This document shows positions 1 through 64,000 of a DNA stretch of 64,000 bases, one piece after another. The translations under genes and the position numbers were made by a program. Location of the stretch: the NCBI RefSeq assembly GCF_900143215.1, contig NZ_FRDM01000011.1, positions 62,001 to 126,000 on the forward strand, in the 5' to 3' direction. How positions within the stretch are numbered: the first letter of the stretch is position 1; each line of letters opens with the position of its first letter. The DNA is from Geodermatophilus obscurus (GTDB lineage: Bacteria; Actinomycetota; Actinomycetes; Mycobacteriales; Geodermatophilaceae). The notes under the pieces were generated by a model. That model saw nothing but the letters and a program-made list of their open reading frames with translations, was not told the DNA's origin and made no database searches.

Positions 1-552
1 GCCGGGGAATCCCTGGCCGGCTGCGGCCGACCGGACGGCTTCAGCACCGTGCTCGCCGTCTCGGACGCCCCGACCGGCGTGGCCGTGGCCGAGGAGCTGG
101 CCGGGCAGCTGTCCCGCATCGGTATCCAGGCCGAGGTGCGGGCGCTGGACGCGCCGAGCTTCTACGCGACCGAGGTCGGTAACCCCGACCGGGTCCGCGA
201 CAACGGGATCGGCATCGTGCTGGCCACCTGGACCGCCGACTTCCCGACCCCCGGCTCGTTCCTCGTGCCGCTGGTCGACGGCCGGTCGGTCAGCACCGTC
301 GGCAACACCAACTTCGCCCGCCTGCGTGACCCCGCCGTCGACGGGCTCATCGACGCCGCCCGCGCGGCCGCCGGCGACCCGGAGGCGGCCCGTGCGGCCT
401 GGCGCGAGGTGGCGACGGCGGCCACCGCGACCGGCGCGTACGTGCCGCTGGCCGAGTCGCGGGTGCAGCTGTTGGCCGGCCAGCGGCTGCGCAACGGCGT
501 GGTGATGGGCCCCTACACGAGCTACGACCTGGCGACCGCCGGCGTCCGCTGA
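1..552 (+). CDS. ABC transporter solute-binding protein, family 5, C-terminal part
   Basis: The reading frame is open from the left edge, so the start and the signal or lipobox region lie outside. The visible 183 residues resemble the C-terminal lobe of family 5 (peptide/nickel type) extracytoplasmic binding proteins: the segment ELAGQLSRIGIQAEV, a central LATWTADFPTP-like stretch, and the closing pattern in which residues report on ligand placement before a short tail. Such proteins deliver oligopeptides or similar solutes to an ABC permease. No permease genes are visible here; they could lie upstream. The substrate cannot be told from this fragment. Confidence 0.7.
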   Translation, partial: AGESLAGCGRPDGFSTVLAVSDAPTGVAVAEELAGQLSRIGIQAEVRALDAPSFYATEVGNPDRVRDNGIGIVLATWTADFPTPGSFLVPLVDGRSVSTVGNTNFARLRDPAVDGLIDAARAAAGDPEAARAAWREVATAATATGAYVPLAESRVQLLAGQRLRNGVVMGPYTSYDLATAGVR

Positions 553-575
553 CCGGGGGGACGCCGACGGTCGGT

Positions 576-581
576 TACCCT
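576..581 (+). promoter_or_regulatory. Putative -10 box of a leaderless secG promoter
   Basis: TACCCT lies six bases before the secG ATG at 588. A start site about seven bases after the box would fall on the start codon, giving a leaderless mRNA. No Shine-Dalgarno sequence stands in front of the ATG. No convincing -35 box was seen. Confidence 0.45.
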
Positions 582-587
582 CGGGAC

Positions 588-821
588 ATGGTCGAGCTGG
601 TCCTCAACGTGCTGCTGGTGCTCACCAGCGTGCTCCTCGTGGTGCTGATCCTGCTGCACCGCGGCAAGGGCGGTGGCCTGTCCTCGATGTTCGGCGGCGC
701 GGTCTCCTCGCAGCTGTCCGGCTCCTCGGTGGTGGAGAAGAACCTCAACCGGCTCACCGTGTTCACCGGCCTGATCTGGACGGTCTGCATCGTCGCCCTG
801 GGCATCCTGCTCAAGGCCTGA
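588..821 (+). CDS. secG: Protein translocase subunit SecG
   Basis: This 77-residue protein has the SecG layout: an N-terminal membrane helix (about residues 2-22), a Gly-rich cytoplasmic loop containing LHRGKGGGLSSMFGG, and a second helix (about 52-75). SecG binds SecYE and supports SecA-driven export across the cytoplasmic membrane. The length is normal for actinobacteria. There is no ribosome binding site before the ATG, but a -10-like box sits six bases upstream. A palindromic repeat element follows the stop codon directly and may end transcription. In other actinobacteria secG usually lies downstream of glycolytic genes (gap-pgk-tpi), which is not visible here. Confidence 0.93.
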   Translation: MVELVLNVLLVLTSVLLVVLILLHRGKGGGLSSMFGGAVSSQLSGSSVVEKNLNRLTVFTGLIWTVCIVALGILLKA

Positions 822-861
822 GGGAGGACCCCGCGTCCCCCCCACTCCTCGTTCCAGCACG
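822..861. repeat. Palindromic intergenic element, copy 1 (partial)
   Basis: It starts right after the secG stop codon with GGAGGACCCCG and a C-rich run, then jumps to the tail motif GTTCCAGCAC that ends several full copies (39,298 and 40,893). The middle and the right arm appear to be missing, so this is a shortened copy. Confidence 0.55.
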
Positions 862-1029
862 TCAGCACACCGCGGCGGAGTCCTCCGGGGAGCCGGCACG
901 GGCTGACGGCGGTCCGGCGAACGCCGAGGCCACCGGGACCAAAGTCCTCCGCGCGGCAAGATCCTGGCCATAGACTGCCCGGGCGACCGCTGGGTCGCTG
1001 CACACCGCTGAGACGCACAGGGGGCACTC

Positions 1030-1371
1030 GTGGCTGGTGGTAATGCGATCCGGGGCACGCGGGTGGGCGCCGGGCCGATGGGGGAGGCCGAGCGCGGGGA
1101 GACCGCTCCCCGCCGGCGGGTGCCGTTCTGGTGCGCCCAGGGGCACGAGACGGAGGTGTCCTTCGCCTCGGACGCCGAGGTGCCCGAGCTGTGGGACTGC
1201 CCGCGCTGTGGGCTCCCCGCCGGCCAGGACCAGGCGGCCCCGCCACCCGCGCCGCGGACCGAGCCCTACAAGACCCACCTGGCCTACGTCCGCGAACGGC
1301 GCAGCGACGCCGACGGCGACGCCCTCCTCGAGGAGGCGCTGGCCAAGCTGCGGGCCCGCCGCGGCGCCTGA
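1030..1371 (+). CDS. rbpA: RNA polymerase-binding protein RbpA
   Basis: The 113-residue product matches RbpA, an actinobacteria-specific protein that binds the beta subunit and group I/II sigma factors and stabilises the open promoter complex. Visible features are the basic N-terminal tail with RGTRVG, the core zinc-binding pattern FWCAQGHE and CPRCGLPA, and the C-terminal sigma-interacting part beginning PYKTHLAYVRERRS with an acidic-basic helix to the end. The GTG start is preceded by AGGGGGC. The gene stands alone between secG and the oppositely oriented pentose phosphate block. Confidence 0.95.
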   Translation: MAGGNAIRGTRVGAGPMGEAERGETAPRRRVPFWCAQGHETEVSFASDAEVPELWDCPRCGLPAGQDQAAPPPAPRTEPYKTHLAYVRERRSDADGDALLEEALAKLRARRGA

Positions 1372-1397
1372 GAGGACCCGCTGCTCGCCTACCGTAG

Positions 1398-1455
1398 AAG
1401 GACCCCGTCCCCCTCACCCCTCGCAAGCTGGGGGTGAGCCTCGGGACGGGGCCAC
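1398..1455. repeat. Palindromic intergenic element, copy 2 (full)
   Basis: A complete copy between rbpA and the genes facing it. Left arm GACCCCGTCC (1401-1410), C-rich core with CACCCCTCGCAAGCT, right arm GGACGGGGCC (1444-1453). Nine of ten arm positions pair; the second pair is an A-C mismatch that recurs in other copies. Confidence 0.75.
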
Positions 1456-1475
1456 GTGGCGGGCCCGGGCCGAGC

Positions 1476-1634
1476 TCACTCGCGGGCGGTCCGCGGGTGC
1501 GGCACGGTTGCCCACGCCACCCAGGCCGCCCGCTCCCAGTTCCAGTAGCAGCCCGGGTGCCCGAGGGGTGTGGTGGGGACGTCGACCGGCGCCTGGCGGG
1601 GCGTGCGGCGGACGGCCGGGGCGGGAAGCGTCAT
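1476..1634 (-). CDS. Small tryptophan-rich hypothetical protein
   Basis: A 52-codon reading frame sits in the otherwise empty stretch between rbpA and pgl. The ATG at 1634 is preceded by GGAGACCGTG, a plausible ribosome binding site; in-frame GTG codons lie just upstream. The product starts with a basic, Pro-rich part and then has the unusual motif GHPGCYWNWERAAWVAW before a short basic tail. The cluster of aromatic residues around one cysteine is unlike a chance antisense reading of GC-rich DNA, but no family is recognised. It could be a small DNA- or RNA-binding or stress protein; this is not supported beyond composition. Confidence 0.4.
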   Translation of the reverse strand: MTLPAPAVRRTPRQAPVDVPTTPLGHPGCYWNWERAAWVAWATVPHPRTARE

Positions 1635-1734
1635 CACGGTCTCCACGGCGGTGGGACGGCGGCCGGGCGGCTACCGGTCGCGGTCCGCAGTGTGCGCCGC
1701 CGGCACCTCCCGCACCAGGGGCCGCAGCCCCCGG

Positions 1735-2550
1735 TCAGCCCTGACCGGCGAGTTCCGCGGCGGCCTCGGCGTCCAGCAGCCAGCGGGTCGCCCGGCGCCC
1801 GTGCACGCCGGCCGCGGGCAGCTCCTCGGGCGTCGTGCCACCGGTCAGCGCCCGCGCCACGGCCGGCGCCTTGGCCGCGCCGGAGACCAGCAGCCACACC
1901 TCCTCGGCCGCGTTGATCGCGGAGAAGCCGAGGCTGATCCGGGTCGGCGGCGGCTTGGGGCAGTTGCGCACCGCGAACACGGTGCGCTCGTCGGCGACCG
2001 CCGGCGTGCCGGGGAAGACCGACGCCACGTGCCCCTCCGGGCCCATGCCGAGCAGCAGCAGGTCGATGCGGGGGAGCGGCTGCCCCTCCGGCGCCGCGGC
2101 GGCCAGCTGGTCGGCGTACCAGGCGGCGGCGTCCTCGGGCTCGGCGAACCCGGCGTCCGAGGCCGGCATGGCGTGGACGCGCTCCGCCGGGACACCGGCC
2201 GGGTCCAGCAGCGCCTGCCGGGCGCCCAGCTCGTTGCGGTCGCCGTCGTCGGCGGGCACCCAGCGCTCGTCGCCCCACCAGACGTCGACCGCGGCCCAGT
2301 CCACCCGCTCGCGCACGGGTTCGCGGACCAGGTCGGCGACCCGCTCGAGGACGGCGGTGCCGATGCCCCCGCCGGTGAGGACGACCGACGCCGTTCCGTG
2401 CACGGCCTGGGCGGCGGCCAGCCGCGCGACCAGCGCCGCGCCGACGGCGCGGGCCAGCCGGTCGGCATCGGGCTCGACGACGACGTCCGGCGTGGGGTGA
2501 CCGCCCGCGGCCATCCGGGCGGCGGCGCGGTCCCCGGGAGGCAGCGTCAC
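1735..2550 (-). CDS. pgl: 6-phosphogluconolactonase
   Basis: The product hydrolyses 6-phosphogluconolactone, the second step of the oxidative pentose phosphate pathway. Seen: LTGGGIGTAVLE near residue 60, the DVWWGDERWVP motif with acidic active-site residues, the LLLLGMGPEGHVASVFPG motif of the Pgl/NagB fold, and the closing VSGAAKA segment. The GTG start at 2550 overlaps the opcA stop codon in a GTGA junction, implying translational coupling with opcA. The 271-residue length is usual for actinobacteria. It is the last gene of the minus-strand carbon block; the same opcA-pgl pairing occurs in mycobacteria. Confidence 0.92.
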   Translation of the reverse strand: MTLPPGDRAAARMAAGGHPTPDVVVEPDADRLARAVGAALVARLAAAQAVHGTASVVLTGGGIGTAVLERVADLVREPVRERVDWAAVDVWWGDERWVPADDGDRNELGARQALLDPAGVPAERVHAMPASDAGFAEPEDAAAWYADQLAAAAPEGQPLPRIDLLLLGMGPEGHVASVFPGTPAVADERTVFAVRNCPKPPPTRISLGFSAINAAEEVWLLVSGAAKAPAVARALTGGTTPEELPAAGVHGRRATRWLLDAEAAAELAGQG

Positions 2551-3668
2551 GGGACGGCCTGCCCGGCATCGCGGGCGCCCTGGTCGGCGTCGTCCACGCC
2601 CTGCTGGGCGACCTCGTCCGTGCCCTCCGAGTCCAGCGGGACGGCGGCCAGCGTCTCCCCGCCGCTGCCGGCGTTCTCCTCGGCGGGGTCGCGCCACACG
2701 TACTCGCGCACGGCGGACCGGTACGCCAGGTCCGGCACGCCGGTGGTGCTCTCCAGTGCCTCCGCGAAGGGCTCGTCGGGGTCGAGGCGGCGCAGCTCCT
2801 CGCCGATCAGGTCGCCGAGCTGCCGCTCGGGCAGGGCCACCGTCGCCTCCGGCCGGTAGGGCTGGCTGATCACCGCTCCGCCGCGACGGTCGGCCTCCAC
2901 CCGCACCTGCTCGTCCTGGTCCAGCTCCAGCACCACGGCGGAGACGCCGCTCGGCCCGGGGCGGCGTTCGCCGGACACCACCGGGATCTCGAGGCCGCAG
3001 CGCGCGCTCAGCCAGCCGGCCGTCAGCAGCGCCGTGGCGCTGCCCGGATCGCCCTCGACCCGTCCGCCCAGCACCCGGACGGCGTCGCCGCGGCGTCCGG
3101 ACACCGAGTCCACCGTCGAGGTGAGCGTGGACCGCCACGGCGTGCTGCGGGTCCAGGCCAGGTCGGTGTCGCCCGGCACGTAGTCCTCGGCGCGGGCGCG
3201 CAGCGCGGCCTGCTGGTCCTCGGCGAGCGAGCTGTCGGCGATCCGCCGGTCGGCGATCACCGCCAGCGCGTCGGTGGCCAGCTGCTCCGGCGGCGTGCCG
3301 TGCCACCAGGTCACCACGGGGGCGTCGGCGGCCAGCAGTGGCAGCACCACCGACTCGGCGTGCAGCGCCAGCCGGCCGTACATGCGCATGACCACGGCCT
3401 CACCGGGGCCCAGTCGCCCGCCGATCAGCACCTCGGCGTCCAGCCGCGGGGTCGGCGCCTCGATCTGCCGGCGGACGACGATCAGCAGCCGGCAGGGGTG
3501 CTGCTCGGCGGCGGCGGTCGCGGCCTCCTCGGCCTCGGCCACCCGGTTCTCGTCGGCCACGACCACCAGGGTCAGCGCCACGCCGGAGAGCACCGCACCG
3601 CCGGTGCGCCGCTGGGCGGCGAGCTCCTTGACCACGGCGGAGCCGGTGGTGTCCCACAGGGTCGTCAT
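2547..3668 (-). CDS. opcA: Glucose-6-phosphate dehydrogenase assembly protein OpcA
   Basis: OpcA is needed in actinobacteria and cyanobacteria for assembly and redox control of glucose-6-phosphate dehydrogenase. The 373-residue product begins TTLWDTTGSAVVKELAAQRR, typical of the family, and has the central TWWHGTPPEQLATDALAVIA region and a C-terminal domain with VEGDPGSATALLTAGWLS. It lies 40 bases downstream of zwf and overlaps pgl by four bases, as expected for proteins acting on one reaction. The ATG at 3668 has GGGAGGGAACCCG upstream as a good ribosome binding site. Confidence 0.93.
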   Translation of the reverse strand: MTTLWDTTGSAVVKELAAQRRTGGAVLSGVALTLVVVADENRVAEAEEAATAAAEQHPCRLLIVVRRQIEAPTPRLDAEVLIGGRLGPGEAVVMRMYGRLALHAESVVLPLLAADAPVVTWWHGTPPEQLATDALAVIADRRIADSSLAEDQQAALRARAEDYVPGDTDLAWTRSTPWRSTLTSTVDSVSGRRGDAVRVLGGRVEGDPGSATALLTAGWLSARCGLEIPVVSGERRPGPSGVSAVVLELDQDEQVRVEADRRGGAVISQPYRPEATVALPERQLGDLIGEELRRLDPDEPFAEALESTTGVPDLAYRSAVREYVWRDPAEENAGSGGETLAAVPLDSEGTDEVAQQGVDDADQGARDAGQAVP

Positions 3669-3708
3669 CGGGTTCCCTCCCGTCGGGCGGCTGCAGCGGG
3701 TCGGCGCC

Positions 3709-5226
3709 TCACGGGCGCCGCCACCGTCGGCCCTCGGCGGCCAGCATCTCGTCGGCCGCCCGTGGCCCCCACTCGCCGGCCCGGTAGGGCTGCGGCGTCG
3801 TCCCGGCCCAGAACTCCTCGAGCGGGTCGATCACCGCCCACGACGCCTCGACCTCCGCGTTGCGGGGGAAGAGCGTGGCGTCGCCGAGCAGGACGTCCAG
3901 CAGCAGCCGCTCGTAGGCCTCGGGGCTGGCCTCGGTGAACTGCTCGCCGTAGAGGAAGTCCATCGACACGTCGCGGACCTCCATCACGCTGCCGGGCACC
4001 TTCGACCCGAACTTCAGGGTGACCCCCTCGTCGGGCTGCACCCGCACGACCAGCTGGTTGTTGCCCAGCTCCTCCGTGTCGGTGTCGGCGAAGGGCAGGT
4101 GCGGAGCCTGCTTGAAGACCAGCGCGATCTCGGTGACCCGCCGTGGCAGCCGCTTGCCGGTGCGCAGGTAGAACGGCACGCCGGCCCAGCGGCGGGTCTC
4201 CACGCCGAGCCGGACGGCGGCGTAGGTCTCGGTGGTCGAGCGCGCGTCGACGCCCTCCTCCTGCCGGTAGCCGGTGGCCCGCTGGCCGGCCAGCCAGCCC
4301 TGCTCGTACTGGCCGCGCACGGCGAAGGTGCGGAGGTCCTCGGGCAGCGAGACGGCCCGCAGGACCTTGAGCTTCTCGGTGCGGATCTCCTCGGCGGAGA
4401 ACTCGACCGGCTCCTCCATCGCGGTGAGCGCCAGCAGCTGCAGCAGGTGGTTCTGCAGCACGTCGCGGGCGGCGCCGGTCTCCTCGTAGAACTGGGCCCG
4501 CCCGCCGATCCCGACGTCCTCGGCCATGGTGATCTGCACCGAGTCGACGTGGTGGCCGGTCCAGACCGGCTCGAACAGCTCGTTGGCGAACCGCAGCGCC
4601 ATCAGGTTCTGGACGGTCTCCTTGCCCAGGTAGTGGTCGATCCGGAAGACGTCCTCGGCGGTGAACACCGAGTCGACCAGCTCGTTGAGCTCCCGGCTGG
4701 AGGCCAGGTCGGTGCCGAACGGCTTCTCCACCACGACCCGGCGCCACCGTCCGGAGGTGCTGTCGGCCATGCCGGTGCGCTGCATCTGCTTGAGCACGAC
4801 CGGGAACATCGCCGGCGGGATGGACAGGTAGAAGGCGGCGTTGCCGCCGATCCCGTGGGTGCCCTCGAGCTCCCCGAGGGTGGCGGCCAGCTGGTCGAAG
4901 GCGTTGTCGTCGTCGAACGAGCCCTGCACGAAGCGCACGCTGCCGGCCAGCCGCTCCCAGACCTCCTCCCGCCACGGGGTGCGGGCGGCCTTGCGCGCGG
5001 CCTCGCGGGCCAGCTCGGCGAAGTCCTCGTCGCCCCAGTCGCGGCGGGCGAAGCCCAGCAGGGCGAAGTTGGTCGGCAGCAGACCGCGGTTGGCCAGGTC
5101 GTAGACCGCCGGCAGCAGCTTCTTGCGCGCGAGGTCCCCGGTGATGCCGAAGACGACCAGGGCGCAGGGCTCGGGTACGCGGGGCAACCGCCGGTCCCGC
5201 GGATCGCGCAGCGGGTTGGAGATCAT
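3709..5226 (-). CDS. zwf: Glucose-6-phosphate 1-dehydrogenase
   Basis: This NADP-dependent enzyme commits glucose-6-phosphate to the pentose phosphate pathway. The 505-residue product has the nucleotide-binding motif GITGDLARKKL (about residues 27-37) and the substrate-site signature RIDHYLGKE, with the usual C-terminal domain. The ATG at 5226 was chosen because GAGGACGG lies just before it and the family begins shortly before the dinucleotide fold; a start 17 codons further upstream would add only a basic tail. It is followed by opcA and pgl and preceded by pgi at 105 bases. Confidence 0.95.
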   Translation of the reverse strand: MISNPLRDPRDRRLPRVPEPCALVVFGITGDLARKKLLPAVYDLANRGLLPTNFALLGFARRDWGDEDFAELAREAARKAARTPWREEVWERLAGSVRFVQGSFDDDNAFDQLAATLGELEGTHGIGGNAAFYLSIPPAMFPVVLKQMQRTGMADSTSGRWRRVVVEKPFGTDLASSRELNELVDSVFTAEDVFRIDHYLGKETVQNLMALRFANELFEPVWTGHHVDSVQITMAEDVGIGGRAQFYEETGAARDVLQNHLLQLLALTAMEEPVEFSAEEIRTEKLKVLRAVSLPEDLRTFAVRGQYEQGWLAGQRATGYRQEEGVDARSTTETYAAVRLGVETRRWAGVPFYLRTGKRLPRRVTEIALVFKQAPHLPFADTDTEELGNNQLVVRVQPDEGVTLKFGSKVPGSVMEVRDVSMDFLYGEQFTEASPEAYERLLLDVLLGDATLFPRNAEVEASWAVIDPLEEFWAGTTPQPYRAGEWGPRAADEMLAAEGRRWRRP

Positions 5227-5331
5227 GGTCCGTCCTCGTGGTCGGGTGGGTGGCCGCCGTCCGGCGCGGCGGTGCACCGGGCGGCGGGTGGTGCGGGTGC
5301 GCTCGTGGACCCTGATCTTCCCCGAGGCTGC

Positions 5332-6930
5332 TCAGCCGAGCGCGTCGAGCAGCTGGCCGGTGCCCGCGGCCCGGTCGGTCAGGTGCAGGTGCAGCAGCGG
5401 CCGCTGCCGCGCGACCAGGGCCTGCCGGTCACCGGCGGCCTGGGCGGCCTGCAGCGTCGCGAAGCCGTAGGGCCGGTCGGGCACCGGGAGGTCCGCCGCG
5501 ACGGCCCCGGTGACCTGCAGGAACGCGCCGGTCCGCGGGCCGCCCTTGTGGTACTGGCCGGTGGAGTGCAGGGAGCGCGGGCTCCACCCGAAGGTGACGG
5601 CGTGCTCGGTGTGCCGGGCCAGCGCCGCCCGCAGCTCGCCGGCGCGGGCGTCGGCTATCCGGTCCAGGTAGGCCATCACCGCGAGGTAGCCCCGCGGCGG
5701 GACGGCGGCCAGCAGCGCCTGCAGGGCCAGGGCCACCCCGTCGTGCTGGCGCAGGTCCACTCCCCCGAGCAGCCCGCCGGGCGCACGCAGCTCGACGGCG
5801 CCGATCGTCGCCAGCGGCGGCTCGGCGGGCAGGCCGGCGTCCAGCAGCCGCAGGGTGTTCTCCTCGGACTCCGCCACGTCCGGCTGGTCGAACGGGTTGG
5901 TGCCGAGCACCCGCCCGGCCACGGCGGTGGCGTACTCCCAGCCGAGGAACTGTGCACCGAGCGGGCCGGTCACGCCGACGGAGGGGCCCGGCGGGACCGG
6001 GCCGCCGCCGACGACGGCCAGCAGCGCGTCCGGGGCGGTGGCGCCGGGGGCGTCGGGCGACTCGACGACGACCAGCAGCAGCCCGCGGCCGTCCTTGCCG
6101 GTGGACCCGGCGACCAGCTGCTCGGCCCAGTCGCCGAAGCCGGGGATCGCCGAGCCGCCGTCGGCGAGGGCGACCTTGTCGCGACCGGTGCGGAAGCCCG
6201 CGCTCAGCGCCACGCCCAGCTCGAGCGCGGCGTTGCCGGGCTCGGCCAGGTGTTCGGCGAGCTCGGCGGCCTGCTCGAGCAGCGCGCCGACGTCGGCCCC
6301 GGCCAGCGCTGCAGGCACCAGGCCGGAGGCCGACAGCGCGCTGTAGCGGCCGCCGACGTGCGGGTCGGCGAGGAACACCTCGCGGACGCCCATGGCCGCG
6401 GCGGTCTCCGCCAGCGGCGAGCCGGGGTGGGTGACGACGACGAACCGGGCCCCGATCTGCTTCTCGTCGAGGCCCGCGTCGGCGAACGCCTGGATGGTCG
6501 CGCGCCGCTGGCTGTCGGTCTCCACCGTGCCGCCGGACTCGGCGCTGAGCACGACGACGGTGCGGTCCAGGTCCGTCAGCGCGGCGGCGACCTGCTGCGG
6601 ATCGGTGGTGTCCAGGACGACGAGCGGCACGCCCGCCGTCCGGCAGATCACCTCCGGCGCCAGCGACGAGCCGCCCACCCCGCAGAGCACCACCCGGTCC
6701 AGGCCCTCGGACCGCAGCTCGGCGCGCAGCTCGGCCAGCCGGCCCACCAGCGGCCGTGAGGTCGCCGGCAGGTCCAGCCAGCCCAGCCGGACCGCGGCCT
6801 CGCGCTCGGCCTCCGGCCCCCACAGGGTGGGGTCCTCGGCCACCAGCCGGGCGGCGACGTCGTCGTCGGCCAGCTGGGTCCGCACCGGCTCGGGGACGTC
6901 GAGCCCGGTACAGCGGAACGCGAAGGTCAC
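5332..6930 (-). CDS. pgi: Glucose-6-phosphate isomerase
   Basis: The enzyme interconverts glucose-6-phosphate and fructose-6-phosphate, linking glycolysis with the neighbouring zwf. The 532-residue product contains the sugar-phosphate-binding SIS-like segments CGVGGSSLAPEV and LSAESGGTVET, and the isomerase signature HVGGRYSALSASGL. The start is GTG at 6930. It sits between tal and zwf on the minus strand with gaps of 46 and 105 bases, consistent with one operon. In mycobacteria pgi is located elsewhere, so its inclusion in this block is a lineage feature also seen in other actinobacteria. Confidence 0.9.
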   Translation of the reverse strand: MTFAFRCTGLDVPEPVRTQLADDDVAARLVAEDPTLWGPEAEREAAVRLGWLDLPATSRPLVGRLAELRAELRSEGLDRVVLCGVGGSSLAPEVICRTAGVPLVVLDTTDPQQVAAALTDLDRTVVVLSAESGGTVETDSQRRATIQAFADAGLDEKQIGARFVVVTHPGSPLAETAAAMGVREVFLADPHVGGRYSALSASGLVPAALAGADVGALLEQAAELAEHLAEPGNAALELGVALSAGFRTGRDKVALADGGSAIPGFGDWAEQLVAGSTGKDGRGLLLVVVESPDAPGATAPDALLAVVGGGPVPPGPSVGVTGPLGAQFLGWEYATAVAGRVLGTNPFDQPDVAESEENTLRLLDAGLPAEPPLATIGAVELRAPGGLLGGVDLRQHDGVALALQALLAAVPPRGYLAVMAYLDRIADARAGELRAALARHTEHAVTFGWSPRSLHSTGQYHKGGPRTGAFLQVTGAVAADLPVPDRPYGFATLQAAQAAGDRQALVARQRPLLHLHLTDRAAGTGQLLDALG

Positions 6931-6976
6931 CCGGCCTCGCCGCCGGCGCTCGTCGGTCGCGTCCCGCCGGGTGGGG

Positions 6977-8080
6977 TCACTTCTTGTCCTGGAGCTCGCC
7001 GCGCACGGACTCGGTCAGCTCGTCCCACGAGTCGGCGAACTTCTGCACGCCCTCGTCCTCGATCACCCGGAAGACGTCGTCGAGGTCGACGCCGGCGTCG
7101 GCGACGGCCTTCAGCACCGAGGCGGCGTCCTCGTAGGTCTGCTGGACCGGGGTGCCGGGCTCGCCGTGGTCGGCGTAGGCCTTCATCGTCTTCTCCGGCA
7201 TGGTGTTCACCGTGCCGGGGGCGATGAGCTCGCTGACGTAGAGGGTGTCGGGGTACTCGGGGTTCTTCACGCCGGTGGAGGCCCACAGCGGCCGCTGCGG
7301 CCTGGCGCCCTTGGCCTCCAGCGCACTCCAGCGGTCGGAGGAGAAGACCTCCTCGTAGGCCTGGTAGGCCAGTTGCGCGTTGGCCAGCGCCGCCTTGCCC
7401 TTGAGGTGGTCGGCGCCCACCTTCTCCAGCCGCTTGTCGATCTCGGTGTCCACGCGGGACACGAAGAACGACGCCACCGAGGCGATGCCCGACAGGTTCG
7501 CGTCGGCGTCCTCGGCCAGCCGCTGCTCCAGCCCGGACAGGTAGGCGTCCATGACCGCCCGGTACCGCTCGAGGCTGAAGATGAGGGTGACGTTCACACT
7601 GATGCCCCGGGCGATGGACGTCGTGATGGCCGGGAGTCCGGCCTCGGTGGCCGGGATCTTGATGTAGAGGTTCGGCCGGTCGACCAGCCACCACAGGTGC
7701 GCGGCCTCGGCGGCCGTCGCGTCGGTGTCGTGGGCCAGGCCGGGAGCGACCTCCAGCGACACCCGGCCGTCGCCGGGCTGCCGCTCGGCGACCGGCCGGA
7801 GCAGGTCACAGGCGTCCCGGACGTCGGCGGCGGTGATGGTGCGCAGCGCCTCCTCCACGCTGACCGAGCGCACCGCGAGGGCGTGCAGCTGGTCGTCGTA
7901 GGACTCCGACCCGCTGATCGCCGCGGCGAAGATGGTCGGGTTGGTGGTGACGCCGACGACGCTGTACTCGTCGACCATCGACTGCAGGTTCCCGCTGCGG
8001 ATGCGGTCGCGGGAGAGGTCGTCGAGCCAGACGGCGACCCCGGCCGACGACAGCTCGGCCAGCTTCTCGTTCTGTGCCAT
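6977..8080 (-). CDS. tal: Transaldolase
   Basis: Transaldolase moves a dihydroxyacetone unit between sugar phosphates in the non-oxidative pentose phosphate pathway. The 367-residue length fits the long actinobacterial type. Seen: the [15 protein letters not shown] motif near the N-terminus and [12 protein letters not shown] containing the Schiff-base lysine at about residue 145. The ATG at 8080 is preceded by AAGGAC. Upstream is tkt, with one palindromic element in the 85-base gap, which could modulate tkt and tal expression separately. Confidence 0.95.
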
Positions 8081-8107
8081 GTCCTTGCCTTCCTAGGTGG
8101 ATCTGGA

Positions 8108-8165
8108 GCGGCCCTGTCGCAGGGACCCGGCCCGAGCTCGCGAGGGTCGGGGGGCGACAGGGTCC

Positions 8166-8168
<3 letters not shown>
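8108..8168. repeat. Palindromic element, copy 3, between tkt and tal
   Basis: Read on the minus strand it begins in the tkt stop codon (TAAGGACCC), has the left arm GACCCTGTCGC and the right arm GCGACAGGGCC. Ten of eleven positions pair, with the same A-C mismatch as copy 2. The arm sequence differs from copy 2 while pairing is kept. Confidence 0.75.
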
Positions 8169-10391
<2,223 letters not shown>

Positions 10392-10771
10392 CGGTCTGTC
10401 GTGCTCCCTCGGGTCGGCCGTGCGGGACCGCCCGGGTGCGCTGCGGCGACCTGTCGACCCGGGCGGACGGCGGTGCCTGGCCCCAGCGACCGGCCTCGCG
10501 TCAGCTCCGGCCCGGCTGCTCGTTGCCAGGACGCACCGTCATCGTTGTCGGCCCTACCCGCTGCGTGCGCAGCACCAACGTGGTCGACCCTAGTGGTCTG
10601 CTCAGGGAGGAGACCCTGGTCATGCCCACCGGAGGACGGGGTGGCCGCGGGCTACAGTTGGGCCGTTCTCCCGTCCCCGGTCGAAAGGGACCCCGTGCTG
10701 TTCCCGTACCTGGTGGAGCCGTGCCCGGTGGTGCCCTGCTGGCGTGCCGACACCCCGTCGGTGGCCGCCCG
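10392..10771. promoter_or_regulatory. Divergent control region of tkt and ctaB
   Basis: This 380-base gap holds no convincing gene. A -10-like TACAGT at 10,653-10,658 could serve ctaB, and TAGGGT on the minus strand (plus positions 10,587-10,592) could serve tkt. Neither has a clear -35 box, so both are tentative. An in-frame GTG some 50 bases before the chosen ctaB start is possible as an alternative start. Confidence 0.35.
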
Positions 10772-11692
10772 GTGACGACGCTCTCCGAACGCCCGGCCGT
10801 CCAGGGCCGGCGCCTGTCGGCCACGATCCGCGCCTACGTCGCGCTGACCAAGCCGCGGATCATCGAGCTGCTGCTCATCACGACCCTGCCGGCGATGATG
10901 CTCGCCGTCGGCGGGCTGCCCTCCTGGGAGCTGCTGCTGGCCACCATGGCCGGCGGCACCCTCGCCGCCGCCGCGGCCAACGTCTTCAACTGCTGGTACG
11001 ACCGCGACATCGATCGGCTCATGCACCGGACGGAGCGCCGTCCGCTGGTCACCGGCGAGATGACACCGCGCGCCGCACTGGTGTTCGGCCTGGTGCTCAC
11101 GGTCCTGTCGGTCGCGCTGCTGTACGTCACGACCACGCCGCTGGCCGCCGTCCTGGCCCTGGGCGCTATCGCCTACTACGCCGTGGTCTACACGATCGTG
11201 CTGAAGCGGCACACCCGGCACTCGACCCTGTTCGGCGGAGTGCCCGGGGCGGCGCCGGTGCTCATCGGCTGGGCCGCGGTCACCGGCACGCTGGCCTGGC
11301 CCGCGGTGGTCTTCTTCGGCGTCGTCTTCTGCTGGCAGCTGCCGCACTTCTGGGCGCTGGCCATGCGGTTCCGCGCCGACTACGCGCGCGCCGACGTCCC
11401 GATGCTCCCGGTGGTGGCCAGCCCGTTGTCGGTCGGTCGGCAGACCGTCGTCTGGACCTGGCTGACCGTCGCGGTCTCGCTGCTGCTGTGGCCGGTGGCC
11501 GACGGCTACGGCATCGGCTGGGTGTACACCGCCGCCGCGGCCGCGCTGGGGGGCTGGTTCGTCGTCGAGGCGCACCGGCTGCTGCGGCGCATCCGCTCCG
11601 GTGCGGAGACCAGGCCGATGAAGCTGTTCCACGTCTCGATCACCTACATGACCCTGCTCTCCATCGCGATCATCGTCGACGTCCTGGTCTGA
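10772..11692 (+). CDS. ctaB: Heme o synthase (protoheme IX farnesyltransferase)
   Basis: The enzyme adds a farnesyl group to protoheme, making heme o for terminal oxidases; ctaA nearby then makes heme A. The 306-residue product is a polytopic UbiA-family membrane protein with the conserved acidic motif NCWYDRDIDRLMHRT (about residue 72 on) and the second conserved loop KRHTRHSTLFGGVPGAAP. Nine hydrophobic segments can be traced. The GTG at 10,772 was chosen because the family begins shortly before ALTKPRIIELLLIT. Confidence 0.94.
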   Translation: MTTLSERPAVQGRRLSATIRAYVALTKPRIIELLLITTLPAMMLAVGGLPSWELLLATMAGGTLAAAAANVFNCWYDRDIDRLMHRTERRPLVTGEMTPRAALVFGLVLTVLSVALLYVTTTPLAAVLALGAIAYYAVVYTIVLKRHTRHSTLFGGVPGAAPVLIGWAAVTGTLAWPAVVFFGVVFCWQLPHFWALAMRFRADYARADVPMLPVVASPLSVGRQTVVWTWLTVAVSLLLWPVADGYGIGWVYTAAAAALGGWFVVEAHRLLRRIRSGAETRPMKLFHVSITYMTLLSIAIIVDVLV

Positions 11693-11694
11693 AG

Positions 11695-11740
11695 AAGGGC
11701 CCCGTCCTCCCCATCCTTCGCAGGCTCCGGGCGGGGCCGG
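11695..11740. repeat. Palindromic element, copy 4 (short)
   Basis: Starts three bases after the ctaB stop codon with AGGGCCCCGTCC, keeps the core CCCCATCCTTCGCAGGCTC and ends GGGCGGGGCC. The stem is shortened compared with full copies. Confidence 0.6.
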
Positions 11741-11741
11741 C

Positions 11742-11772
11742 GGTGACGTCGCGGTGACGTCGGGGTGACGGA
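11742..11772. promoter_or_regulatory. Three GTGAC direct repeats with 11-bp spacing
   Basis: GGTGACGTC, GGTGACGTC and GGTGACGGA begin at 11,742, 11,753 and 11,764. Direct half-sites one helical turn apart are typical of OmpR/PhoB-family response regulators. They stand immediately upstream of a -10-like TAGCCT (11,780-11,785), so a bound regulator would touch the -35 region of the downstream gene. Confidence 0.45.
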
Positions 11773-11821
11773 TCTCGCCTAGCCTGTGCGGCGCCTGCGG
11801 GACGCTGTCGGGGAGGTCGCC

Positions 11822-12823
11822 ATGCGGGATCGTCGACGGGCGCCACTGGTCCTGCTGGCCGTGCTGCTCGGCGCGCTCGCCGCGCCGGCGGCAGCGCAGG
11901 CGGACCCGCCCCGAGAAGCCGACGACCCCGAACTGCTGGTCACCGGCCTGGCGGGGGGCTCGGGCAGCACGGTGGGTCCCGACGGCGCGCTGTACGTGCC
12001 CGAACCCGTCTCGGGTGAGGTCTCCCGGATCGACCCGGACACCGGAGAGACGACGGTCGTCGCCTCGTGCCTGCCTCCGCAGGTGCTGGTGGGGGACGCC
12101 GGCGGCGCCATGGACGTCGCGTTCCTCGACTCGACGATGTACGCCCTCACCTCGATGGTCAGCGCGGACGTCGGTGGCAGCGCCGTGACCGGCGTCTTCC
12201 GCGTCGAGGACGACACCTGTGAGGTCGTCGCCGACATCGGCGCGTGGACGATCGAGAACCCGCCGCCCCCGGACTTCGACTTCTTCGTGCCCACCGGTGT
12301 GCCGTACGCGATGGAGGCGTACCGGGGCGGCTTCCTCGTCACCGACGGGCACGCCAACCGCGTGCTGCAGGTGACCCTGGACGGTGAGGTCCGCACGGTG
12401 CTGCAGCTCGGCAACGTCGTCCCGCTCGGGCTCGACCTCGTGGACCGCACGGTGTACCTCTCCCTGGCCGGCCCCGTCCCCCACCTGCCGGAGGACGGCC
12501 AGGTGCTGTCGTTCGACCTGCGGTCGGCCGATCCCGAGCTCGTCGCCTCGGGCGGACGGTTGCTCGTCGACGTGGAGGCGGGCCGGCACGCGCTGTACGC
12601 GCTCGCGCAGGGCGACTTCCCCGAGGGCGGGCCGGAGGGGGCACCGGCGCTGCCGGACACCGGCCGGCTGCTGGTGGCGGACCGGGACGGCGGCTTCGAC
12701 GTGGTCGCCGCCGGACTGGACCGCCCGACGTCGATGGAGCTCGTCGACGGGACCGCCTACGTGGTCACCTACGACGGCGAGGTCTGGCGGGTCGGGGACC
12801 TGCCGGACGGCCGGCACCGCTGA
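11822..12823 (+). CDS. ScyD/ScyE-like secreted beta-propeller protein
   Basis: The 333-residue product starts with a signal peptide (basic MRDRRR, hydrophobic core, cleavage near AAAQA) followed by repeated strands of the type GPDGALYVPEPVSGEVSRID, resembling NHL/SMP-30-like propellers and the ScyD/ScyE family. Three-dimensional role and ligand are unknown; in cyanobacteria family members belong to scytonemin clusters, but actinobacterial members are widespread without that pathway. The ATG at 11,822 has GGGGAGG in front. It converges on ctaA, whose stop codon lies 17 bases away. Phased GTGAC repeats upstream suggest response-regulator control. Confidence 0.7.
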   Translation: MRDRRRAPLVLLAVLLGALAAPAAAQADPPREADDPELLVTGLAGGSGSTVGPDGALYVPEPVSGEVSRIDPDTGETTVVASCLPPQVLVGDAGGAMDVAFLDSTMYALTSMVSADVGGSAVTGVFRVEDDTCEVVADIGAWTIENPPPPDFDFFVPTGVPYAMEAYRGGFLVTDGHANRVLQVTLDGEVRTVLQLGNVVPLGLDLVDRTVYLSLAGPVPHLPEDGQVLSFDLRSADPELVASGGRLLVDVEAGRHALYALAQGDFPEGGPEGAPALPDTGRLLVADRDGGFDVVAAGLDRPTSMELVDGTAYVVTYDGEVWRVGDLPDGRHR

Positions 12824-12840
12824 CCCGGCCGGGCCCGGCG

Positions 12841-13770
12841 TCAGCGCGCAGCGGAGGCCGGGACCTGCGGGGACTCCAGCGGCAGCTCGGACGCCGGCCC
12901 GCGGACGGACCACACCAGCCGGGCCGTGTACGCCGTCACCAGCACCGCGCCGAGCATGTGCAGCAGCACGAGCGCGATCGGCAGGTCGGTGAAGTACTGC
13001 ACGTAGCCGACGACACCCTGCGCCAGCTGGACGACCAGCAGGTCGCGCGCCGCCCGCCTCACGCGGCCGGGGGCGTCCGTGGCGTGCAGCGCCACGAGCA
13101 GCGCGACGGTCAGCCCGACCAGCAGGAACACCGCGTCGGCGTGCAGCTGGCTGACCAGCTCGACGTCGAAGCCCATCCGGTCGCCGGTCGGGACGTCGTC
13201 CTCGTCGACGTCCCCGCTGTGCGGCCCGCTGCCGGTCACCAGCGTGCCGAGCACCAGGACGACGGCCGTGACGGCGGCGACCCCGGTCACCAGCAGGCCC
13301 AGCGGACGGCGCAGCAGCGGCTGGCCCACCCCGGGCTCGCGGGAGCGCAGCCACAGCACGGTGGCCAGCGCGATCAGCACGATCGACACGAGGAAGTGCG
13401 CCGCGACCGTCCACGGGTTCAGGCCGGTGAGCACGGTGACCCCGCCGAGCAGCGCCTGCGCGGGGACGCCGAGGAAGGTCAGGACCGCCAGCAGGCGCAG
13501 GTCGCGGCGCGCGGACCGCCACACCGCGACGACGGTGGCGATGGCGACCGCGGCGAGCACGAAGGTGAGCAGCCGGTTGCCGAACTCGATGACGCCGTGG
13601 CCGGCCAGTTCGGGCGTGGCGACGAAGCTCTCGCTCGTGCACCGCGGCCAGGTCGGGCAGCCCAGGCCCGAGCCGGTGAGCCGGACGGCGCCGCCGGTGA
13701 CGACGATCGCGCCGTTGGCGACGGCGTTGGCCAGGGCGAGCCGCGAGACGACGGCGGAGGAGACCGGCAC
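12841..13770 (-). CDS. ctaA: Heme A synthase (COX15/CtaA)
   Basis: This membrane enzyme oxidises heme o to heme A for aa3-type cytochrome oxidase. The 309-residue product has eight hydrophobic segments in two related halves and the four expected heme-ligand histidines, in AGHGVIEFGNRL, AAHFLVSI, SQLHADAVF and LLHMLGAVL. The N-terminal RLTGSGLGCPTWPRC motif is also typical. The start is GTG at 13,770, with TAGCAT six bases upstream, suggesting a leaderless mRNA. It diverges from sufR. Confidence 0.93.
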   Translation of the reverse strand: MPVSSAVVSRLALANAVANGAIVVTGGAVRLTGSGLGCPTWPRCTSESFVATPELAGHGVIEFGNRLLTFVLAAVAIATVVAVWRSARRDLRLLAVLTFLGVPAQALLGGVTVLTGLNPWTVAAHFLVSIVLIALATVLWLRSREPGVGQPLLRRPLGLLVTGVAAVTAVVLVLGTLVTGSGPHSGDVDEDDVPTGDRMGFDVELVSQLHADAVFLLVGLTVALLVALHATDAPGRVRRAARDLLVVQLAQGVVGYVQYFTDLPIALVLLHMLGAVLVTAYTARLVWSVRGPASELPLESPQVPASAAR

Positions 13771-13776
13771 GAGCCG

Positions 13777-13782
13777 ATGCTA
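13777..13782 (-). promoter_or_regulatory. Putative -10 box of leaderless ctaA promoter
   Basis: On the minus strand TAGCAT is followed by six bases and the GTG start codon of ctaA. There is no Shine-Dalgarno sequence in between, so transcription probably begins at the start codon. Confidence 0.45.
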
Positions 13783-13949
13783 GCCGCGCGGACGGGCACC
13801 CCCGGTCCGCCCGGGGCGGAGGGCGGGGCGGGAGGAGCAGCCGGCGTCCTGCGGTGTGCCGGGCGCGAGTGACCGGGGCCCGTTCCCGGCCGGCGCCGGG
13901 TCCGTGCCCGGCTTAGGTCGCCCTTGCTTGCACGCGCCGGGAAATAGGT

Positions 13950-13961
13950 AACACTTGTGTT
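13950..13961. promoter_or_regulatory. SufR-operator-like palindrome at the sufR start
   Basis: AACAC-TT-GTGTT has perfect five-base arms and ends on the base before the GTG start of sufR at 13,962. It overlaps the -10-like AACACT/TAACAC. SufR-family repressors bind inverted repeats in their own promoters when loaded with an Fe-S cluster, so this is the natural candidate for autoregulation. That the site is bound is inferred. Confidence 0.55.
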
Positions 13962-14933
13962 GTGGAAAGCAGCACGGTGCAGGTGGGCGGCGGGGCGAGC
14001 ACCCCGGCCCGGCCCTCGCCGTCCGCCGACGACGGGCCCACGCGGCACCGCGTCACCGCCCTGCTGCTGGAGCACGGCCCGCAGACCGCGACCGAGCTCG
14101 CCGAGCAGCTGGGCGTCTCGCCGACCGCCGTCCGCCGGCACCTCGACGCGCTGGTCTCCACCGGCCGCGTCGAGGAGCGGCACGCTCCCGGCACCCCGCG
14201 GGGGCGCGGCCGCCCGGCCCGGCTGTTCCACCTGACCGACGCCGGCCGCTCGGACTTCCCGCACGCCTACGACGACCTCGCGCTGACCGCGCTGCGGTTC
14301 GTCGCGGCGCAGGGCGGGCCGGACGCGGTCCGCGCCGTCGCCGAGGCGCAGCTCGCCGGGCTGGAGCAGCGCTGCTCGGCCGCGGTGGAGGCAGCACCGG
14401 GCGCCCCGGTCGACCGGGCCCAGGCCCTCGCCGGCGCGCTCACGGCCGAGGGCTACGCTGCCTCGGCCTCGGCGATCTCCGGCGGCGGGCAGCTCTGCCA
14501 GCACCACTGCCCGGTCGCGCACGTGGCAGCGGAGTTCCCGCAGCTGTGCGAGGCCGAGACGGCGGTGATCGGCCGGCTCGTCGGCACGCACGTGCAGCGG
14601 CTGGCCACGATCGCCCACGGCGACGGGGTGTGCACCACGCACATCCCGGGGCCGGTCCGCCGCAGGTACGACGAAGACCGGCCCCGTCCGGAGGCTCACC
14701 CCGAGCCCCGGTGGCCCCGTCCGGAGGCTCGTCCCGAGCCTGCGAGGGATGGGAGGGACGGGGTCCTTCCCGAGGAGGACGGGGTCCTTCCTCACACGCG
14801 CGCGGGGAACAGATCGGGCCCCGCGAGCCCTGTACCGGACGAGCGCGCGGCGCACCGGCTCCGAGCCGGTGGACGCCCCGCCCCGTCCACCAGCAGCACC
14901 CCCACGAACGACCGGGAGAGGACGCCCGCATGA
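13962..14933 (+). CDS. sufR: SufR Fe-S-sensing repressor of the suf operon
   Basis: An ArsR/DeoR-type winged-helix repressor that senses an Fe-S cluster. The helix-turn-helix is at about residues 45-75 ([20 protein letters not shown]) and wing [12 protein letters not shown] follows. Cluster ligands are offered by CQHHCPVAH, the cysteine in PQLCEAE and [10 protein letters not shown]. The start is GTG with no ribosome binding site, directly behind a palindrome. Conserved sequence stops near residue 236; the remaining 88 residues are a translation of a palindromic repeat plus flanking DNA, rich in Pro, Arg and Glu. The stop overlaps sufB in an ATGA junction. Whether the long tail is tolerated or processed is unknown. 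Confidence 0.9.
14674..14793. repeat. Palindromic element, copy 6, expanded, inside sufR 3' end
   Basis: A minus-oriented copy whose arms are duplicated: GGCCCCGTCCGGAGGCTC occurs twice on the left and GGACGGGGTCCTTCC twice on the right, around a core TCGTCCCGAGCCTGCGAGG. It lies inside the open reading frame of sufR and is read as the protein tail. Confidence 0.65.
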
Positions 14934-16378
14934 CCAGCACGCAGCAGCCGGCAGCCACGGCGGCACAGCCGCTGACGCAGGACGAGCAGATCGACCAGCT
15001 CGGCCGGTACCAGTACGGCTGGGCGGACGCCGACGTCGCCGGGGCCTCCGCCCGCCGCGGCCTGGACGAGGACGTCGTCCGGGACATCTCGGCCCGCAAG
15101 AACGAGCCCGAGTGGATGCTCGAGCGGCGGCTCAAGGCCCTGAAGCTGTTCGGCCGCAAGCCCATGCCCGACTGGGGCTCGGACCTGTCCGGGATCGACT
15201 TCCAGAACATCAAGTACTTCGTGCGCTCCACCGAGGCCCAGGCGGCCTCGTGGGAGGACCTGCCCGACGACATCAAGAACACCTACGACCGGCTGGGCAT
15301 CCCCGAGGCCGAGAAGCAGCGGCTGGTCTCCGGTGTCGCCGCCCAGTACGAGTCCGAGGTCGTCTACCACCAGATCCAGAAGGAGCTGGAGGACCAGGGC
15401 GTCGTCTTCCTGGACACCGACTCGGCGCTCAAGGAGCACCCGGAGATCTTCCAGGAGTACTTCGGCTCTGTCATCCCGTCCGGCGACAACAAGTTCGCCG
15501 CGCTGAACACCGCCGTGTGGTCGGGCGGCTCGTTCATCTACGTGCCCAAGGGCGTGCACGTCGACATCCCGCTGCAGGCCTACTTCCGGATCAACACCGA
15601 GAACATGGGCCAGTTCGAGCGGACGCTGATCATCGTCGACGAGGGCGCGTACGTGCACTACGTCGAGGGCTGCACCGCGCCGATCTACAAGTCCGACTCG
15701 CTGCACTCCGCGGTCGTCGAGATCATCGTCAAGAAGAACGCGCGCTGCCGGTACACGACCATCCAGAACTGGTCGAACAACGTCTACAACCTGGTCACCA
15801 AGCGGGCGATCGCCCACGAGGGCGCGACCATGGAGTGGGTCGACGGCAACCTCGGCTCCAAGGTCACCATGAAGTACCCGGCGGTCTGGATGACCGGCGA
15901 GCACGCCAAGGGCGAGGTGCTCTCCATCGCCTTCGCCGGCGAGGGCCAGCACCAGGACGCCGGCGCCAAGATGGTGCACGCCGCGCCGAACACCTCCTCG
16001 ACGATCGTGTCGAAGTCCGTCGCCCGGGGCGGCGGCCGCACGTCCTACCGCGGCCTGGTCCAGGTCGACGAGGGCGCGCACGGCTCGAGGTCGACGGTGA
16101 AGTGCGACGCGCTGCTGGTCGACACGATCAGCCGGTCGGACACCTACCCCTACGTCGACGTCCGCGAGGACGACGTCGCGATGGGTCACGAGGCGACCGT
16201 CTCCCGGGTCAGCGACGACCAGCTCTTCTACCTGATGAGCCGCGGTCTGTCGGAGGACGAGGCGATGGCGATGGTGGTCCGCGGGTTCGTGGAGCCGATC
16301 GCCCGCGAGCTCCCGATGGAGTACGCCCTCGAGCTGAACCGCCTGATCGAGCTGCAGATGGAAGGTGCCGTCGGCTGA
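14930..16378 (+). CDS. sufB: Fe-S cluster assembly scaffold SufB
   Basis: SufB is the main scaffold of the SufBCD complex that builds [4Fe-4S] clusters. The 482-residue product has the family hallmarks: [16 protein letters not shown] near residue 60, [30 protein letters not shown] and the closing [18 protein letters not shown] 20-residue Gln/Ala/Thr leader precedes the conserved part. The ATG overlaps the sufR stop codon (ATGA), and sufB in turn shares one base with sufD (TGATG). No intein is present, unlike in some mycobacteria. Confidence 0.97.
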
Positions 16379-17697
16379 TGCCGTCCCAGGACAACCCCAG
16401 CACCACCGGTCTGACCACGGAGTCGGCAACCCTCGCCGGCGAGCTGTTCGGCGAGGGGGTGGGCACCCAGGCCGGCCCGCCCGCCACGCCGGCCGCGGGC
16501 ACCGGCACCGCCGGGCAGGTCGCGCCGGGCGCGCACTCGCACGGCGGCCCGGCCCCGACCGGCTCGCCGGCCGAGCGGTTCACCTCGACCGACCCGGACG
16601 CCTTCGGCGTGCCCACCGGCCGCGAGGAGACCTGGCGCTTCACCCCGATGAAGCGCATCCGCCCGCTGCTGGACGGCGCTCCGTCGGACGCCCACCTGCA
16701 GTGGGACACCGACCTGCCCGAGGGCGTCGAGCTGACCAGCGTCGAGGCCGACGACCCACTGCTCAAGGGCCTGCCCGAGCCGGTCGACCGGCTGGCCGCC
16801 CTGGCCCGGCAGCGCAGCGGCGGCGCGGCCGTCGTGCGGGTGCGGCCCGAGGTCGTGCTCGACGGCCCGGTCACCCTGCGGCTGTCGGGCACCGGCTCCG
16901 ACGACGTCGTGTGGGGCCAGCTCGTGATCGAGGTCGGCGCCTTCGCCCAGGCGACCGTCGTCCTCGACCACAGCGGCCTGGCGAGGTACGCCGGCGGCGT
17001 CGCCGTCCTCGTCGGTGACGGCGCGCAGGTCCGCGTCGTCTCGGTGCAGGACTGGGCGCCCGGTGCGGTCCACGGCGGGCAGCTGGACGCCGTCGTCGGC
17101 CGCGACGCCACCTTCACGCAGGTCGTGGTCACCCTCGGCGGTGACCTGGTGCGGCTGGTCAGCAACGTCCAGTACGCCGGCCCCGGCGGGACGGCAGAGC
17201 TCTTCGGCGTCTACTTCTCCGACGAGACCCAGCACCAGGAGCACCGGCTCTGGGTGGACCACGCGGTGCCCAACTGCACCAGCAACGTGCTCTACAAGGG
17301 CGCGCTGCAGGGCGAGGGCGCGCGCACGGTCTGGATCGGCGACGTCCGGATCCGGCCCGCGGCCACGGGCACCGACACCTACGAGCTCAACCGCAACCTG
17401 GTCCTCACCGACGGCGCCCGCGCCGACTCGGTGCCCAACCTGGAGATCGAGACCGGCGAGATCGTCGGCGCCGGCCACGCCAGCGCCACCGGCCGGTTCG
17501 ACGACGAGCAGCTGTTCTACCTCTGCTCGCGGGGCATCGACGCGGAGACCGCGCGCCGCCTGGTCGTCCGCGGCTTCTTCGCCGACGTCGTCCAGCGCAT
17601 CGGGATCGACGAGCTGCAGGACCGGCTGATGCGCAGCATCGAGACCCGTCTTGGTGCGCTGCCCGGCCTGGACGAGCAGCCGGTCGAGGTGGCCTGA
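16378..17697 (+). CDS. sufD: Fe-S cluster assembly protein SufD
   Basis: SufD pairs with SufB and helps bring in iron. The 439-residue product has an N-terminal Pro/Gly-rich stretch (to about residue 70), then the family motif GREETWRFTPMKRI, a right-handed beta-helix core, and the C-terminal part with HASATGRFDDEQLFYLCSRG and LVVRGFF shared with SufB. Its ATG overlaps the sufB stop codon, so the two subunits are probably made in fixed proportion. Confidence 0.96.
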   Translation: MPSQDNPSTTGLTTESATLAGELFGEGVGTQAGPPATPAAGTGTAGQVAPGAHSHGGPAPTGSPAERFTSTDPDAFGVPTGREETWRFTPMKRIRPLLDGAPSDAHLQWDTDLPEGVELTSVEADDPLLKGLPEPVDRLAALARQRSGGAAVVRVRPEVVLDGPVTLRLSGTGSDDVVWGQLVIEVGAFAQATVVLDHSGLARYAGGVAVLVGDGAQVRVVSVQDWAPGAVHGGQLDAVVGRDATFTQVVVTLGGDLVRLVSNVQYAGPGGTAELFGVYFSDETQHQEHRLWVDHAVPNCTSNVLYKGALQGEGARTVWIGDVRIRPAATGTDTYELNRNLVLTDGARADSVPNLEIETGEIVGAGHASATGRFDDEQLFYLCSRGIDAETARRLVVRGFFADVVQRIGIDELQDRLMRSIETRLGALPGLDEQPVEVA

Positions 17698-17700
17698 CCC

Positions 17701-18066
17701 ATGGCCTTCGAGCGGGTCTGCAGACTCTCGGAGGTGCCGGAGAACGGGGCCCTGCGGGTCGAGCTGTCCGACATCGACGTGGCCGTCGTCCGGTACGAGG
17801 ACGACGTGTACGCGATCCAGGACGTCTGCTCGCACGCCGAGGTGCCGCTGTCGGAGGGCGACGTCGAGGAGTTCGACGGGGCCCCCACCATCGAGTGCTG
17901 GCTGCACGGGTCGTGCTTCGACCTGCGCACCGGCGAGCCCACCAACCTGCCGGCCACCGAGCCGGTCGACGTCTACCCGGTCCGCGTGGAGGGGGAGGAC
18001 GTGCTCGTCGACACGGAGGCAAGCGCTGTGTCCGACGACGTCCTGCCCCGCGCGGCCGGCAACTGA
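17701..18066 (+). CDS. Rieske-type ferredoxin of the suf operon
   Basis: A 121-residue soluble [2Fe-2S] protein. The Rieske ligand pairs are CSH in DVCSHAEVPL and C..H in ECWLHGSCFDLRTG. It resembles the non-heme-iron oxygenase ferredoxin subunit that sits between sufD and sufC in many actinobacteria and is thought to donate electrons for cluster assembly; that role is inferred from position. The ATG lies three bases after the sufD stop. The tail after residue 105 is not conserved in appearance. Confidence 0.92.
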   Translation: MAFERVCRLSEVPENGALRVELSDIDVAVVRYEDDVYAIQDVCSHAEVPLSEGDVEEFDGAPTIECWLHGSCFDLRTGEPTNLPATEPVDVYPVRVEGEDVLVDTEASAVSDDVLPRAAGN

Positions 18067-18081
18067 GGAGCGAGAAGAGAA

Positions 18082-18885
18082 GTGTCCGTTCTGGAGATCC
18101 GCGACCTGCACGTCACCGTCGGCGAGGGTGACGACGCCAAGGAGATCCTCCGCGGCGTCGACCTGACCATCCGGTCGGGCGAGACGCACGCGATCATGGG
18201 GCCGAACGGGTCGGGCAAGTCGACCCTGGCCTACTCGATCGCCGGCCACCCCAAGTACACGATCACCGGCGGCACGGTGACCCTCGACGGCGAGGACGTC
18301 CTCGCGATGACCGTCGACGAGCGCGCCCGCGCCGGCCTGTTCCTGGCCATGCAGTACCCGGTCGAGGTCCCCGGCGTCTCGGTGTCGAACTTCCTGCGCA
18401 CCGCCGCCACCGCCATCAAGGGCGAGGCCCCCAAGCTGCGGACCTGGGTCAGGGACGTCAAGACCGAGATGGCCGGCCTCGAGATGGACCCGGCGTTCGC
18501 CGAGCGCAACGTCAACGAGGGCTTCTCCGGCGGTGAGAAGAAGCGCCACGAGATCCTGCAGATGCGGCTGCTCAAGCCCCGCATCGCGATCCTCGACGAG
18601 ACCGACTCCGGCCTCGACGTCGACGCGCTCCGGGTCGTCTCCGAGGGCGTCAACCGCACCCGCGAGGAGGGGGACGTCGGCGTCATGCTGATCACCCACT
18701 ACACGCGGATCCTGCGCTACATCAAGCCCGACTTCGTGCACGTCTTCGTCGCCGGCCGGGTCGTGGACGAGGGCGGCCCGGAGCTGGCGGCCAAGCTCGA
18801 GGAAGAGGGCTACGCCGCCTACGTCAAGGACTCCAACGAGCAGGCGAGCATCGAGAAGGCCGCCGCGGAGGTCGTTCAGGCATGA
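18082..18885 (+). CDS. sufC: Suf system ATPase SufC
   Basis: The ABC-type ATPase that powers SufBCD. The 267-residue product has Walker A GPNGSGKST, the family-specific AMQYPVEVPGV segment, signature FSGGEKKR, and Walker B IAILDETDSGLD in place of the usual DEP. The start is GTG at 18,082, preceded by GGAGCGAGAAGAGA as ribosome binding site. The stop overlaps sufS (ATGA). Confidence 0.96.
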   Translation: MSVLEIRDLHVTVGEGDDAKEILRGVDLTIRSGETHAIMGPNGSGKSTLAYSIAGHPKYTITGGTVTLDGEDVLAMTVDERARAGLFLAMQYPVEVPGVSVSNFLRTAATAIKGEAPKLRTWVRDVKTEMAGLEMDPAFAERNVNEGFSGGEKKRHEILQMRLLKPRIAILDETDSGLDVDALRVVSEGVNRTREEGDVGVMLITHYTRILRYIKPDFVHVFVAGRVVDEGGPELAAKLEEEGYAAYVKDSNEQASIEKAAAEVVQA

Positions 18886-20210
18886 CCCAGACCGTCTCGC
18901 GTCCCGGTGCCGGGGCGCGGAAGGCGCCCCTGCCCCTGGACGTCGAGGCGATCCGGGCGGACTTCCCGATCCTGTCCCGCACCGTGCGGGACGGGAAGCG
19001 GCTGGTCTACCTGGACTCCGGGGCCACCGCGCAGAAGCCGCTCAGCGTCCTGGACGCCGAGCGCGACTTCTACCTGACCTGCAACGCCGCACCGCACCGG
19101 GGCGCGCACCAGCTCGCCGAGGAGGCGACCGCCCGCTACGAGGCGGCCCGCGCCACCATCGGCGCCTTCATCGGCGCGCCGGCCGACGAGGTCGTCTTCA
19201 CCCGCAACAGCACCGAGGCGATCAACCTGGTCGCCTACGCGCTGTCGAACGCGGCCACCGCCAAGGAGCCGGAGTTCCGGCGGTACGCCGTCGGGCAGGG
19301 CGACGAGATCGTCGTCACCGAGATGGAGCACCACGCCAACCTGGTGCCCTGGCAGCAGCTGTGCGAGCGGACCGGCGCCACGCTGCGCTGGCTCGGGCTG
19401 ACCGACGACGGCCGGCTGGACCTCTCCGACCTCGGCACCGTGGTCAACGAGCGGACCAAGCTCGTCGCGGTCACCCAGCAGTCGAACATCCTCGGCACGA
19501 TCAACCCGCTCGAGGACATCGTCGCCCGGGCCCGGAAGGTCGGCGCCCTGCTGCTGGTCGACGGCGCGCAGTCGGTGCCGCACCAGCCGGTCGACGTGAC
19601 CACGCTCGGTGCCGACTTCCTGGTGTTCTCCGGCCACAAGATGCTGGGCCCGACGGGCGTCGGCGTCCTGTGGGGCTGCTACGAGGTGCTCGACGCGCTG
19701 CCGCCGTTCCTCACCGGCGGCTCGATGATCGAGGTCGTGCGGATGGAGGGCAGCACCTTCATGCCGCCGCCGCAGCGCTTCGAGGCCGGCGTGCCGATGA
19801 CCGCACAGGTGATCGGGCTGGCCGCGGCCGTCGAGTACCTGCAGCAGCTGGGCATGGACCGGGTGCAGGCGCACGAGGAGGCGCTGACCGGTTACGCGCT
19901 GGCGAAGCTGGCCGAGATCCCCGGCGTCACGGTGATCGGCCCGCCGGACACCGTCGCCCGCGGCGGCGCGGTCTCCTTCACCGTCGAGGGCATCCACCCG
20001 CACGACGTGGGCCAGGTGCTGGACGACCTCGGCGTCGAGGTCCGGGTCGGTCACCACTGCGCCTGGCCGGTGGTGCGCCGCTACGGCGTCCCGGCCACGA
20101 CGCGGGCCACCTTCTACGTGCACACCGGCTACGACGACATCGACGCGCTGGCCGACGCCATCCGGGAAGCCCAGCGCTTCTTCGGTGTTGCACAGGGCGA
20201 GGTGAGCTGA
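18882..20210 (+). CDS. sufS: Cysteine desulfurase SufS
   Basis: A PLP enzyme that takes sulfur from cysteine for cluster assembly. The 442-residue product carries the PLP-lysine motif FSGHKMLGPTGVGVLWG and the active-site cysteine in RVGHHCAWPV; the short loop around this cysteine is typical of SufS rather than IscS. The start overlaps sufC and the stop overlaps sufU (TGATG). Its sulfur acceptor SufU follows directly. Confidence 0.95.
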   Translation: MTQTVSRPGAGARKAPLPLDVEAIRADFPILSRTVRDGKRLVYLDSGATAQKPLSVLDAERDFYLTCNAAPHRGAHQLAEEATARYEAARATIGAFIGAPADEVVFTRNSTEAINLVAYALSNAATAKEPEFRRYAVGQGDEIVVTEMEHHANLVPWQQLCERTGATLRWLGLTDDGRLDLSDLGTVVNERTKLVAVTQQSNILGTINPLEDIVARARKVGALLLVDGAQSVPHQPVDVTTLGADFLVFSGHKMLGPTGVGVLWGCYEVLDALPPFLTGGSMIEVVRMEGSTFMPPPQRFEAGVPMTAQVIGLAAAVEYLQQLGMDRVQAHEEALTGYALAKLAEIPGVTVIGPPDTVARGGAVSFTVEGIHPHDVGQVLDDLGVEVRVGHHCAWPVVRRYGVPATTRATFYVHTGYDDIDALADAIREAQRFFGVAQGEVS

Positions 20211-20707
20211 TGCAGCTGCAGTCGATGTACCAGGAGATCATCCTGGACCACTACCGCAACCCGCACGGCCGCGGGCTGCGCGAGCCGTTCGAGGCCGAGG
20301 TGCACCACGTCAACCCGACGTGTGGTGACGAGGTCACCCTGCGGGTGCACCTGGACGGCGACACCCTCGCCGACGTCTCCTACGAGGGGATGGGTTGCTC
20401 GATCAGCCAGGCGTCGGTGTCGGCGATGTACGAGCTCGTCGTCGGCAAGTCGGTGCCCGAGGCGCTGGAGACCGGCGAGCACTTCATGACGCTGATGCAG
20501 AGCAAGGGTGACGCGTCGGTGGCCGAGAAGCTCGAGGACGAGCTGGAGGACGCCGTCGCGTTCGCCGGCGTGTCGAAGTACCCGGCGCGGATCAAGTGCG
20601 CGCTGATGAGCTGGATGGCCCTCAAGGACGCGTCCGCCCGGGCACTGGCGGCCACCGCCGCGCCGGGCACCCACCCCACCACCCCAGTTGGAGGCGACAA
20701 GGCATGA
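20210..20707 (+). CDS. sufU: Zinc-dependent sulfurtransferase SufU
   Basis: SufU accepts persulfide sulfur from SufS. The 165-residue product starts LQSMYQEIILDHYRNPHGRG, as usual, and has the three cysteines of the Zn site in NPTCGDEV, GMGCSISQAS and RIKCALMSW. The 18-residue insertion relative to IscU, characteristic of SufU, is consistent with its length. It overlaps sufS and sufT on both sides. The last 20 residues are Ala/Thr/Pro-rich. Confidence 0.94.
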   Translation: MQLQSMYQEIILDHYRNPHGRGLREPFEAEVHHVNPTCGDEVTLRVHLDGDTLADVSYEGMGCSISQASVSAMYELVVGKSVPEALETGEHFMTLMQSKGDASVAEKLEDELEDAVAFAGVSKYPARIKCALMSWMALKDASARALAATAAPGTHPTTPVGGDKA

Positions 20708-21093
20708 GCGAGACCACCGAGAACGCCACCCCCGCGACCGACGGGGCGCCGGGCGACCTCCCGGCTCACAAGTCAGCGCTGCTCGAGGACGTCGAGGAGG
20801 CGATGCGCGACGTCGTCGACCCCGAGCTCGGCGTCAACGTCGTCGACCTCGGCCTGGTCTACGGCATCGACGTCGTCGACGAGGTCGCGGTCATCGACAT
20901 GACGCTGACCTCCGCGGCCTGTCCGCTGACCGACGTCATCGAGGATCAGGCGCGCCAGGCCCTCACCGGCGGTCCCGGCCCCGGCCTGGTCGACGACATC
21001 CGGATCAACTGGGTCTGGATGCCGCCGTGGGGCCCGGACAAGATCACCGACGACGGCCGCGAGCAGCTGCGCGCCCTCGGCTTCCGCGTCTGA
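20704..21093 (+). CDS. sufT: SufT, DUF59/MIP18-type Fe-S maturation factor
   Basis: The 129-residue product is a MIP18-family (DUF59) protein with DPELGVNVVDLGLVYGI and the reactive-cysteine motif TSAACPLTDVIE. Such proteins help deliver clusters to apoproteins. It is the last gene of the suf operon; the ATG overlaps the sufU stop codon. Two palindromic elements follow the stop directly and probably terminate the operon. Confidence 0.93.
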   Translation: MSETTENATPATDGAPGDLPAHKSALLEDVEEAMRDVVDPELGVNVVDLGLVYGIDVVDEVAVIDMTLTSAACPLTDVIEDQARQALTGGPGPGLVDDIRINWVWMPPWGPDKITDDGREQLRALGFRV

Positions 21094-21095
21094 GG

Positions 21096-21203
21096 GAGGA
21101 CCCCTCCGCCCCCCACCCCTCGCACGCTCGGGGCGGGCCCCTGTAGAGGGGCCGCGTCTGCCCCCACCGTTCGCAGGCTCGCGGCGGGTCCCTGCAGGGG
21201 CCG
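21096..21203. repeat. Palindromic elements, copies 5a and 5b, after sufT
   Basis: Two adjoining copies lie between the convergent sufT and membrane-protein genes. The first has arms GACCCCTCC and GAGGGGCC around CACCCCTCGCACGCTCGGGG; the second has core CACCGTTCGCAGGCTCGCGG and ends TGCAGGGGCC. They could act as a two-way terminator. Confidence 0.65.
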
Positions 21204-21260
21204 CCATCGACACCGCGACGGCCCGCAGCCGCCTGCCGGGGGTGCGGGCCGTCGCCGTCT

Positions 21261-23054
21261 CTAGCGCATCTCGGCCAGGAGGGCGTTGAACCCGGCCACC
21301 GGGTGGCGCTCCCGCCGGGCGCCGACCGCCAGCAGCACCACCCCCACCGCGAGCGCGCCGGACACGGGCAGCGGCAGGGCCAGCACGGCCAGCCCGAGGG
21401 CCAGCGCGACTGCCGTCCAGGCGGCGATGACCAGCGGCGCGCGCACCGCCCGCCACGCCGCCACGCCCATCACCGTGGCGGCCACCAGCAGCACCAGCAC
21501 CGGCCGGGTGCTGCCCGGCGCGACCACCGCCCATCCCACCGACGGGACCGCCGCGACCAGCAACCCCGGGCCCCACGCCGGCCAGGACGGCCCGGCGGCC
21601 AGCCGCGGCCCGGCGGCCAGCAGCAGCCCCAGCGCGGCCGGCAGCGTGTAGGCCTCCACGACCGACGAGCCCGCCAGCGCGGCGGCCGTCCACGCGGCGC
21701 CCACCAGCTGGGCGGCCCCGGCCCGCCACGCGGGGGACCCCTCCGGGGCGCCGTTCCGCGGATCCGGCGTGTACCAGGCGTGCCAGCCCCAGGCACAGGT
21801 CACCAGTCCCTGCGCGGCCAGCTGGACCGCCAGTGCACCGCGGTCGCGGGCGGCCACCAGCAGCACCACCGCCAGCACCGCGCAGACCGCACCGGTGACG
21901 ACGGTGGCCCGTCGCGTCTGCGGGTCGAGCACCAGCCCGGCGCCCAACGACGCCGCGTAGAGGACGCCGAGGCAGACCGCGGCCGCCCCGGCGCCCACCA
22001 GCCCGCTCGCGACGGCGACCAGTGCGGCACCGGCCAGGCAGCCGACCGCGGCGGGCGCGGCCACGGGCCGGTCGTCGCGCCGCAGCGCCGCGACCAGCAC
22101 GCACGGCAGCGCGGTGAGCACCAGCAGGAGGACCAGCTCCAGCCACCGCGACCCGGCGACCAGCCGGCCGACGCTCAGCACGACCAGCGTGCCGCCCGCC
22201 GCGAGGGCTGCCGGGAGGAACAACCCGCGCACCCAGCCGGTGAGCAGCGCCGCGGCGGCCGAGGCGAGCAGCACCCCGGTGTAGCCGGCGAGGAGCACCG
22301 CGCCAGGTCCTGGAGCGCCCAGCGCGCCGCCGAGCGCCGCCCCCGAGACCGCACCGGCCAGGACGGGGACGGCACGCGGCGGCCCGAGCAGCGGCTCCAG
22401 GACACGGTCCAGCCGGGCGACCACCAGCTCGAGCGCGGCGGCGACCGTGAGCGCGGCCGAGGTCCAGCGGGCGCCCGCGTCGGCGGTCCACGCCGTCCCC
22501 ACGGCACCGACCACGCCGGCGATCCACCACGGCGCGGTGGTGACCAGGGCGACCCGGGCGACGAGCCGGCGGGCGCCGAGCGCCACGCCGAGCCCGACCA
22601 GCGCCACGGTCAGCATCCCGACGGTGCGGTCGTCGGCCTCCGCGCCGGCGAGGGCGCGCAGCGCGGCCAGCTGCGCGGTCAGCCAGGCGGCCAGCGGCCA
22701 GGTCGCCGGGCGGCGCAGCAGCCGGGCGAGGACGAGGAAGACGCCGCTGAGCACCAGCGGCGGGACGACGGAGCCGCGCAGCAGGGGGGCTCCCGCATCG
22801 GCGCCCAGCACGGCCAGGGCCACCGCGGCAGCGGCGAGGGTCTCCTCGGTGGCGCGCAGCCGGGCGTAGGAGCCCCAGGCCGACGCGCCCGCGGCCGCGG
22901 CGGCCAGCGCCAGCAGCAGCACCCGGGCCGACCCGCCGCCGTAGACCGCGGCCGCCGCTCCGCCGGCGCTGACGACCAGCACGGCGCCGACGACGAGCAG
23001 CAGCTGCGGCGGCCGGGCGCGGTAGGGGAGCGGTGGCACCGGCGCAGAGCCCAC
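21261..23054 (-). CDS. Large polytopic membrane protein, SCO7613 C-terminal type, without zinc ribbon
   Basis: The 597-residue product is almost entirely hydrophobic helices separated by short Arg-containing turns; roughly twenty segments can be traced. Its first 90 residues align with residues following the zinc ribbon of the upstream neighbour (shared LRATEE-LAAA motif), and both proteins end in a basic segment followed by MR. The two are therefore tandem paralogues, this one lacking the N-terminal ribbon. Function unknown; the family is found in Streptomyces and relatives. Start GTG at 23,054 with GGGAGGGGGA upstream. Confidence 0.75.
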   Translation of the reverse strand: MGSAPVPPLPYRARPPQLLLVVGAVLVVSAGGAAAAVYGGGSARVLLLALAAAAAGASAWGSYARLRATEETLAAAAVALAVLGADAGAPLLRGSVVPPLVLSGVFLVLARLLRRPATWPLAAWLTAQLAALRALAGAEADDRTVGMLTVALVGLGVALGARRLVARVALVTTAPWWIAGVVGAVGTAWTADAGARWTSAALTVAAALELVVARLDRVLEPLLGPPRAVPVLAGAVSGAALGGALGAPGPGAVLLAGYTGVLLASAAAALLTGWVRGLFLPAALAAGGTLVVLSVGRLVAGSRWLELVLLLVLTALPCVLVAALRRDDRPVAAPAAVGCLAGAALVAVASGLVGAGAAAVCLGVLYAASLGAGLVLDPQTRRATVVTGAVCAVLAVVLLVAARDRGALAVQLAAQGLVTCAWGWHAWYTPDPRNGAPEGSPAWRAGAAQLVGAAWTAAALAGSSVVEAYTLPAALGLLLAAGPRLAAGPSWPAWGPGLLVAAVPSVGWAVVAPGSTRPVLVLLVAATVMGVAAWRAVRAPLVIAAWTAVALALGLAVLALPLPVSGALAVGVVLLAVGARRERHPVAGFNALLAEMR

Positions 23055-23114
23055 GACGTCCCCCTCCCACGTCCGTGCGACCGGTCCACGGTAGGGCGGG
23101 GTACCTCCGGCCGC

Positions 23115-23198
23115 GCTCCCGACGACGCTCCCGACGACGCTCCCGACGACGCTCCCGACGACGCTCCCGACGACGCTCCCGACGACGCTCCCGACGAC
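23115..23198. repeat. Minisatellite, seven 12-bp units
   Basis: Seven perfect copies of GCTCCCGACGAC end exactly on the base next to the stop codon of the upstream membrane-protein gene (stop at 23,199-23,201). The unit length is a multiple of three, so read-through of that stop would add a repeated Val-Val-Gly-Ser peptide. Copy number is likely to vary between strains. Confidence 0.9.
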
Positions 23199-25343
23199 TC
23201 AGCGCATCTGCGCCACCCAGGCCACCGCCTCGCGGGCCTGCTGCCGTCGGCGCTCGTAGGTCGCGCCCAGCGCCAGCAGGAGCAGCCCGACGACCGCCAG
23301 CGTCAGCCACCGCGGGGCCAACGGGGCGTAGGGGGTCAGCCGGCCCAGCACGACGAAGGCCAGCGACGCGGCGCCCACCACGAACGGCGCCTGCCGGTGG
23401 GTGAGCGTGCCGACGGCGGTCAACGCGCCGGCGGCCAGCACCACGAGCACCAGCCGCGGCGCCGACGGGTCGGCCACGACGACCAGCGCCGACGGAGCCA
23501 CCGCGGTGCCCACCGCGGCGCCCTCCGCCGCCCACGACCGGGCGCCGGCCCGCAGCCGCGGCAGGGCCACGACGAGCAGCCCCACCGCGGCCGGCAGCGT
23601 GTAGACCTCCACCGTCTGCACGGCCGCGCCGCCCGCGGCCACCCAGCAGGCGGCCACCAGGTCCGCGACGGCGAGCAGCGCCACGTCGCGGCGGGCGGCG
23701 ACGAGCGCGTACGCGCCGCCCGCGGCACCGGCGATCGCGAGCTGGACGGCCACCTGCCCCCAGGCACCGGTCTCGGCGGTCGACACCGCCGTCACCAGCG
23801 TGGCCAGGGCGGCCGCGCCGGCCGCGGCCGGCTCCTCGGGCGTGCCGGCCCGGGCTGCGGCCAGGGCGAACCCGGCCGCGGCGACGAGCACGACGAGCAG
23901 ACCGGCGACGGCGGTGCCCAGCCACCCCTCTTCGCGGGCGAGCAGGACCGCGACGACCGGGCACAGCAGCGCCGCCCCCACGGCCCGCGGCCGGATCGCG
24001 ACCAAGCGGACGGCGGCCAGTGCCGCGGGCACCGTGCCGGCCAGGACCACCAGGCCGAGGACGCCGAAGCGGCCCTCCCCCGCCAGCAGCGCCGCACCGC
24101 CGGCGATCAGCAGCCCGCCGGAGGGCAGGACCGCGGCCAGCAGGGTCCGCCGCGGGGCGGCGGGCACGGCCGCGGTGACCAGCAGCAGCCCCAGCGCCGC
24201 GGCGGCGACCCGCCCGGCGAGGTCGGCCCGTGCCAGCGCGCCGGTCAACGCCACGGCGGTGCTCGCGGCAGCGGTGCCCGCGAGGACCGGGGCGCCGGGC
24301 AGCCGGCCGGCCAGCCGCGCGTCCTGGCGGAGCAGCAGCCCGACCGCGCCGGCCGCGGCGAGCAGCGCCGTCGCGGTCCACGCGTCGACCGCCGTCCCCG
24401 TCCAGGCGAGGAGCACGCCACTCCCCGCGGCGCCTACCGCCCACAGGCCGGCCAGCGACTGTGCGAGGGGCGCGAGGACCGCGCGCAGTCGCAGCAGCAC
24501 GACGACGTCGAGCAGCGCGGTGCCCAGCACCGCGGCGACCCCGGCGGACCCGGCGATCGCTTCCTCGGGGACCAGCAGCAGCGGAACGAGTTGGACGGCG
24601 AGGAGGGCGACCAGCGGCCAGGTGACGGTGCTGTGGGTCAGCCGGCCGAGGCCGAGAGCCACCGCCGCGACTCCGACGCAGGAGAACGCGGTCCACAGCC
24701 GCACCGGGACGCCGTCCAGACCCCACAGCCCCAGGGCGTGCGCCGCGCCGAGGTCGACGGCGAGCAGCGCGGCGCCGGCGGCCGCCAGCGCCTCCTCGGT
24801 GGCCCGCAACCCGCGCCGCGCCGTCCACGCCGAGACGCCGCAGGCGGTGGCGGTGACCGTCGCCATCACCGCGGACTGGAAGACCAGGCCGAGGCGGGTC
24901 CAGGCGACCGCGACGAAGGCGATGCCCGCGGCGACGACGAGCAGCGCGCCCAGCCCGAGGAGCACCTGCTGCGGGCTGACCCGGCGCGGTGGCCGGCCGA
25001 GCGGCGCAGGGACCGACAGCGGCCGCGGTGGTGCGGCGGCGAGCGGTGGCGCCGCGGGAGTCGGTGCGGGGACCCGGAGGACGGGGGTGGCGGGTGCTGC
25101 GGACGGGGCAGCGGCCGGCGGCGACGGTGGGTGCCCCGTCGTCGCCGTCCGCAGAGCGGCCAGCAGCCGGTCGCGGTCGCGCGCCAGCTCGTCGATGGTC
25201 GCGTCGATGCGAGCCACCACGCGGGCCGCCTCGCCGACGGCGGGCAGGCCGCACGACGGGCACGGCGCCGGCCTCGGCCCGGCGCTCGGCAGCCCGCACA
25301 CCGGGCACGGCGGGCTCCAGGCCGGACCGGACGTCGAGGTCAT
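23199..25343 (-). CDS. Zinc-ribbon polytopic membrane protein, SCO7613 type
   Basis: The 714-residue product opens with a double CxxC ribbon (CPVCGLP, CPSCGLP; residues 13-35), followed by a predicted helix, a Pro/Ala-rich linker to about residue 110, and then about twenty hydrophobic segments. This is the layout of the SCO7613 C-terminal-domain membrane proteins. The ribbon suggests a cytoplasmic sensing or docking head on a large membrane body; function is unknown. It diverges from the ABC-F gene and is followed by a minisatellite and a ribbonless paralogue. Confidence 0.75.
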   Translation of the reverse strand: MTSTSGPAWSPPCPVCGLPSAGPRPAPCPSCGLPAVGEAARVVARIDATIDELARDRDRLLAALRTATTGHPPSPPAAAPSAAPATPVLRVPAPTPAAPPLAAAPPRPLSVPAPLGRPPRRVSPQQVLLGLGALLVVAAGIAFVAVAWTRLGLVFQSAVMATVTATACGVSAWTARRGLRATEEALAAAGAALLAVDLGAAHALGLWGLDGVPVRLWTAFSCVGVAAVALGLGRLTHSTVTWPLVALLAVQLVPLLLVPEEAIAGSAGVAAVLGTALLDVVVLLRLRAVLAPLAQSLAGLWAVGAAGSGVLLAWTGTAVDAWTATALLAAAGAVGLLLRQDARLAGRLPGAPVLAGTAAASTAVALTGALARADLAGRVAAAALGLLLVTAAVPAAPRRTLLAAVLPSGGLLIAGGAALLAGEGRFGVLGLVVLAGTVPAALAAVRLVAIRPRAVGAALLCPVVAVLLAREEGWLGTAVAGLLVVLVAAAGFALAAARAGTPEEPAAAGAAALATLVTAVSTAETGAWGQVAVQLAIAGAAGGAYALVAARRDVALLAVADLVAACWVAAGGAAVQTVEVYTLPAAVGLLVVALPRLRAGARSWAAEGAAVGTAVAPSALVVVADPSAPRLVLVVLAAGALTAVGTLTHRQAPFVVGAASLAFVVLGRLTPYAPLAPRWLTLAVVGLLLLALGATYERRRQQAREAVAWVAQMR

Positions 25344-25456
25344 GGCCGAGATCGTGTCCCGTCGCCGGCCGCCGTGGGAGGCGGTTCGCCCGTCTGTGGA
25401 CAGCGGCTGCCGCCGACGTCACCCGGAACGCGGTCGGGAACGGGCGCCGGAGCGCC

Positions 25457-25462
25457 TATCCT
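25457..25462 (+). promoter_or_regulatory. Putative -10 box of leaderless ABC-F promoter
   Basis: TATCCT ends seven bases before the GTG start at 25,470, with no ribosome binding site between. This fits a leaderless mRNA. No clear -35 box. Confidence 0.5.
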
Positions 25463-25469
25463 GGGATCA

Positions 25470-27071
<1,602 letters not shown>

Positions 27072-27075
27072 TCAC

Positions 27076-27095
27076 TGCGGTCCTACCGGACCGCA
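27076..27095 (+). terminator. Hairpin after the ABC-F gene
   Basis: Eight-base perfect stem TGCGGTCC/GGACCGCA with loop TACC, four bases after the stop codon. No T-run follows, as is common in very GC-rich genomes. Confidence 0.6.
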
Positions 27096-27241
27096 CCGCC
27101 ACCAGGAGCCGTTCCCGGCCGCCGTGGAGCCCCGGACCCCCGTCCCTGCTCGGGGGAGCCTCCGGCCCCCCGCTCCCAGCGACCGCACCGCCACCAGGAG
27201 CCGTTCCCGGCCGCCGTGGAGCCCCGGACCCCCGTCCCTGC
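27089..27241. repeat. 61-bp direct duplication with 92-bp period
   Basis: Bases 27,089-27,149 recur exactly at 27,181-27,241 (both begin GACCGCACCGCCACCAGG). A related piece, GAGCCTCCGGCC, follows each copy. This duplication takes up part of the 409-base stretch between the ABC-F gene and the HTH gene; the rest of that stretch (27,242-27,480) shows no gene or clear signal apart from GGAGGGGAG before the HTH start. Confidence 0.85.
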
Positions 27242-27480
27242 CCGCCGCTCGATCGCAGGAGCCTCCGGCCGCTCTCGCGCTGCCTCGCGGGGCGTCTCGC
27301 GTCCGCAGCACTCGACGGCGCCGTCCCGGCTGCGCGCATCTCCTCCTTCGCGTGGCCGGTATCGCCCGTCCGGGTGATCATGAGGACGTGGGACGCCGAG
27401 GTCAGCGGGGCCCGGCGCCGACGGGACGAGCAGCCTCGGCGGGCCACGGGTCCGCGACCGGTTGCTGACGGAGGGGAGTC

Positions 27481-27708
27481 ATGGCCGACTCGAGCACCGC
27501 GGATCTCGGCAAGGGCAAGCGCATCACCGGAGGCGACCGCACGTCGCTGGCCGACGAGTTGCGCAAGCGCTACGACGGCGGCGAGAGCATCCGCTCGCTG
27601 GCGTCGTCGACCAACCGGTCGTACGGCTTCGTGCACCGGCTGCTGTCGGAGTCCGGCGCGAGCCTCCGCAGCCGCGGAGGAGCCAACCGGAACAGCAGGA
27701 AGAGTTGA
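27481..27708 (+). CDS. Small helix-turn-helix protein
   Basis: The 75-residue product has a basic N-terminus with GKGKRITGGDRTSLADELRK and a helix-turn-helix segment SIRSLASSTNRSYGFVHRLL, ending in the basic GASLRSRGGANR. Closely similar small proteins occur next to enoyl-CoA hydratase-like genes in Streptomyces and other actinobacteria; they have been annotated only as HTH-domain proteins. GGAGGGGAG precedes the ATG. The stop overlaps the next gene in TTGA. It probably binds DNA; the target is unknown. Confidence 0.85.
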   Translation: MADSSTADLGKGKRITGGDRTSLADELRKRYDGGESIRSLASSTNRSYGFVHRLLSESGASLRSRGGANRNSRKS

Positions 27709-28481
27709 GCGGAACCGACCACGGCGGGTGGGTGAGGACGGCGCGGGACGGCGCCGTCCTCACCGTCACCCTCGACCGGCCCGACCGGCTCAACGCGCAG
27801 ACCCCCGCCACCTGGGAGGCCCTGGCCGCCCTCGGCAGTTCGCTGGACGACGACGTGCGGGTGGTCGTCGTCCGTGGCGCCGGGCGCTCGTTCTCCGCGG
27901 GGCTCGACCGCAGCCTGTTCAGCGCCGACCCCGGCACCGCCGGGAGTCTCGGGGAGCTCGGCCGGCTGCCCGCCGAGGACGCCCAGGAGCGCATCCGCCG
28001 CTACCAGGCCGGCTTCCGGTGGCTGCGCTCGCCGGGCGTCGTCTCGATCGCCGCGGTGCAGGGGCACGCCATCGGCGCCGGCGCGCAGCTGGCGCTCGCC
28101 TGCGACCTGCGGGTGCTCACCGAGGACGCCGACCTGCGGCTGCCCGAGGCGACGCTGGGGCTGGTGCCCGACCTCACCGGCACCAGCACGCTGGTGGAGC
28201 TGGTGGGGTACTCCCGGGCGATGGAGCTGTGCCTCACCGGGCGCCCGGTCGGCGCGGCCGAGGCCCAGGCGATCGGGCTGGCCAACGCCGTCGTCCCCGC
28301 GGCCGGGCTCGAGGAGGCGGTGGGCGCCCTGGTCGCCGCGATCACCGCGGTACCGGTGGGAGCGAGCCGGGAGACCGCGGCGCTGGTCCGCTCCGCCGTC
28401 CGCAACGACCCGGAGAGCCAGGACGCCGCCGAGCGGGCCGCCCAGACCCGCCGGCTGGCCGAGCTGGTCGCCGGGCGCTGA
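27705..28481 (+). CDS. Enoyl-CoA hydratase/isomerase family protein
   Basis: A crotonase-fold protein of 258 residues. Seen: oxyanion-hole segments VVRGAGRSFSAGLDRS and AVQGHAIGAGAQLALACDLR, and LRLPEATLGLVPDLTGTSTL, in which an acidic residue in the usual catalytic position is present as E in LPEATLG. The TTG at 27,705 is preferred as start: it overlaps the HTH stop codon and AGGAAGAG lies just upstream; GTG at 27,732 is the alternative. By position it matches echA12 of mycobacteria. Substrate unknown. Confidence 0.85.
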   Translation: MSGTDHGGWVRTARDGAVLTVTLDRPDRLNAQTPATWEALAALGSSLDDDVRVVVVRGAGRSFSAGLDRSLFSADPGTAGSLGELGRLPAEDAQERIRRYQAGFRWLRSPGVVSIAAVQGHAIGAGAQLALACDLRVLTEDADLRLPEATLGLVPDLTGTSTLVELVGYSRAMELCLTGRPVGAAEAQAIGLANAVVPAAGLEEAVGALVAAITAVPVGASRETAALVRSAVRNDPESQDAAERAAQTRRLAELVAGR

Positions 28482-28560
28482 ACCGTCGGAGGGGACTGGC
28501 AGGCTCCCCCCGGAACAGGCCGCCCGGCAGGGGTGTTGGCCGGTCGGGAGAGGGGGTGGC

Positions 28561-30459
28561 ATGGACGTGAGCGGTCCCATGACCTCCATGGCGGCGATGC
28601 GGTCCTTCCGCCGCGACCCGTCGGTCACCGCGCGGGAGCTGCCCAAAGGCACCGTCCGGCGCATCCTCGGCATCGCCCGCCCCTACCGGCGGGAGCTGAC
28701 CTGGTTCCTGCTGCTGGTCGTCGGCTCCTCGGTCATCGGCGTGCTCACGCCGCTGCTGGCCGGGCAGATCGTCAACCGCATCGCGAGCCTGGAGGGGACG
28801 GCGGGGGACATCGTCCGCATCGCGCTGTTCATCGCCGGCCTCGCGGTCATCGACGCGGGCATCTCGCTGGCCACCCGCTGGTTCTCCGCGCGGATCGGCG
28901 AGGGCGTCATCTACGACCTGCGCAGCCGGGTCTTCGAGCACGTGCAGCAGATGCCGGTCGCCTTCTTCACCCGCACCCAGACCGGCGCGCTGGTCAGCCG
29001 GCTGAACAACGACGTCATCGGCGCCCAGCAGGCCTTCACCTCGACGCTGTCCGGGGTGCTGTCCAACGTGATCGGCCTGGTGCTCACCGCCGGGGTGATG
29101 TTCTCGCTGTCCTGGCAGATCACCGCCCTGTCGCTGGTGCTGGTGCCGGTGTTCGTGCTGCCCGCCCGGCGGATCGGCCGGCGGCTGCAGGAGATCACCC
29201 GGGAGTCCTACGGGCTCAACGCCTCGATGAACGCCTCGATGACCGAGCGGTTCAACGTCGCCGGCGCGCTGCTGGTCAAGCTGTTCGGCCGGCCCGAGGT
29301 GGAGGCCGAGGGGTTCCGCGGCCGGGCTGCGCGCGTGCGCGACATCGGCGTCCTGTCGGCCATGTACGGGCGCACCTTCTTCACCGCGCTGACCCTCGTC
29401 GCGGCGCTGGCCACCGCGCTGGTCTACGGCCTCGGCGGCTGGCTGGCCTTCACGGGGTCGCTGAGCCCCGGTGACGTCGTGGCGCTGGCGCTGCTGCTGT
29501 CCCGGCTGTACGGCCCGCTGACCGCGCTGTCCAACGTCCGGGTCGACGTGATGAGCGCGATGGTGAGCTTCGACCGGGTCTTCGAGGTGCTCGACCTGCG
29601 GCCGATGATCCGGGAGGAGCCCGACGCGGTGCCGGTGCCCGCCGGCGACCGGTCGATCGAGTTCGACTCGGTGTCCTTCGCCTACCCGTCGGCCGTGGAC
29701 GTCTCGCTACCGTCACTGGAGGACGTGTCGCTGCCGGAGCACGGCGGGCCGACCGCGGTGCTGCACGACGTCTCCTTCCGTGTCGAGCCCGGTCAGCTGG
29801 TGGCGCTGGTCGGCCACTCCGGCGCCGGCAAGTCGACCATCGCCAACCTGGTGCCGCGGCTGTACGACGCGACCGGCGGCACGGTGCGCGTCGGCGGGGT
29901 CGACGTCCGGCACCTCACCCTGGCCTCGCTGCGCGACGCGATCGGTGTGGTCAGCCAGGACGCGCACCTGTTCCACGACACCATCCGCGCCAACCTGGTC
30001 TACGCCCGGCCCGAGGCCACCGAGGACGAGCTGTGGGAGGCGCTCTCCGGCGCCCGGATCGCCGGGCTGGTGCGGTCGCTGCCCGACGGTCTGGACACCG
30101 TGGTGGGCGACCGCGGCTACCGGATGTCCGGCGGCGAGAAGCAGCGACTGGCGATCGCGCGCGTGCTGCTCAAGGCGCCGGGCATCGTGATCCTCGACGA
30201 GGCCACCGCGCACCTGGACAGCGAGTCCGAGGTGGCGGTGCAGCACGCGTTGGACACCGCGCTGACCGGCCGGACGTCGCTGGTCATCGCGCACCGGCTG
30301 TCCACGATCCGCAGCGCCGACCAGATCCTCGTGGTCGACGGGGGTCGCATCGTGGAGTCGGGCACACACGAGGAGTTGCTGGCGCTCGGCGGCCGGTACG
30401 CCGACCTCTACCGCACGCAGTTCGCGGTCGGCGAGGGGCGGACGGTCGGCGCGGCGTGA
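28561..30459 (+). CDS. ABC transporter, fused permease and ATPase (exporter type)
   Basis: A 632-residue half-transporter: an N-terminal membrane domain with six helices (about residues 45-340) and a C-terminal nucleotide-binding domain with Walker A VGHSGAGKST, Q-loop VSQDAHLF, signature MSGGEKQRL, Walker B IVILDEATAHLD and switch histidine in VIAHRLST. This is the MsbA/LmrA-like exporter layout, acting as a homodimer. An insertion of about 15 residues near 375-395 precedes Walker A. The ATG has GGGAGAGGGGG upstream. Substrate (lipid, drug or peptide) cannot be told. Confidence 0.92.
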   Translation: MDVSGPMTSMAAMRSFRRDPSVTARELPKGTVRRILGIARPYRRELTWFLLLVVGSSVIGVLTPLLAGQIVNRIASLEGTAGDIVRIALFIAGLAVIDAGISLATRWFSARIGEGVIYDLRSRVFEHVQQMPVAFFTRTQTGALVSRLNNDVIGAQQAFTSTLSGVLSNVIGLVLTAGVMFSLSWQITALSLVLVPVFVLPARRIGRRLQEITRESYGLNASMNASMTERFNVAGALLVKLFGRPEVEAEGFRGRAARVRDIGVLSAMYGRTFFTALTLVAALATALVYGLGGWLAFTGSLSPGDVVALALLLSRLYGPLTALSNVRVDVMSAMVSFDRVFEVLDLRPMIREEPDAVPVPAGDRSIEFDSVSFAYPSAVDVSLPSLEDVSLPEHGGPTAVLHDVSFRVEPGQLVALVGHSGAGKSTIANLVPRLYDATGGTVRVGGVDVRHLTLASLRDAIGVVSQDAHLFHDTIRANLVYARPEATEDELWEALSGARIAGLVRSLPDGLDTVVGDRGYRMSGGEKQRLAIARVLLKAPGIVILDEATAHLDSESEVAVQHALDTALTGRTSLVIAHRLSTIRSADQILVVDGGRIVESGTHEELLALGGRYADLYRTQFAVGEGRTVGAA

Positions 30460-30502
30460 CCACTACCGTTCCTCCTGTCCCAGCAACACAGGAGGAGCCA
30501 GC

Positions 30503-30967
30503 GTGACGTCCGCGCACCCGAACGACGCCCAGATCCGCGCGCTCTACGCCCAGTTCCTCGACGGCTGGAACCGGCGCAGCGGCGCCGCGGTCGCCGCCGC
30601 CTTCGCCGACGACGGGGACATCATCGGGTACGACGGCACTCACCACCACGGGCGCCTGGCCATCGCCGCCGACTTCCGGCAGATCTTCGGCAGCCACCCG
30701 ACGGCCGCCTACGTCGCGGTGATCCGCTCCGTCCGGCCCGTGGCGCCGGGCGTCGCCGTGCTCCTGGCGCACGCCGGGATGATCCCGCCCGGGGACAACG
30801 ACGTCCATCCGCGCTACCACACGGTCCACACGGTGATCGCGGTCGACGAGGGTGCCGGCCGCTGGCGGATCTCCCTGCTGCAGGCCACACCTGCGGCCTG
30901 GCACCAGCACCCGGAAGCCCGGGAGGCCCTCACCCAGGAGTTGAGGGGCCTGCTGACACCGCAGTGA
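30503..30967 (+). CDS. SgcJ/EcaC-type SnoaL-like protein
   Basis: The 154-residue product has the cone-shaped SnoaL/NTF2-like fold signature of the SgcJ/EcaC family: IRALYAQFLDGWNRRSGAAV, DGDIIGYDGT, HHHGRLAIAADF and a closing IAVDEGAGRWRISLLQATP. Members are described as oxidoreductases or hydrolases of small molecules, but reactions are mostly unproven. Start GTG at 30,503 with AGGAGGAG upstream. It stands alone downstream of the ABC exporter; the 43-base gap allows co-transcription. Confidence 0.8.
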   Translation: MTSAHPNDAQIRALYAQFLDGWNRRSGAAVAAAFADDGDIIGYDGTHHHGRLAIAADFRQIFGSHPTAAYVAVIRSVRPVAPGVAVLLAHAGMIPPGDNDVHPRYHTVHTVIAVDEGAGRWRISLLQATPAAWHQHPEAREALTQELRGLLTPQ

Positions 30968-31056
30968 CCTGCGCTTCGTCGTCCCGGTACAGCGGCTGTA
31001 ACAAGCACACGAAACGGCCCTCCTCCGTAGTCCCGCCGCGAGCCTGGTGAGGTGCG

Positions 31057-31143
31057 GGAAGGGCCACCCTGCAGGGGCCCGCGGGCTCCCTGCAGGGCCC
31101 CGCCACGCCCCTGCGAGCGGTGGGGGGCAGGGGGTTTCCTTCT
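31057..31143. repeat. Palindromic element, copy 7
   Basis: A minus-oriented copy in the gap between the SgcJ-like gene and sugE. The left arm ACCCCCTGCC and right arm GCAGGGTGGCC can pair; a second CCCTGCAGGG palindrome is inserted near the right arm. Confidence 0.6.
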
Positions 31144-31173
31144 CCGAGGCGTGCGGAGAGGGGTGGCCCTTGC

Positions 31174-31488
31174 TCAGTGCAGGACCTTGAGCCCCACGAC
31201 GCAGCCGACGATCCCGGCGAGCAGCAGCAGCCGCACTGGAGACACCGGCTCCTCGCCGGTCACCATCGCGATCACGACGGTCAGCACCGCGCCGATGCCC
31301 ACCCACACCGCGTACGCCGTTCCGACGGGCAGCTCGCGCATCGCGTAGGCCAGCCCCGCCATGCTCAGGACCAGGGTGACACCGAACACCAACGACGGGG
31401 CGAGACGGCTGAACCCCTCGGAACGGCCCAGCGCGGTGGCCCACACGGCCTCCAGCACACCGGACACGACGAGCACGAACCAGGACAC
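31174..31488 (-). CDS. sugE: Small multidrug resistance family guanidinium exporter (SugE/Gdx)
   Basis: The 104-residue product has four membrane helices and the invariant Glu13 and Trp16 of SugE/Gdx proteins in SGVLEAVWATALGRSEGF. The Gdx subgroup exports guanidinium in exchange for protons; other SMR proteins export quaternary amines. The assignment to guanidinium rests on the guanidine-III riboswitch directly upstream. The GTG at 31,488 was chosen for its fit to family length and the GTGGAGG ribosome binding site seven bases before it. Confidence 0.93.
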   Translation of the reverse strand: MSWFVLVVSGVLEAVWATALGRSEGFSRLAPSLVFGVTLVLSMAGLAYAMRELPVGTAYAVWVGIGAVLTVVIAMVTGEEPVSPVRLLLLAGIVGCVVGLKVLH

Positions 31489-31502
31489 GACGGCCTCCAC
31501 AG

Positions 31503-31544
31503 GCGCCGTCTTGTCGCTGTCCGGGTACGGCACCGCTCGTCCGG
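31503..31544 (-). promoter_or_regulatory. Guanidine-III riboswitch (ykkC-III) upstream of sugE
   Basis: On the minus strand the segment begins CCGGACGAG, continues with GCCGTACCCGG and ACAAGACGGCGC, closely following the known guanidine-III aptamer (its two short stems form a pseudoknot that binds guanidinium). It ends two bases before the GTGGAGG ribosome binding site of sugE (plus positions 31,494-31,500), so ligand binding can expose or hide translation start. Conserved CCGGACGAG and ACAAGACGGCGC are both intact. It fits the exporter gene behind it. Confidence 0.9.
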
Positions 31545-31592
31545 GGGCCGGGAGGCGGCCCGACCCCATGGTCCCAGCAGTCGTGCGGGATG

Positions 31593-32360
31593 TCAGGGGG
31601 ACCAGGAGGAGACCGCGGCGTCGTAGCGGTCGAGCAGGACGGCGGCGATGCGGTCGTCGGGCAGCAGCGGAGCGGTGACCGTGTCCGCGCCGGCCCCGCC
31701 GAGCTTGTCGTGGAAGTGGCCCGGTGCCAGCAGGTAGGCGGCGAGCACGACCTGCCGGGCGCCGGCGGCCCGGGCCGCGGCGACCGCGTCGGGCACCGGC
31801 GGTCGCGCGGCCGAGCCGTAGCCGGTGCTCACCGGGCCGGTCCAGCGCTCCTGCAGCGCGGCCGCCGTCTCGTCGACGTCGGCAACCGAACGGGGGTCGC
31901 TGGAGCCCGCGGCGGCGAGCACCACGGCCGTGGCCGGGTCGTCGGGGTCGGCGCCGGCGGCGAGCAGCCGGTCGTGCAGGACGGCGACCAGCCGGGGGTC
32001 GGGGCCCAGCGGACGGGCGGCGCGGGCCGCGTCGTGCTCGCGCACGGCCCGGGCGATGTCCACGTGCACGTGGTAGCCGCCGGAGAGCAGCAGCGGGACG
32101 ACCACCGAGGGACGCCCGGCGTCGGCCAGGCCCGCGACGACGTCGGCCACCGTGGGCGGCTGCACGTCGACGAACGCGGCGGTGGTGACCAGGCCGGGGC
32201 GCAGATCGCGGGCGGCGAGGGCCAGTTCGGCGACCAGCCGCCGACCGGTGGGGTTGCGGGTGCCGTGCGCGCAGGCGACCAGGATGGGGCTCCCTCGCAG
32301 GGCCCCGCCCCGAGCGTGCGAGGGGTGGGGGGCGAGGGGGTCCTTCTTCACGGCGTCCAT
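31593..32360 (-). CDS. Sirohydrochlorin chelatase-like protein (CbiX family)
   Basis: The 255-residue product has two CbiX-like halves: ILVACAHGTRNPTG with the metal-site histidine and LLSGGYHVHVDIARAV, then VLAAAGSSDPRS and LLAPGHFHDKLG. Such proteins insert metal into sirohydrochlorin for siroheme or cobalamin. The ATG at 32,360 with GGAGG upstream is the only good start. Residues about 4-24 are a translation of a palindromic repeat element, so the gene has absorbed a repeat directly after its start codon. Whether the enzyme is active with this leader is unknown. Confidence 0.85.
   Translation of the reverse strand: MDAVKKDPLAPHPSHARGGALRGSPILVACAHGTRNPTGRRLVAELALAARDLRPGLVTTAAFVDVQPPTVADVVAGLADAGRPSVVVPLLLSGGYHVHVDIARAVREHDAARAARPLGPDPRLVAVLHDRLLAAGADPDDPATAVVLAAAGSSDPRSVADVDETAAALQERWTGPVSTGYGSAARPPVPDAVAAARAAGARQVVLAAYLLAPGHFHDKLGGAGADTVTAPLLPDDRIAAVLLDRYDAAVSSWSP
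32286..32346. repeat. Palindromic element, copy 8, inside the CbiX reading frame
   Basis: Minus-oriented full copy with left arm GACCCCCTCGC, core CACCCCTCGCACGCTCGGGG and right arm GCGAGGGAGCC. It lies in frame behind the start codon of the chelatase gene and is read as DPLAPHPSHARGGALRGS. Confidence 0.8.
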
Positions 32361-32430
32361 GGGTTCGCCTCCGCGGCCGCAGCGCTCCTCGCTCGCCGGC
32401 GCTCGCTGCGATGCTCACGCCCACGTCGGC

Positions 32431-33192
32431 TCACGGCGTCCTCAGCCGGCCGCCGTCGACGACGACGCTCGTACCGGTGACGTAGGAGGCGGCGGGGGAG
32501 AGCAGGAAGGCGGCCACCCGGCCGAACTCGGCGGGCGCGCCGACCCGGCCCAGCGGGATGGCCGCCTCGGCGTCGGCTCGGGCGCGCGCCGGATCGCCGG
32601 AGGCGTCCTCGCGCTCGACGACCAGCTCGGTGGCGAAGGTGCCCGGCAGCAGCCCGACCACCCGGATCCCGCGGGGAGCCAGCTCGTCGGCCAGCTGCTT
32701 GGCGGTCATCGCCAGGCCGGGGCGCAGGCCGTTGGAGACCGCCAGGCCGGGCAGCGGGGACCGGGCTGAGGTGGAGAGCACGAAGCCGATCGCGGCACCC
32801 TCGCCGAGGTTGGGGACCAGCGCCCGCACCAGCCGGAGCGGGCCGAGCAGCACGCTCTCCACGCCGTCCCGCCAGGCGCCCTCGGCGGTGTCCAGCACGG
32901 TGCCCGGACCCGGGCCGCCGACGCTGAGCAGCGCGCCGTCGACCCGGCCGAGCCGGTCCCGGGCGGCCGCCACCAGCCGGTCTGCCGTGTCGGCGTCGGT
33001 GAGGTCGGCGGCCAGGCCGTGCGCTGCCGGTGGCCCGCCGAGCGCGGCGACGGCGGCGTCCACGGCTCCGGCCGAGCGTGCGTTGAGCAGCACCCGTGCC
33101 CCGTCGGCGACGAGGGCCTGGGCCGCCGCGAACCCCAGCCCCCGGCTCGCGCCGGTGACCAGGTATCCGCGGCCGCCCAGGCCCAGGTCCAT
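32431..33192 (-). CDS. SDR family oxidoreductase with altered catalytic motif
   Basis: The 253-residue product has the Rossmann signature VTGASRGLGFAAAQ, the DLTD motif, and the closing VTGTSVVVDGG of FabG-like SDRs. The catalytic serine is present in FVLSTSARSPLPGL, but the YxxxK motif is replaced by SNGLR. A known SDR subgroup carries SNxxR at this place, so this is a genuine variant rather than decay. Substrate unknown. The ATG lies eight bases after the aconitase stop codon, indicating co-transcription. Confidence 0.85.
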   Translation of the reverse strand: MDLGLGGRGYLVTGASRGLGFAAAQALVADGARVLLNARSAGAVDAAVAALGGPPAAHGLAADLTDADTADRLVAAARDRLGRVDGALLSVGGPGPGTVLDTAEGAWRDGVESVLLGPLRLVRALVPNLGEGAAIGFVLSTSARSPLPGLAVSNGLRPGLAMTAKQLADELAPRGIRVVGLLPGTFATELVVEREDASGDPARARADAEAAIPLGRVGAPAEFGRVAAFLLSPAASYVTGTSVVVDGGRLRTP

Positions 33193-33200
33193 ACGGGAGA

Positions 33201-36047
<2,847 letters not shown>

Positions 36048-36196
36048 TTCTCTGCGCCTACCCCTCAGCTGTCGTCCGCGCTGCTTGCCACCCTGCATCA
36101 TCCCAGGGCCCCGCCATCCTGCAGAGGTGAGGCGACCCTTCCCTTCCCCCGAGGAGCCCGCCGTGGTCTCCCGGTGAGCAGGTGAGCCGATCGATC

Positions 36197-36234
36197 CGGC
36201 TCCCGGCTCGGCACCGGTGCCGAGCCGGGAGCCG
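36197..36234. promoter_or_regulatory. 38-bp perfect palindrome between acnA and the sirtuin gene
   Basis: The sequence CGGCTCCCGGCTCGGCACC is followed directly by its exact reverse complement, with the centre at ACC/GGT and no spacer. It sits in the 229-base divergent region, about 150 bases from acnA and 43 bases before the sirtuin start. It could be a strong operator, a cruciform site, or a terminator isolating the two promoters. Confidence 0.75.
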
Positions 36235-36272
36235 CAACGGGGATCCGGGCTGATCGTCGGGGGAGGGGCTCC

Positions 36273-36278
36273 TACGGT
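36273..36278 (+). promoter_or_regulatory. Putative -10 box for the sirtuin gene
   Basis: TACGGT ends seven bases before the GTG at 36,286, the same layout as other leaderless starts in this window. If correct, 36,286 is the start rather than the GTG at 36,277. Confidence 0.4.
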
Positions 36279-36285
36279 GGACGAC

Positions 36286-37020
36286 GTGACGCACCCCGGC
36301 TGGCTGGCCGACGCCCGGCGGGTGACCGTGCTCACCGGCGCGGGCATCTCCACCGACAGCGGCATCCCCGACTACCGCGGGCCGAACGGCGTGTGGACCA
36401 GGGACCCGGACGCCGAGAAGCTCGTGACGCTGTCCTGCTACGTGGCCGACCCCCACATCCGCCGCCGCGCCTGGCTGATGCGCCGCGACACCGCGCCCGA
36501 CGCCCGCCCCAACGCCGGCCACCGCGCGCTGGTTGACCTCGAGCGCCAGGGCCGGCTGCGGGCGCTGCTGACCCAGAACGTCGACGGGCTGCACCAGGCG
36601 GCCGGGTCCTCGCCGGAGCTGGTGCTCGAGCTGCACGGCACGGTGCACGCCGTCCAGTGCCTGGCCTGCGGGGACCGGACGACGATGGCCGAGGCGCTCG
36701 CCCGAGTCGACGCCGGGGAACCGGACCCGGCCTGCCGGATCTGCGGCGGCATCCTCAAGTCCGCGACGGTCAGCTTCGGCCAGGCGCTCGACCCGGCGGT
36801 CGTCGAGGCGGCGGCGGAGGCGGCCACCGACTGCGACGTGTTCCTCGCCGTCGGCACCTCGCTGACCGTGCACCCGGCCGCCGGGCTGACCGACCTGGCC
36901 CAGCAGTCCGGGGCGCGGGTCGTCGTCGTCAACGCCGAGCCGACCCCCTACGACTGGCTGGCCGACCTGGTCGTGCGCGAGCCGATCGGGACGTCGCTGC
37001 CGCGGCTGCTCGCCGGGTGA
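36286..37020 (+). CDS. NAD-dependent protein deacetylase (Sir2 family)
   Basis: The 244-residue product removes acyl groups from protein lysines using NAD. Seen: [18 protein letters not shown] (NAD binding), [14 protein letters not shown] with the catalytic histidine in LELHGTV, and zinc ligands CLAC and CRIC. An in-frame GTG three codons earlier (36,277) has a weak Shine-Dalgarno sequence, so either could be used. The stop overlaps a following short frame (GTGA). In acetate- and CoA-dependent metabolism sirtuins often regulate acyl-CoA ligases; one lies 0.7 kb downstream, but a link is only suggested. Confidence 0.92.
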
Positions 37021-37181
37021 GCAGGGCGGACCTGTACGCCCGCTACCGCCAGCTGGTGGACGACGAGCTGCCGCGACGGGCGCGGGAGGGCCGCTGGGTC
37101 GAGGACCTCCCTGCCCCCCACCGCTCGCAAGCTCGCGTCGGGACCCTGCAGGGAGGCCAGCCAGGCCGGCGGACACCGTGA
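37017..37181 (+). pseudogene. Truncated small gene ending in a palindromic element
   Basis: The frame starts with GTG overlapping the sirtuin stop codon (GTGA). The first 28 residues, [20 protein letters not shown] and onwards to GRWVED, look like the amphipathic, well-formed N-terminus of a real actinobacterial protein. From 37,102 on, the DNA is a palindromic element and the frame is read through it to a stop at 37,181, which overlaps the next start codon. The rest of the original gene is missing, so this is most likely a gene broken by repeat insertion and deletion; expression of the 54-residue remnant is possible. Confidence 0.55.
37102..37158. repeat. Palindromic element, copy 9
   Basis: Left arm GACCTCCCTGC (37,104-37,114), core CACCGCTCGCAAGCTCG, right arm GCAGGGAGGCC (37,148-37,158). 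Ten of eleven arm positions pair, with the recurring A-C mismatch at position two. Confidence 0.8.
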
Positions 37182-37600
37182 CCCTGCTCGCCGTCCACCT
37201 GGCGCTGACCGCCGCCTACGCCGGTTTCCAGTGGACGGTGCGGGCGCTGGTCTACCCGCAGTTCGCGCTCGTCCCGCCGGCGGTGTTCCCGGCCTACGAG
37301 CGCCGCCACCAGCAGCGGATCAGCCTGGTCGTGGGCCCGCTGTTCGCCGGTCAGGGCGTCACGACGCTGTGGCTGCTCGCCGACCGGCTCCAGGGGACGC
37401 CGGTGCTGCCGGTGCTCGTGGGCGCCGCCTGCCTGGCCGTCGTCCTGGCGGCCACCGCGCTGGGCGCCGTCCCGCTGCACCGCCGGCTGGGGGCGGCGTG
37501 GGACGACGCGGCGTACCGGCGGCTGCTGCGGGTCGACACCGTCCGTGCGGTCGCGGCCACGGCCGGGACCGCCGCCGCGCTGGCCGCGCTGCTCGGCTGA
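37178..37600 (+). CDS. Small four-helix membrane protein, unknown function
   Basis: A 140-residue product with four hydrophobic segments (about residues 2-22, 48-66, 76-96 and 120-138) and conserved-looking charged turns such as YERRHQQRISLVVGP and AWDDAAYRRLLRVDTVR. The pattern recalls DUF1772-like membrane proteins, but this is not certain. The GTG start overlaps the stop codon of the preceding remnant. No function can be given. Confidence 0.65.
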   Translation: MTLLAVHLALTAAYAGFQWTVRALVYPQFALVPPAVFPAYERRHQQRISLVVGPLFAGQGVTTLWLLADRLQGTPVLPVLVGAACLAVVLAATALGAVPLHRRLGAAWDDAAYRRLLRVDTVRAVAATAGTAAALAALLG

Positions 37601-37695
37601 GCCGGGGACCACCGGACCCGGACGGGCCGCTAGCGTGACGGGTACCACGTCGAGCGGCCGGCCGGTTGGCCGGCCCGAGGACCCGGGAGCCCCGC

Positions 37696-39231
37696 ATGCG
37701 CGTGCCCTTGACCACCCGAGACTTCCTCGACCGCGCCGAGCTGATCTACGGCGACCGGGTCGGCATCGTGGACGAGCCCAACCAGCCCGCGCCATCGCTC
37801 GGCGAGCTCAGCTACCGGGAGATCGCCCGGCGCGGGCGCGCGCTGCAGGCGGGGCTCGACGCGCTGGGCGTGGGAGCGGGCGAGCGGATCGCCGTCGTCA
37901 GCCACAACGCCGGCCGGCTGCTGGAGTGCCTGCTGGCGCTGCCGTCGTCCGGGCGGGTCGTCGTCCCGGTGAACTTCCGGCTGCAGCCGGACGAGGTGAG
38001 CTACATCGTGGGGCACAGCGGCGCGCGGGTGCTCCTGGTCGACCCGGAGCTGGAGGCCTCGCTCAAGCGGGTGGAGGCTGAGCACCGGTTCACCACCGGC
38101 GAGGAGTACGAGCAGCTGCTGCGCTTCGACACCGAGCCGGTGCCGTGGTCGGAGCCCGACGAGGACGCCACCGCCACGATCAACTACACCAGCGGGACGA
38201 CGGCCCGGCCCAAGGGCGTGCAGATGACCCACCGCAACGAGTGGGTCAACGCGGTCACCTTCGCCATGCACATGCAGCTGTCCGACCGCGACGTCTACCT
38301 GCACACGCTGCCGATGTTCCACTGCAACGGCTGGGGCCTGCCCTACAGCACGGCCGGCCTGGGTGCCCGTCAGGTGGTGCTGCGCAAGGTCGACGGCGCG
38401 GAGATCCTGCGGCGGGTCGAGCAGCAGGGCGTGACCGTCATGGCCGGGGCCCCGGCGGTGTGGAACGCCGTCCTGGACGCGGCGGCCGAGTGGGACGGCG
38501 AGGTCCCCGGGCGCGACCGGGTACGGATCATCGTCGCCGGCGCCCCGCCGCCCTCGAAGACGATCGCGCGGATCGAGGCGGAGCTCGGCTGGGAGTTCAA
38601 CCAGATCTACGGCCTCACCGAGACCGCGCCGCTGATCACCATCAACCGGCCGCGCGCCGAGTACGACGACCTCGACCCCGAGGAGCGCGCGAAGAAGCTG
38701 TCCAGGGCAGGCGCCCCGGCGCTGGGCACCCGGCTGGCCGTCAGCGAGTCCGGTGAGCTGCTCGCCCAGGGCAACACCGTCCTGGCCGGCTACTGGCAGA
38801 ACCCCGACGCCACCGCCGAGGCGCTCGAGGGCGGCTGGTTCCACACCGGGGACGGCGGCACGATCGACGAGGACAACTACGTCGTCGTCACCGACCGCAA
38901 GAAGGACGTGATCATCACCGGCGGCGAGAACGTCTCGTCGATCGAGGTGGAGGACGCCGTCTTCAGCCACCCGGCGGTCGCGGAGGTCGCGGTCATCGGC
39001 ATCCCGGACGAGAAGTGGGGCGAGATGGTGACCGCCGTCGTCGTGCTCGCCGAGGGGCAGCAGGCGACGGCCGAGGAGATCATCGCCCACTGCCGGCAGC
39101 GGATCGCCCCCTACAAGACGCCGAAGCGGGTCGAGTTCCGGGACGAGATCGCCCGCACGGCCACCGGCAAGATCCAGAAGTTCAAGCTGCGCGAGGCCTT
39201 CTGGTCGGACTCCGACCGCCAGGTGAACTAG
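37696..39231 (+). CDS. AMP-forming acyl-CoA ligase
   Basis: The 511-residue product belongs to the ANL adenylating superfamily and would activate a carboxylic acid, probably a medium or long fatty acid, as its CoA thioester. Seen: the A3 loop INYTSGTTARPKGVQMTH, A5 YGLTETAP, A7 GWFHTGDGG, A8 DRKKDVIITGGENVSS, and the catalytic lysine in TATGKIQKFKLRE. The ATG at 37,696 is preceded by GGGAG. A -10-like TAGCGT lies at 37,631-37,636. A palindromic element follows the stop codon. Confidence 0.9.
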   Translation: MRVPLTTRDFLDRAELIYGDRVGIVDEPNQPAPSLGELSYREIARRGRALQAGLDALGVGAGERIAVVSHNAGRLLECLLALPSSGRVVVPVNFRLQPDEVSYIVGHSGARVLLVDPELEASLKRVEAEHRFTTGEEYEQLLRFDTEPVPWSEPDEDATATINYTSGTTARPKGVQMTHRNEWVNAVTFAMHMQLSDRDVYLHTLPMFHCNGWGLPYSTAGLGARQVVLRKVDGAEILRRVEQQGVTVMAGAPAVWNAVLDAAAEWDGEVPGRDRVRIIVAGAPPPSKTIARIEAELGWEFNQIYGLTETAPLITINRPRAEYDDLDPEERAKKLSRAGAPALGTRLAVSESGELLAQGNTVLAGYWQNPDATAEALEGGWFHTGDGGTIDEDNYVVVTDRKKDVIITGGENVSSIEVEDAVFSHPAVAEVAVIGIPDEKWGEMVTAVVVLAEGQQATAEEIIAHCRQRIAPYKTPKRVEFRDEIARTATGKIQKFKLREAFWSDSDRQVN

Positions 39232-39232
39232 C

Positions 39233-39298
39233 AGGACCACCCTTGCGCCACGCTCCGCAGGCCCGGACCAGGCCCTTGAGGGGTGGCCGTTCCAGCAC
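39233..39298. repeat. Palindromic element, copy 10
   Basis: Two bases after the ligase stop codon. Left arm GACCACCCTTG, right arm TTGAGGGGTGGCC, tail CCGTTCCAGCAC. The arms pair apart from the recurring A-C mismatch and one G-T pair. Confidence 0.75.
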
Positions 39299-39471
39299 CC
39301 CACCCAGGCCCGGGACGGGGCCGCGCTCGAACACCCGGCTGACACCCAAGTTCCGGCAGCGGCGTCCCCCCATGTGGGGAGTGCCCGCTCAACTCCTTCC
39401 CTGATGTCGTCGTTCCGGCACCGGAGTGCGCCTCCGGGCGCCGGTCGACGAGGTCGTGGGGAAGGTCGGAC

Positions 39472-40821
39472 GTGGGCAGGACGGACGAGCGGGAGAGCCA
39501 TCCGAGGCGCTCCGGGTGGCTGGTGCGTGGAGCCGGGACGGCGGTCACCGCCCTGGTGCTGGCCGGCCTGGTCCCGGGGACGGCCGTGGCCGCGCCCGGC
39601 GACCAGGTGGCCGCGGCCCAGGCGGGGCGCGACGCCGCGGCCGCCCGCGTCGGCGAGATCGGCGCGCAGCTCGCCCAGGCCCAGGAGCGGGTGGACGCCG
39701 CCCGCCGGGGTGCGCAGCTCGCGCTGCAGGAGTACGAGGTGCGCCGCGCCGCCCAGGAGGAGGCGCGAGCCACTGCCGACGCCGCCGCCGGGGCAGCCGA
39801 GCGGGCCGCCGCCGAGCTGGGTCGCGGCCGCGACGAGGTGGTCGCCTTCGCACGGTCGAGCTACATGCAGGGCAGCTCGAACCCCGGGGCGGCCGCGCTG
39901 GTCACCGCCGAGGGGCCCGCGCAACTGGTGGAGCGGGCCGCGTTGCTGGAGGCCGCGGGCGGCCACCGGGGCGACGTCGTCGCCGAGCTGACCGTTCTGG
40001 AGCAGGAGGCCGCCGCGGCCGACGAGGCCGCGCAGGTGGCGGTGCAGGCGGCCGGCGCGGCCGAGGCCGCGGCGGCGGAGTCCTTGTCCAGTGCCCAGTC
40101 GCAGGAGGTCTCGGCGCGGGCCCAGGCCGCCGAGCTCGCCGACCGGCGCGAGGTGCTGGAGGCCGAGCTGGCGGAGGCCCAGGAGGTGCTCTACGGCGCC
40201 CAGGGTGCCGCGGCCGCGGCTGCTGCCGCGGAGGCCGCGGCCGAGGCGGCGCAGGCCCGCCCGCCGGCGGCTCCGGCCGCGTCGAGCGGCTCGTCCCCCC
40301 GGCCCTCGTCGAACGGTTCCCCGTCGTCGTCGCGCTCGTCCTCGTCGCCGTCCTCCGGCGGCGGGGCGCCGACCGGCACCGGCACCACGGCCGGCGCGCC
40401 CACGGGGTCCGTGGTGGACCGGGCCATCGCGGCGGCCACGAGCCAGCGCGGACTGCCCTACAGCTGGGGTGGCGGCAACGGCAACGGCCCGAGCTACGGC
40501 ATCCCGCCGGACACGGCGGTCTACGGGTTCGACTGCTCGGGGCTCACCGAGTACGCCTACGCGCAGGCCGGCATCCGGATCGGTGGCACCAGCCGCGAGC
40601 AGTACTGGCGCTTCCGCGACCGGACCGTGGCCGCCGGCGACCTGCAGCCCGGCGACCTGGTGTTCTGGGGCGAGACCGCGGACCACCGGTCGATCTACCA
40701 CGTGGCGCTCTACATCGGCGGCGGTCAGGTGGTCCAGGCGCCGCAGAGCGGGGACGTCGTGCGGATCTCGGCGATGTGGTTCGGCAGCGACTACTACGGC
40801 GCGGTGCGGCCGACGGCCTGA
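39472..40821 (+). CDS. Secreted NlpC/P60 peptidoglycan hydrolase (RipA/RipB-like)
   Basis: The 449-residue product has a signal peptide (residues about 16-40, ending AVAAPGD), a long Ala/Glu-rich coiled coil (about 42-265), a Ser/Pro-rich linker (265-310) and a C-terminal NlpC/P60 domain with catalytic cysteine in YGFDCSGLTEYAY and histidine in IYHVALYIGGG. Such endopeptidases cut peptide stems between D-glutamate and the diamino acid during division. The coiled coil may hold the enzyme inactive until partners bind. By position it corresponds to ripA/ripB of mycobacteria. Confidence 0.92.
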   Translation: MGRTDERESHPRRSGWLVRGAGTAVTALVLAGLVPGTAVAAPGDQVAAAQAGRDAAAARVGEIGAQLAQAQERVDAARRGAQLALQEYEVRRAAQEEARATADAAAGAAERAAAELGRGRDEVVAFARSSYMQGSSNPGAAALVTAEGPAQLVERAALLEAAGGHRGDVVAELTVLEQEAAAADEAAQVAVQAAGAAEAAAAESLSSAQSQEVSARAQAAELADRREVLEAELAEAQEVLYGAQGAAAAAAAAEAAAEAAQARPPAAPAASSGSSPRPSSNGSPSSSRSSSSPSSGGGAPTGTGTTAGAPTGSVVDRAIAAATSQRGLPYSWGGGNGNGPSYGIPPDTAVYGFDCSGLTEYAYAQAGIRIGGTSREQYWRFRDRTVAAGDLQPGDLVFWGETADHRSIYHVALYIGGGQVVQAPQSGDVVRISAMWFGSDYYGAVRPTA

Positions 40822-40823
40822 AA

Positions 40824-40893
40824 GAGGACCACCCTTCCCCCCACGCCTCGCGAGCTCAGGCGGCGGGACCCTGGAGGGTGCCCGTTCCAGCAC
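40824..40893. repeat. Palindromic element, copy 11
   Basis: Three bases after the NlpC/P60 stop codon. Left arm GACCACCCTTCC, core CCCACGCCTCGCGAGCTCAGG, right arm GGAGGGTGCCC, tail CCGTTCCAGCACG. Confidence 0.75.
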
Positions 40894-40957
40894 GTCGCCA
40901 GGCTCGGGGCGGGGCCGAGAGATGGGGCGGGACCTGGGACGGGGCCGAGAGATGGGG

Positions 40958-40989
40958 CGTCGGGCAGCCACGGGGGGAGCTGCCCGACG
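40958..40989 (+). terminator. Hairpin between the NlpC/P60 gene and moxR
   Basis: Ten-base perfect stem CGTCGGGCAG/CTGCCCGACG with a 12-base loop. Just upstream the sequence GGGGCCGAGAGATGGGGCG is directly repeated. The remaining 225 bases to moxR contain no gene; a -10-like TAGGAC near 41,126 is the only promoter hint. Confidence 0.55.
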
Positions 40990-41214
40990 CAGCACCGAGG
41001 CTAGCAGTCAGCGGAGGCTGCAGGCAGGGCTGCGCACGCGGTGCACGGACTGCCGGTGTCGGCCACTCTCGGTGTCCGGTCGGCTCGTCCGCGTGCGCGC
41101 CAGCTGCTGTGCAGGAACGTGTAGGACACTGGCGGGGACGGGCACGCCGTCCGTCGCCGGCCTCGCGGTGCCCCCTGGGACCGAGGCCGTGGACCGGCAC
41201 GATCAGGGAGTTCC

Positions 41215-42504
41215 GTGAGCAGCGCCGCCAGCACCCCCCTCGAGCAGTCCAGCGGGCAGCCGGTCCCGCCATCGGTCGACGCCGCCCGCCTGGAGCGGGT
41301 GCTGTTCGAGATCAAACGGGTGATCGTCGGCCAGGACCGGCTGGTCGAGCGGATGCTCGTCTCGCTGCTGGCCCGCGGGCACGTGCTGCTCGAGGGCGTC
41401 CCCGGCGTCGCCAAGACCCTCGCCGTCGAGACGCTGGCCACCGTCGTCGGCGGCCGCTTCGCCCGCCTCCAGTTCACCCCCGACCTGGTGCCGGCCGACA
41501 TCATCGGCACCCGCATCTACAAGGCCGGGCAGGACGCCTTCGACACCGAGCTCGGCCCGGTGTTCGCCAACTTCGTGCTGACCGACGAGATCAACCGGGC
41601 GCCGGCGAAGGTGCAGTCGGCGCTGCTGGAGGTCATGGCCGAGCGCCAGGTGTCCATCGGCGGCGTGACCCACCCGCTGCCGGACCCGTTCCTCGTGCTG
41701 GCCACGCAGAACCCCATCGAGTCCGAGGGCGTCTACCCGCTGCCCGAGGCCCAGCGCGACCGCTTCCTGATGAAGGTGCTCGTCGACTACCCGAGCCCGG
41801 AGGAGGAGCGGGAGATCATCTACCGGATGGGCTCGACCCCGCCGGTGGCCGAGACCGTCCTCGGGCCCGACGACCTGATCCGCATGCAGCGCACCGCGTC
41901 CCAGGTGTTCGTGCACCACGCGCTGGTCGACTACGTCGTCCGGCTGGTGGTCGCCACGCGCGCGCCGCGCGAGCACGGCATGGACGACGTCGCCTCGTGG
42001 GTGTCCTACGGCGCCAGCCCGCGCGCCTCCCTCGGGCTGATCGCCGCCAGCCGGGCGCTGGCGCTGGTCCGCGGCCGCGACTACGTGCTGCCGCAGGACG
42101 TCCTCGACGTCACCGCCGACGTGCTGCGCCACCGGCTGGTGCTCTCCTACGACGCGCTGGCCGACGGCGTGCCCGCCGACCACGTGGTCAAGCGCATCCT
42201 GCAGACCGTGCCGCTGCCGCAGGTGGCTCCGCGCCAGCGCTCCGGCGGCTTCGGCCCGGGCAGCCCCGGCGGGCCCTCGGTGCCGACCGCGCCGCCGTTC
42301 GGCGCGCCGCAGTTCGGCCCGCCCGTCCCGCAGTACGGCCTGCCCGATCAGCCCTTCGGCGGCCCCGGGGTGCTCCCTCCCGGTCAGCCCGGTCCGGTGC
42401 CGGCCGGCGGGCCGTTCGGCGGGCCGGGTCAGCCGGGCCCGGCGCTGCAGGGGCGCCCGGACGTGTCCGCCAACGGCGCCGACCGCGGCTCCGCGCCGGC
42501 GTGA
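41215..42504 (+). CDS. moxR: MoxR-type AAA+ ATPase
   Basis: The 429-residue product has Walker A GVPGVAKTLA, Walker B FVLTDEINRAP, sensor ATQNPIESEG and the arginine-finger region QRDRFLM. A Pro/Gly-rich tail of about 85 residues follows the ATPase (from residue 345 on). MoxR ATPases work as chaperones with VWA-domain partners; here DUF58 and VWA genes follow with overlapping starts, the classical MoxR module. Start GTG with AGGGAG upstream. Corresponds to moxR1 of M. tuberculosis. Confidence 0.93.
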   Translation: MSSAASTPLEQSSGQPVPPSVDAARLERVLFEIKRVIVGQDRLVERMLVSLLARGHVLLEGVPGVAKTLAVETLATVVGGRFARLQFTPDLVPADIIGTRIYKAGQDAFDTELGPVFANFVLTDEINRAPAKVQSALLEVMAERQVSIGGVTHPLPDPFLVLATQNPIESEGVYPLPEAQRDRFLMKVLVDYPSPEEEREIIYRMGSTPPVAETVLGPDDLIRMQRTASQVFVHHALVDYVVRLVVATRAPREHGMDDVASWVSYGASPRASLGLIAASRALALVRGRDYVLPQDVLDVTADVLRHRLVLSYDALADGVPADHVVKRILQTVPLPQVAPRQRSGGFGPGSPGGPSVPTAPPFGAPQFGPPVPQYGLPDQPFGGPGVLPPGQPGPVPAGGPFGGPGQPGPALQGRPDVSANGADRGSAPA

Positions 42505-43565
42505 TCCTGCGTCGCCGGTCCGGCGGCGCCATGACCCCGGAACAGGCCCCGGAGCGGGCCGGCTCCGCACCCACCCCGGGTTCCGGCATCGACCCGGGGA
42601 CGGGCGGCCGTGCCGACCCGTCCGGGTCCGGCGGGGCCCCGCCACACTTCGGCGAGGGCCCGGCCGACGTCCTGCTGCAGCGGCTGGAGCTCACCGTGCG
42701 GCGCCGGCTCGACGGCCTGCTGCAGGGCGACCACCTGGGGCTGGTCCCGGGCTCGGGCACCGAGGCCGGTGACTCGCGGACCTACCACCCCGGTGACGAC
42801 GTCCGGCGGATGGACTGGCCGGTGACCGCGCGCACCCAGGTGCCACACGTCCGCGAGACGATCGCCGACCGCGAGCTGGAGACCTGGGCGGTGGTCGACC
42901 TGTCCGCCAGCCTGGACTTCGGCACCGCAGCCTGCACCAAGCGGGACCTGGCGATCGCCGGGCTGGCCGCGGTCAGCCACCTCACCGTGCACGGCGGCAA
43001 CCGGCTCGGCGCCGTCGTCACCACGGGCGAGCGGGTCGACCGCTACCCGGCCACCGCCGGCCGGCTGGCTGCCGACCGGCTGCTGCGCGCCGTCGTCGCG
43101 ACCCCGCGGGCCGAGGGCGGACGCCGCGGCGACCTCGCCGCCGCGCTGGAGTCGCTGCGCCGTCCGCCGCGCCGCCGCGGCCTGGTCGTCGTCGTGTCGG
43201 ACTTCCTGGGCTCCGACGCATCAGGAGTCCCCGACTGGGAGCGCCCGCTGCGGGGCCTGAGAGCCCGGCACGAGCTGCTGGCCATCGAGGTCGTCGACCC
43301 GCGCGAGCTGGAGCTGCCCGACGTCGGACTGCTCACCGTCGTCGACCCCGAGAGCGGCCAGACCCTCGAGGTGCCCACCGGCGACGCCGCCTTCCGGGCC
43401 CGTTTCGCCGAGGGGGCCGCGGCCCAGCGGCGGGCGATCGCCGCCGCCCTGCGCCGCGCCGGCGCCGGGCACCTGCAGTTGCGCACGGACCGCGACTGGC
43501 TCATGGACGTCGTCCGGTTCGTCGCAGACCGCCGGCGTGCCGGCAGCGGAGGAGCCTCCCGATGA
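42501..43565 (+). CDS. DUF58 protein of the MoxR module
   Basis: The 354-residue product contains the DUF58 motif GDSRTYHPGDDVRRMDWPVTA and a VWA-like region with VVDLSASLDFG and VVVSDFLG. A Pro/Gly-rich N-terminal part of about 50 residues precedes the domain. The GTG start overlaps the moxR stop (GTGA); an ATG ten codons downstream is an alternative. DUF58 proteins are regular MoxR partners and may act as adaptor between ATPase and client. Confidence 0.88.
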   Translation: MILRRRSGGAMTPEQAPERAGSAPTPGSGIDPGTGGRADPSGSGGAPPHFGEGPADVLLQRLELTVRRRLDGLLQGDHLGLVPGSGTEAGDSRTYHPGDDVRRMDWPVTARTQVPHVRETIADRELETWAVVDLSASLDFGTAACTKRDLAIAGLAAVSHLTVHGGNRLGAVVTTGERVDRYPATAGRLAADRLLRAVVATPRAEGGRRGDLAAALESLRRPPRRRGLVVVVSDFLGSDASGVPDWERPLRGLRARHELLAIEVVDPRELELPDVGLLTVVDPESGQTLEVPTGDAAFRARFAEGAAAQRRAIAAALRRAGAGHLQLRTDRDWLMDVVRFVADRRRAGSGGASR

Positions 43566-44518
43566 CCTTCCAGGCCCCCTGGTGGCTGCTCGGCCTGCTG
43601 GCCGTCGTCGCGCTGGTGGCGCTCTACGTGGTGCTGCAGCTGCGCCGCAAGGCCTACGCCGCGCGGTTCACCAACGTCGCGCTGCTCGGCACGCTGGTGC
43701 CCAAGCGGCCCGGCTGGCGGCGGCACTTGGCCTTCGGGCTGGTCGCGCTGGGGCTGGCCGCGCTGATCGTGTCCCTGGCGGTGCCCAGCACCGAGGTGCG
43801 GGTGCCGCGGGAGCGCGCCACGGTGGTCATGGCCGTCGACGTGTCGCTGTCGATGCAGGCGACGGACATCGAGCCGAGCCGGTTCGAGGCGATGCAGGTG
43901 GCGGCCAAGGAGTTCGTCGACGTGCTGCCCGACCGGATCAACCTCGGGCTGGTGTCCTTCGCCGGCACCGCCACCACCGTGGTCACCCCGACCACCGACC
44001 GCGGCCAGGTGAGCACCGCGATCGACAACCTGGAGCTGGCCGAGTCCACCGCGATCGGCGAGGCGGTGTTCACCTCGCTGACCGCGATCGAGAACTTCCA
44101 GTCGTCGCTGGACGCCGACGGCGAGGAGGTGCCGCCGGCGCGGATCGTGCTGCTGTCGGACGGCTACAACACCGTCGGCCGCCCCGACACCCAGGCCGTC
44201 TCCGCCGCGCTCGACGCCGGCATCCCGGTCTCCACGATCGCCTTCGGCACCGACTACGGCACCCTGGACCTCGACGGCGAGCGGGTGCCGGTACCGGTGG
44301 ACCGCGCGACGCTCGAGGAGATCGCCGACCAGACCGGGGGCAGCTACAGCGAGGCCGCCAGCGCCGCCGAGCTCGAGCAGGTCTACCAGGACCTCGGCAG
44401 CCAGATCGGCTACACGACCGAGCCGCGCGACGTCAGCTACTGGTTCGTCCGCGGCGGCGTGCTCTTCGCGCTGCTCGGCGTCGTCCTCAGCCTGCTCTGG
44501 ACCAACCGGCTGCTGTAG
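43562..44518 (+). CDS. VWA-domain membrane protein (BatA-like)
   Basis: The 318-residue product has two N-terminal membrane helices (about 5-25 and 54-74), a von Willebrand A domain with the metal-site motif VDVSLSMQATD and conserved ISFAGTA-like and LLSDGYNT segments, and a C-terminal membrane helix. It would display the VWA domain outside or at the membrane as a client or partner of MoxR. Its ATG overlaps the DUF58 stop codon. Confidence 0.92.
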   Translation: MTFQAPWWLLGLLAVVALVALYVVLQLRRKAYAARFTNVALLGTLVPKRPGWRRHLAFGLVALGLAALIVSLAVPSTEVRVPRERATVVMAVDVSLSMQATDIEPSRFEAMQVAAKEFVDVLPDRINLGLVSFAGTATTVVTPTTDRGQVSTAIDNLELAESTAIGEAVFTSLTAIENFQSSLDADGEEVPPARIVLLSDGYNTVGRPDTQAVSAALDAGIPVSTIAFGTDYGTLDLDGERVPVPVDRATLEEIADQTGGSYSEAASAAELEQVYQDLGSQIGYTTEPRDVSYWFVRGGVLFALLGVVLSLLWTNRLL

Positions 44519-44556
44519 GCGAGCCGCACCGCCGGGCGGAGTACGACTCTTCTCCT

Positions 44557-44602
44557 CGACGCTCGGGCGCTGCTTCGCATCCGAAGCAGCGCCCGAGCGT
44601 CG
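44557..44602. terminator. 21-bp perfect hairpin between convergent genes
   Basis: CGACGCTCGGGCGCTGCTTCG and its exact complement flank a CATC loop. It lies between the stop of the VWA gene (44,518) and the stop of the facing quinone reductase (44,646), so it can end transcription from both sides. Confidence 0.85.
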
Positions 44603-44645
44603 GAGAGGACGGGGTGGGCGGCGGCCAGGTCCCTGGCGCCGGTGC

Positions 44646-45617
44646 TCAGCGGGCGGGGTCGAGGACGAGCTTGCCGGTGGTGCGGCGGGCGAGCAGGTCC
44701 TGGTGCGCCTCCCGGACGGCGGTCAGCGGATAGCGCCCGCCGATGACCGGGCGCAGCGCGCCGTCGGCCACCAGCGGCAGCAGCTCGGTCATCGCGTCGT
44801 CCAGCATCGCCGGCCGGGCCATGCAGTGCGCCAGCCAGAAGCCGATGACCGCGCGGCTCTTCTGCATCAGCGCCCCCGGCGGGACGGCGGCGGTCTCCTG
44901 GCGGGCGGCCATCCCGTAGGTGACGACCCGGCCGAACGGGGCCAGCGCGGACAGCGAACCGGCGAAGACGTTGCCGCCGGTCATCTCCAGGACGACGTCG
45001 ACCGGCCGGCCGCCGTTGGCCTCGCGCAGCGCGGCGGTGAAGGTCTTCGGGTCGTCGTCGGCCAGGGCCGGGTCGATCGCCGCGTCGGCGCCGAGCTCCT
45101 CGGTCAGCGCCCGCTTCTCCGGGCTGGACGCCGTGGCGATCACCCGGCCGGCACCCCAGCGGCGGGCCAGCTGGACGGCCAGCGACCCGACGCCGCCGGC
45201 GCCGGCGATGACGACGACGGTCTCCCCGGCGGCGAGGTGCGCGCTGGTGCGCAGCAGGTGGTAGGCGGTGCTGCCCTGCAGGACGACGGCCAGCGCCTGC
45301 TCGTCGGTCACCCCGTCGGGCACCTGCCAGGTCAGCCGCGGGTGCGCGGCGACCTTCTCGGCGTAGCCGCCGCCGTCGAGCAGGCCGACCACCCGCGGAC
45401 CGCCACCGCCCGGCGTCCCCACGAACTCCGCGCCCGGCACCAGCGGCAGCCGCTGGGCGGCCAGGTAGCTGTCCTCGATCTGGTGGGTGTCGGCGTAGTT
45501 CACGCCGGCGGTGGCGACGTCGAAGAGCTGCTGTCCCTCGCCCGGCGTGGGGTCGGGCAGGTCGACGACGTCGAGGACCTCGGGGCCGCCGAAGCGGGTG
45601 ATCTGCACGGCTCGCAT
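44646..45617 (-). CDS. Zinc-independent quinone oxidoreductase (MDR family)
   Basis: The 323-residue product is a medium-chain dehydrogenase/reductase of the QOR type: GroES-like N-terminus starting RAVQITRFGGPEVLDVVD, NADPH-binding IAGAGGVGSLAVQLARRWGA, and no structural zinc cysteines. It reduces quinones or enones with NADPH. The ATG is not preceded by a ribosome binding site, but TAGCCT lies six bases upstream. A 5' fragment of a paralogue is found 1.5 kb further right at 46,980-47,117. Confidence 0.9.
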   Translation of the reverse strand: MRAVQITRFGGPEVLDVVDLPDPTPGEGQQLFDVATAGVNYADTHQIEDSYLAAQRLPLVPGAEFVGTPGGGGPRVVGLLDGGGYAEKVAAHPRLTWQVPDGVTDEQALAVVLQGSTAYHLLRTSAHLAAGETVVVIAGAGGVGSLAVQLARRWGAGRVIATASSPEKRALTEELGADAAIDPALADDDPKTFTAALREANGGRPVDVVLEMTGGNVFAGSLSALAPFGRVVTYGMAARQETAAVPPGALMQKSRAVIGFWLAHCMARPAMLDDAMTELLPLVADGALRPVIGGRYPLTAVREAHQDLLARRTTGKLVLDPAR

Positions 45618-45623
45618 GAAGTG

Positions 45624-45629
45624 AGGCTA
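45624..45629 (-). promoter_or_regulatory. Putative -10 box of leaderless quinone reductase promoter
   Basis: On the minus strand TAGCCT is followed by CACTTC and the ATG. The related 5' fragment at 47,117 has CAGCCT at the corresponding place. Confidence 0.45.
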
Positions 45630-45688
45630 TGGCCCTGAGGAGGACGTCGATCAGGCACGCCCGACGCTGCCGGGTGTGTGATGACGCG

Positions 45689-46099
45689 ATGACGCCCGAA
45701 GAGACCGTGCTGGCCTTTCACCGGGGCGTGGATCTCCGAGACGGCTCCGCACTCGGTCTCGTCGCCGAGGACCTCGTCCAGCACGCGGCGGGGCCGCAGG
45801 GCCGCGAGGGCCTGCGCCAGACCCTCGCGACGCTCGACCACGACCTGGACCACCCGACGGCGACGATCCATCGCGTCGTGGCCCAGGGTGGTCTCGTCGT
45901 CGTGCACCTCACGATGCACGGGCGCCACGTGGCGTCGACGATGCCGCTGCTCGCCGAGCTGACCCCGACCGGGGACGCCGTCGCGTGGGAGTTCATCCAC
46001 ATCTGGCGGGTCGCGGACGGTTCGATCGTCGAGCACTGGGCCTGCCGCGACGACGTCGGACTCCTCGCACAGGTCGGGGGCTGGCCGCTGTCCCGCTAG
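45689..46099 (+). CDS. SnoaL-like / ester cyclase family protein
   Basis: The 136-residue product has the NTF2-like cone fold: EETVLAFHRGVDLRDGSALG, DLVQHAAGPQGREGLRQTL, LVVVHLTMHGRHVAS, and the closing EFIHIWRVADGSIVEHWACRD with residues typical of SnoaL-like polyketide cyclases and hydrolases. No biosynthetic cluster surrounds it, so its substrate is open. It diverges from the quinone reductase with a 71-base gap. Confidence 0.8.
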   Translation: MTPEETVLAFHRGVDLRDGSALGLVAEDLVQHAAGPQGREGLRQTLATLDHDLDHPTATIHRVVAQGGLVVVHLTMHGRHVASTMPLLAELTPTGDAVAWEFIHIWRVADGSIVEHWACRDDVGLLAQVGGWPLSR

Positions 46100-46229
46100 T
46101 CCGGAACACGGGTGCTGTGCCGTTCCGCACCTGGGCGCCTCACGACGCCGTGGCCGGTCGGCGGCGATCAGTTCCCGCAGTGGTCCCGGTCCGTACCCAC
46201 AGGGACCAAGCGCTTCGGAGGAGAACGAG

Positions 46230-46805
46230 ATGACCGCGACCTACACGTTCGACGTCTTCTCCAGCCTCGACGGCTACGGCGCCGCCAGCGCCGACTGGAC
46301 CGGCTACTGGGGCAAGCAGGGCCCCGAACTGCTCGACCACCGTCTCGACCTGTTCGGCGACGAGCAGCGGATGGTCTTCGGAGCCACCACGTTCCGGCAG
46401 TTCGTGCAGATGCTGGCCTCGAGCACCGAGGAGTCCGAGGTGCGTGACCCGTGGGTCACCCGGATGTGGGGCATGCCCGCGACGGTGGTGTCGACGACGC
46501 TGCACGAGCCCCTCGACTGGCCGGACGCGACCGTCGTGAGGGGGAACGCCGTCGATGTCGTCGCCCGGCTCAAGGAGGAGTCCGAGGTGCCGTTGCGCTC
46601 GCACGGCAGCCTGTCGATGAACCGGGCGCTGATGGCCGCCGGCCTGGTCGACCGCGTCCAGGTGACGATCTTCCCCGTGATCACCGGTCGGACCGGGGTG
46701 GCCCCGATCTTCCGGGGTGCGGCCGACTTCGACCTCGAGCTCGTCGAGAGCCGGACACTCGACGGCCGCATCCAGGAGCTCGTCTACCGACCCACCCTCC
46801 ATTGA
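46230..46805 (+). CDS. Dihydrofolate reductase family protein (RibD C-terminal type)
   Basis: The 191-residue product resembles the DHFR-like reductases related to the RibD C-terminal domain: TYTFDVFSSLDGYGAA at the N-terminus, MVFGATTFRQFVQM, and SHGSLSMNRALMAAGLVDRVQ followed by TIFPVITGRTGVAPIF. These are NADPH-dependent reductases of mostly unknown substrate, not the folate enzyme proper. The ATG is preceded by GGAGGAGAACGAG, a strong ribosome binding site. Confidence 0.85.
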   Translation: MTATYTFDVFSSLDGYGAASADWTGYWGKQGPELLDHRLDLFGDEQRMVFGATTFRQFVQMLASSTEESEVRDPWVTRMWGMPATVVSTTLHEPLDWPDATVVRGNAVDVVARLKEESEVPLRSHGSLSMNRALMAAGLVDRVQVTIFPVITGRTGVAPIFRGAADFDLELVESRTLDGRIQELVYRPTLH

Positions 46806-46979
46806 CCCGTGGGGATCGCGGTCGAGCCGGCCGCACGGACGACCAGCGGATGGCGGACCGGGGGTCCGTGGAATGCGAACGGTTGGACTACGCGTGCGAC
46901 GACGAGTCATGTGAGACCACTCGTCAGCAGACGTCGGCCGTGACCGAACGGCCCTGATCCCCTGCCCTCGCGACAGGGC
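46806..46979. other. Gap without recognised features
   Basis: The stretch right of the DHFR-like gene holds no convincing reading frame, promoter or repeat. Its base composition looks somewhat less GC-rich than the surroundings around 46,870-46,960. Together with the remnant that follows, it belongs to a variable part of the window. Confidence 0.4.
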
Positions 46980-47117
46980 GTGGTGAGTACCAGCGAAGTC
47001 GACGCCTGATGAGCTCACCTCGCAGAGCTGCTGGCCGTCGCCGGGGACGGCGTCGGGGAGGTCGACGACGTCGAGGACCTCGGAGCCGCCGAAGCGGGTG
47101 ATCTGCACGGCTCGCAT
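46980..47117 (-). pseudogene. 5' remnant of a quinone oxidoreductase paralogue
   Basis: Read from an ATG at 47,117, the first 46 codons (RAVQITRFGGSEVLDVVD at the start, then GDGQQLCEVSSSGVDFAGTH) closely match the N-terminus of the quinone reductase encoded at 44,646-45,617, with several substitutions. The similarity stops after about 46 residues and no NADPH-binding domain follows. The fragment points the same way as the intact gene. It is best read as the end of a decayed or partly deleted duplicate. Confidence 0.7.
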
Positions 47118-47333
47118 GCACGTGAGGCTGAGGCCGGGCTGCGGACCGCTCGGCGGCGTCCCCGGTCCACCCGCTGTGGTTGGCTCACCGGTGCGCGCCG
47201 AGCCGCCCGAGCGGCGGGCGGCCCCGTCGGGTCGCGACGGGCGGGAACGACGAGGAGGCCTCCCATCCCGGTTGACCAGATCCTGGACGCGGCGACGCGG
47301 ATCGCCGACCTCCTGCTCGACGTCCAGACGCGG

Positions 47334-48509
47334 GTGAACGGGCAGGTCGACGCCGCGCTGACGGAGCTGCTGCCCGGGGTCCAGCAGCGACTCGGTGTCT
47401 CCCCGGCGGACGGCGTCGACCTCTCCGGCCTGGTGAACACCCGGATCACCGGCCTGAGCGTCGTGGTCACCCCGGCCGCGGTGGCGACCGTCGTCCCGCT
47501 GTCGGCCGAGTCCGCCGCCACGACGAGAGCCGGGCGTCGCGCCGTGACCGGCATCGTCACCGGCCTCGACGACCGCCTGGCCGTCATCGCCGGCCCCTGC
47601 TCGATCCACGACCCGGAGGCCGCACTCGAGTACGCCGCCTTCCTCGCCCGCATGCGGGAGCGGCACGCGGGCGACCTCGAGATCCTGATGCGGACCTACA
47701 CCGAGAAGCCGCGGACCGAGGTCGACTGGAAGGGGTTCGCCTACGACCCGTTCCTCGACGGGTCCAGCCGGATCAGCGTCGGGCTGGTCGCGACCCGGCT
47801 GCTCATGTGCCGCATCACGGCCCTGGGCGTGCCGGTGGCGGCCGAGCCGCTGAACGCGCTCACGCCGCAGTACGTCAACGGGCTGGTCACCTACAACGGC
47901 GTCGGCGCGCGCAACGTCACCGACCAGACCGCCCGGGAGCGGGTGTCGGGCTTCTCGTCCGTCGTCGGCTTCAAGAACTCCCCGGAGGGGAGCATCGACG
48001 CCGCCGTCTCGGCCGTGCTGACGGCGCGGGCTCCGCACGAGTTCCTCGGCGTCGACTCCCACGGGGTGAGCGCCCAGCTGGCGACCACCGGCAACGACAC
48101 CGCGCACGTCATCCTGCGCGGCGACAAGGGCGGCCCCAACTACTCCGCCGCGCACATCGCCGGCACGAAGCGGAAGCTGGCTCAGCGCGGGCTGCCGGAG
48201 GTGGTCGTCGTCGACGCCTCGCACGGCAACAGCCAGAAGGACCACCGGCGCCAGATCGGCGTCGTGCGGGACCTGGCCGGGCAGATCGCCGGCGGCGAGC
48301 AGGCGATCCGCGGCGTGATGGTGGAGAGCAACCTGGTCGCCGGGAGGCAGGACCTCGACCGCGAGCACCCCGAGCGGCTGGAGTACGGCGTGAGCGTCAC
48401 CGACGCCTGCGTCGATCCCGGGACGACCGAGGTCGTGCTGGCCGAGCTGGCCGAGGCCGTCCGGGCACGGCGCGGGGCCGGCAGCAGGACGGCGCCCGCA
48501 CCCGGCTGA
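47334..48509 (+). CDS. aroG: 3-deoxy-7-phosphoheptulonate synthase, class I (AroG type)
   Basis: The enzyme joins phosphoenolpyruvate and erythrose-4-phosphate, the first step of aromatic amino acid synthesis. Seen: VIAGPCSIHDP with the metal-binding cysteine, MRTYTEKPRTEVDWKG, GVDSHGVSAQLATTGN, ILRGDKGGPNYSAAH, and VDASHGNSQKDHRRQ. The GTG at 47,334 is a canonical start but has no good ribosome binding site. In-frame coding-like sequence continues upstream to an ATC at 47,265 with AGGAGG seven bases before it. The class I enzyme is less common in actinobacteria than class II. Confidence 0.92.
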   Translation: MNGQVDAALTELLPGVQQRLGVSPADGVDLSGLVNTRITGLSVVVTPAAVATVVPLSAESAATTRAGRRAVTGIVTGLDDRLAVIAGPCSIHDPEAALEYAAFLARMRERHAGDLEILMRTYTEKPRTEVDWKGFAYDPFLDGSSRISVGLVATRLLMCRITALGVPVAAEPLNALTPQYVNGLVTYNGVGARNVTDQTARERVSGFSSVVGFKNSPEGSIDAAVSAVLTARAPHEFLGVDSHGVSAQLATTGNDTAHVILRGDKGGPNYSAAHIAGTKRKLAQRGLPEVVVVDASHGNSQKDHRRQIGVVRDLAGQIAGGEQAIRGVMVESNLVAGRQDLDREHPERLEYGVSVTDACVDPGTTEVVLAELAEAVRARRGAGSRTAPAPG

Positions 48510-48531
48510 GCACGAGGCCGGGACCGCCCGG

Positions 48532-48812
48532 TCAGCCGCGCAGGCGCACCGACGGGCGGGTCACGCAGCCCTCGAGCCTCTGGAACTCGGAGATGTCGAC
48601 CGCCACGACCCGCAGCCCCCGGGCCTCGAGCAGCGCCCGGGTGGCCGGCGCGCTCGCCGACGTGAGCACCGTGGTGCCGTCGAGCAGGACGACGTGCGCC
48701 CCCGCCCCCTCGGGTCGGCGAGGAACGAGGCCACACGGCGGGGTCGTCGACCAGCGGCCCGAACCCGAGCACCGTGCCGTCCGGCAGCGCGGTGACGCGG
48801 TGGTGGCGAACG
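48532..48812 (-). pseudogene. Remnant of a dimethylarginine dimethylaminohydrolase-like gene
   Basis: The minus strand encodes, in three successive frames, pieces that line up as one protein end: VTALPDGTVLGFGPLVDDPA, then VASFLADP, then EGAGAHVVLLDGTTVLTSAS and finally VDISEFQRLEGCVTRPSVRL before a stop at 48,532. This is the C-terminal part of the DDAH/amidinotransferase-like family. Two one-base losses shift the frame and the N-terminal part is gone. A cysteine usual in the last motif is replaced (VTRPSV instead of VTCLSV in relatives as remembered). Clearly a broken gene. Confidence 0.7.
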
Positions 48813-48816
48813 GCCC

Positions 48817-49467
48817 TCAGCCCAGGCGCGCGGCCAGCACCGCGGCGCCGGGCCCCTCCAGCCCGTCGAGGCCGGCGCGTCGTCCCGCCGCCACCAGGAG
48901 CAGGTCGATGTCGGGTCCGCGCAGCGCGGCCCCGTCGCCGTGGGCCCACCCGGTGTCGGTCGACACCAGCTGCACCCCGGCCAGTCGCTGCGGCCCGCCC
49001 ATGAACCGGTTCGGAGCGACGTAGGCCAGGCAGGCCGCCACCACGTCCGGGGGTGACACGAGACGCCGGCCCAGCGGCCGCGCGATGTCCTGACCGTGGA
49101 CGACCAGGTCCATGAGCGGGTCCATCGGGGTGCTGCCGGGGAACCTCCGCGTGGAGGCGGCGCTCTGGCGCAGCTGCGCGACCAGCTCCGCGGGGCTGTA
49201 CGCCTCGGCCCGCTGCGCCGCCAGGTCGACCTCCATCCGGTCGAAGCTGCCCCGGGCCCGCACCGCCGCCCACAGCAGCCGGGGCACGGTCAGCCTGGTC
49301 GTGACCGTGAGGTGTGCGATGACGTCGCGCACCGTCCAGGCGGCGCACAGCGACGGCGTCGCCCACTGCTCCTCGGTGAGGTCGGCGACGAAGTCGGCGA
49401 GACGGTGACGTTCGGCGGAGACCGCGGCGTCGACGGCGGGACGGGGGAGGACGGGCGGGGTGCTCAT
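48817..49467 (-). CDS. Maleylpyruvate isomerase-family, mycothiol-dependent DinB-like protein
   Basis: The 216-residue product has the DinB/MDMPI metal site pattern: a histidine in VIAHLTVTTR and the HxxxxxR-like motif in MDLVVHGQDIARPLGR, following an N-terminal helix RHRLADFVADLTEEQW and SLCAAWTVRDV. Family members use mycothiol, the actinobacterial thiol, in isomerase or transferase reactions; the substrate here is unknown. The ATG at 49,467 follows GGCAGGACC. It ends five bases from the DDAH remnant. Confidence 0.82.
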   Translation of the reverse strand: MSTPPVLPRPAVDAAVSAERHRLADFVADLTEEQWATPSLCAAWTVRDVIAHLTVTTRLTVPRLLWAAVRARGSFDRMEVDLAAQRAEAYSPAELVAQLRQSAASTRRFPGSTPMDPLMDLVVHGQDIARPLGRRLVSPPDVVAACLAYVAPNRFMGGPQRLAGVQLVSTDTGWAHGDGAALRGPDIDLLLVAAGRRAGLDGLEGPGAAVLAARLG

Positions 49468-49554
49468 GGTCCTGCCGACCACACCTCGCCCGGGAACTCA
49501 TCGGTCGCGGCCGGGCCTGCCGCCGGTGACCAGGTGTGACCTGCGCCGACCGAC

Positions 49555-50303
<749 letters not shown>

Positions 50304-50304
<1 letters not shown>

Positions 50305-51080
50305 TGAGCGGCGGCATCCTCGAGGGCAAGAAGATCCTGGTCACCGGGGTCCTCACCGAGACCTCGATCGCGTACGCGACCGCCCGGATCGCGCAGGAGC
50401 AGGGCGCCAGCGTCGTCCTCTCCAACTTCGGCCGCGCCCTGTCGCTGTGCCAGCGGATCGCCAAGCGGCTCCCGCAGGAGGCCGCCGTCGTCGAGCTCGA
50501 CGTCACGGACACCGAGCACCTGTCGACCCTGGCCGACCGGCTGCGCGAGGCGGGCTTCGACGCCCTCGACGGCGTCGTCCACTCGATCGGGTTCGCGCCC
50601 CAGGAGGCGATGGGGGAGGGCTTCCCCGAGGTCGCCTGGGAGCACGCGGCGACGGCGTTCCAGGTCTCGGCCTGGTCCTACGCCTCACTCACCCAGGCCT
50701 GCCGGCCGCTGCTCGCCAACCCGTCCTCGGTCGTCGGGCTGACCTTCGACGCGTCCGTCGCCTGGCCGGTCTACGGCTGGATGGGCGCGGCCAAGGCGGC
50801 GCTGGAGTCGACCTCCCGGTACGTGGCGCGCGAGCTCGGCCCCGAGGGCGTGCGGTCCAACATCGTCGCCGCCGGCCCGCTGCGCAGCATGGCCATGAAG
50901 TCCATCCCCGGCAGCGCCCAGTTCGAGGAGGCGTGGGAAGGCCGCGCTCCGCTCGGCTGGTCGGTCACCGACACCGAGCCCGCCGGCAAGGCCGTCGTCG
51001 CGCTGCTGTCGGACTGGTTCCCCGCCACCACCGGCGAGATCGTGCACGTCGACGGGGGGTTCCACGCCGTAGGCGTGTGA
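50304..51080 (+). CDS. fabI: Enoyl-ACP reductase FabI (InhA type)
   Basis: The 258-residue NADH-dependent reductase finishes each elongation cycle of fatty acid synthesis. Seen: the FabI nucleotide motif GVLTETSIAYATA, HSIGFAPQEAM, and the YxxMxxxK-type active site in VYGWMGAAKAAL. In mycobacteria this protein is the isoniazid target InhA. It is translationally coupled with fabG. The heme gene hemH follows after 67 bases, as in mycobacteria. Confidence 0.95.
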
Positions 51081-51147
51081 AGGTCACAGAGTTCCGCCGT
51101 CGGCGTGGGAGTGCATCCGCCGGCGCCCCGTAGCGAGAAGGACGTCC

Positions 51148-52284
51148 GTGCCCCGCGTCACCGTCGACATCAACCCCGGCCAGCGACCCGACCAGGACCC
51201 CTCACTGGCCGTCCGCAACAACGGCGGCGTCCCGCCGTCGGCCGACCCCGCCCCCGCCGGACGACGGGAGGCGCTGCTGGTGCTCTCCTTCGGCGGCCCC
51301 GAGGGCCACGACGACGTCATGCCGTTCCTGGAGAACGTGACCCGCGGCCGCGGGATCCCGCCCGAGCGGCTGGAGGAGGTCGCCGAGCACTACCACCACT
51401 TCGACGGCGTCAGCCCGATCAACGACCAGAACAAGGCGCTGATCGCCGCGGTCGAGGCCGACCTCGCCGCCGCCGGCGTCGAGCTGCCGGTCTACTGGGG
51501 CAACCGCAACTGGGCGCCCTACGTCGAGGACACCTGGCAGCAGCTGGCCGACGACGGCATCGAGCACGTCTACGTCCTCGCCACCTCGGCGTACGCCTCG
51601 TACTCCGGCTGCCGGCAGTACCACGAGGACATCGCCCGGGCCCGGATCGCGGTGTCGTCCCCCACCCGCCCAGGCGGCCCGACCGCGGAGAAGCTGCCGC
51701 ACTACTTCGACGCCGCCGGCTTCGTGCAGGCCAACGCCGACGCGCTGGCCGCCGCGATCGCGTCGCTGCCCGAGGAGGTCCGCGGCACCGCGCGGCTGGT
51801 GGCCACCGCGCACTCCATCCCCGACACGATGGCCGCCGTCGCGGGGCCCGAGGGGCACGCCTACGAGGCGGAGCTGATGACCGCAGCCCGGCTGGTGGTC
51901 GACGCCGCCGCACCCGGCCGGTCCGTCGACCTGGTGTGGCAGAGCCGCAGCGGCCCGCCGTCGGTGCCGTGGCTGGAGCCGGACGTCAACGACCACCTGC
52001 GCGCGCTGGCCGCGGCGGGGGAGCAGGCCGTGGTCCTGTTCCCGGTCGGCTTCGTCAGCGACCACCTCGAGGTCATCTGGGACCTCGACAACGAGGCGAA
52101 GGGGACCGCCGAGGCGCTCGGGCTGGCGTTCGCCCGTGCCGCGACCGCCGGGACCCATCCGGCGTTCGTCCGCTCGCTGGTGGAGCTGCTGCGGGAGCGC
52201 CGCGCCGGGGGGGAGCCCCGGCTGGGCACCAACTGCCCGGCGTCGTGCTGCTTCGTCGCGAGGTCGGCCCGCCCGGCGTCGTGA
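51148..52284 (+). CDS. hemH: Ferrochelatase (coproporphyrin III type), likely with Fe-S cluster
   Basis: In actinobacteria this enzyme inserts iron into coproporphyrin III (also called CpfC). The 378-residue product has LLVLSFGGPEG, the metal-site histidine in TAHSIPDTM and ASYSGCRQYHEDI. The cysteine in YSGCRQY together with those in NCPASCC near the C-terminus match the four-ligand [2Fe-2S] pattern known for M. tuberculosis ferrochelatase. A 35-residue leader precedes the domain. Start GTG with GAGAAGGA upstream. A long hairpin follows the stop. Confidence 0.93.
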   Translation: MPRVTVDINPGQRPDQDPSLAVRNNGGVPPSADPAPAGRREALLVLSFGGPEGHDDVMPFLENVTRGRGIPPERLEEVAEHYHHFDGVSPINDQNKALIAAVEADLAAAGVELPVYWGNRNWAPYVEDTWQQLADDGIEHVYVLATSAYASYSGCRQYHEDIARARIAVSSPTRPGGPTAEKLPHYFDAAGFVQANADALAAAIASLPEEVRGTARLVATAHSIPDTMAAVAGPEGHAYEAELMTAARLVVDAAAPGRSVDLVWQSRSGPPSVPWLEPDVNDHLRALAAAGEQAVVLFPVGFVSDHLEVIWDLDNEAKGTAEALGLAFARAATAGTHPAFVRSLVELLRERRAGGEPRLGTNCPASCCFVARSARPAS

Positions 52285-52285
52285 T

Positions 52286-52336
52286 CACCGGCAGGTGGCC
52301 GCCCGACATCCCGTCGGGCGCAGCCACCTGCCGGTG
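52286..52336. terminator. Long hairpin between hemH and the facing gene
   Basis: Outer stem of 14 perfect pairs (CACCGGCAGGTGGC), then eight more pairs (CGCCCGAC/GTCGGGCG) around loop ATCCC, with a two-base bulge. It fills nearly the whole gap between two convergent stop codons: a two-way terminator. Confidence 0.88.
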
Positions 52337-52337
52337 C

Positions 52338-53078
52338 TCACGGGCGGGGGACGGCGTTGTAGGCGGCGGTGACCGCCTCGCGCACGGCGTCGCCCAGCGG
52401 GCGGAGCGCGTCGTCGCGGGCGGCGGCCTGGCGGTGGCTGACCGCGCCGCCGGGGGCGTCGCTGAGCGCCAGGTCGAGCACCGTCGCCAGCCGCTGGGCC
52501 CGCGCCAGCAGCGACATCGCCAGCGGGTCCGTGCCCGGGGGCATCCCCGGCACGTGCGCCGCCTTCGCCAGTCCGGCCAGCAGCGCCGGGACCTCCGGGT
52601 GCCACCGCGCCAGGTCGAGGTCGGCCAACGTGCGGGCCGCGTCGCCGACGGCGAGGTCCAGCGCACCGGACACCGCGCGCAGCGACCCCTCGACCGGTGG
52701 CGGCACCGGCGGGGCGCCGGTCAGGTCGAACGCCGTCCACTGCACGGCCTCGGGGCCCAGCGGTTCGGGCACCAGCGCGAGGTGCTCGCCGACGGCGGCC
52801 TGCCCGGCCTCCACCGCCGGCTCGACGAGGCCCGGGACGCGCGGCAGCCCGCACACGTCGCCGGGCACCGGCAGCACCAGGCGGATCCGGGTCTCCCCGG
52901 CGCTGCGCAGAGCGCTCAGTGCCCAGCCGAGGGGGACGGCCCCGTCGGTGCCGGGCAGGCCGGCGACCCGGTGTGCGGTGTCCCCCACCAGGGCGTCGAG
53001 GGCGTCGTCGTAGGAGGCGCGGCCGGTGAGCCAGGCGGTCGCCCACACCGCGAACCGGCCCGCGGGGAAGTCGTGCAC
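52338..53078 (-). CDS. Conserved hypothetical protein (Rv1486c-like by position)
   Basis: The 246-residue product has no membrane segment and no recognised motif. It is Ala/Leu/Pro-rich with conserved-looking pieces such as HDFPAGRFAVWATAWLTGRAS, GPEAVQWTAFDLTG and LRPLGDAVREAVTAAYNA. The neighbourhood (hemH upstream, NfeD and SPFH genes downstream) is the one around Rv1486c in M. tuberculosis, so it is probably that orthologue; function is unknown there too. GTG start; TAACCT lies six bases before it. Confidence 0.7.
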   Translation of the reverse strand: MHDFPAGRFAVWATAWLTGRASYDDALDALVGDTAHRVAGLPGTDGAVPLGWALSALRSAGETRIRLVLPVPGDVCGLPRVPGLVEPAVEAGQAAVGEHLALVPEPLGPEAVQWTAFDLTGAPPVPPPVEGSLRAVSGALDLAVGDAARTLADLDLARWHPEVPALLAGLAKAAHVPGMPPGTDPLAMSLLARAQRLATVLDLALSDAPGGAVSHRQAAARDDALRPLGDAVREAVTAAYNAVPRP

Positions 53079-53084
53079 CTGGCG

Positions 53085-53090
53085 AGGTTA
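53085..53090 (-). promoter_or_regulatory. Putative -10 box of leaderless promoter (hypothetical gene)
   Basis: On the minus strand TAACCT is followed by CGCCAG and the GTG start at 53,078, with no ribosome binding site. Confidence 0.4.
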
Positions 53091-53164
53091 TGCCGGGCCC
53101 CGATCGAGATGACGATCCGGTTGAGATCCATTCCATCGCGGTCCGGATCTGGCAGAGTGCGGAC

Positions 53165-53608
53165 GTGGACGCCTGGCTGCTGTGGCTGATCGCGTCGGGC
53201 CTGTTCGCCGCCGGTGAGCTGGCCAGCGGAGACCTGTTCCTGCTGATGCTGGCCGGCGGGGCGATCGGCGGCGTCGGGGTCGCGCTGCTCGGCGGTCCGG
53301 TCGTCCTGCAGCTGGCCGCGTTCGTCGTGGTCGCGGCGCTGCTGGTGGCGGTGGTCCGGCCACTGGCCAAGCGCCACCTCACCCAGGGCACCCCCGAGCA
53401 GCCGGACGGCGTCGCCGCGCTGGTCGGCCGGACCGCGAAGGTCACCCGGCCCGTCGACGGGCACGGGGGCCGCATCCGCCTCGGCGCCGACGAGTGGACC
53501 GCCCGCAGCCAGTACGGCGCCGATCGGTTCCCGGTCGGCGCGACGGTGCGGATCCTGCAGGTGGACGGCGCCACCGCCGTCGTCGGGGACGCCTTCGAGC
53601 TGGAGTGA
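53165..53608 (+). CDS. NfeD-like membrane protein
   Basis: The 147-residue product has three membrane helices (about 4-24, 28-48 and 54-72) and a C-terminal OB-fold (about 85-145) with LVGRTAKVTRPVDGHGGRI and VRILQVDGATAVV. NfeD proteins pair with SPFH proteins, and the SPFH gene follows after 93 bases. The GTG at 53,165 is favoured: CAGAGT ends six bases upstream, and the length then matches the mycobacterial homologue. Confidence 0.88.
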   Translation: MDAWLLWLIASGLFAAGELASGDLFLLMLAGGAIGGVGVALLGGPVVLQLAAFVVVAALLVAVVRPLAKRHLTQGTPEQPDGVAALVGRTAKVTRPVDGHGGRIRLGADEWTARSQYGADRFPVGATVRILQVDGATAVVGDAFELE

Positions 53609-53701
53609 CCCTCCCGTGGGGGACCGTGCGCAGCGCCGTGACCGCACCGTCACCGGAACGGTGCAGGATCGGCACCACGAACCGGAGGAGGAAGCGTAAC
53701 C

Positions 53702-54889
53702 GTGACACCCGCACTGATCGCTCTCATCGTGATCGCCCTGCTGCTGGTCGTCGTCGTCGCCAAGAGCGTGACGATCGTGCCGCAGGCCCAGGCCAAGGTC
53801 GTCGAGCGGCTCGGCCGCTACAGCCGCACGCTCTCGCCGGGCCTGTCGCTGCTGGTCCCCTTCATCGACCGCGTCCGGGCCACCATCGACCTGCGCGAGC
53901 AGGTGATCTCCTTCCCGCCGCAGCCGGTGATCACCTCGGACAACCTGCAGGTCGGCATCGACACGGTCGTCTACTTCCAGGTGACCGAGCCGCGGCTGGC
54001 GACCTACGGCATCGCGAACTACATCCAGGGCATGGAGCAGCTCACCACCACGACGCTGCGCAACGTCGTCGGCGGGCTCAACCTCGAGGGCGCGCTGACC
54101 GGCCGCGACGGCATCAACAGCCAGCTGCGCGAGGTGCTCGACGGCACCACCGGGCCGTGGGGTCTGCGCGTCGCGCGGGTGGAGATCAAGGCGATCGACC
54201 CGCCGCCGTCCATCCGCGACTCGATGGAGAAGCAGATGCGGGCCGACCGCGACAAGCGGGCCATCATCCTGACGGCCGAGGGTGCCCGGCAGTCGGCCAT
54301 CACCACCGCCGAGGGGCAGAAGGCCTCGGCGATCCTCTCCGCCGAGGGCAAGAAGCAGGCGGCGATCCTGGAGGCCGAGGCCGAGCGGCAGAGCCGCATC
54401 CTGCGCGCCGAGGGCGAGCGGGCGGCGCTGTACCTGCAGGCGCAGGGCCAGGCCAAGTCGATCGAGACGGTGTTCCAGGCGATCCACGACGGCAAGCCCG
54501 ACCAGGGGCTGCTGGCCTACCAGTACCTGCAGACGCTGCCGCAGATCGCGCAGGGCGACGCGAACAAGATGTGGATCGTCCCGAGCGAGTTCAGCAAGGC
54601 CCTGGACGGCCTGGCCAAGCTGGGCGGGGCGGACGGCGACGGGCGGTCCTGGATGGACGTCGACCCGTCCCGGGACGGCGCGAGCCGGCCGACGGCGGAG
54701 ATGGACACCTCCGGCTGGTTCGAGTCCGCGCTGCCGCGGGCCGCCGACCAGCCGGAGGCGAGGATCGAGCTGTCGAGCATCGCGGACGCCGCGCCGGTCG
54801 TCGCCGCACCGGAGATCCCGGACACCACGTCCCTGGCCCGCGCCGCCGAGCAGGAGACCACCGGCGGGGAGGTCCAGCCCCGTCCCTGA
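53702..54889 (+). CDS. SPFH/Band 7 membrane scaffold protein
   Basis: The 395-residue product has one N-terminal membrane helix (residues 3-20), the SPFH domain (about 25-190) with PQAQAKVVERLGRYSRTLSPG and a Glu/Ala-rich coiled coil (190-280) containing repeats of the type TAEGARQSAI and SAEGKKQAAI. Such stomatin-like proteins oligomerise in functional membrane microdomains, with NfeD partners. The C-terminal 100 residues are low in structure. GGAGGAGGAAG precedes the GTG start. Confidence 0.93.
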   Translation: MTPALIALIVIALLLVVVVAKSVTIVPQAQAKVVERLGRYSRTLSPGLSLLVPFIDRVRATIDLREQVISFPPQPVITSDNLQVGIDTVVYFQVTEPRLATYGIANYIQGMEQLTTTTLRNVVGGLNLEGALTGRDGINSQLREVLDGTTGPWGLRVARVEIKAIDPPPSIRDSMEKQMRADRDKRAIILTAEGARQSAITTAEGQKASAILSAEGKKQAAILEAEAERQSRILRAEGERAALYLQAQGQAKSIETVFQAIHDGKPDQGLLAYQYLQTLPQIAQGDANKMWIVPSEFSKALDGLAKLGGADGDGRSWMDVDPSRDGASRPTAEMDTSGWFESALPRAADQPEARIELSSIADAAPVVAAPEIPDTTSLARAAEQETTGGEVQPRP

Positions 54890-54944
54890 CCGGTCGCCGG
54901 CGAGACCGCCACCGCGATCGTCGCCGCGAGACCGCCACCCGCGA

Positions 54945-55017
54945 GTCGATCACGGGGTTGTGGCAGGGGACACGCGCGGACGCGCCGCCCGCCCCGCGCC
55001 ACAACCCCGTGATCGAC
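54945..55017. terminator. 20-bp inverted repeat between SPFH gene and sigF
   Basis: GTCGATCACGGGGTTGTGGC (54,945-54,964) recurs as its exact complement at 54,998-55,017, with a 33-base GC-rich loop. It lies between convergent genes and may end transcription from both. Its arms look like a separate dispersed repeat, since the sequence is unrelated to the palindromic family described elsewhere. Confidence 0.7.
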
Positions 55018-55036
55018 GTCCGCGGGCGGCCGCGAG

Positions 55037-55080
55037 GCCTCGATCAGGCCTCGATCAGGCCTCGATCAGTCCTCGATCAG
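55037..55080. repeat. 11-bp tandem repeat at the 3' end of sigF
   Basis: Four units of (G/T)CCTCGATCAG run into the sigF stop codon (55,077-55,079). A degenerate fifth unit, TCCTTGAGCAG, lies inside the coding end (55,081-55,091), suggesting the array grew from the gene end by slippage. Confidence 0.85.
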
Positions 55081-56171
55081 TCCTTGAGCAGGCCCTCGCG
55101 GAGCTTGGCCAGGGTCTGGCTGAGCAGCCGGGACACGTGCATCTGCGAGATGCCGATGTCCGCGGCGATCTGCGACTGGGTCATGTTGCCGAAGAACCGC
55201 AGGATGAGGATGCGCCGTTCGCGGGCCGGGATGGTGGCCAGCAGCGGCTGCAACGACTCGCGGTACTCCACGCCCTCCAGGGCGGAGTCCTCCTCGCCGA
55301 GGGTGGCGGCGAGGGTGGGCGAGTCGTCCTCGCCCGAGAGCCGCTCGTCGAGGGAGCTGCTGCGGTAGGCATTGGCGACGGCGAGCCCCTCGAGCACCTC
55401 CGCGCGGGGGATGCCCAGGTGCTCGGCGAGCTCGGAGGGCGTCGGCGCACGGCCGTTCTTCTGCGCCAGCTCACCGACCGCCGCGTTCAGCGACAGGTGC
55501 AGCTCCTGCAGCCGCCTCGGCACCCGCACCGACCAGCCCTGGTCGCGGAAGTGCCGCTTGATCTCACCGGTGATCGTCGGGACGGCGAAGGAGAGGAACT
55601 CCACCCCGCGGCTCGGGTCGAACCGGTCGATGGCCGCGATCAGGCCGAGGGTGCCGACCTGCAGCAGGTCGTCGAAGGGCTCGCCGCGGTTGCTGAAGCG
55701 GCGGGCGAAGTGCCGGACCAGCGGCAGGTGCTCCTCGACGAGGACCTCACGCAGCCGCTCACGGCGCGGGTCGTCCTTGTCCAGCGTGGCCAGCTCGGCG
55801 AACAGCGGCGCGGTGCGCTCGGCCCGCTTCCGGTTCTCCGACATCGGCGGGACGGCGGGCGAGCTGGTGCCGGTCGACCCGCTCCCGTCCTCGTCGACCG
55901 AGTCCTCGTCGGACGCGTCGGTGGCGTCGGCCTCGGGCTCGACGTCGTCGGTCGGGTCGTCGTCGGTCGGGTCGTCGTCGGCTGCGACGCGCCCGGGCGG
56001 TGCGTCGGCGTCCGGCATGGGGACGACCTCGCTGCGCGGGTCGGGCACCACGACGGGCAGCTCCTCGGACGCGACCTTCCCCTCCGTGCCCCGCGGGCCG
56101 GTCGGGTTCTCGTCGTCGCGCAGGGTGTCCTCCTCGACGGTCGTGGGCTCCGGGGCTACCGCCCCGGTCAC
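55077..56171 (-). CDS. sigF: Stress sigma factor of the SigB/SigF/SigG family
   Basis: The 364-residue product carries sigma regions 2 (LVRHFARRFSNRGEPFDDLLQVG to FEFLSFAVPTITGEI-like, about 145-200), 3 and 4 (RILILRFFGNMTQSQIAADI and GISQMHVSRLL, about 310-360). Before them is an unusual acidic extension of about 109 residues with DDDPTDDDPTDD; the family is normally near 260 residues, matching a start at Met110. The GTG at 56,171 overlaps the rsbW stop (GTGA), which favours the long form. Regulated by RsbW and by a SigF-type promoter upstream. Confidence 0.92.
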   Translation of the reverse strand: MTGAVAPEPTTVEEDTLRDDENPTGPRGTEGKVASEELPVVVPDPRSEVVPMPDADAPPGRVAADDDPTDDDPTDDVEPEADATDASDEDSVDEDGSGSTGTSSPAVPPMSENRKRAERTAPLFAELATLDKDDPRRERLREVLVEEHLPLVRHFARRFSNRGEPFDDLLQVGTLGLIAAIDRFDPSRGVEFLSFAVPTITGEIKRHFRDQGWSVRVPRRLQELHLSLNAAVGELAQKNGRAPTPSELAEHLGIPRAEVLEGLAVANAYRSSSLDERLSGEDDSPTLAATLGEEDSALEGVEYRESLQPLLATIPARERRILILRFFGNMTQSQIAADIGISQMHVSRLLSQTLAKLREGLLKD

Positions 56172-56665
56172 CGCACGACCGAGACGTTCTGGCCCGAGTC
56201 CCCGAGCAGCTTGTCCGGGTGCTGGCCCGGGAGGTACTTGTCCATGGAGATGACGGCGACCGGCGAGCTCCCGCCGTCGCCGGCCGGCACGGTGGCCTGG
56301 GTGCCGCGGCCGGCCTCGACCTTGTCCACCAGCGTGTGCAGCACCGCCCAGCCGAAGCCGTCGCGGGGGACGTCGGTGCCCTCGGCCGTGGGCACCCAGG
56401 CGTCGATGTGCAGGCCCTGGCGCGTGGTCTCGAAGACCACGGTCAGCCGGCGGTCGTCGGAGACGATCGCGGAGAGCGTCGCGCAGGCCTCGTCCACGGC
56501 CAGCCGGAGGTCCTCCACCGCGTCGAGGTCGTAGTCCATCCGCATCGCCAGGTCACCGGCCATGGCGCGCACGGCGGGCAGCTGCGTGGGGGTGGTGGGC
56601 ACCCGCAGTTCCAGTCGTTCGGCGCGCCGCCCGTCCTGCGCGAGGGCACCCCTCAAGTCCACCAT
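56168..56665 (-). CDS. rsbW: Anti-sigma factor RsbW-like serine kinase/ATPase
   Basis: The 165-residue product is a HATPase_c anti-sigma factor that holds SigF inactive until a STAS antagonist displaces it. Seen: the N-box region DLRLAVDEACATLSAIV, where the Asn of the usual ExxxN is a Thr (position 63), as in some actinobacterial relatives, and the GFGWAVLHTLVDKVE lid region. It is coupled to sigF by a four-base overlap. Antagonist candidates are the STAS protein at 59,967-60,365 and the STAS domain of the fusion protein next door. Confidence 0.9.
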   Translation of the reverse strand: MVDLRGALAQDGRRAERLELRVPTTPTQLPAVRAMAGDLAMRMDYDLDAVEDLRLAVDEACATLSAIVSDDRRLTVVFETTRQGLHIDAWVPTAEGTDVPRDGFGWAVLHTLVDKVEAGRGTQATVPAGDGGSSPVAVISMDKYLPGQHPDKLLGDSGQNVSVVR

Positions 56666-56808
56666 CCGTCGTCCGCTCCTCTTCCTCGCATGGCGACCGC
56701 GTGCCCGGCGTCATGGGACCCGGGTTCCGCGCGGTTCGCACCCATCCTGCCCGACCGGCCGCGACGTCGTGCCCGGCCCGGTCGAGCGGTGCGCCTGAAG
56801 AGGAGGTC

Positions 56809-56835
56809 TACCCCGTCTCCCGCGCAGGTCAAACC
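56809..56835 (-). promoter_or_regulatory. SigF-type promoter of the rsbW-sigF operon
   Basis: On the minus strand GGTTT (plus 56,831-56,835) is separated by 17 bases from GGGTA (plus 56,809-56,813), the consensus for actinobacterial SigF/SigB. The start site would lie near 56,802, leaving a leader of about 137 bases before rsbW. It implies positive autoregulation. Confidence 0.75.
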
Positions 56836-56898
56836 CCAGGTCATACGCGCAGGAGGCGCGGTTGCAGCCCTCTGGGGGCTGCGGTTCGCTGGCCCGAG

Positions 56899-58755
56899 AT
56901 GAACGCCAGCCAGGAGGGCCCGGGCTCCGGGGCCGCACCCGTGGACGACGCCGGCGGGGCCGCGCTCGTCGCGGCGTTGGAGGCCGCCTCCGCCGCGATC
57001 TGGTGCCTGGCCGGGACCGCCCTGGAGCCGGTCTGGGCCAACGCCCGTGCCCGTGCCCTCGGCGCGAACCCGCACGACCTGGCCACGGTCGCCGGCCGCC
57101 GCATCACCGAGCTGGCCGGATCGGTCGCGCGCAGCGGCCGCGCCGAGACGGTGCGCGGCGAACCCGACGCCGCGGGCCGGGCCGCGAACGTCGTGCTGCA
57201 GCCGCTGGAGGTGCGAGGGCAGCCGGGCGTCCTCGTCGTCGTCGAGGCCGACCGGACCGACAGCGGGCACGCCGTGGCGGCCGTCGCGGAGGAGGACGTC
57301 GTCGACCAGGTGCAGCACTCGCTGCTGCCCCCGGCCCTGCCGCTGCTGCCGGACGTGCGGCTGTCCGGCGGCTACCACCGCGCCAGCTCGGTGCACGCCG
57401 CGGGCGGCGACTGGTACGACGCGGTGCCGCTCGGCCGCGGCCGGCTGGCCCTGGTGGTCGGTGACGCCGTGGGTTCCGGCGTGCCCGCCGCCGGGGCGAT
57501 GAGCCGGCTGCGCGGGGCGATGCGCTCGCTGGCCCTGCGCGACCCGTCACCGGCGGCGGTGGTCGCCGCACTGGACGCCTTCGCCGGTCAGATGGAGGAC
57601 GTCGAGGGCGCCTCGGTGTTCTACGGGGTGCTCGAGGCCGCCACCGGACGGCTGACCTACGCCGCGGCCGGGCACCCCGCCCCGCTGCTCGTCCAGGCCG
57701 ACGGCGGTGCCGAGTTCCTCCCGCTGGCGCCCCGCCCGCCGCTGGGCAGCCTGCCCGGGGTGCCGACCGCCGCGGCCACGGCGCAGCTGCCGCAGGGCGC
57801 CACCCTCGTGCTCTTCTCCGACGGCGCCGTCGCCACCGCCGCCTCGCTGTCGGCGGCGGGCCTCGACCGGCTGGCCCGGGTGTCCCGGGCCGCGCTCACC
57901 GCTCCGGGGGCCCTCGCCGGCGACGCGCCGGGTGAGCTGGCTGCAGCCATCGTCGAGGGCCTGACGGACGCCGCGGAGTGCCCCGACGACATCGCCGTGC
58001 TGGTCGCCCACCGCCGCGCCGAGGCGACCGAGCCCCTGGTGCTCGACCTGCCGGCCGTCCCGGCGGCGCTGCCGACGGTCCGCCGGAACCTGGGTGCCTG
58101 GTTGGCCGGGCTGGGTATGGGCGAGCAGGACCGGGTCGGCGTCATGGTCGCGGTGGGGGAGGCAGCCGCCAACGCGGCGGAGCACGCGTACCGCGGTGTC
58201 CAGCCGGGGCGGATGCAGGTGACCGCGGCGGTCGACGTCGACGGGCAGCTCACCGTCACCGTGCGCGACCAGGGCCGGTGGCGCCCGCCGGACCGCGACC
58301 CCGGTGACCGCGGCCGCGGTCTGCTGATCATGCGGCAGCTGGTCGACGGGGTGGTGCTGCAGGACGAGCACGGCACGACGGTCACCCTGAGCATGCGGCT
58401 GCGCCGCGGCCCCGAGGACGACGGAGACCGTCCCGGCGGCAGCAGCGCGGCCGACGTCGTCGTCGACCGGAGCGGTGAGCGCCCGGTGGTGCGGGCGACC
58501 GGCGCGGTGGACGTGCTCGGCGCCGAGCAGATGCGCATCCGGCTGCTGGAGGCGAGCCACGGCGGCACCAGCCGGGTCGAGCTGGACCTGGCCGCGGTCA
58601 CCCTGTTCAGCAGCGCCGCGGTGCGCGTCGTCCTCGCGGTGGCACGGATCGCCGGCGAGGAGGGGTGGCGGCTGGTGGTGCACGCCGCCGAGGGCGGGGT
58701 CACCCGGCACGTCCTCGAGATCAGCGGGCTGGGCGGGCTGGTCGACCTGCGCTGA
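56899..58755 (+). CDS. Multidomain partner-switching regulator: PAS-like, PP2C/SpoIIE phosphatase, HATPase_c, STAS
   Basis: The 618-residue product joins an N-terminal PAS-like domain (about 25-118), a PP2C/SpoIIE phosphatase (about 140-372; metal-site Asp in GGDWYD, GDAVGSG, FSDGA and CPDDIAV), an RsbW-like HATPase_c (about 382-502; GEAAANAAEHAY, RDQGRW, GRGLLIM) and a STAS domain (about 520-618; phospho-acceptor Ser in LFSSAAVRVV). All steps of sigma partner switching are thus in one chain. It diverges from rsbW-sigF, so it probably controls that pair. Start ATG at 56,899 with a weak ribosome binding site. Confidence 0.9.
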   Translation: MNASQEGPGSGAAPVDDAGGAALVAALEAASAAIWCLAGTALEPVWANARARALGANPHDLATVAGRRITELAGSVARSGRAETVRGEPDAAGRAANVVLQPLEVRGQPGVLVVVEADRTDSGHAVAAVAEEDVVDQVQHSLLPPALPLLPDVRLSGGYHRASSVHAAGGDWYDAVPLGRGRLALVVGDAVGSGVPAAGAMSRLRGAMRSLALRDPSPAAVVAALDAFAGQMEDVEGASVFYGVLEAATGRLTYAAAGHPAPLLVQADGGAEFLPLAPRPPLGSLPGVPTAAATAQLPQGATLVLFSDGAVATAASLSAAGLDRLARVSRAALTAPGALAGDAPGELAAAIVEGLTDAAECPDDIAVLVAHRRAEATEPLVLDLPAVPAALPTVRRNLGAWLAGLGMGEQDRVGVMVAVGEAAANAAEHAYRGVQPGRMQVTAAVDVDGQLTVTVRDQGRWRPPDRDPGDRGRGLLIMRQLVDGVVLQDEHGTTVTLSMRLRRGPEDDGDRPGGSSAADVVVDRSGERPVVRATGAVDVLGAEQMRIRLLEASHGGTSRVELDLAAVTLFSSAAVRVVLAVARIAGEEGWRLVVHAAEGGVTRHVLEISGLGGLVDLR

Positions 58756-58801
58756 CGGGCGAACCGCCGTCGTCCCGCGTTTGCGGAACGCCGGCGGTGC
58801 C

Positions 58802-58807
58802 CATCCT
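58802..58807 (+). promoter_or_regulatory. Putative -10 box of leaderless topoisomerase IB promoter
   Basis: CATCCT ends six bases before the GTG start at 58,814, without a ribosome binding site. Confidence 0.35.
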
Positions 58808-58813
58808 GTGGGC

Positions 58814-59830
58814 GTGAGACTCCGCCGCAGTGACGTGCACGGCCCCGGATGGCGGCGCCGGCGTTCCGGCCGCGGCTTCGCGTACTACGACTCCGACGGC
58901 GCTCTCATCAAGGACGAGCGCCTCGACCGGCTCCGCTCCCTGGCCATCCCGCCGGCCTGGCAGGACGTCTGGATCTGCCCCTGGCCCAACGGCCACATCC
59001 AGGCCACCGGTGTGGACGCCGCGGGCCGCCGGCAGTACCGCTACCACGACCAGTGGCGGGCGCGGCGGGACGCCGAGAAGCACGAGCGGGTGCTGGAGAT
59101 CGCCCACCAGCTGCCCGACGTGCGCGACGCCGTCGTCGAGGCGATCCGGGGCCGGGGGCTGACCCGGGACCGGGTGCTGGCCGCCGCGGTCCGGCTGCTG
59201 GACCTGGGCGCCTTCCGCGTCGGCAGCGAGCAGTACGCCGAGGACAACGGCACCTACGGGCTGGCCACGCTGCGCCGGGAGCACGTGCGGGTGCGCGGCG
59301 AGCGGGTGTTCTTCTCCTACACCGCCAAGGGTGGCCTCGAGCGGGAGCTGGAGCTCACCGACAAGCCGACCGCGGACGTCGTCCGGGAGCTGCTCAAGCG
59401 GCCCGAGGAGGGCGAGGAGCTGCTCGGCTACTGGGTGGAGGACCCGGACGGCAACCAGGTGTGGCACGACGTCACCAGCACGGAGGTGAACGCCTACCTC
59501 AAGGAGGTCAGCGACGCGGAGATCACGGCGAAGGACTTCCGCACCTGGAACGCGACCGTGCTGATGGCCGCGACGCTGGCCGCCACGCCGGAGCCGGGGA
59601 CGAAGACGGCCCGCAAGCGGGTGCTCAAGGAGGCCTACGAGCGGGTGTCGGAGACGCTGGGCAACACGCCGGCGGTCTGCAAGGCCAGCTACGTCGACCC
59701 GCGGGTGGTCGACCGGTTCGAGAACGGGGACACCGTGGCGCACGCCCTGCACGAGGCGGCGGAGGCGCCGGACGACCGGACGGCCCAGCAGGTGCTCGAG
59801 CAGGCGGTCTGCCAGCTGCTCAGCGCCTGA
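58814..59830 (+). CDS. DNA topoisomerase IB (poxvirus-like)
   Basis: The 338-residue product is a bacterial type IB topoisomerase: it relaxes supercoils through a 3'-phosphotyrosyl bond. Seen: GRGFAYYDSDGALIKDE, RLDRLRSLAIPPAWQDVWICP, the catalytic Arg/Lys region RVGSEQYAEDNGTYGLATLR and SYTAKGG, and the tyrosine in CKASYVDPRVV near the C-terminus. The GTG start is preceded only by a -10-like box. A strong terminator follows. Together with Ku and LigD downstream it forms a DNA-maintenance neighbourhood, though not an operon. Confidence 0.93.
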   Translation: MRLRRSDVHGPGWRRRRSGRGFAYYDSDGALIKDERLDRLRSLAIPPAWQDVWICPWPNGHIQATGVDAAGRRQYRYHDQWRARRDAEKHERVLEIAHQLPDVRDAVVEAIRGRGLTRDRVLAAAVRLLDLGAFRVGSEQYAEDNGTYGLATLRREHVRVRGERVFFSYTAKGGLERELELTDKPTADVVRELLKRPEEGEELLGYWVEDPDGNQVWHDVTSTEVNAYLKEVSDAEITAKDFRTWNATVLMAATLAATPEPGTKTARKRVLKEAYERVSETLGNTPAVCKASYVDPRVVDRFENGDTVAHALHEAAEAPDDRTAQQVLEQAVCQLLSA

Positions 59831-59866
59831 CGACGAGAGGCCCCGCCGGAGCGGGGCCTCTCGTCG
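59831..59866 (+). terminator. Terminator after topoisomerase IB
   Basis: A 16-base perfect stem CGACGAGAGGCCCCGC/GCGGGGCCTCTCGTCG with loop CGGA starts directly after the stop codon. Confidence 0.9.
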
Positions 59867-59880
59867 GGTGTGTCCCCTGA

Positions 59881-59945
59881 AGGTGGGGAGGACCCCGTCC
59901 TCCCCACCCCTCGCACGCTCGGGGCGGCGCCCTGAACTGGGGCCG
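59881..59945. repeat. Palindromic element, copy 12
   Basis: Left arm GACCCCGTCC (59,891-59,900), core CACCCCTCGCACGCTCGGGG, ending CTGAACTGGGGCC; the right arm is partly decayed. It lies between the topoisomerase terminator and the end of the facing STAS gene. Confidence 0.7.
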
Positions 59946-59966
59946 GGTGGGGCAGGGGGTCCTGCG

Positions 59967-60365
59967 TCAGCGGGCGCTGCCGTCGACGATGGTGAACAGG
60001 TCGATCAGGCCGGTGACCTCGAGCGGGCGGGTGACCGCGCGCGTGGTGGCGATGAGGCGGAGGTCGACGTCGCGGGAGCGGGCCGACTTCTGCGTCTCCA
60101 CGAGGACCGCCAGGCCGGCGGAGCCCAGGAACTGGACGCCCGACAGGTCGATGACCAGGGCCTTGGGCTGCTGCTCGAGCTGCGTGTCCAGCGACGACCG
60201 GAGCACCGGGGCGGTGAACGTGTCCACTTCGCCGACGACCGTCACCGTGACCGCGCCGTCCTCGCCGGTGGAGGTCGAGAGCGTGATCACGTCGTCGAAG
60301 GGTGCCTCCGTGCCCTCGGTCGACACGTCGGGCTGCCCCTCGGCAGGCAGGTCGGATGTGGTCAC
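59967..60365 (-). CDS. Anti-sigma factor antagonist (STAS domain)
   Basis: The 132-residue product is a stand-alone STAS protein: VTVVGEVDTFTAPVLRSSLD, then VIDLSGVQFLGSAGLAVLVE, with the phosphorylatable serine in LGSAGL. When unphosphorylated such proteins bind RsbW and free the sigma factor. A 25-residue unstructured leader precedes the domain. GTG start at 60,365 with GAGAGGAG upstream. It is the likely partner of RsbW 3.6 kb away; the fused phosphatase could dephosphorylate it. Confidence 0.9.
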   Translation of the reverse strand: MTTSDLPAEGQPDVSTEGTEAPFDDVITLSTSTGEDGAVTVTVVGEVDTFTAPVLRSSLDTQLEQQPKALVIDLSGVQFLGSAGLAVLVETQKSARSRDVDLRLIATTRAVTRPLEVTGLIDLFTIVDGSAR

Positions 60366-60530
60366 GGGCTGAGCTCCTCTCAACGGCAGTAGCCGGCGGC
60401 ACGACCGCCCGGTCAATCTACCGCTGCGCGGCCTCCCGGATGTCATGGCCCCCGGACACGCACGTCTCGTTCGTGTCCGTGCCGGGCGGTTCCCCGGCAC
60501 GACCGCGGCTGCCTGCTCAACCGCAACCCC

Positions 60531-60560
60531 AACGTAGACATCCGAGGTCGAACGTGCCAA
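60531..60560 (-). promoter_or_regulatory. Possible sigma-70-type promoter for the STAS gene
   Basis: On the minus strand TTGGCA (plus 60,555-60,560) and TACGTT (plus 60,531-60,536) are 18 bases apart. The leader would be about 160 bases and include a hairpin with GTGCCGGG/CCCGGCAC arms (plus 60,479-60,500). The remainder of the 388-base gap up to 60,680 shows no gene. Confidence 0.35.
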
Positions 60561-60680
60561 CCCGCCCTCGACGAGCGCCACCCACTCGTGACGCCGCGCC
60601 CCCGGAAGGAGGACGTACGGCGTCACGAGTCGTGCGGGTGGCCCTCTCGACCGGGACACGGCCCGCGCCGGGCCCGGTGA

Positions 60681-60752
60681 CGTCCTGGAACGGCCGCCCT
60701 CCAGGGGCCCTCCGCCTGCGCCTGCGAGGCGTGGGGGGAAGGGCGGTCCTCC
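60681..60752. repeat. Palindromic element, copy 13
   Basis: Minus-oriented, starting right after the DUF5709 stop codon: left arm GACCGCCCTTCC, core CCCACGCCTCGCAGGCGCAGG, right arm GGAGGGCGGCC, then CGTTCCAGGACG. All arm positions pair except the recurring A-C mismatch and one G-T pair. Confidence 0.8.
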
Positions 60753-60753
60753 T

Positions 60754-61287
60754 TCAGTCCACGACGTGCATCGCGGACTCCTCCGGGCCCTCGCCGCCGA
60801 CCACCGGGTCGAGGCTGGCCTCGACGTCGTCGGCGGTGCGGTTGGTGCCGGAGTCGGTGTCCGGGGTGGTGTCGTAGTCCTGCTCGAGCTGGCCGAGGCC
60901 GCGGCCCGGGTCCTCGGCGGGGCGCACGTCCGGGACCTCGTCGGCGATCTCCTCCTCCAGGCGCCCGGACAGCGACCTGCCCTCGGACTGCTCGAAGGCG
61001 GTCGTGCCGAAGCCGACGGTCCGGTGGCCCTCCCGGTCGCCCGGCTCCGGGGCGAACTGCGGGTCCTCGGATCGCTGCATGGTCGGGAAGTCGTCCTGGG
61101 AGACGTCCGGGACGCCGTTGTCCTCGGGGAAGACGTCCCGGGCGGTCTGGCCCTCGGGACCGGTGGCCCCGGTGTCGCCGCGGGCGTCGTCGCGGGTCCC
61201 GGTGAGGCCCCGCTCGTCGTCGGGGAACTCGGTGTCGTTGAGGGCGGAGTGGACGGCTCCGCGGTCGGTCTGGTCCGGCTCGGTCAT
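60754..61287 (-). CDS. DUF5709 protein, acidic
   Basis: The 177-residue product is acidic and largely unstructured, with the family features VGFGTTAFEQSEGRSLSGRL, EEEIADEVPDV, and the closing EESAMHVVD. DUF5709 proteins are widespread in actinobacteria and of unknown function; association with stress regulons is plausible given the neighbouring STAS gene but not shown. The ATG at 61,287 has GGAGG upstream, so the long in-frame extension further upstream is not needed. Confidence 0.85.
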   Translation of the reverse strand: MTEPDQTDRGAVHSALNDTEFPDDERGLTGTRDDARGDTGATGPEGQTARDVFPEDNGVPDVSQDDFPTMQRSEDPQFAPEPGDREGHRTVGFGTTAFEQSEGRSLSGRLEEEIADEVPDVRPAEDPGRGLGQLEQDYDTTPDTDSGTNRTADDVEASLDPVVGGEGPEESAMHVVD

Positions 61288-61475
61288 GGGGTTGCCTCCG
61301 TTCTGCGTGCGTCCGCCGTGCGCACGCTCGTCCATCCCGTGGACGGGGGGCCGGTCGGTCGACCGGCGTCGTGATCTCGACCTACCCGCCGGACCCCGCC
61401 CCATGCGTGACCGGCGGGCGGACGCGGCCCCGGCTCGCCGCATGCACCCCCCGGGCGCGGGGTAGCGCGAGTGCC

Positions 61476-62048
61476 ATGGCCCTCACAGACGACCTCCAGC
61501 GGATCGGGGCTCCGGTTCGCCGCTGGGCCCGCCACCAGAAGCGTGAGTACTCGAACGGAGAGCCGCGCCCACTGGCAGGCGACCTCGGGGCCATGGGCGT
61601 CTACCTGGGCCTGGTGTCGGCCGGCGCGGCCGCCGTCCGCGCCTCGGGACGGGAGTTGCCCGACCGCATCCCGCCGGGCGACGCGGCGCTGCTGGCGGTG
61701 GCCACCTTCCGGCTGGCCCGGCGGATCGCCAAGGACCCGGTCACCAGCCCGCTGCGGGCCCCGTTCACCAGCTTCCAGGGCCCGTCGGGTCACGCGGAGG
61801 TCGCCGAGGAGGTCCGCGAGCACGGCGGCGTCAAGCACGCCGTCGGGGAGCTGCTCACCTGTCCGTTCTGCCTGGCGCAGTGGGTGGCGACCGGACTGGT
61901 CTTCGGCTACGTGACCACGCCGAAGGCCACGCGTCTGGTGGCGCTCACCATGACCCTGGTCGCCGGTGCCGACGTCCTGCAGTTCGTCTACGACTCGATC
62001 CAGAACGGCGCGCTCGCGCCCGAGGGCGAGGAGGCCGGCGTGCAGTGA
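61476..62048 (+). CDS. DUF1360 membrane protein
   Basis: The 190-residue product has about four hydrophobic segments and the family motif LLTCPFCLAQWVATGL. It shares conserved pieces with DUF1360 proteins: LAVATFRLARRIAKDPVTSPLRAPF and GPSGHAEVAEEVREHGG. Function is unknown; Bacillus relatives have been linked to sporulation. The ATG at 61,476 has no clear ribosome binding site. The divergent gap to the DUF5709 gene is 188 bases. Confidence 0.82.
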   Translation: MALTDDLQRIGAPVRRWARHQKREYSNGEPRPLAGDLGAMGVYLGLVSAGAAAVRASGRELPDRIPPGDAALLAVATFRLARRIAKDPVTSPLRAPFTSFQGPSGHAEVAEEVREHGGVKHAVGELLTCPFCLAQWVATGLVFGYVTTPKATRLVALTMTLVAGADVLQFVYDSIQNGALAPEGEEAGVQ

Positions 62049-62066
62049 CTCCTCCGTCCGGAGGAG
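62049..62066 (+). terminator. Hairpin after the DUF1360 gene
   Basis: Eight-base perfect stem CTCCTCCG/CGGAGGAG with a two-base loop directly after the stop codon. A -10-like TATCCT for ku follows at 62,106-62,111. Confidence 0.55.
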
Positions 62067-62179
62067 GTGGCGCCGCTCGACCTGCCGGAGGGGCGGCAGC
62101 GGTCCTATCCTGGTGATCTTGACCGCTCCGGCCTTCCCCGCCCGCGGTCCACGGACGGGTCTCTGGACGGGAGCACGGC

Positions 62180-63238
62180 ATGCGGTCGATCTGGCGCGGG
62201 GCGGTGTCCTTCGGCCTGGTCAGCATCGGCGTGAAGCTGTACACGGCCACCGAGGACCACGACATCCGGTTCAACCAGGTGCACGCCACCGACGGCGGGC
62301 GCATCAAGTACCGGCGGGTGTGCTCGATCGACGGTGCGGAGGTCGAGTACGCCGAGATCGCCAAGGGCTACGAACTGCCCGACGGCCAGCTCGTGGTGCT
62401 CACCGACGAGGACTTCGAGGAGCTGCCGCTGGCCAGCCGGCGGGAGATCGAGGTCCTGCAGTTCGTCGACCAGGACGAGATCGACCCGATCCAGTACGAG
62501 AAGACGTACTACCTGGAGCCCGACCCCTCGGCGACCCGCCCGTACGTGCTGCTGCGCGACGCGCTGGAGAACGCCGGCCGGGTCGCCATCACCAAGATCG
62601 CCATCCGGTCGCGGGAGTCGCTGGCCGCGTTGCGCGTGAAGGACGGCGTGATGGTGCTGCACACCATGCGCTGGCCCGACGAGATCCGCCGTCCCGACTT
62701 CGCCTTCCTCGACGAGGACGTCGCCGTCCGGCCGCAGGAGCTGCAGATGGCCGAGGCGCTGATCGGGTCGATGACCGGTGAGTTCGACCCCACCGAGTTC
62801 ACCGACGACTACCGCGAGGCGATGGCCGAGCTGCTCGAGGCCAAGCAGAGCGGCGGCGAGGTGCAGCCGCTGCCGGAGACCGCCGAGTCCGGCGCGGCCG
62901 TCGTCGACCTGATGAGTGCGCTGCGGCGCAGCGTGGAGGCCGCCCGCGGCGGCGCCGCCGCCGAGGAGGCCCCGGGGAAGCCGGCACCGGCGAAGAGGGC
63001 GCTGGCGAAGGAGGCGACGGCGAAGGAGGCGACAGCGGCGCGGAAGGCCACGCGGGGCGCCGACGAGGACGCCGCGCCGGCCCGCCGCACGACGGCGCGG
63101 AAGGCCACCGCGGCGAAGCGGACCAGCGCGGCCGAGAAGACGACGGCCAGGAAGGCGACCGCTGCGAGGAAGGCGGCCGCGACCGTGGAGGCCACCGCCG
63201 AGAAGGCGCCGGCCAAGCGGGCCCGCCGCACCGCCTGA
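62180..63238 (+). CDS. ku: DNA end-binding protein Ku
   Basis: Bacterial Ku binds double-strand ends and recruits LigD for end joining. The 352-residue product has the Ku core (residues 1-255) starting RSIWRGAVSFGLVSIGVKLY, with RRVCSIDGAEVEY and EALIGSMTGEFDPTEFTDDY, followed by a Lys/Ala-rich tail (about 262-352) with repeated RKATAAK-like units. Such tails extend DNA binding in actinobacterial Ku. GGGAG precedes the ATG. The ligase gene starts one base after its stop. Confidence 0.95.
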   Translation: MRSIWRGAVSFGLVSIGVKLYTATEDHDIRFNQVHATDGGRIKYRRVCSIDGAEVEYAEIAKGYELPDGQLVVLTDEDFEELPLASRREIEVLQFVDQDEIDPIQYEKTYYLEPDPSATRPYVLLRDALENAGRVAITKIAIRSRESLAALRVKDGVMVLHTMRWPDEIRRPDFAFLDEDVAVRPQELQMAEALIGSMTGEFDPTEFTDDYREAMAELLEAKQSGGEVQPLPETAESGAAVVDLMSALRRSVEAARGGAAAEEAPGKPAPAKRALAKEATAKEATAARKATRGADEDAAPARRTTARKATAAKRTSAAEKTTARKATAARKAAATVEATAEKAPAKRARRTA

Positions 63239-63239
63239 G

Positions 63240-64000
63240 GTGCCGACCCGGGGGAGCGCCCGGCGGCCGGTCCCGCCGGCCGGAGAGCCGTTCGTCGTCA
63301 CCGAGCACCCGTCCCGCCGCGTCGAGCTGCGGCTGGAGCGCAACGGCGTGCCGTGCTGCTGGGACCTGCCGGAGGGGCCGCCCACCGCGCGGGGCCGGGC
63401 GCTGCCCGCCGTCCCCACGACGGGCGGGAACGGAACCGGGCTGCCGACCTGGGACGCGGGCCGCTACGCCGTCGAGCAGTGGACCGACGACCGCGTCGTC
63501 GTGGTCCTCGGCGGCCGGCGGCTGCACGGCCGCCACGTCCTCTTCCGGTCGCCCGGCGGCGGCTGGCTCGTCCGCGCGCTCGACGCGCCCACGGAGAGGG
63601 CGCCCCTGGTCCCGATGCTCGCCACCGCGGGGGAGCTGCCGGCGCCTCCGCAGGACTCCGAGTGGGGCTACGAGTTCAAGTGGGACGGTGTCCGGGCGGT
63701 GGCCGTCGTCGAGGCCGGGGGGCTGGCGCTCCGGGCCCGCAGCGGCACGGACATCACCGTCCGTTATCCCGAACTGACCCACCTACCGGAGGTGCTGAGC
63801 GGGCACGACGCGGTCGTCGACGGCGAGGTCGTCGCCCTCGACGCGCGCGGCCGGCCGGACTTCGGCGCGCTGCAGGGGCGGATGCACCGGACCGGCCCGG
63901 AGGTGCGCCGGATGGCCGCGGACGCCCCGGTGACCTACCTGGTGTTCGACCTGCTCGCCTGGGAGGGCGAGAGCCTGCTCGCGCTGCCGTACGCGCAGCG
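63240..64000 (+). CDS. ligD: LigD-type ATP-dependent DNA ligase, N-terminal part
   Basis: The frame runs off the right edge. After a GTG one base downstream of the ku stop, residues about 18-70 (EPFVVTEHPSRRVELRLERN) recall the 3'-phosphoesterase domain of LigD, but the usual HHAxRLHYDLRLE core is shortened and its metal-binding histidine pair is missing. From about residue 125 the ligase domain starts, with the nucleotidyl lysine in YEFKWDGVRA (residue 147), RSGTDIT, and DGEVVALDARGRPDF. The visible layout suggests a ligase with a decayed phosphoesterase; a polymerase domain could still follow. Confidence 0.85.
   Translation, partial: MPTRGSARRPVPPAGEPFVVTEHPSRRVELRLERNGVPCCWDLPEGPPTARGRALPAVPTTGGNGTGLPTWDAGRYAVEQWTDDRVVVVLGGRRLHGRHVLFRSPGGGWLVRALDAPTERAPLVPMLATAGELPAPPQDSEWGYEFKWDGVRAVAVVEAGGLALRARSGTDITVRYPELTHLPEVLSGHDAVVDGEVVALDARGRPDFGALQGRMHRTGPEVRRMAADAPVTYLVFDLLAWEGESLLALPYAQ

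Follow-up and report, generated by a model that had tools for sequence, protein, structure and literature searches.

We found a short palindrome that is present in tens to hundreds of copies per genome in an actinobacterium of the Geodermatophilus group and in many of its relatives. We interpret it, with a probability of roughly 0.6, as a non-autonomous REP-like mobile palindrome of the Geodermatophilaceae that is mobilised by something other than a recognisable Y1 transposase and that prefers stop codons and the tips of its own older copies. Comparisons between genomes indicate that the element moves.

The family was examined in a 64-kb window (the whole 64,000-nucleotide stretch of Geodermatophilus obscurus DNA that was analysed), in which a sequence-only reading had proposed a dispersed palindrome family. 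A covariance model built from 10 copies bore this out, matching 12 window copies at the window cut-off of E<0.01, with additional partial copies near 822, 21160 and 31020. A weaker match at 62125 (E 0.025) contained no recognisable element when the sequence was read. The exact core (three or fewer mismatches) occurred five times in the window, compared with a shuffle mean of 0.16. The sole Rfam 15 match at gathering score in the window was a guanidine-III riboswitch. The copies, in window coordinates, are listed below; all but the partial copy at 822 are model matches:

822..863, + strand: partial copy with head GGGAG and left arm GACCCCGCGTCC.., continuing into a GTTCCAGCACGTC tail module; it abuts the TGA of ORF 588-821, a gene end whose orthologues carry copies in 10/20 genomes
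1401..1453, + strand: full copy, 16/19 class; it seems to lie inside a degenerate outer copy whose start follows the TGA at 1369-1371
8110..8164, - strand: full copy, 17/20 class, used for orthologous-site comparison; 1 nt past the TAA of transketolase and ahead of transaldolase
11698..11747, + strand: degraded copy that starts 5 nt past the TGA of ORF 10772-11692
14713..14765, - strand: inner copy lying within an older one (outer arms ~14680-14791); at this site one relative has the outer copy alone and four others have neither
21099..21153, + strand: full copy of the 17/20 class that starts 5 nt past a TGA; a right-half copy comes next
31084..31136, - strand: copy lying between convergent genes; right-half and tail-like modules come next (~31016-31080)
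32288..32342, - strand: copy inside a CbiX-domain ORF (31593-32360), which reads through it in frame close to the N-terminus
37104..37158, + strand: full copy, 17/20 class
39235..39288, + strand: degraded copy that starts 3 nt past a TAG and has a GTTCCAGCAC tail
40827..40882, + strand: copy starting 5 nt past a TGA; it has a GTTCCAGCACGTCGCC tail and a right-half copy
59891..59944, + strand: copy between convergent genes
60692..60748, - strand: copy starting 5 nt past a TGA; it has a GTTCCAGGACGTCACC tail

Each unit consists of a short purine-rich head (consensus GAAG) and an imperfect hairpin of 53-55 nt, laid out as GACC-arm ... TCGCANGCTC loop ... arm-GGCC, with a stem of about 18 pairs and a loop of 10 nt. 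The fixed parts are the purine head, the GACC...GGCC ends, the TCGCANGCTC loop and two A-C mismatches. GAAG precedes 108/197 copies and RAG 185/197, compared with 0.6% and 3.7%, respectively, before any GACC. The first A-C mismatch, already noticed as recurring at arm position two, occupies outer pair 2 in 142/167 distinct copies, and the second lies immediately outside the core stem in 115/167. A paired indel separates two arm-length classes (16/19 and 17/20). The conserved core described earlier holds strictly for the 10-nt loop, whereas the remainder of that 20-mer, the CCCC/GGGG stem, itself varies in paired fashion (CCGC/GCGG, CGCC/GGCG). The four outer-arm pairs quoted earlier were found in the sequence; a tail that was 'often' present was too strong a claim, as GTTCC directly follows only 19 of the 181 copies with a GGCC end.

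The source genome contains at least 151 covariance-model matches, and its core matches (two or fewer mismatches) number 131, compared with 1 for the reversed pattern. The core was found in 25/25 Geodermatophilus genomes and in 0/16 genomes of other families. With a looser core, 108/112 genomes of the family were positive, reaching a maximum of 253 matches in one, and genera g21-g23 had 0-2 matches, which is the control level. Matching stretches of named records numbered 76, of which 75 are titled Geodermatophilaceae or its genera. Copies thus occur across the family, and the case that they might be absent outside the window did not arise; shuffles, the reversed pattern and the out-family genomes rule out chance or GC composition as the cause. 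Searches for carriage by phages (one 24-mer; 0 viral contigs) and by plasmids (one 141-nt query) returned no matches.

Copies are strongly biased in position. The sequence-only reading had placed most of them 0-8 bases after a stop codon; with genomes pooled, this is true of 111/199 intergenic copies, compared with 5.4% for random placement, and 97 of these 111 lie in gene orientation. In the source genome, 17 of the 36 copies with a stop-side neighbour start 0-8 nt after the stop, and all 17 are in gene orientation. Divergent intergenic sites account for 11/199 copies, and 15/221 lie inside called genes. Both the 3'-end and the orientation preferences are therefore real. Some copies that do not adjoin a stop are inner copies within an outer copy that does. 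Neighbouring pairs up to 200 nt apart share the same orientation in 14/14 cases, none being inverted, and some nested inner copies are inverted. Co-direction with replication, counted by eye with the origin assumed at base 1, was 61/100 listed sites in genome G024 and 8/29 in G023, so that these two genomes have no consistent replication-strand bias (G017 was not counted and G013 not listed).

We assessed pairing in the arms against 500 shuffles and slid controls, nulls that are not phylogeny-aware. Alignments A1-A3 were excluded because some A1 rows had wrong coordinates or because the paired indel between arm classes could not be placed. Both the outer arms and the core stem show strong covariation: on none of the five measures did any shuffle (0/500) match the observed value, and the slid controls were low. 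Two-sided changes occur at 16/18 pairs, the Watson-Crick fraction is 0.892 compared with 0.701 in shuffles, and non-Watson-Crick combinations make up 271/2,505 cells at 15 tested pairs. Matched arms could in principle arise without selection on folding if palindromes correct themselves by template switching or by gene conversion between arms or copies. Consistent with this idea, loci L206 and L210 share a GTTCCAGCACCTCACC flank at one orthologous site, yet their paired arms differ widely. However, self-correction ought to erase the two A-C mismatches, which persist at the frequencies given above, and the other mismatches also persist; we consider this explanation improbable.

The strand on which the hairpin folds bears on whether it acts as RNA. 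A 3'-UTR element that acts through its transcribed hairpin, as a terminator or as protection for mRNA ends, with RNA selection keeping the arms paired and the copies next to stops, would fit the stop-adjacent, sense-oriented placement and the scarcity of divergent sites. It would also fit the mean hairpin energy, which is -27.8 kcal/mol even when the written strand is folded, and the presence of a copy within 60 nt of the transketolase stop in 16/21 genomes, an occupancy that selection on the host could also explain. However, the usually transcribed strand carries both fixed mismatches as A-C, which read G-U (G-T) on the complementary strand, and the better fold is that of the complement in 165/174 copies with RNA parameters and in 159/174 with DNA parameters. 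At the non-fixed pairs, G-U is not favoured in gene-orientation copies (41 A-C versus 29 G-T; small numbers, uncorrected for kinship), and antisense copies are similar (10 A-C versus 6 G-T). With the complement folding better, and with no preference of the remaining wobbles for the mRNA strand, we see no support for selection on an mRNA hairpin. Intrinsic terminators were rejected for want of a U-tract, as T makes up only 6-22% (0.06-0.22) at positions +1 to +6 after GGCC. The element is also frequently absent at orthologous genes, and no Rfam family matched the window copies at gathering score; at E<=1, four loci yielded two chance-level matches, both away from copies. We therefore regard a 3'-UTR RNA role as unlikely. 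The folded form does matter, probably as DNA or at a mobility step.

The sequence-only reading had left undecided whether selection acts on a folded form or the palindrome replicates. Genome comparison favours the replicating palindrome, and the folded form loses ground as a host mRNA through the wobble test and the A-C mismatches on the transcribed strand. At orthologous sites the element is present in some genomes and the site is empty in others; the flanks of empty sites are divergent, so exact junctions were not placed. Copies also occur in tandem, in inverted orientation at one and the same orthologous site, and nested within other copies, including one clear three-level case, and nested copies are inserted in the loop region of older ones. 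Among flanking repeats of 170 copies, the best counts for 4-7 nt fell within the shuffled range, and at 8 nt there were 2 compared with a shuffled maximum of 1. A mobile palindrome is indicated by the empty orthologous sites, by nesting and by one site that is retained throughout the genus.

We searched for an enzyme that might mobilise it. Y1_Tnp (PF01797), the domain expected of RAYT/IS200 transposases, was absent from the source genome and was detected at E<=0.001 in 0/112 family genomes, and the same search as in the family was positive in 5/14 control genomes, E. coli among them. The IS91-type Y2 domain (Y2_Tnp) was found in 1/112, in another genus (completeness 81), with 0 controls positive and its sensitivity thus unproven. 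Reverse transcriptase (RVT_1) was present in 49/112 but was not found in the copy-rich genomes G014, G015, G016 and G080, and so does not track copy number. None of the 31 genes with copies on both sides looked transposase-like by eye (no profile search). Among the clusters listed, the largest in blastp of 324 genes near copies were transaldolase and transketolase orthologues, because orthologous regions had been collected for comparison. In 1.44 Mb scanned, no ORF-bearing pair of matching half-elements was recognised as an autonomous element, nor were any of five distant half-element pairs. The failure to detect a Y1 domain in 112 genomes implies an enzyme of another kind, or another cause of the spread.

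The closest known elements are REPs, which are 20-40 bp long in the accessible text of PMC3733652. In the parts of PMC2817692 and PMC3733652 available, GTAG-tagged REPs are explained by RAYT transposases and resemble our family in being short, many-copied palindromes with an unpaired tag at one end, a sequence that differs between families, a 3'-of-gene location and a tag able to supply a stop codon. The Geodermatophilaceae repeats might be GTAG-type REPs that have lost their RAYT, or whose RAYT has diverged beyond the reach of the Pfam model, a view that overlaps our preferred reading and differs in the mobiliser. The 5' unpaired head with its hairpin, the high copy number and the gene-end location fit PMC3733652 as far as its text was available, and GAAG is one letter from GTAG. 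However, the head is RAG/GAAG, with GTAG within 10 nt 5' in only 17/197 copies; the unit is longer, with a long stem and a fixed loop; the element nests in its own loop; and it lacks the close inverted pairs of REP/BIME/REPIN arrangements. Together with the negative Y1 search, these differences make the GTAG-type reading unlikely.

MITEs are short, non-autonomous, high-copy elements that form hairpins, and our element shares all of these traits; it may differ from them, as no clear target-site duplication was seen in 170 copies and no parent transposon was found in the 1.44 Mb scanned. Rickettsia palindromic elements can lie in frame within an ORF, as the copy at 32288 does, but few of our copies lie inside called genes, and sequence and lineage differ. 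Such elements (RPE) are named in the available text of PMC3733652, which also describes CGTC-tagged REPs without a dedicated transposase. Our repeats are likewise REP-like with no dedicated transposase found, but only 3/197 copies have CGTC no more than 10 nt from the 5' end, and sequence and lineage again differ. No description of the Geodermatophilaceae family was found in the literature searched, including the accessible portions of PMC3733652, PMC2817692, PMC12306157 and PMC9686282.

A mobile palindrome would account for these features if, when it moves, the unit is recognised in the form of a folded single strand. Copying would then be limited to active copies able to fold, so that the arms would drift in pairs with no change in the head, the ends, the loop or the two mismatches. 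The best-folding strand is the complement of the written one, where the fixed A-C positions are G-T (G-U) pairs; older copies would afterwards decay neutrally. Against the mobile-palindrome reading, no transposase or autonomous copy was found in the searches made, and it gives no reason for the targeting of stop codons. A tentative extension, which we hold to be possible but not probable, is that undescribed non-Y1/Y2 machinery acts on the folded single strand and inserts it with fixed polarity at stops, the purine head restoring the stop (TGA to TAA/TAG), with further insertion into the tips of pre-existing hairpins giving Russian-doll palindromes.

These findings caution against reading a functional RNA into every dispersed repeat with a covarying stem; examining which strand allows the wobbles to pair helps to separate RNA function from a mobile palindrome. 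The filled, empty, inverted and nested states of one orthologous site make the mechanism testable. In the Geodermatophilaceae, a palindrome family has spread over a bacterial family and repeatedly nested within itself, with no Y1 domain detected in 112 genomes.

The hairpin units seen in the window belong to a repeat found across most of the Geodermatophilaceae. At E<0.01, a covariance model built from ten copies recovered 12 loci in the window, some of them adjoined by partial copies. In the genome as a whole (GCF_900143215.1; 5.24 Mb, 112 contigs), the core with up to two mismatches occurred 131 times, against once for the reversed pattern, and there were at least 151 model matches, scoring having been limited to 150 of the 23,453 candidates from a first look. 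On these counts, the dispersed repeat family proposed by the sequence-only reading was correct in substance. The pattern CCTCGCANGCTCGG was present in all 25 Geodermatophilus genomes searched and in none of 16 genomes from other families of the same order. A looser core was found in 108 of 112 Geodermatophilaceae genomes. All 26 Geodermatophilus genomes in that set had it, at 12-253 matches each. Several other genera ranged from a few matches to about 190, the genus g24 had 0-12, and the genera g21-g23 had 0-2, the level of the reversed control. A 39-mer of the element occurred in 76 stretches of named genomes, 75 of them titled Geodermatophilus, Blastococcus, Modestobacter or Geodermatophilaceae. 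The remaining stretch (SPQJ01000025.1) is titled 'UNVERIFIED_ORG: Bacillus sp. AZ43', a name that is probably wrong because the record carries a Geodermatophilaceae repeat. Viral contigs gave zero matches to one 24-mer of the element.

Described on the strand used in that first reading, each unit consists of a purine head, an outer arm of GACC plus 6-7 nt, a short pyrimidine run and a core stem, followed by the loop, the returning half of the core stem, usually CGGG or CGAG, then a 3'-side bulge and finally an outer arm ending in GGCC. Among 197 copies beginning with GACC, the head was GAAG in 108 and RAG in 185, compared with backgrounds before any GACC of 0.6% and 3.7%. The loop is TCGCANGCTC, with its commonest forms in 48, 33, 24 and 15 of 167 copies. 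The commonest left/right lengths, 16/19 and 17/20, accounted for 154 and 40 of 365 script hits (false positives included), and both arms grow together between these classes. GTTCC followed at +1 in 19 of 181 copies. A GTTCCAGCACGTCACC tail and a right-half copy accompany some copies; the tail module joins a full copy to right-half copies and is at times repeated. The features referred to here are as follows.

Near 846, 31063, 39287, 40882 and 60693 of the window, and at loci L197, L200 and L202: GTTCCAGCACGTCACC tail module
8110-8164 (-): copy between transketolase and transaldolase
14713-14765 (-): copy inside the outer arms of an older copy at about 14680-14791
31500-31565 (-): guanidine-III riboswitch RF01763, 64.5 bits
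32288-32342 (-): in-frame copy close to the N-terminal end of a CbiX-domain ORF (MDAVKKDPLAPHPSHARGG...)

The stems covary. Among 90 distinct sequences (139 rows, from named genomes), two-sided changes were found in 16 of 18 pairs, all five covariation measures exceeded each of 500 shuffles, and sliding the partners removed nearly all of the signal. Across 167 distinct copies, the Watson-Crick fraction of 15 pairs was 0.892 versus 0.701 after shuffling (largest shuffle 0.718); the 36 copies from the window's own genome gave 0.867 versus 0.682. Two pairs kept out of this count are A-C in most copies: 142 of 167 at outer pair 2, and 115 of 167 at the pair that borders the core stem on its outer side. 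The compensatory arms described earlier are thus borne out against both controls, which leave relatedness among copies in place.

Where one strand has an A-C mismatch, its complement has a G-U or G-T pair. Of 174 copies, 165 folded better as the complement under RNA parameters and 159 under DNA parameters. We reasoned that selection on a transcribed hairpin should leave more G-U than A-C among the decaying pairs of copies in gene sense. The A-C:G-T ratio was 41:29 in sense copies in tandem gaps, so this preference was absent (small numbers, kinship ignored); it was 10:6 in antisense copies, 28:17 in convergent gaps, 8:3 in divergent gaps and 12:1 in copies inside genes or at edges. With the same reservations, the test gives no support to selection on an mRNA hairpin.

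Using gene calls made in this analysis, we placed 221 copies in 1.44 Mb: 122 lay in tandem gaps, 66 in convergent and 11 in divergent gaps, 15 inside genes and 7 at edges, compared with intergenic bases that are 52% tandem, 18% convergent and 30% divergent. A stop-side neighbour was present for 188 of 199 intergenic copies, and 111 of the 199 began 0-8 nt past a stop codon, against 5.4% of 20,000 random intergenic placements. This preference is polar, with 97 of the 111 in gene orientation, and the distance has a sharp mode at 5 nt. The earlier statement that most copies lie 0-8 nt after a stop held for these 111 of 199 in the pooled set and for 17 of 36 in the window's own genome, all 17 in gene orientation. 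At a distance of 5 nt the stop was TGA in 51 of 52 cases, whereas TAA accounted for 4 of 6 at 1 nt and TAG for 5 of 10 at 3 nt; overall usage was TGA 0.881, TAG 0.101 and TAA 0.017. At the transketolase end, the stop is TGA at all five empty sites, and TAA or TAG at 9 of the 16 filled ones. In five of the seven ortholog sets listed, protein C-termini were similar whether or not a copy was present; in the remaining sets, 2547-3668 and 12841-13770, they were too variable to compare. These observations suggest that the purine head may replace and restore the stop codon. The in-frame copy at 32288-32342 may extend the CbiX-domain protein with repeat-encoded residues, or the start of this ORF may be miscalled.

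Orthologous sites occur both filled and empty. Of 21 genomes, 16 carry a copy no more than 60 nt from the transketolase stop, 13 in sense and 3 in inverted orientation, and five carry none there. L202 and L203 have their copy in this gap in the opposite orientation to 13 other genomes. In the midpoint-rooted transketolase tree, genomes that retain the arm GACCCTGTCGC, or its partner, fall on either side of the root (the window's own genome and L200; L206, L215 and, as a right arm, L205), which argues that one insertion here is probably old and was later invaded. Newer copies lie inside its remains in L200 and L205, and after GGACCCT in L198. The site at 14.7 kb is empty in four relatives, holds a single copy in one more, and in the window holds that copy with another inside it. 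At other empty sites, in the pairs viewed, flanks about 89-97% identical border a difference of roughly 10-25 nt at the target, so junctions are inexact; with that limit, neither the flanking repeats of copies nor the empty-site comparisons revealed a clear target duplication. Nesting is frequent (ten clear sites by eye in one scan, others besides), and inner and outer copies point the same way at nine of the ten; site C48, one of these nine, is nested to three levels, and locus L140, which shows only one outer right half, is a further probable case. All 14 pairs of neighbours no more than 200 nt apart shared direction, and a Blastococcus mobilis contig (L147:2402-2756) has six model matches in tandem, spaced about 60 nt apart.

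Y1_Tnp is the domain of RAYT and IS200-type transposases. This Pfam domain was found in none of the 112 family genomes and, with the same search, in 5 of 14 controls; Y2_Tnp was found in one of the 112 and in no control genome. Reverse transcriptase was rejected as the mobiliser: RVT_1, found in 49 of 112 family genomes, fails to track copy number. No ORF was recognised between matching half-elements in the 1.44 Mb examined.

According to PMC3733652, published REPs are mostly classed by an unpaired GTAG or CGTC tag. The present element behaves in the REP manner but differs on tests of tag, transposase and inverted pairs; we therefore file it as REP-like, in neither the GTAG nor the CGTC class. 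A non-autonomous, REP-like mobile hairpin accounts for these observations most simply. Its folded single strand, probably the complementary one, would be recognised during movement by a putative mobilising enzyme. Effects on mRNA are not needed to explain the pattern, although at some places, such as between tkt and tal, an inserted hairpin may affect the mRNA.
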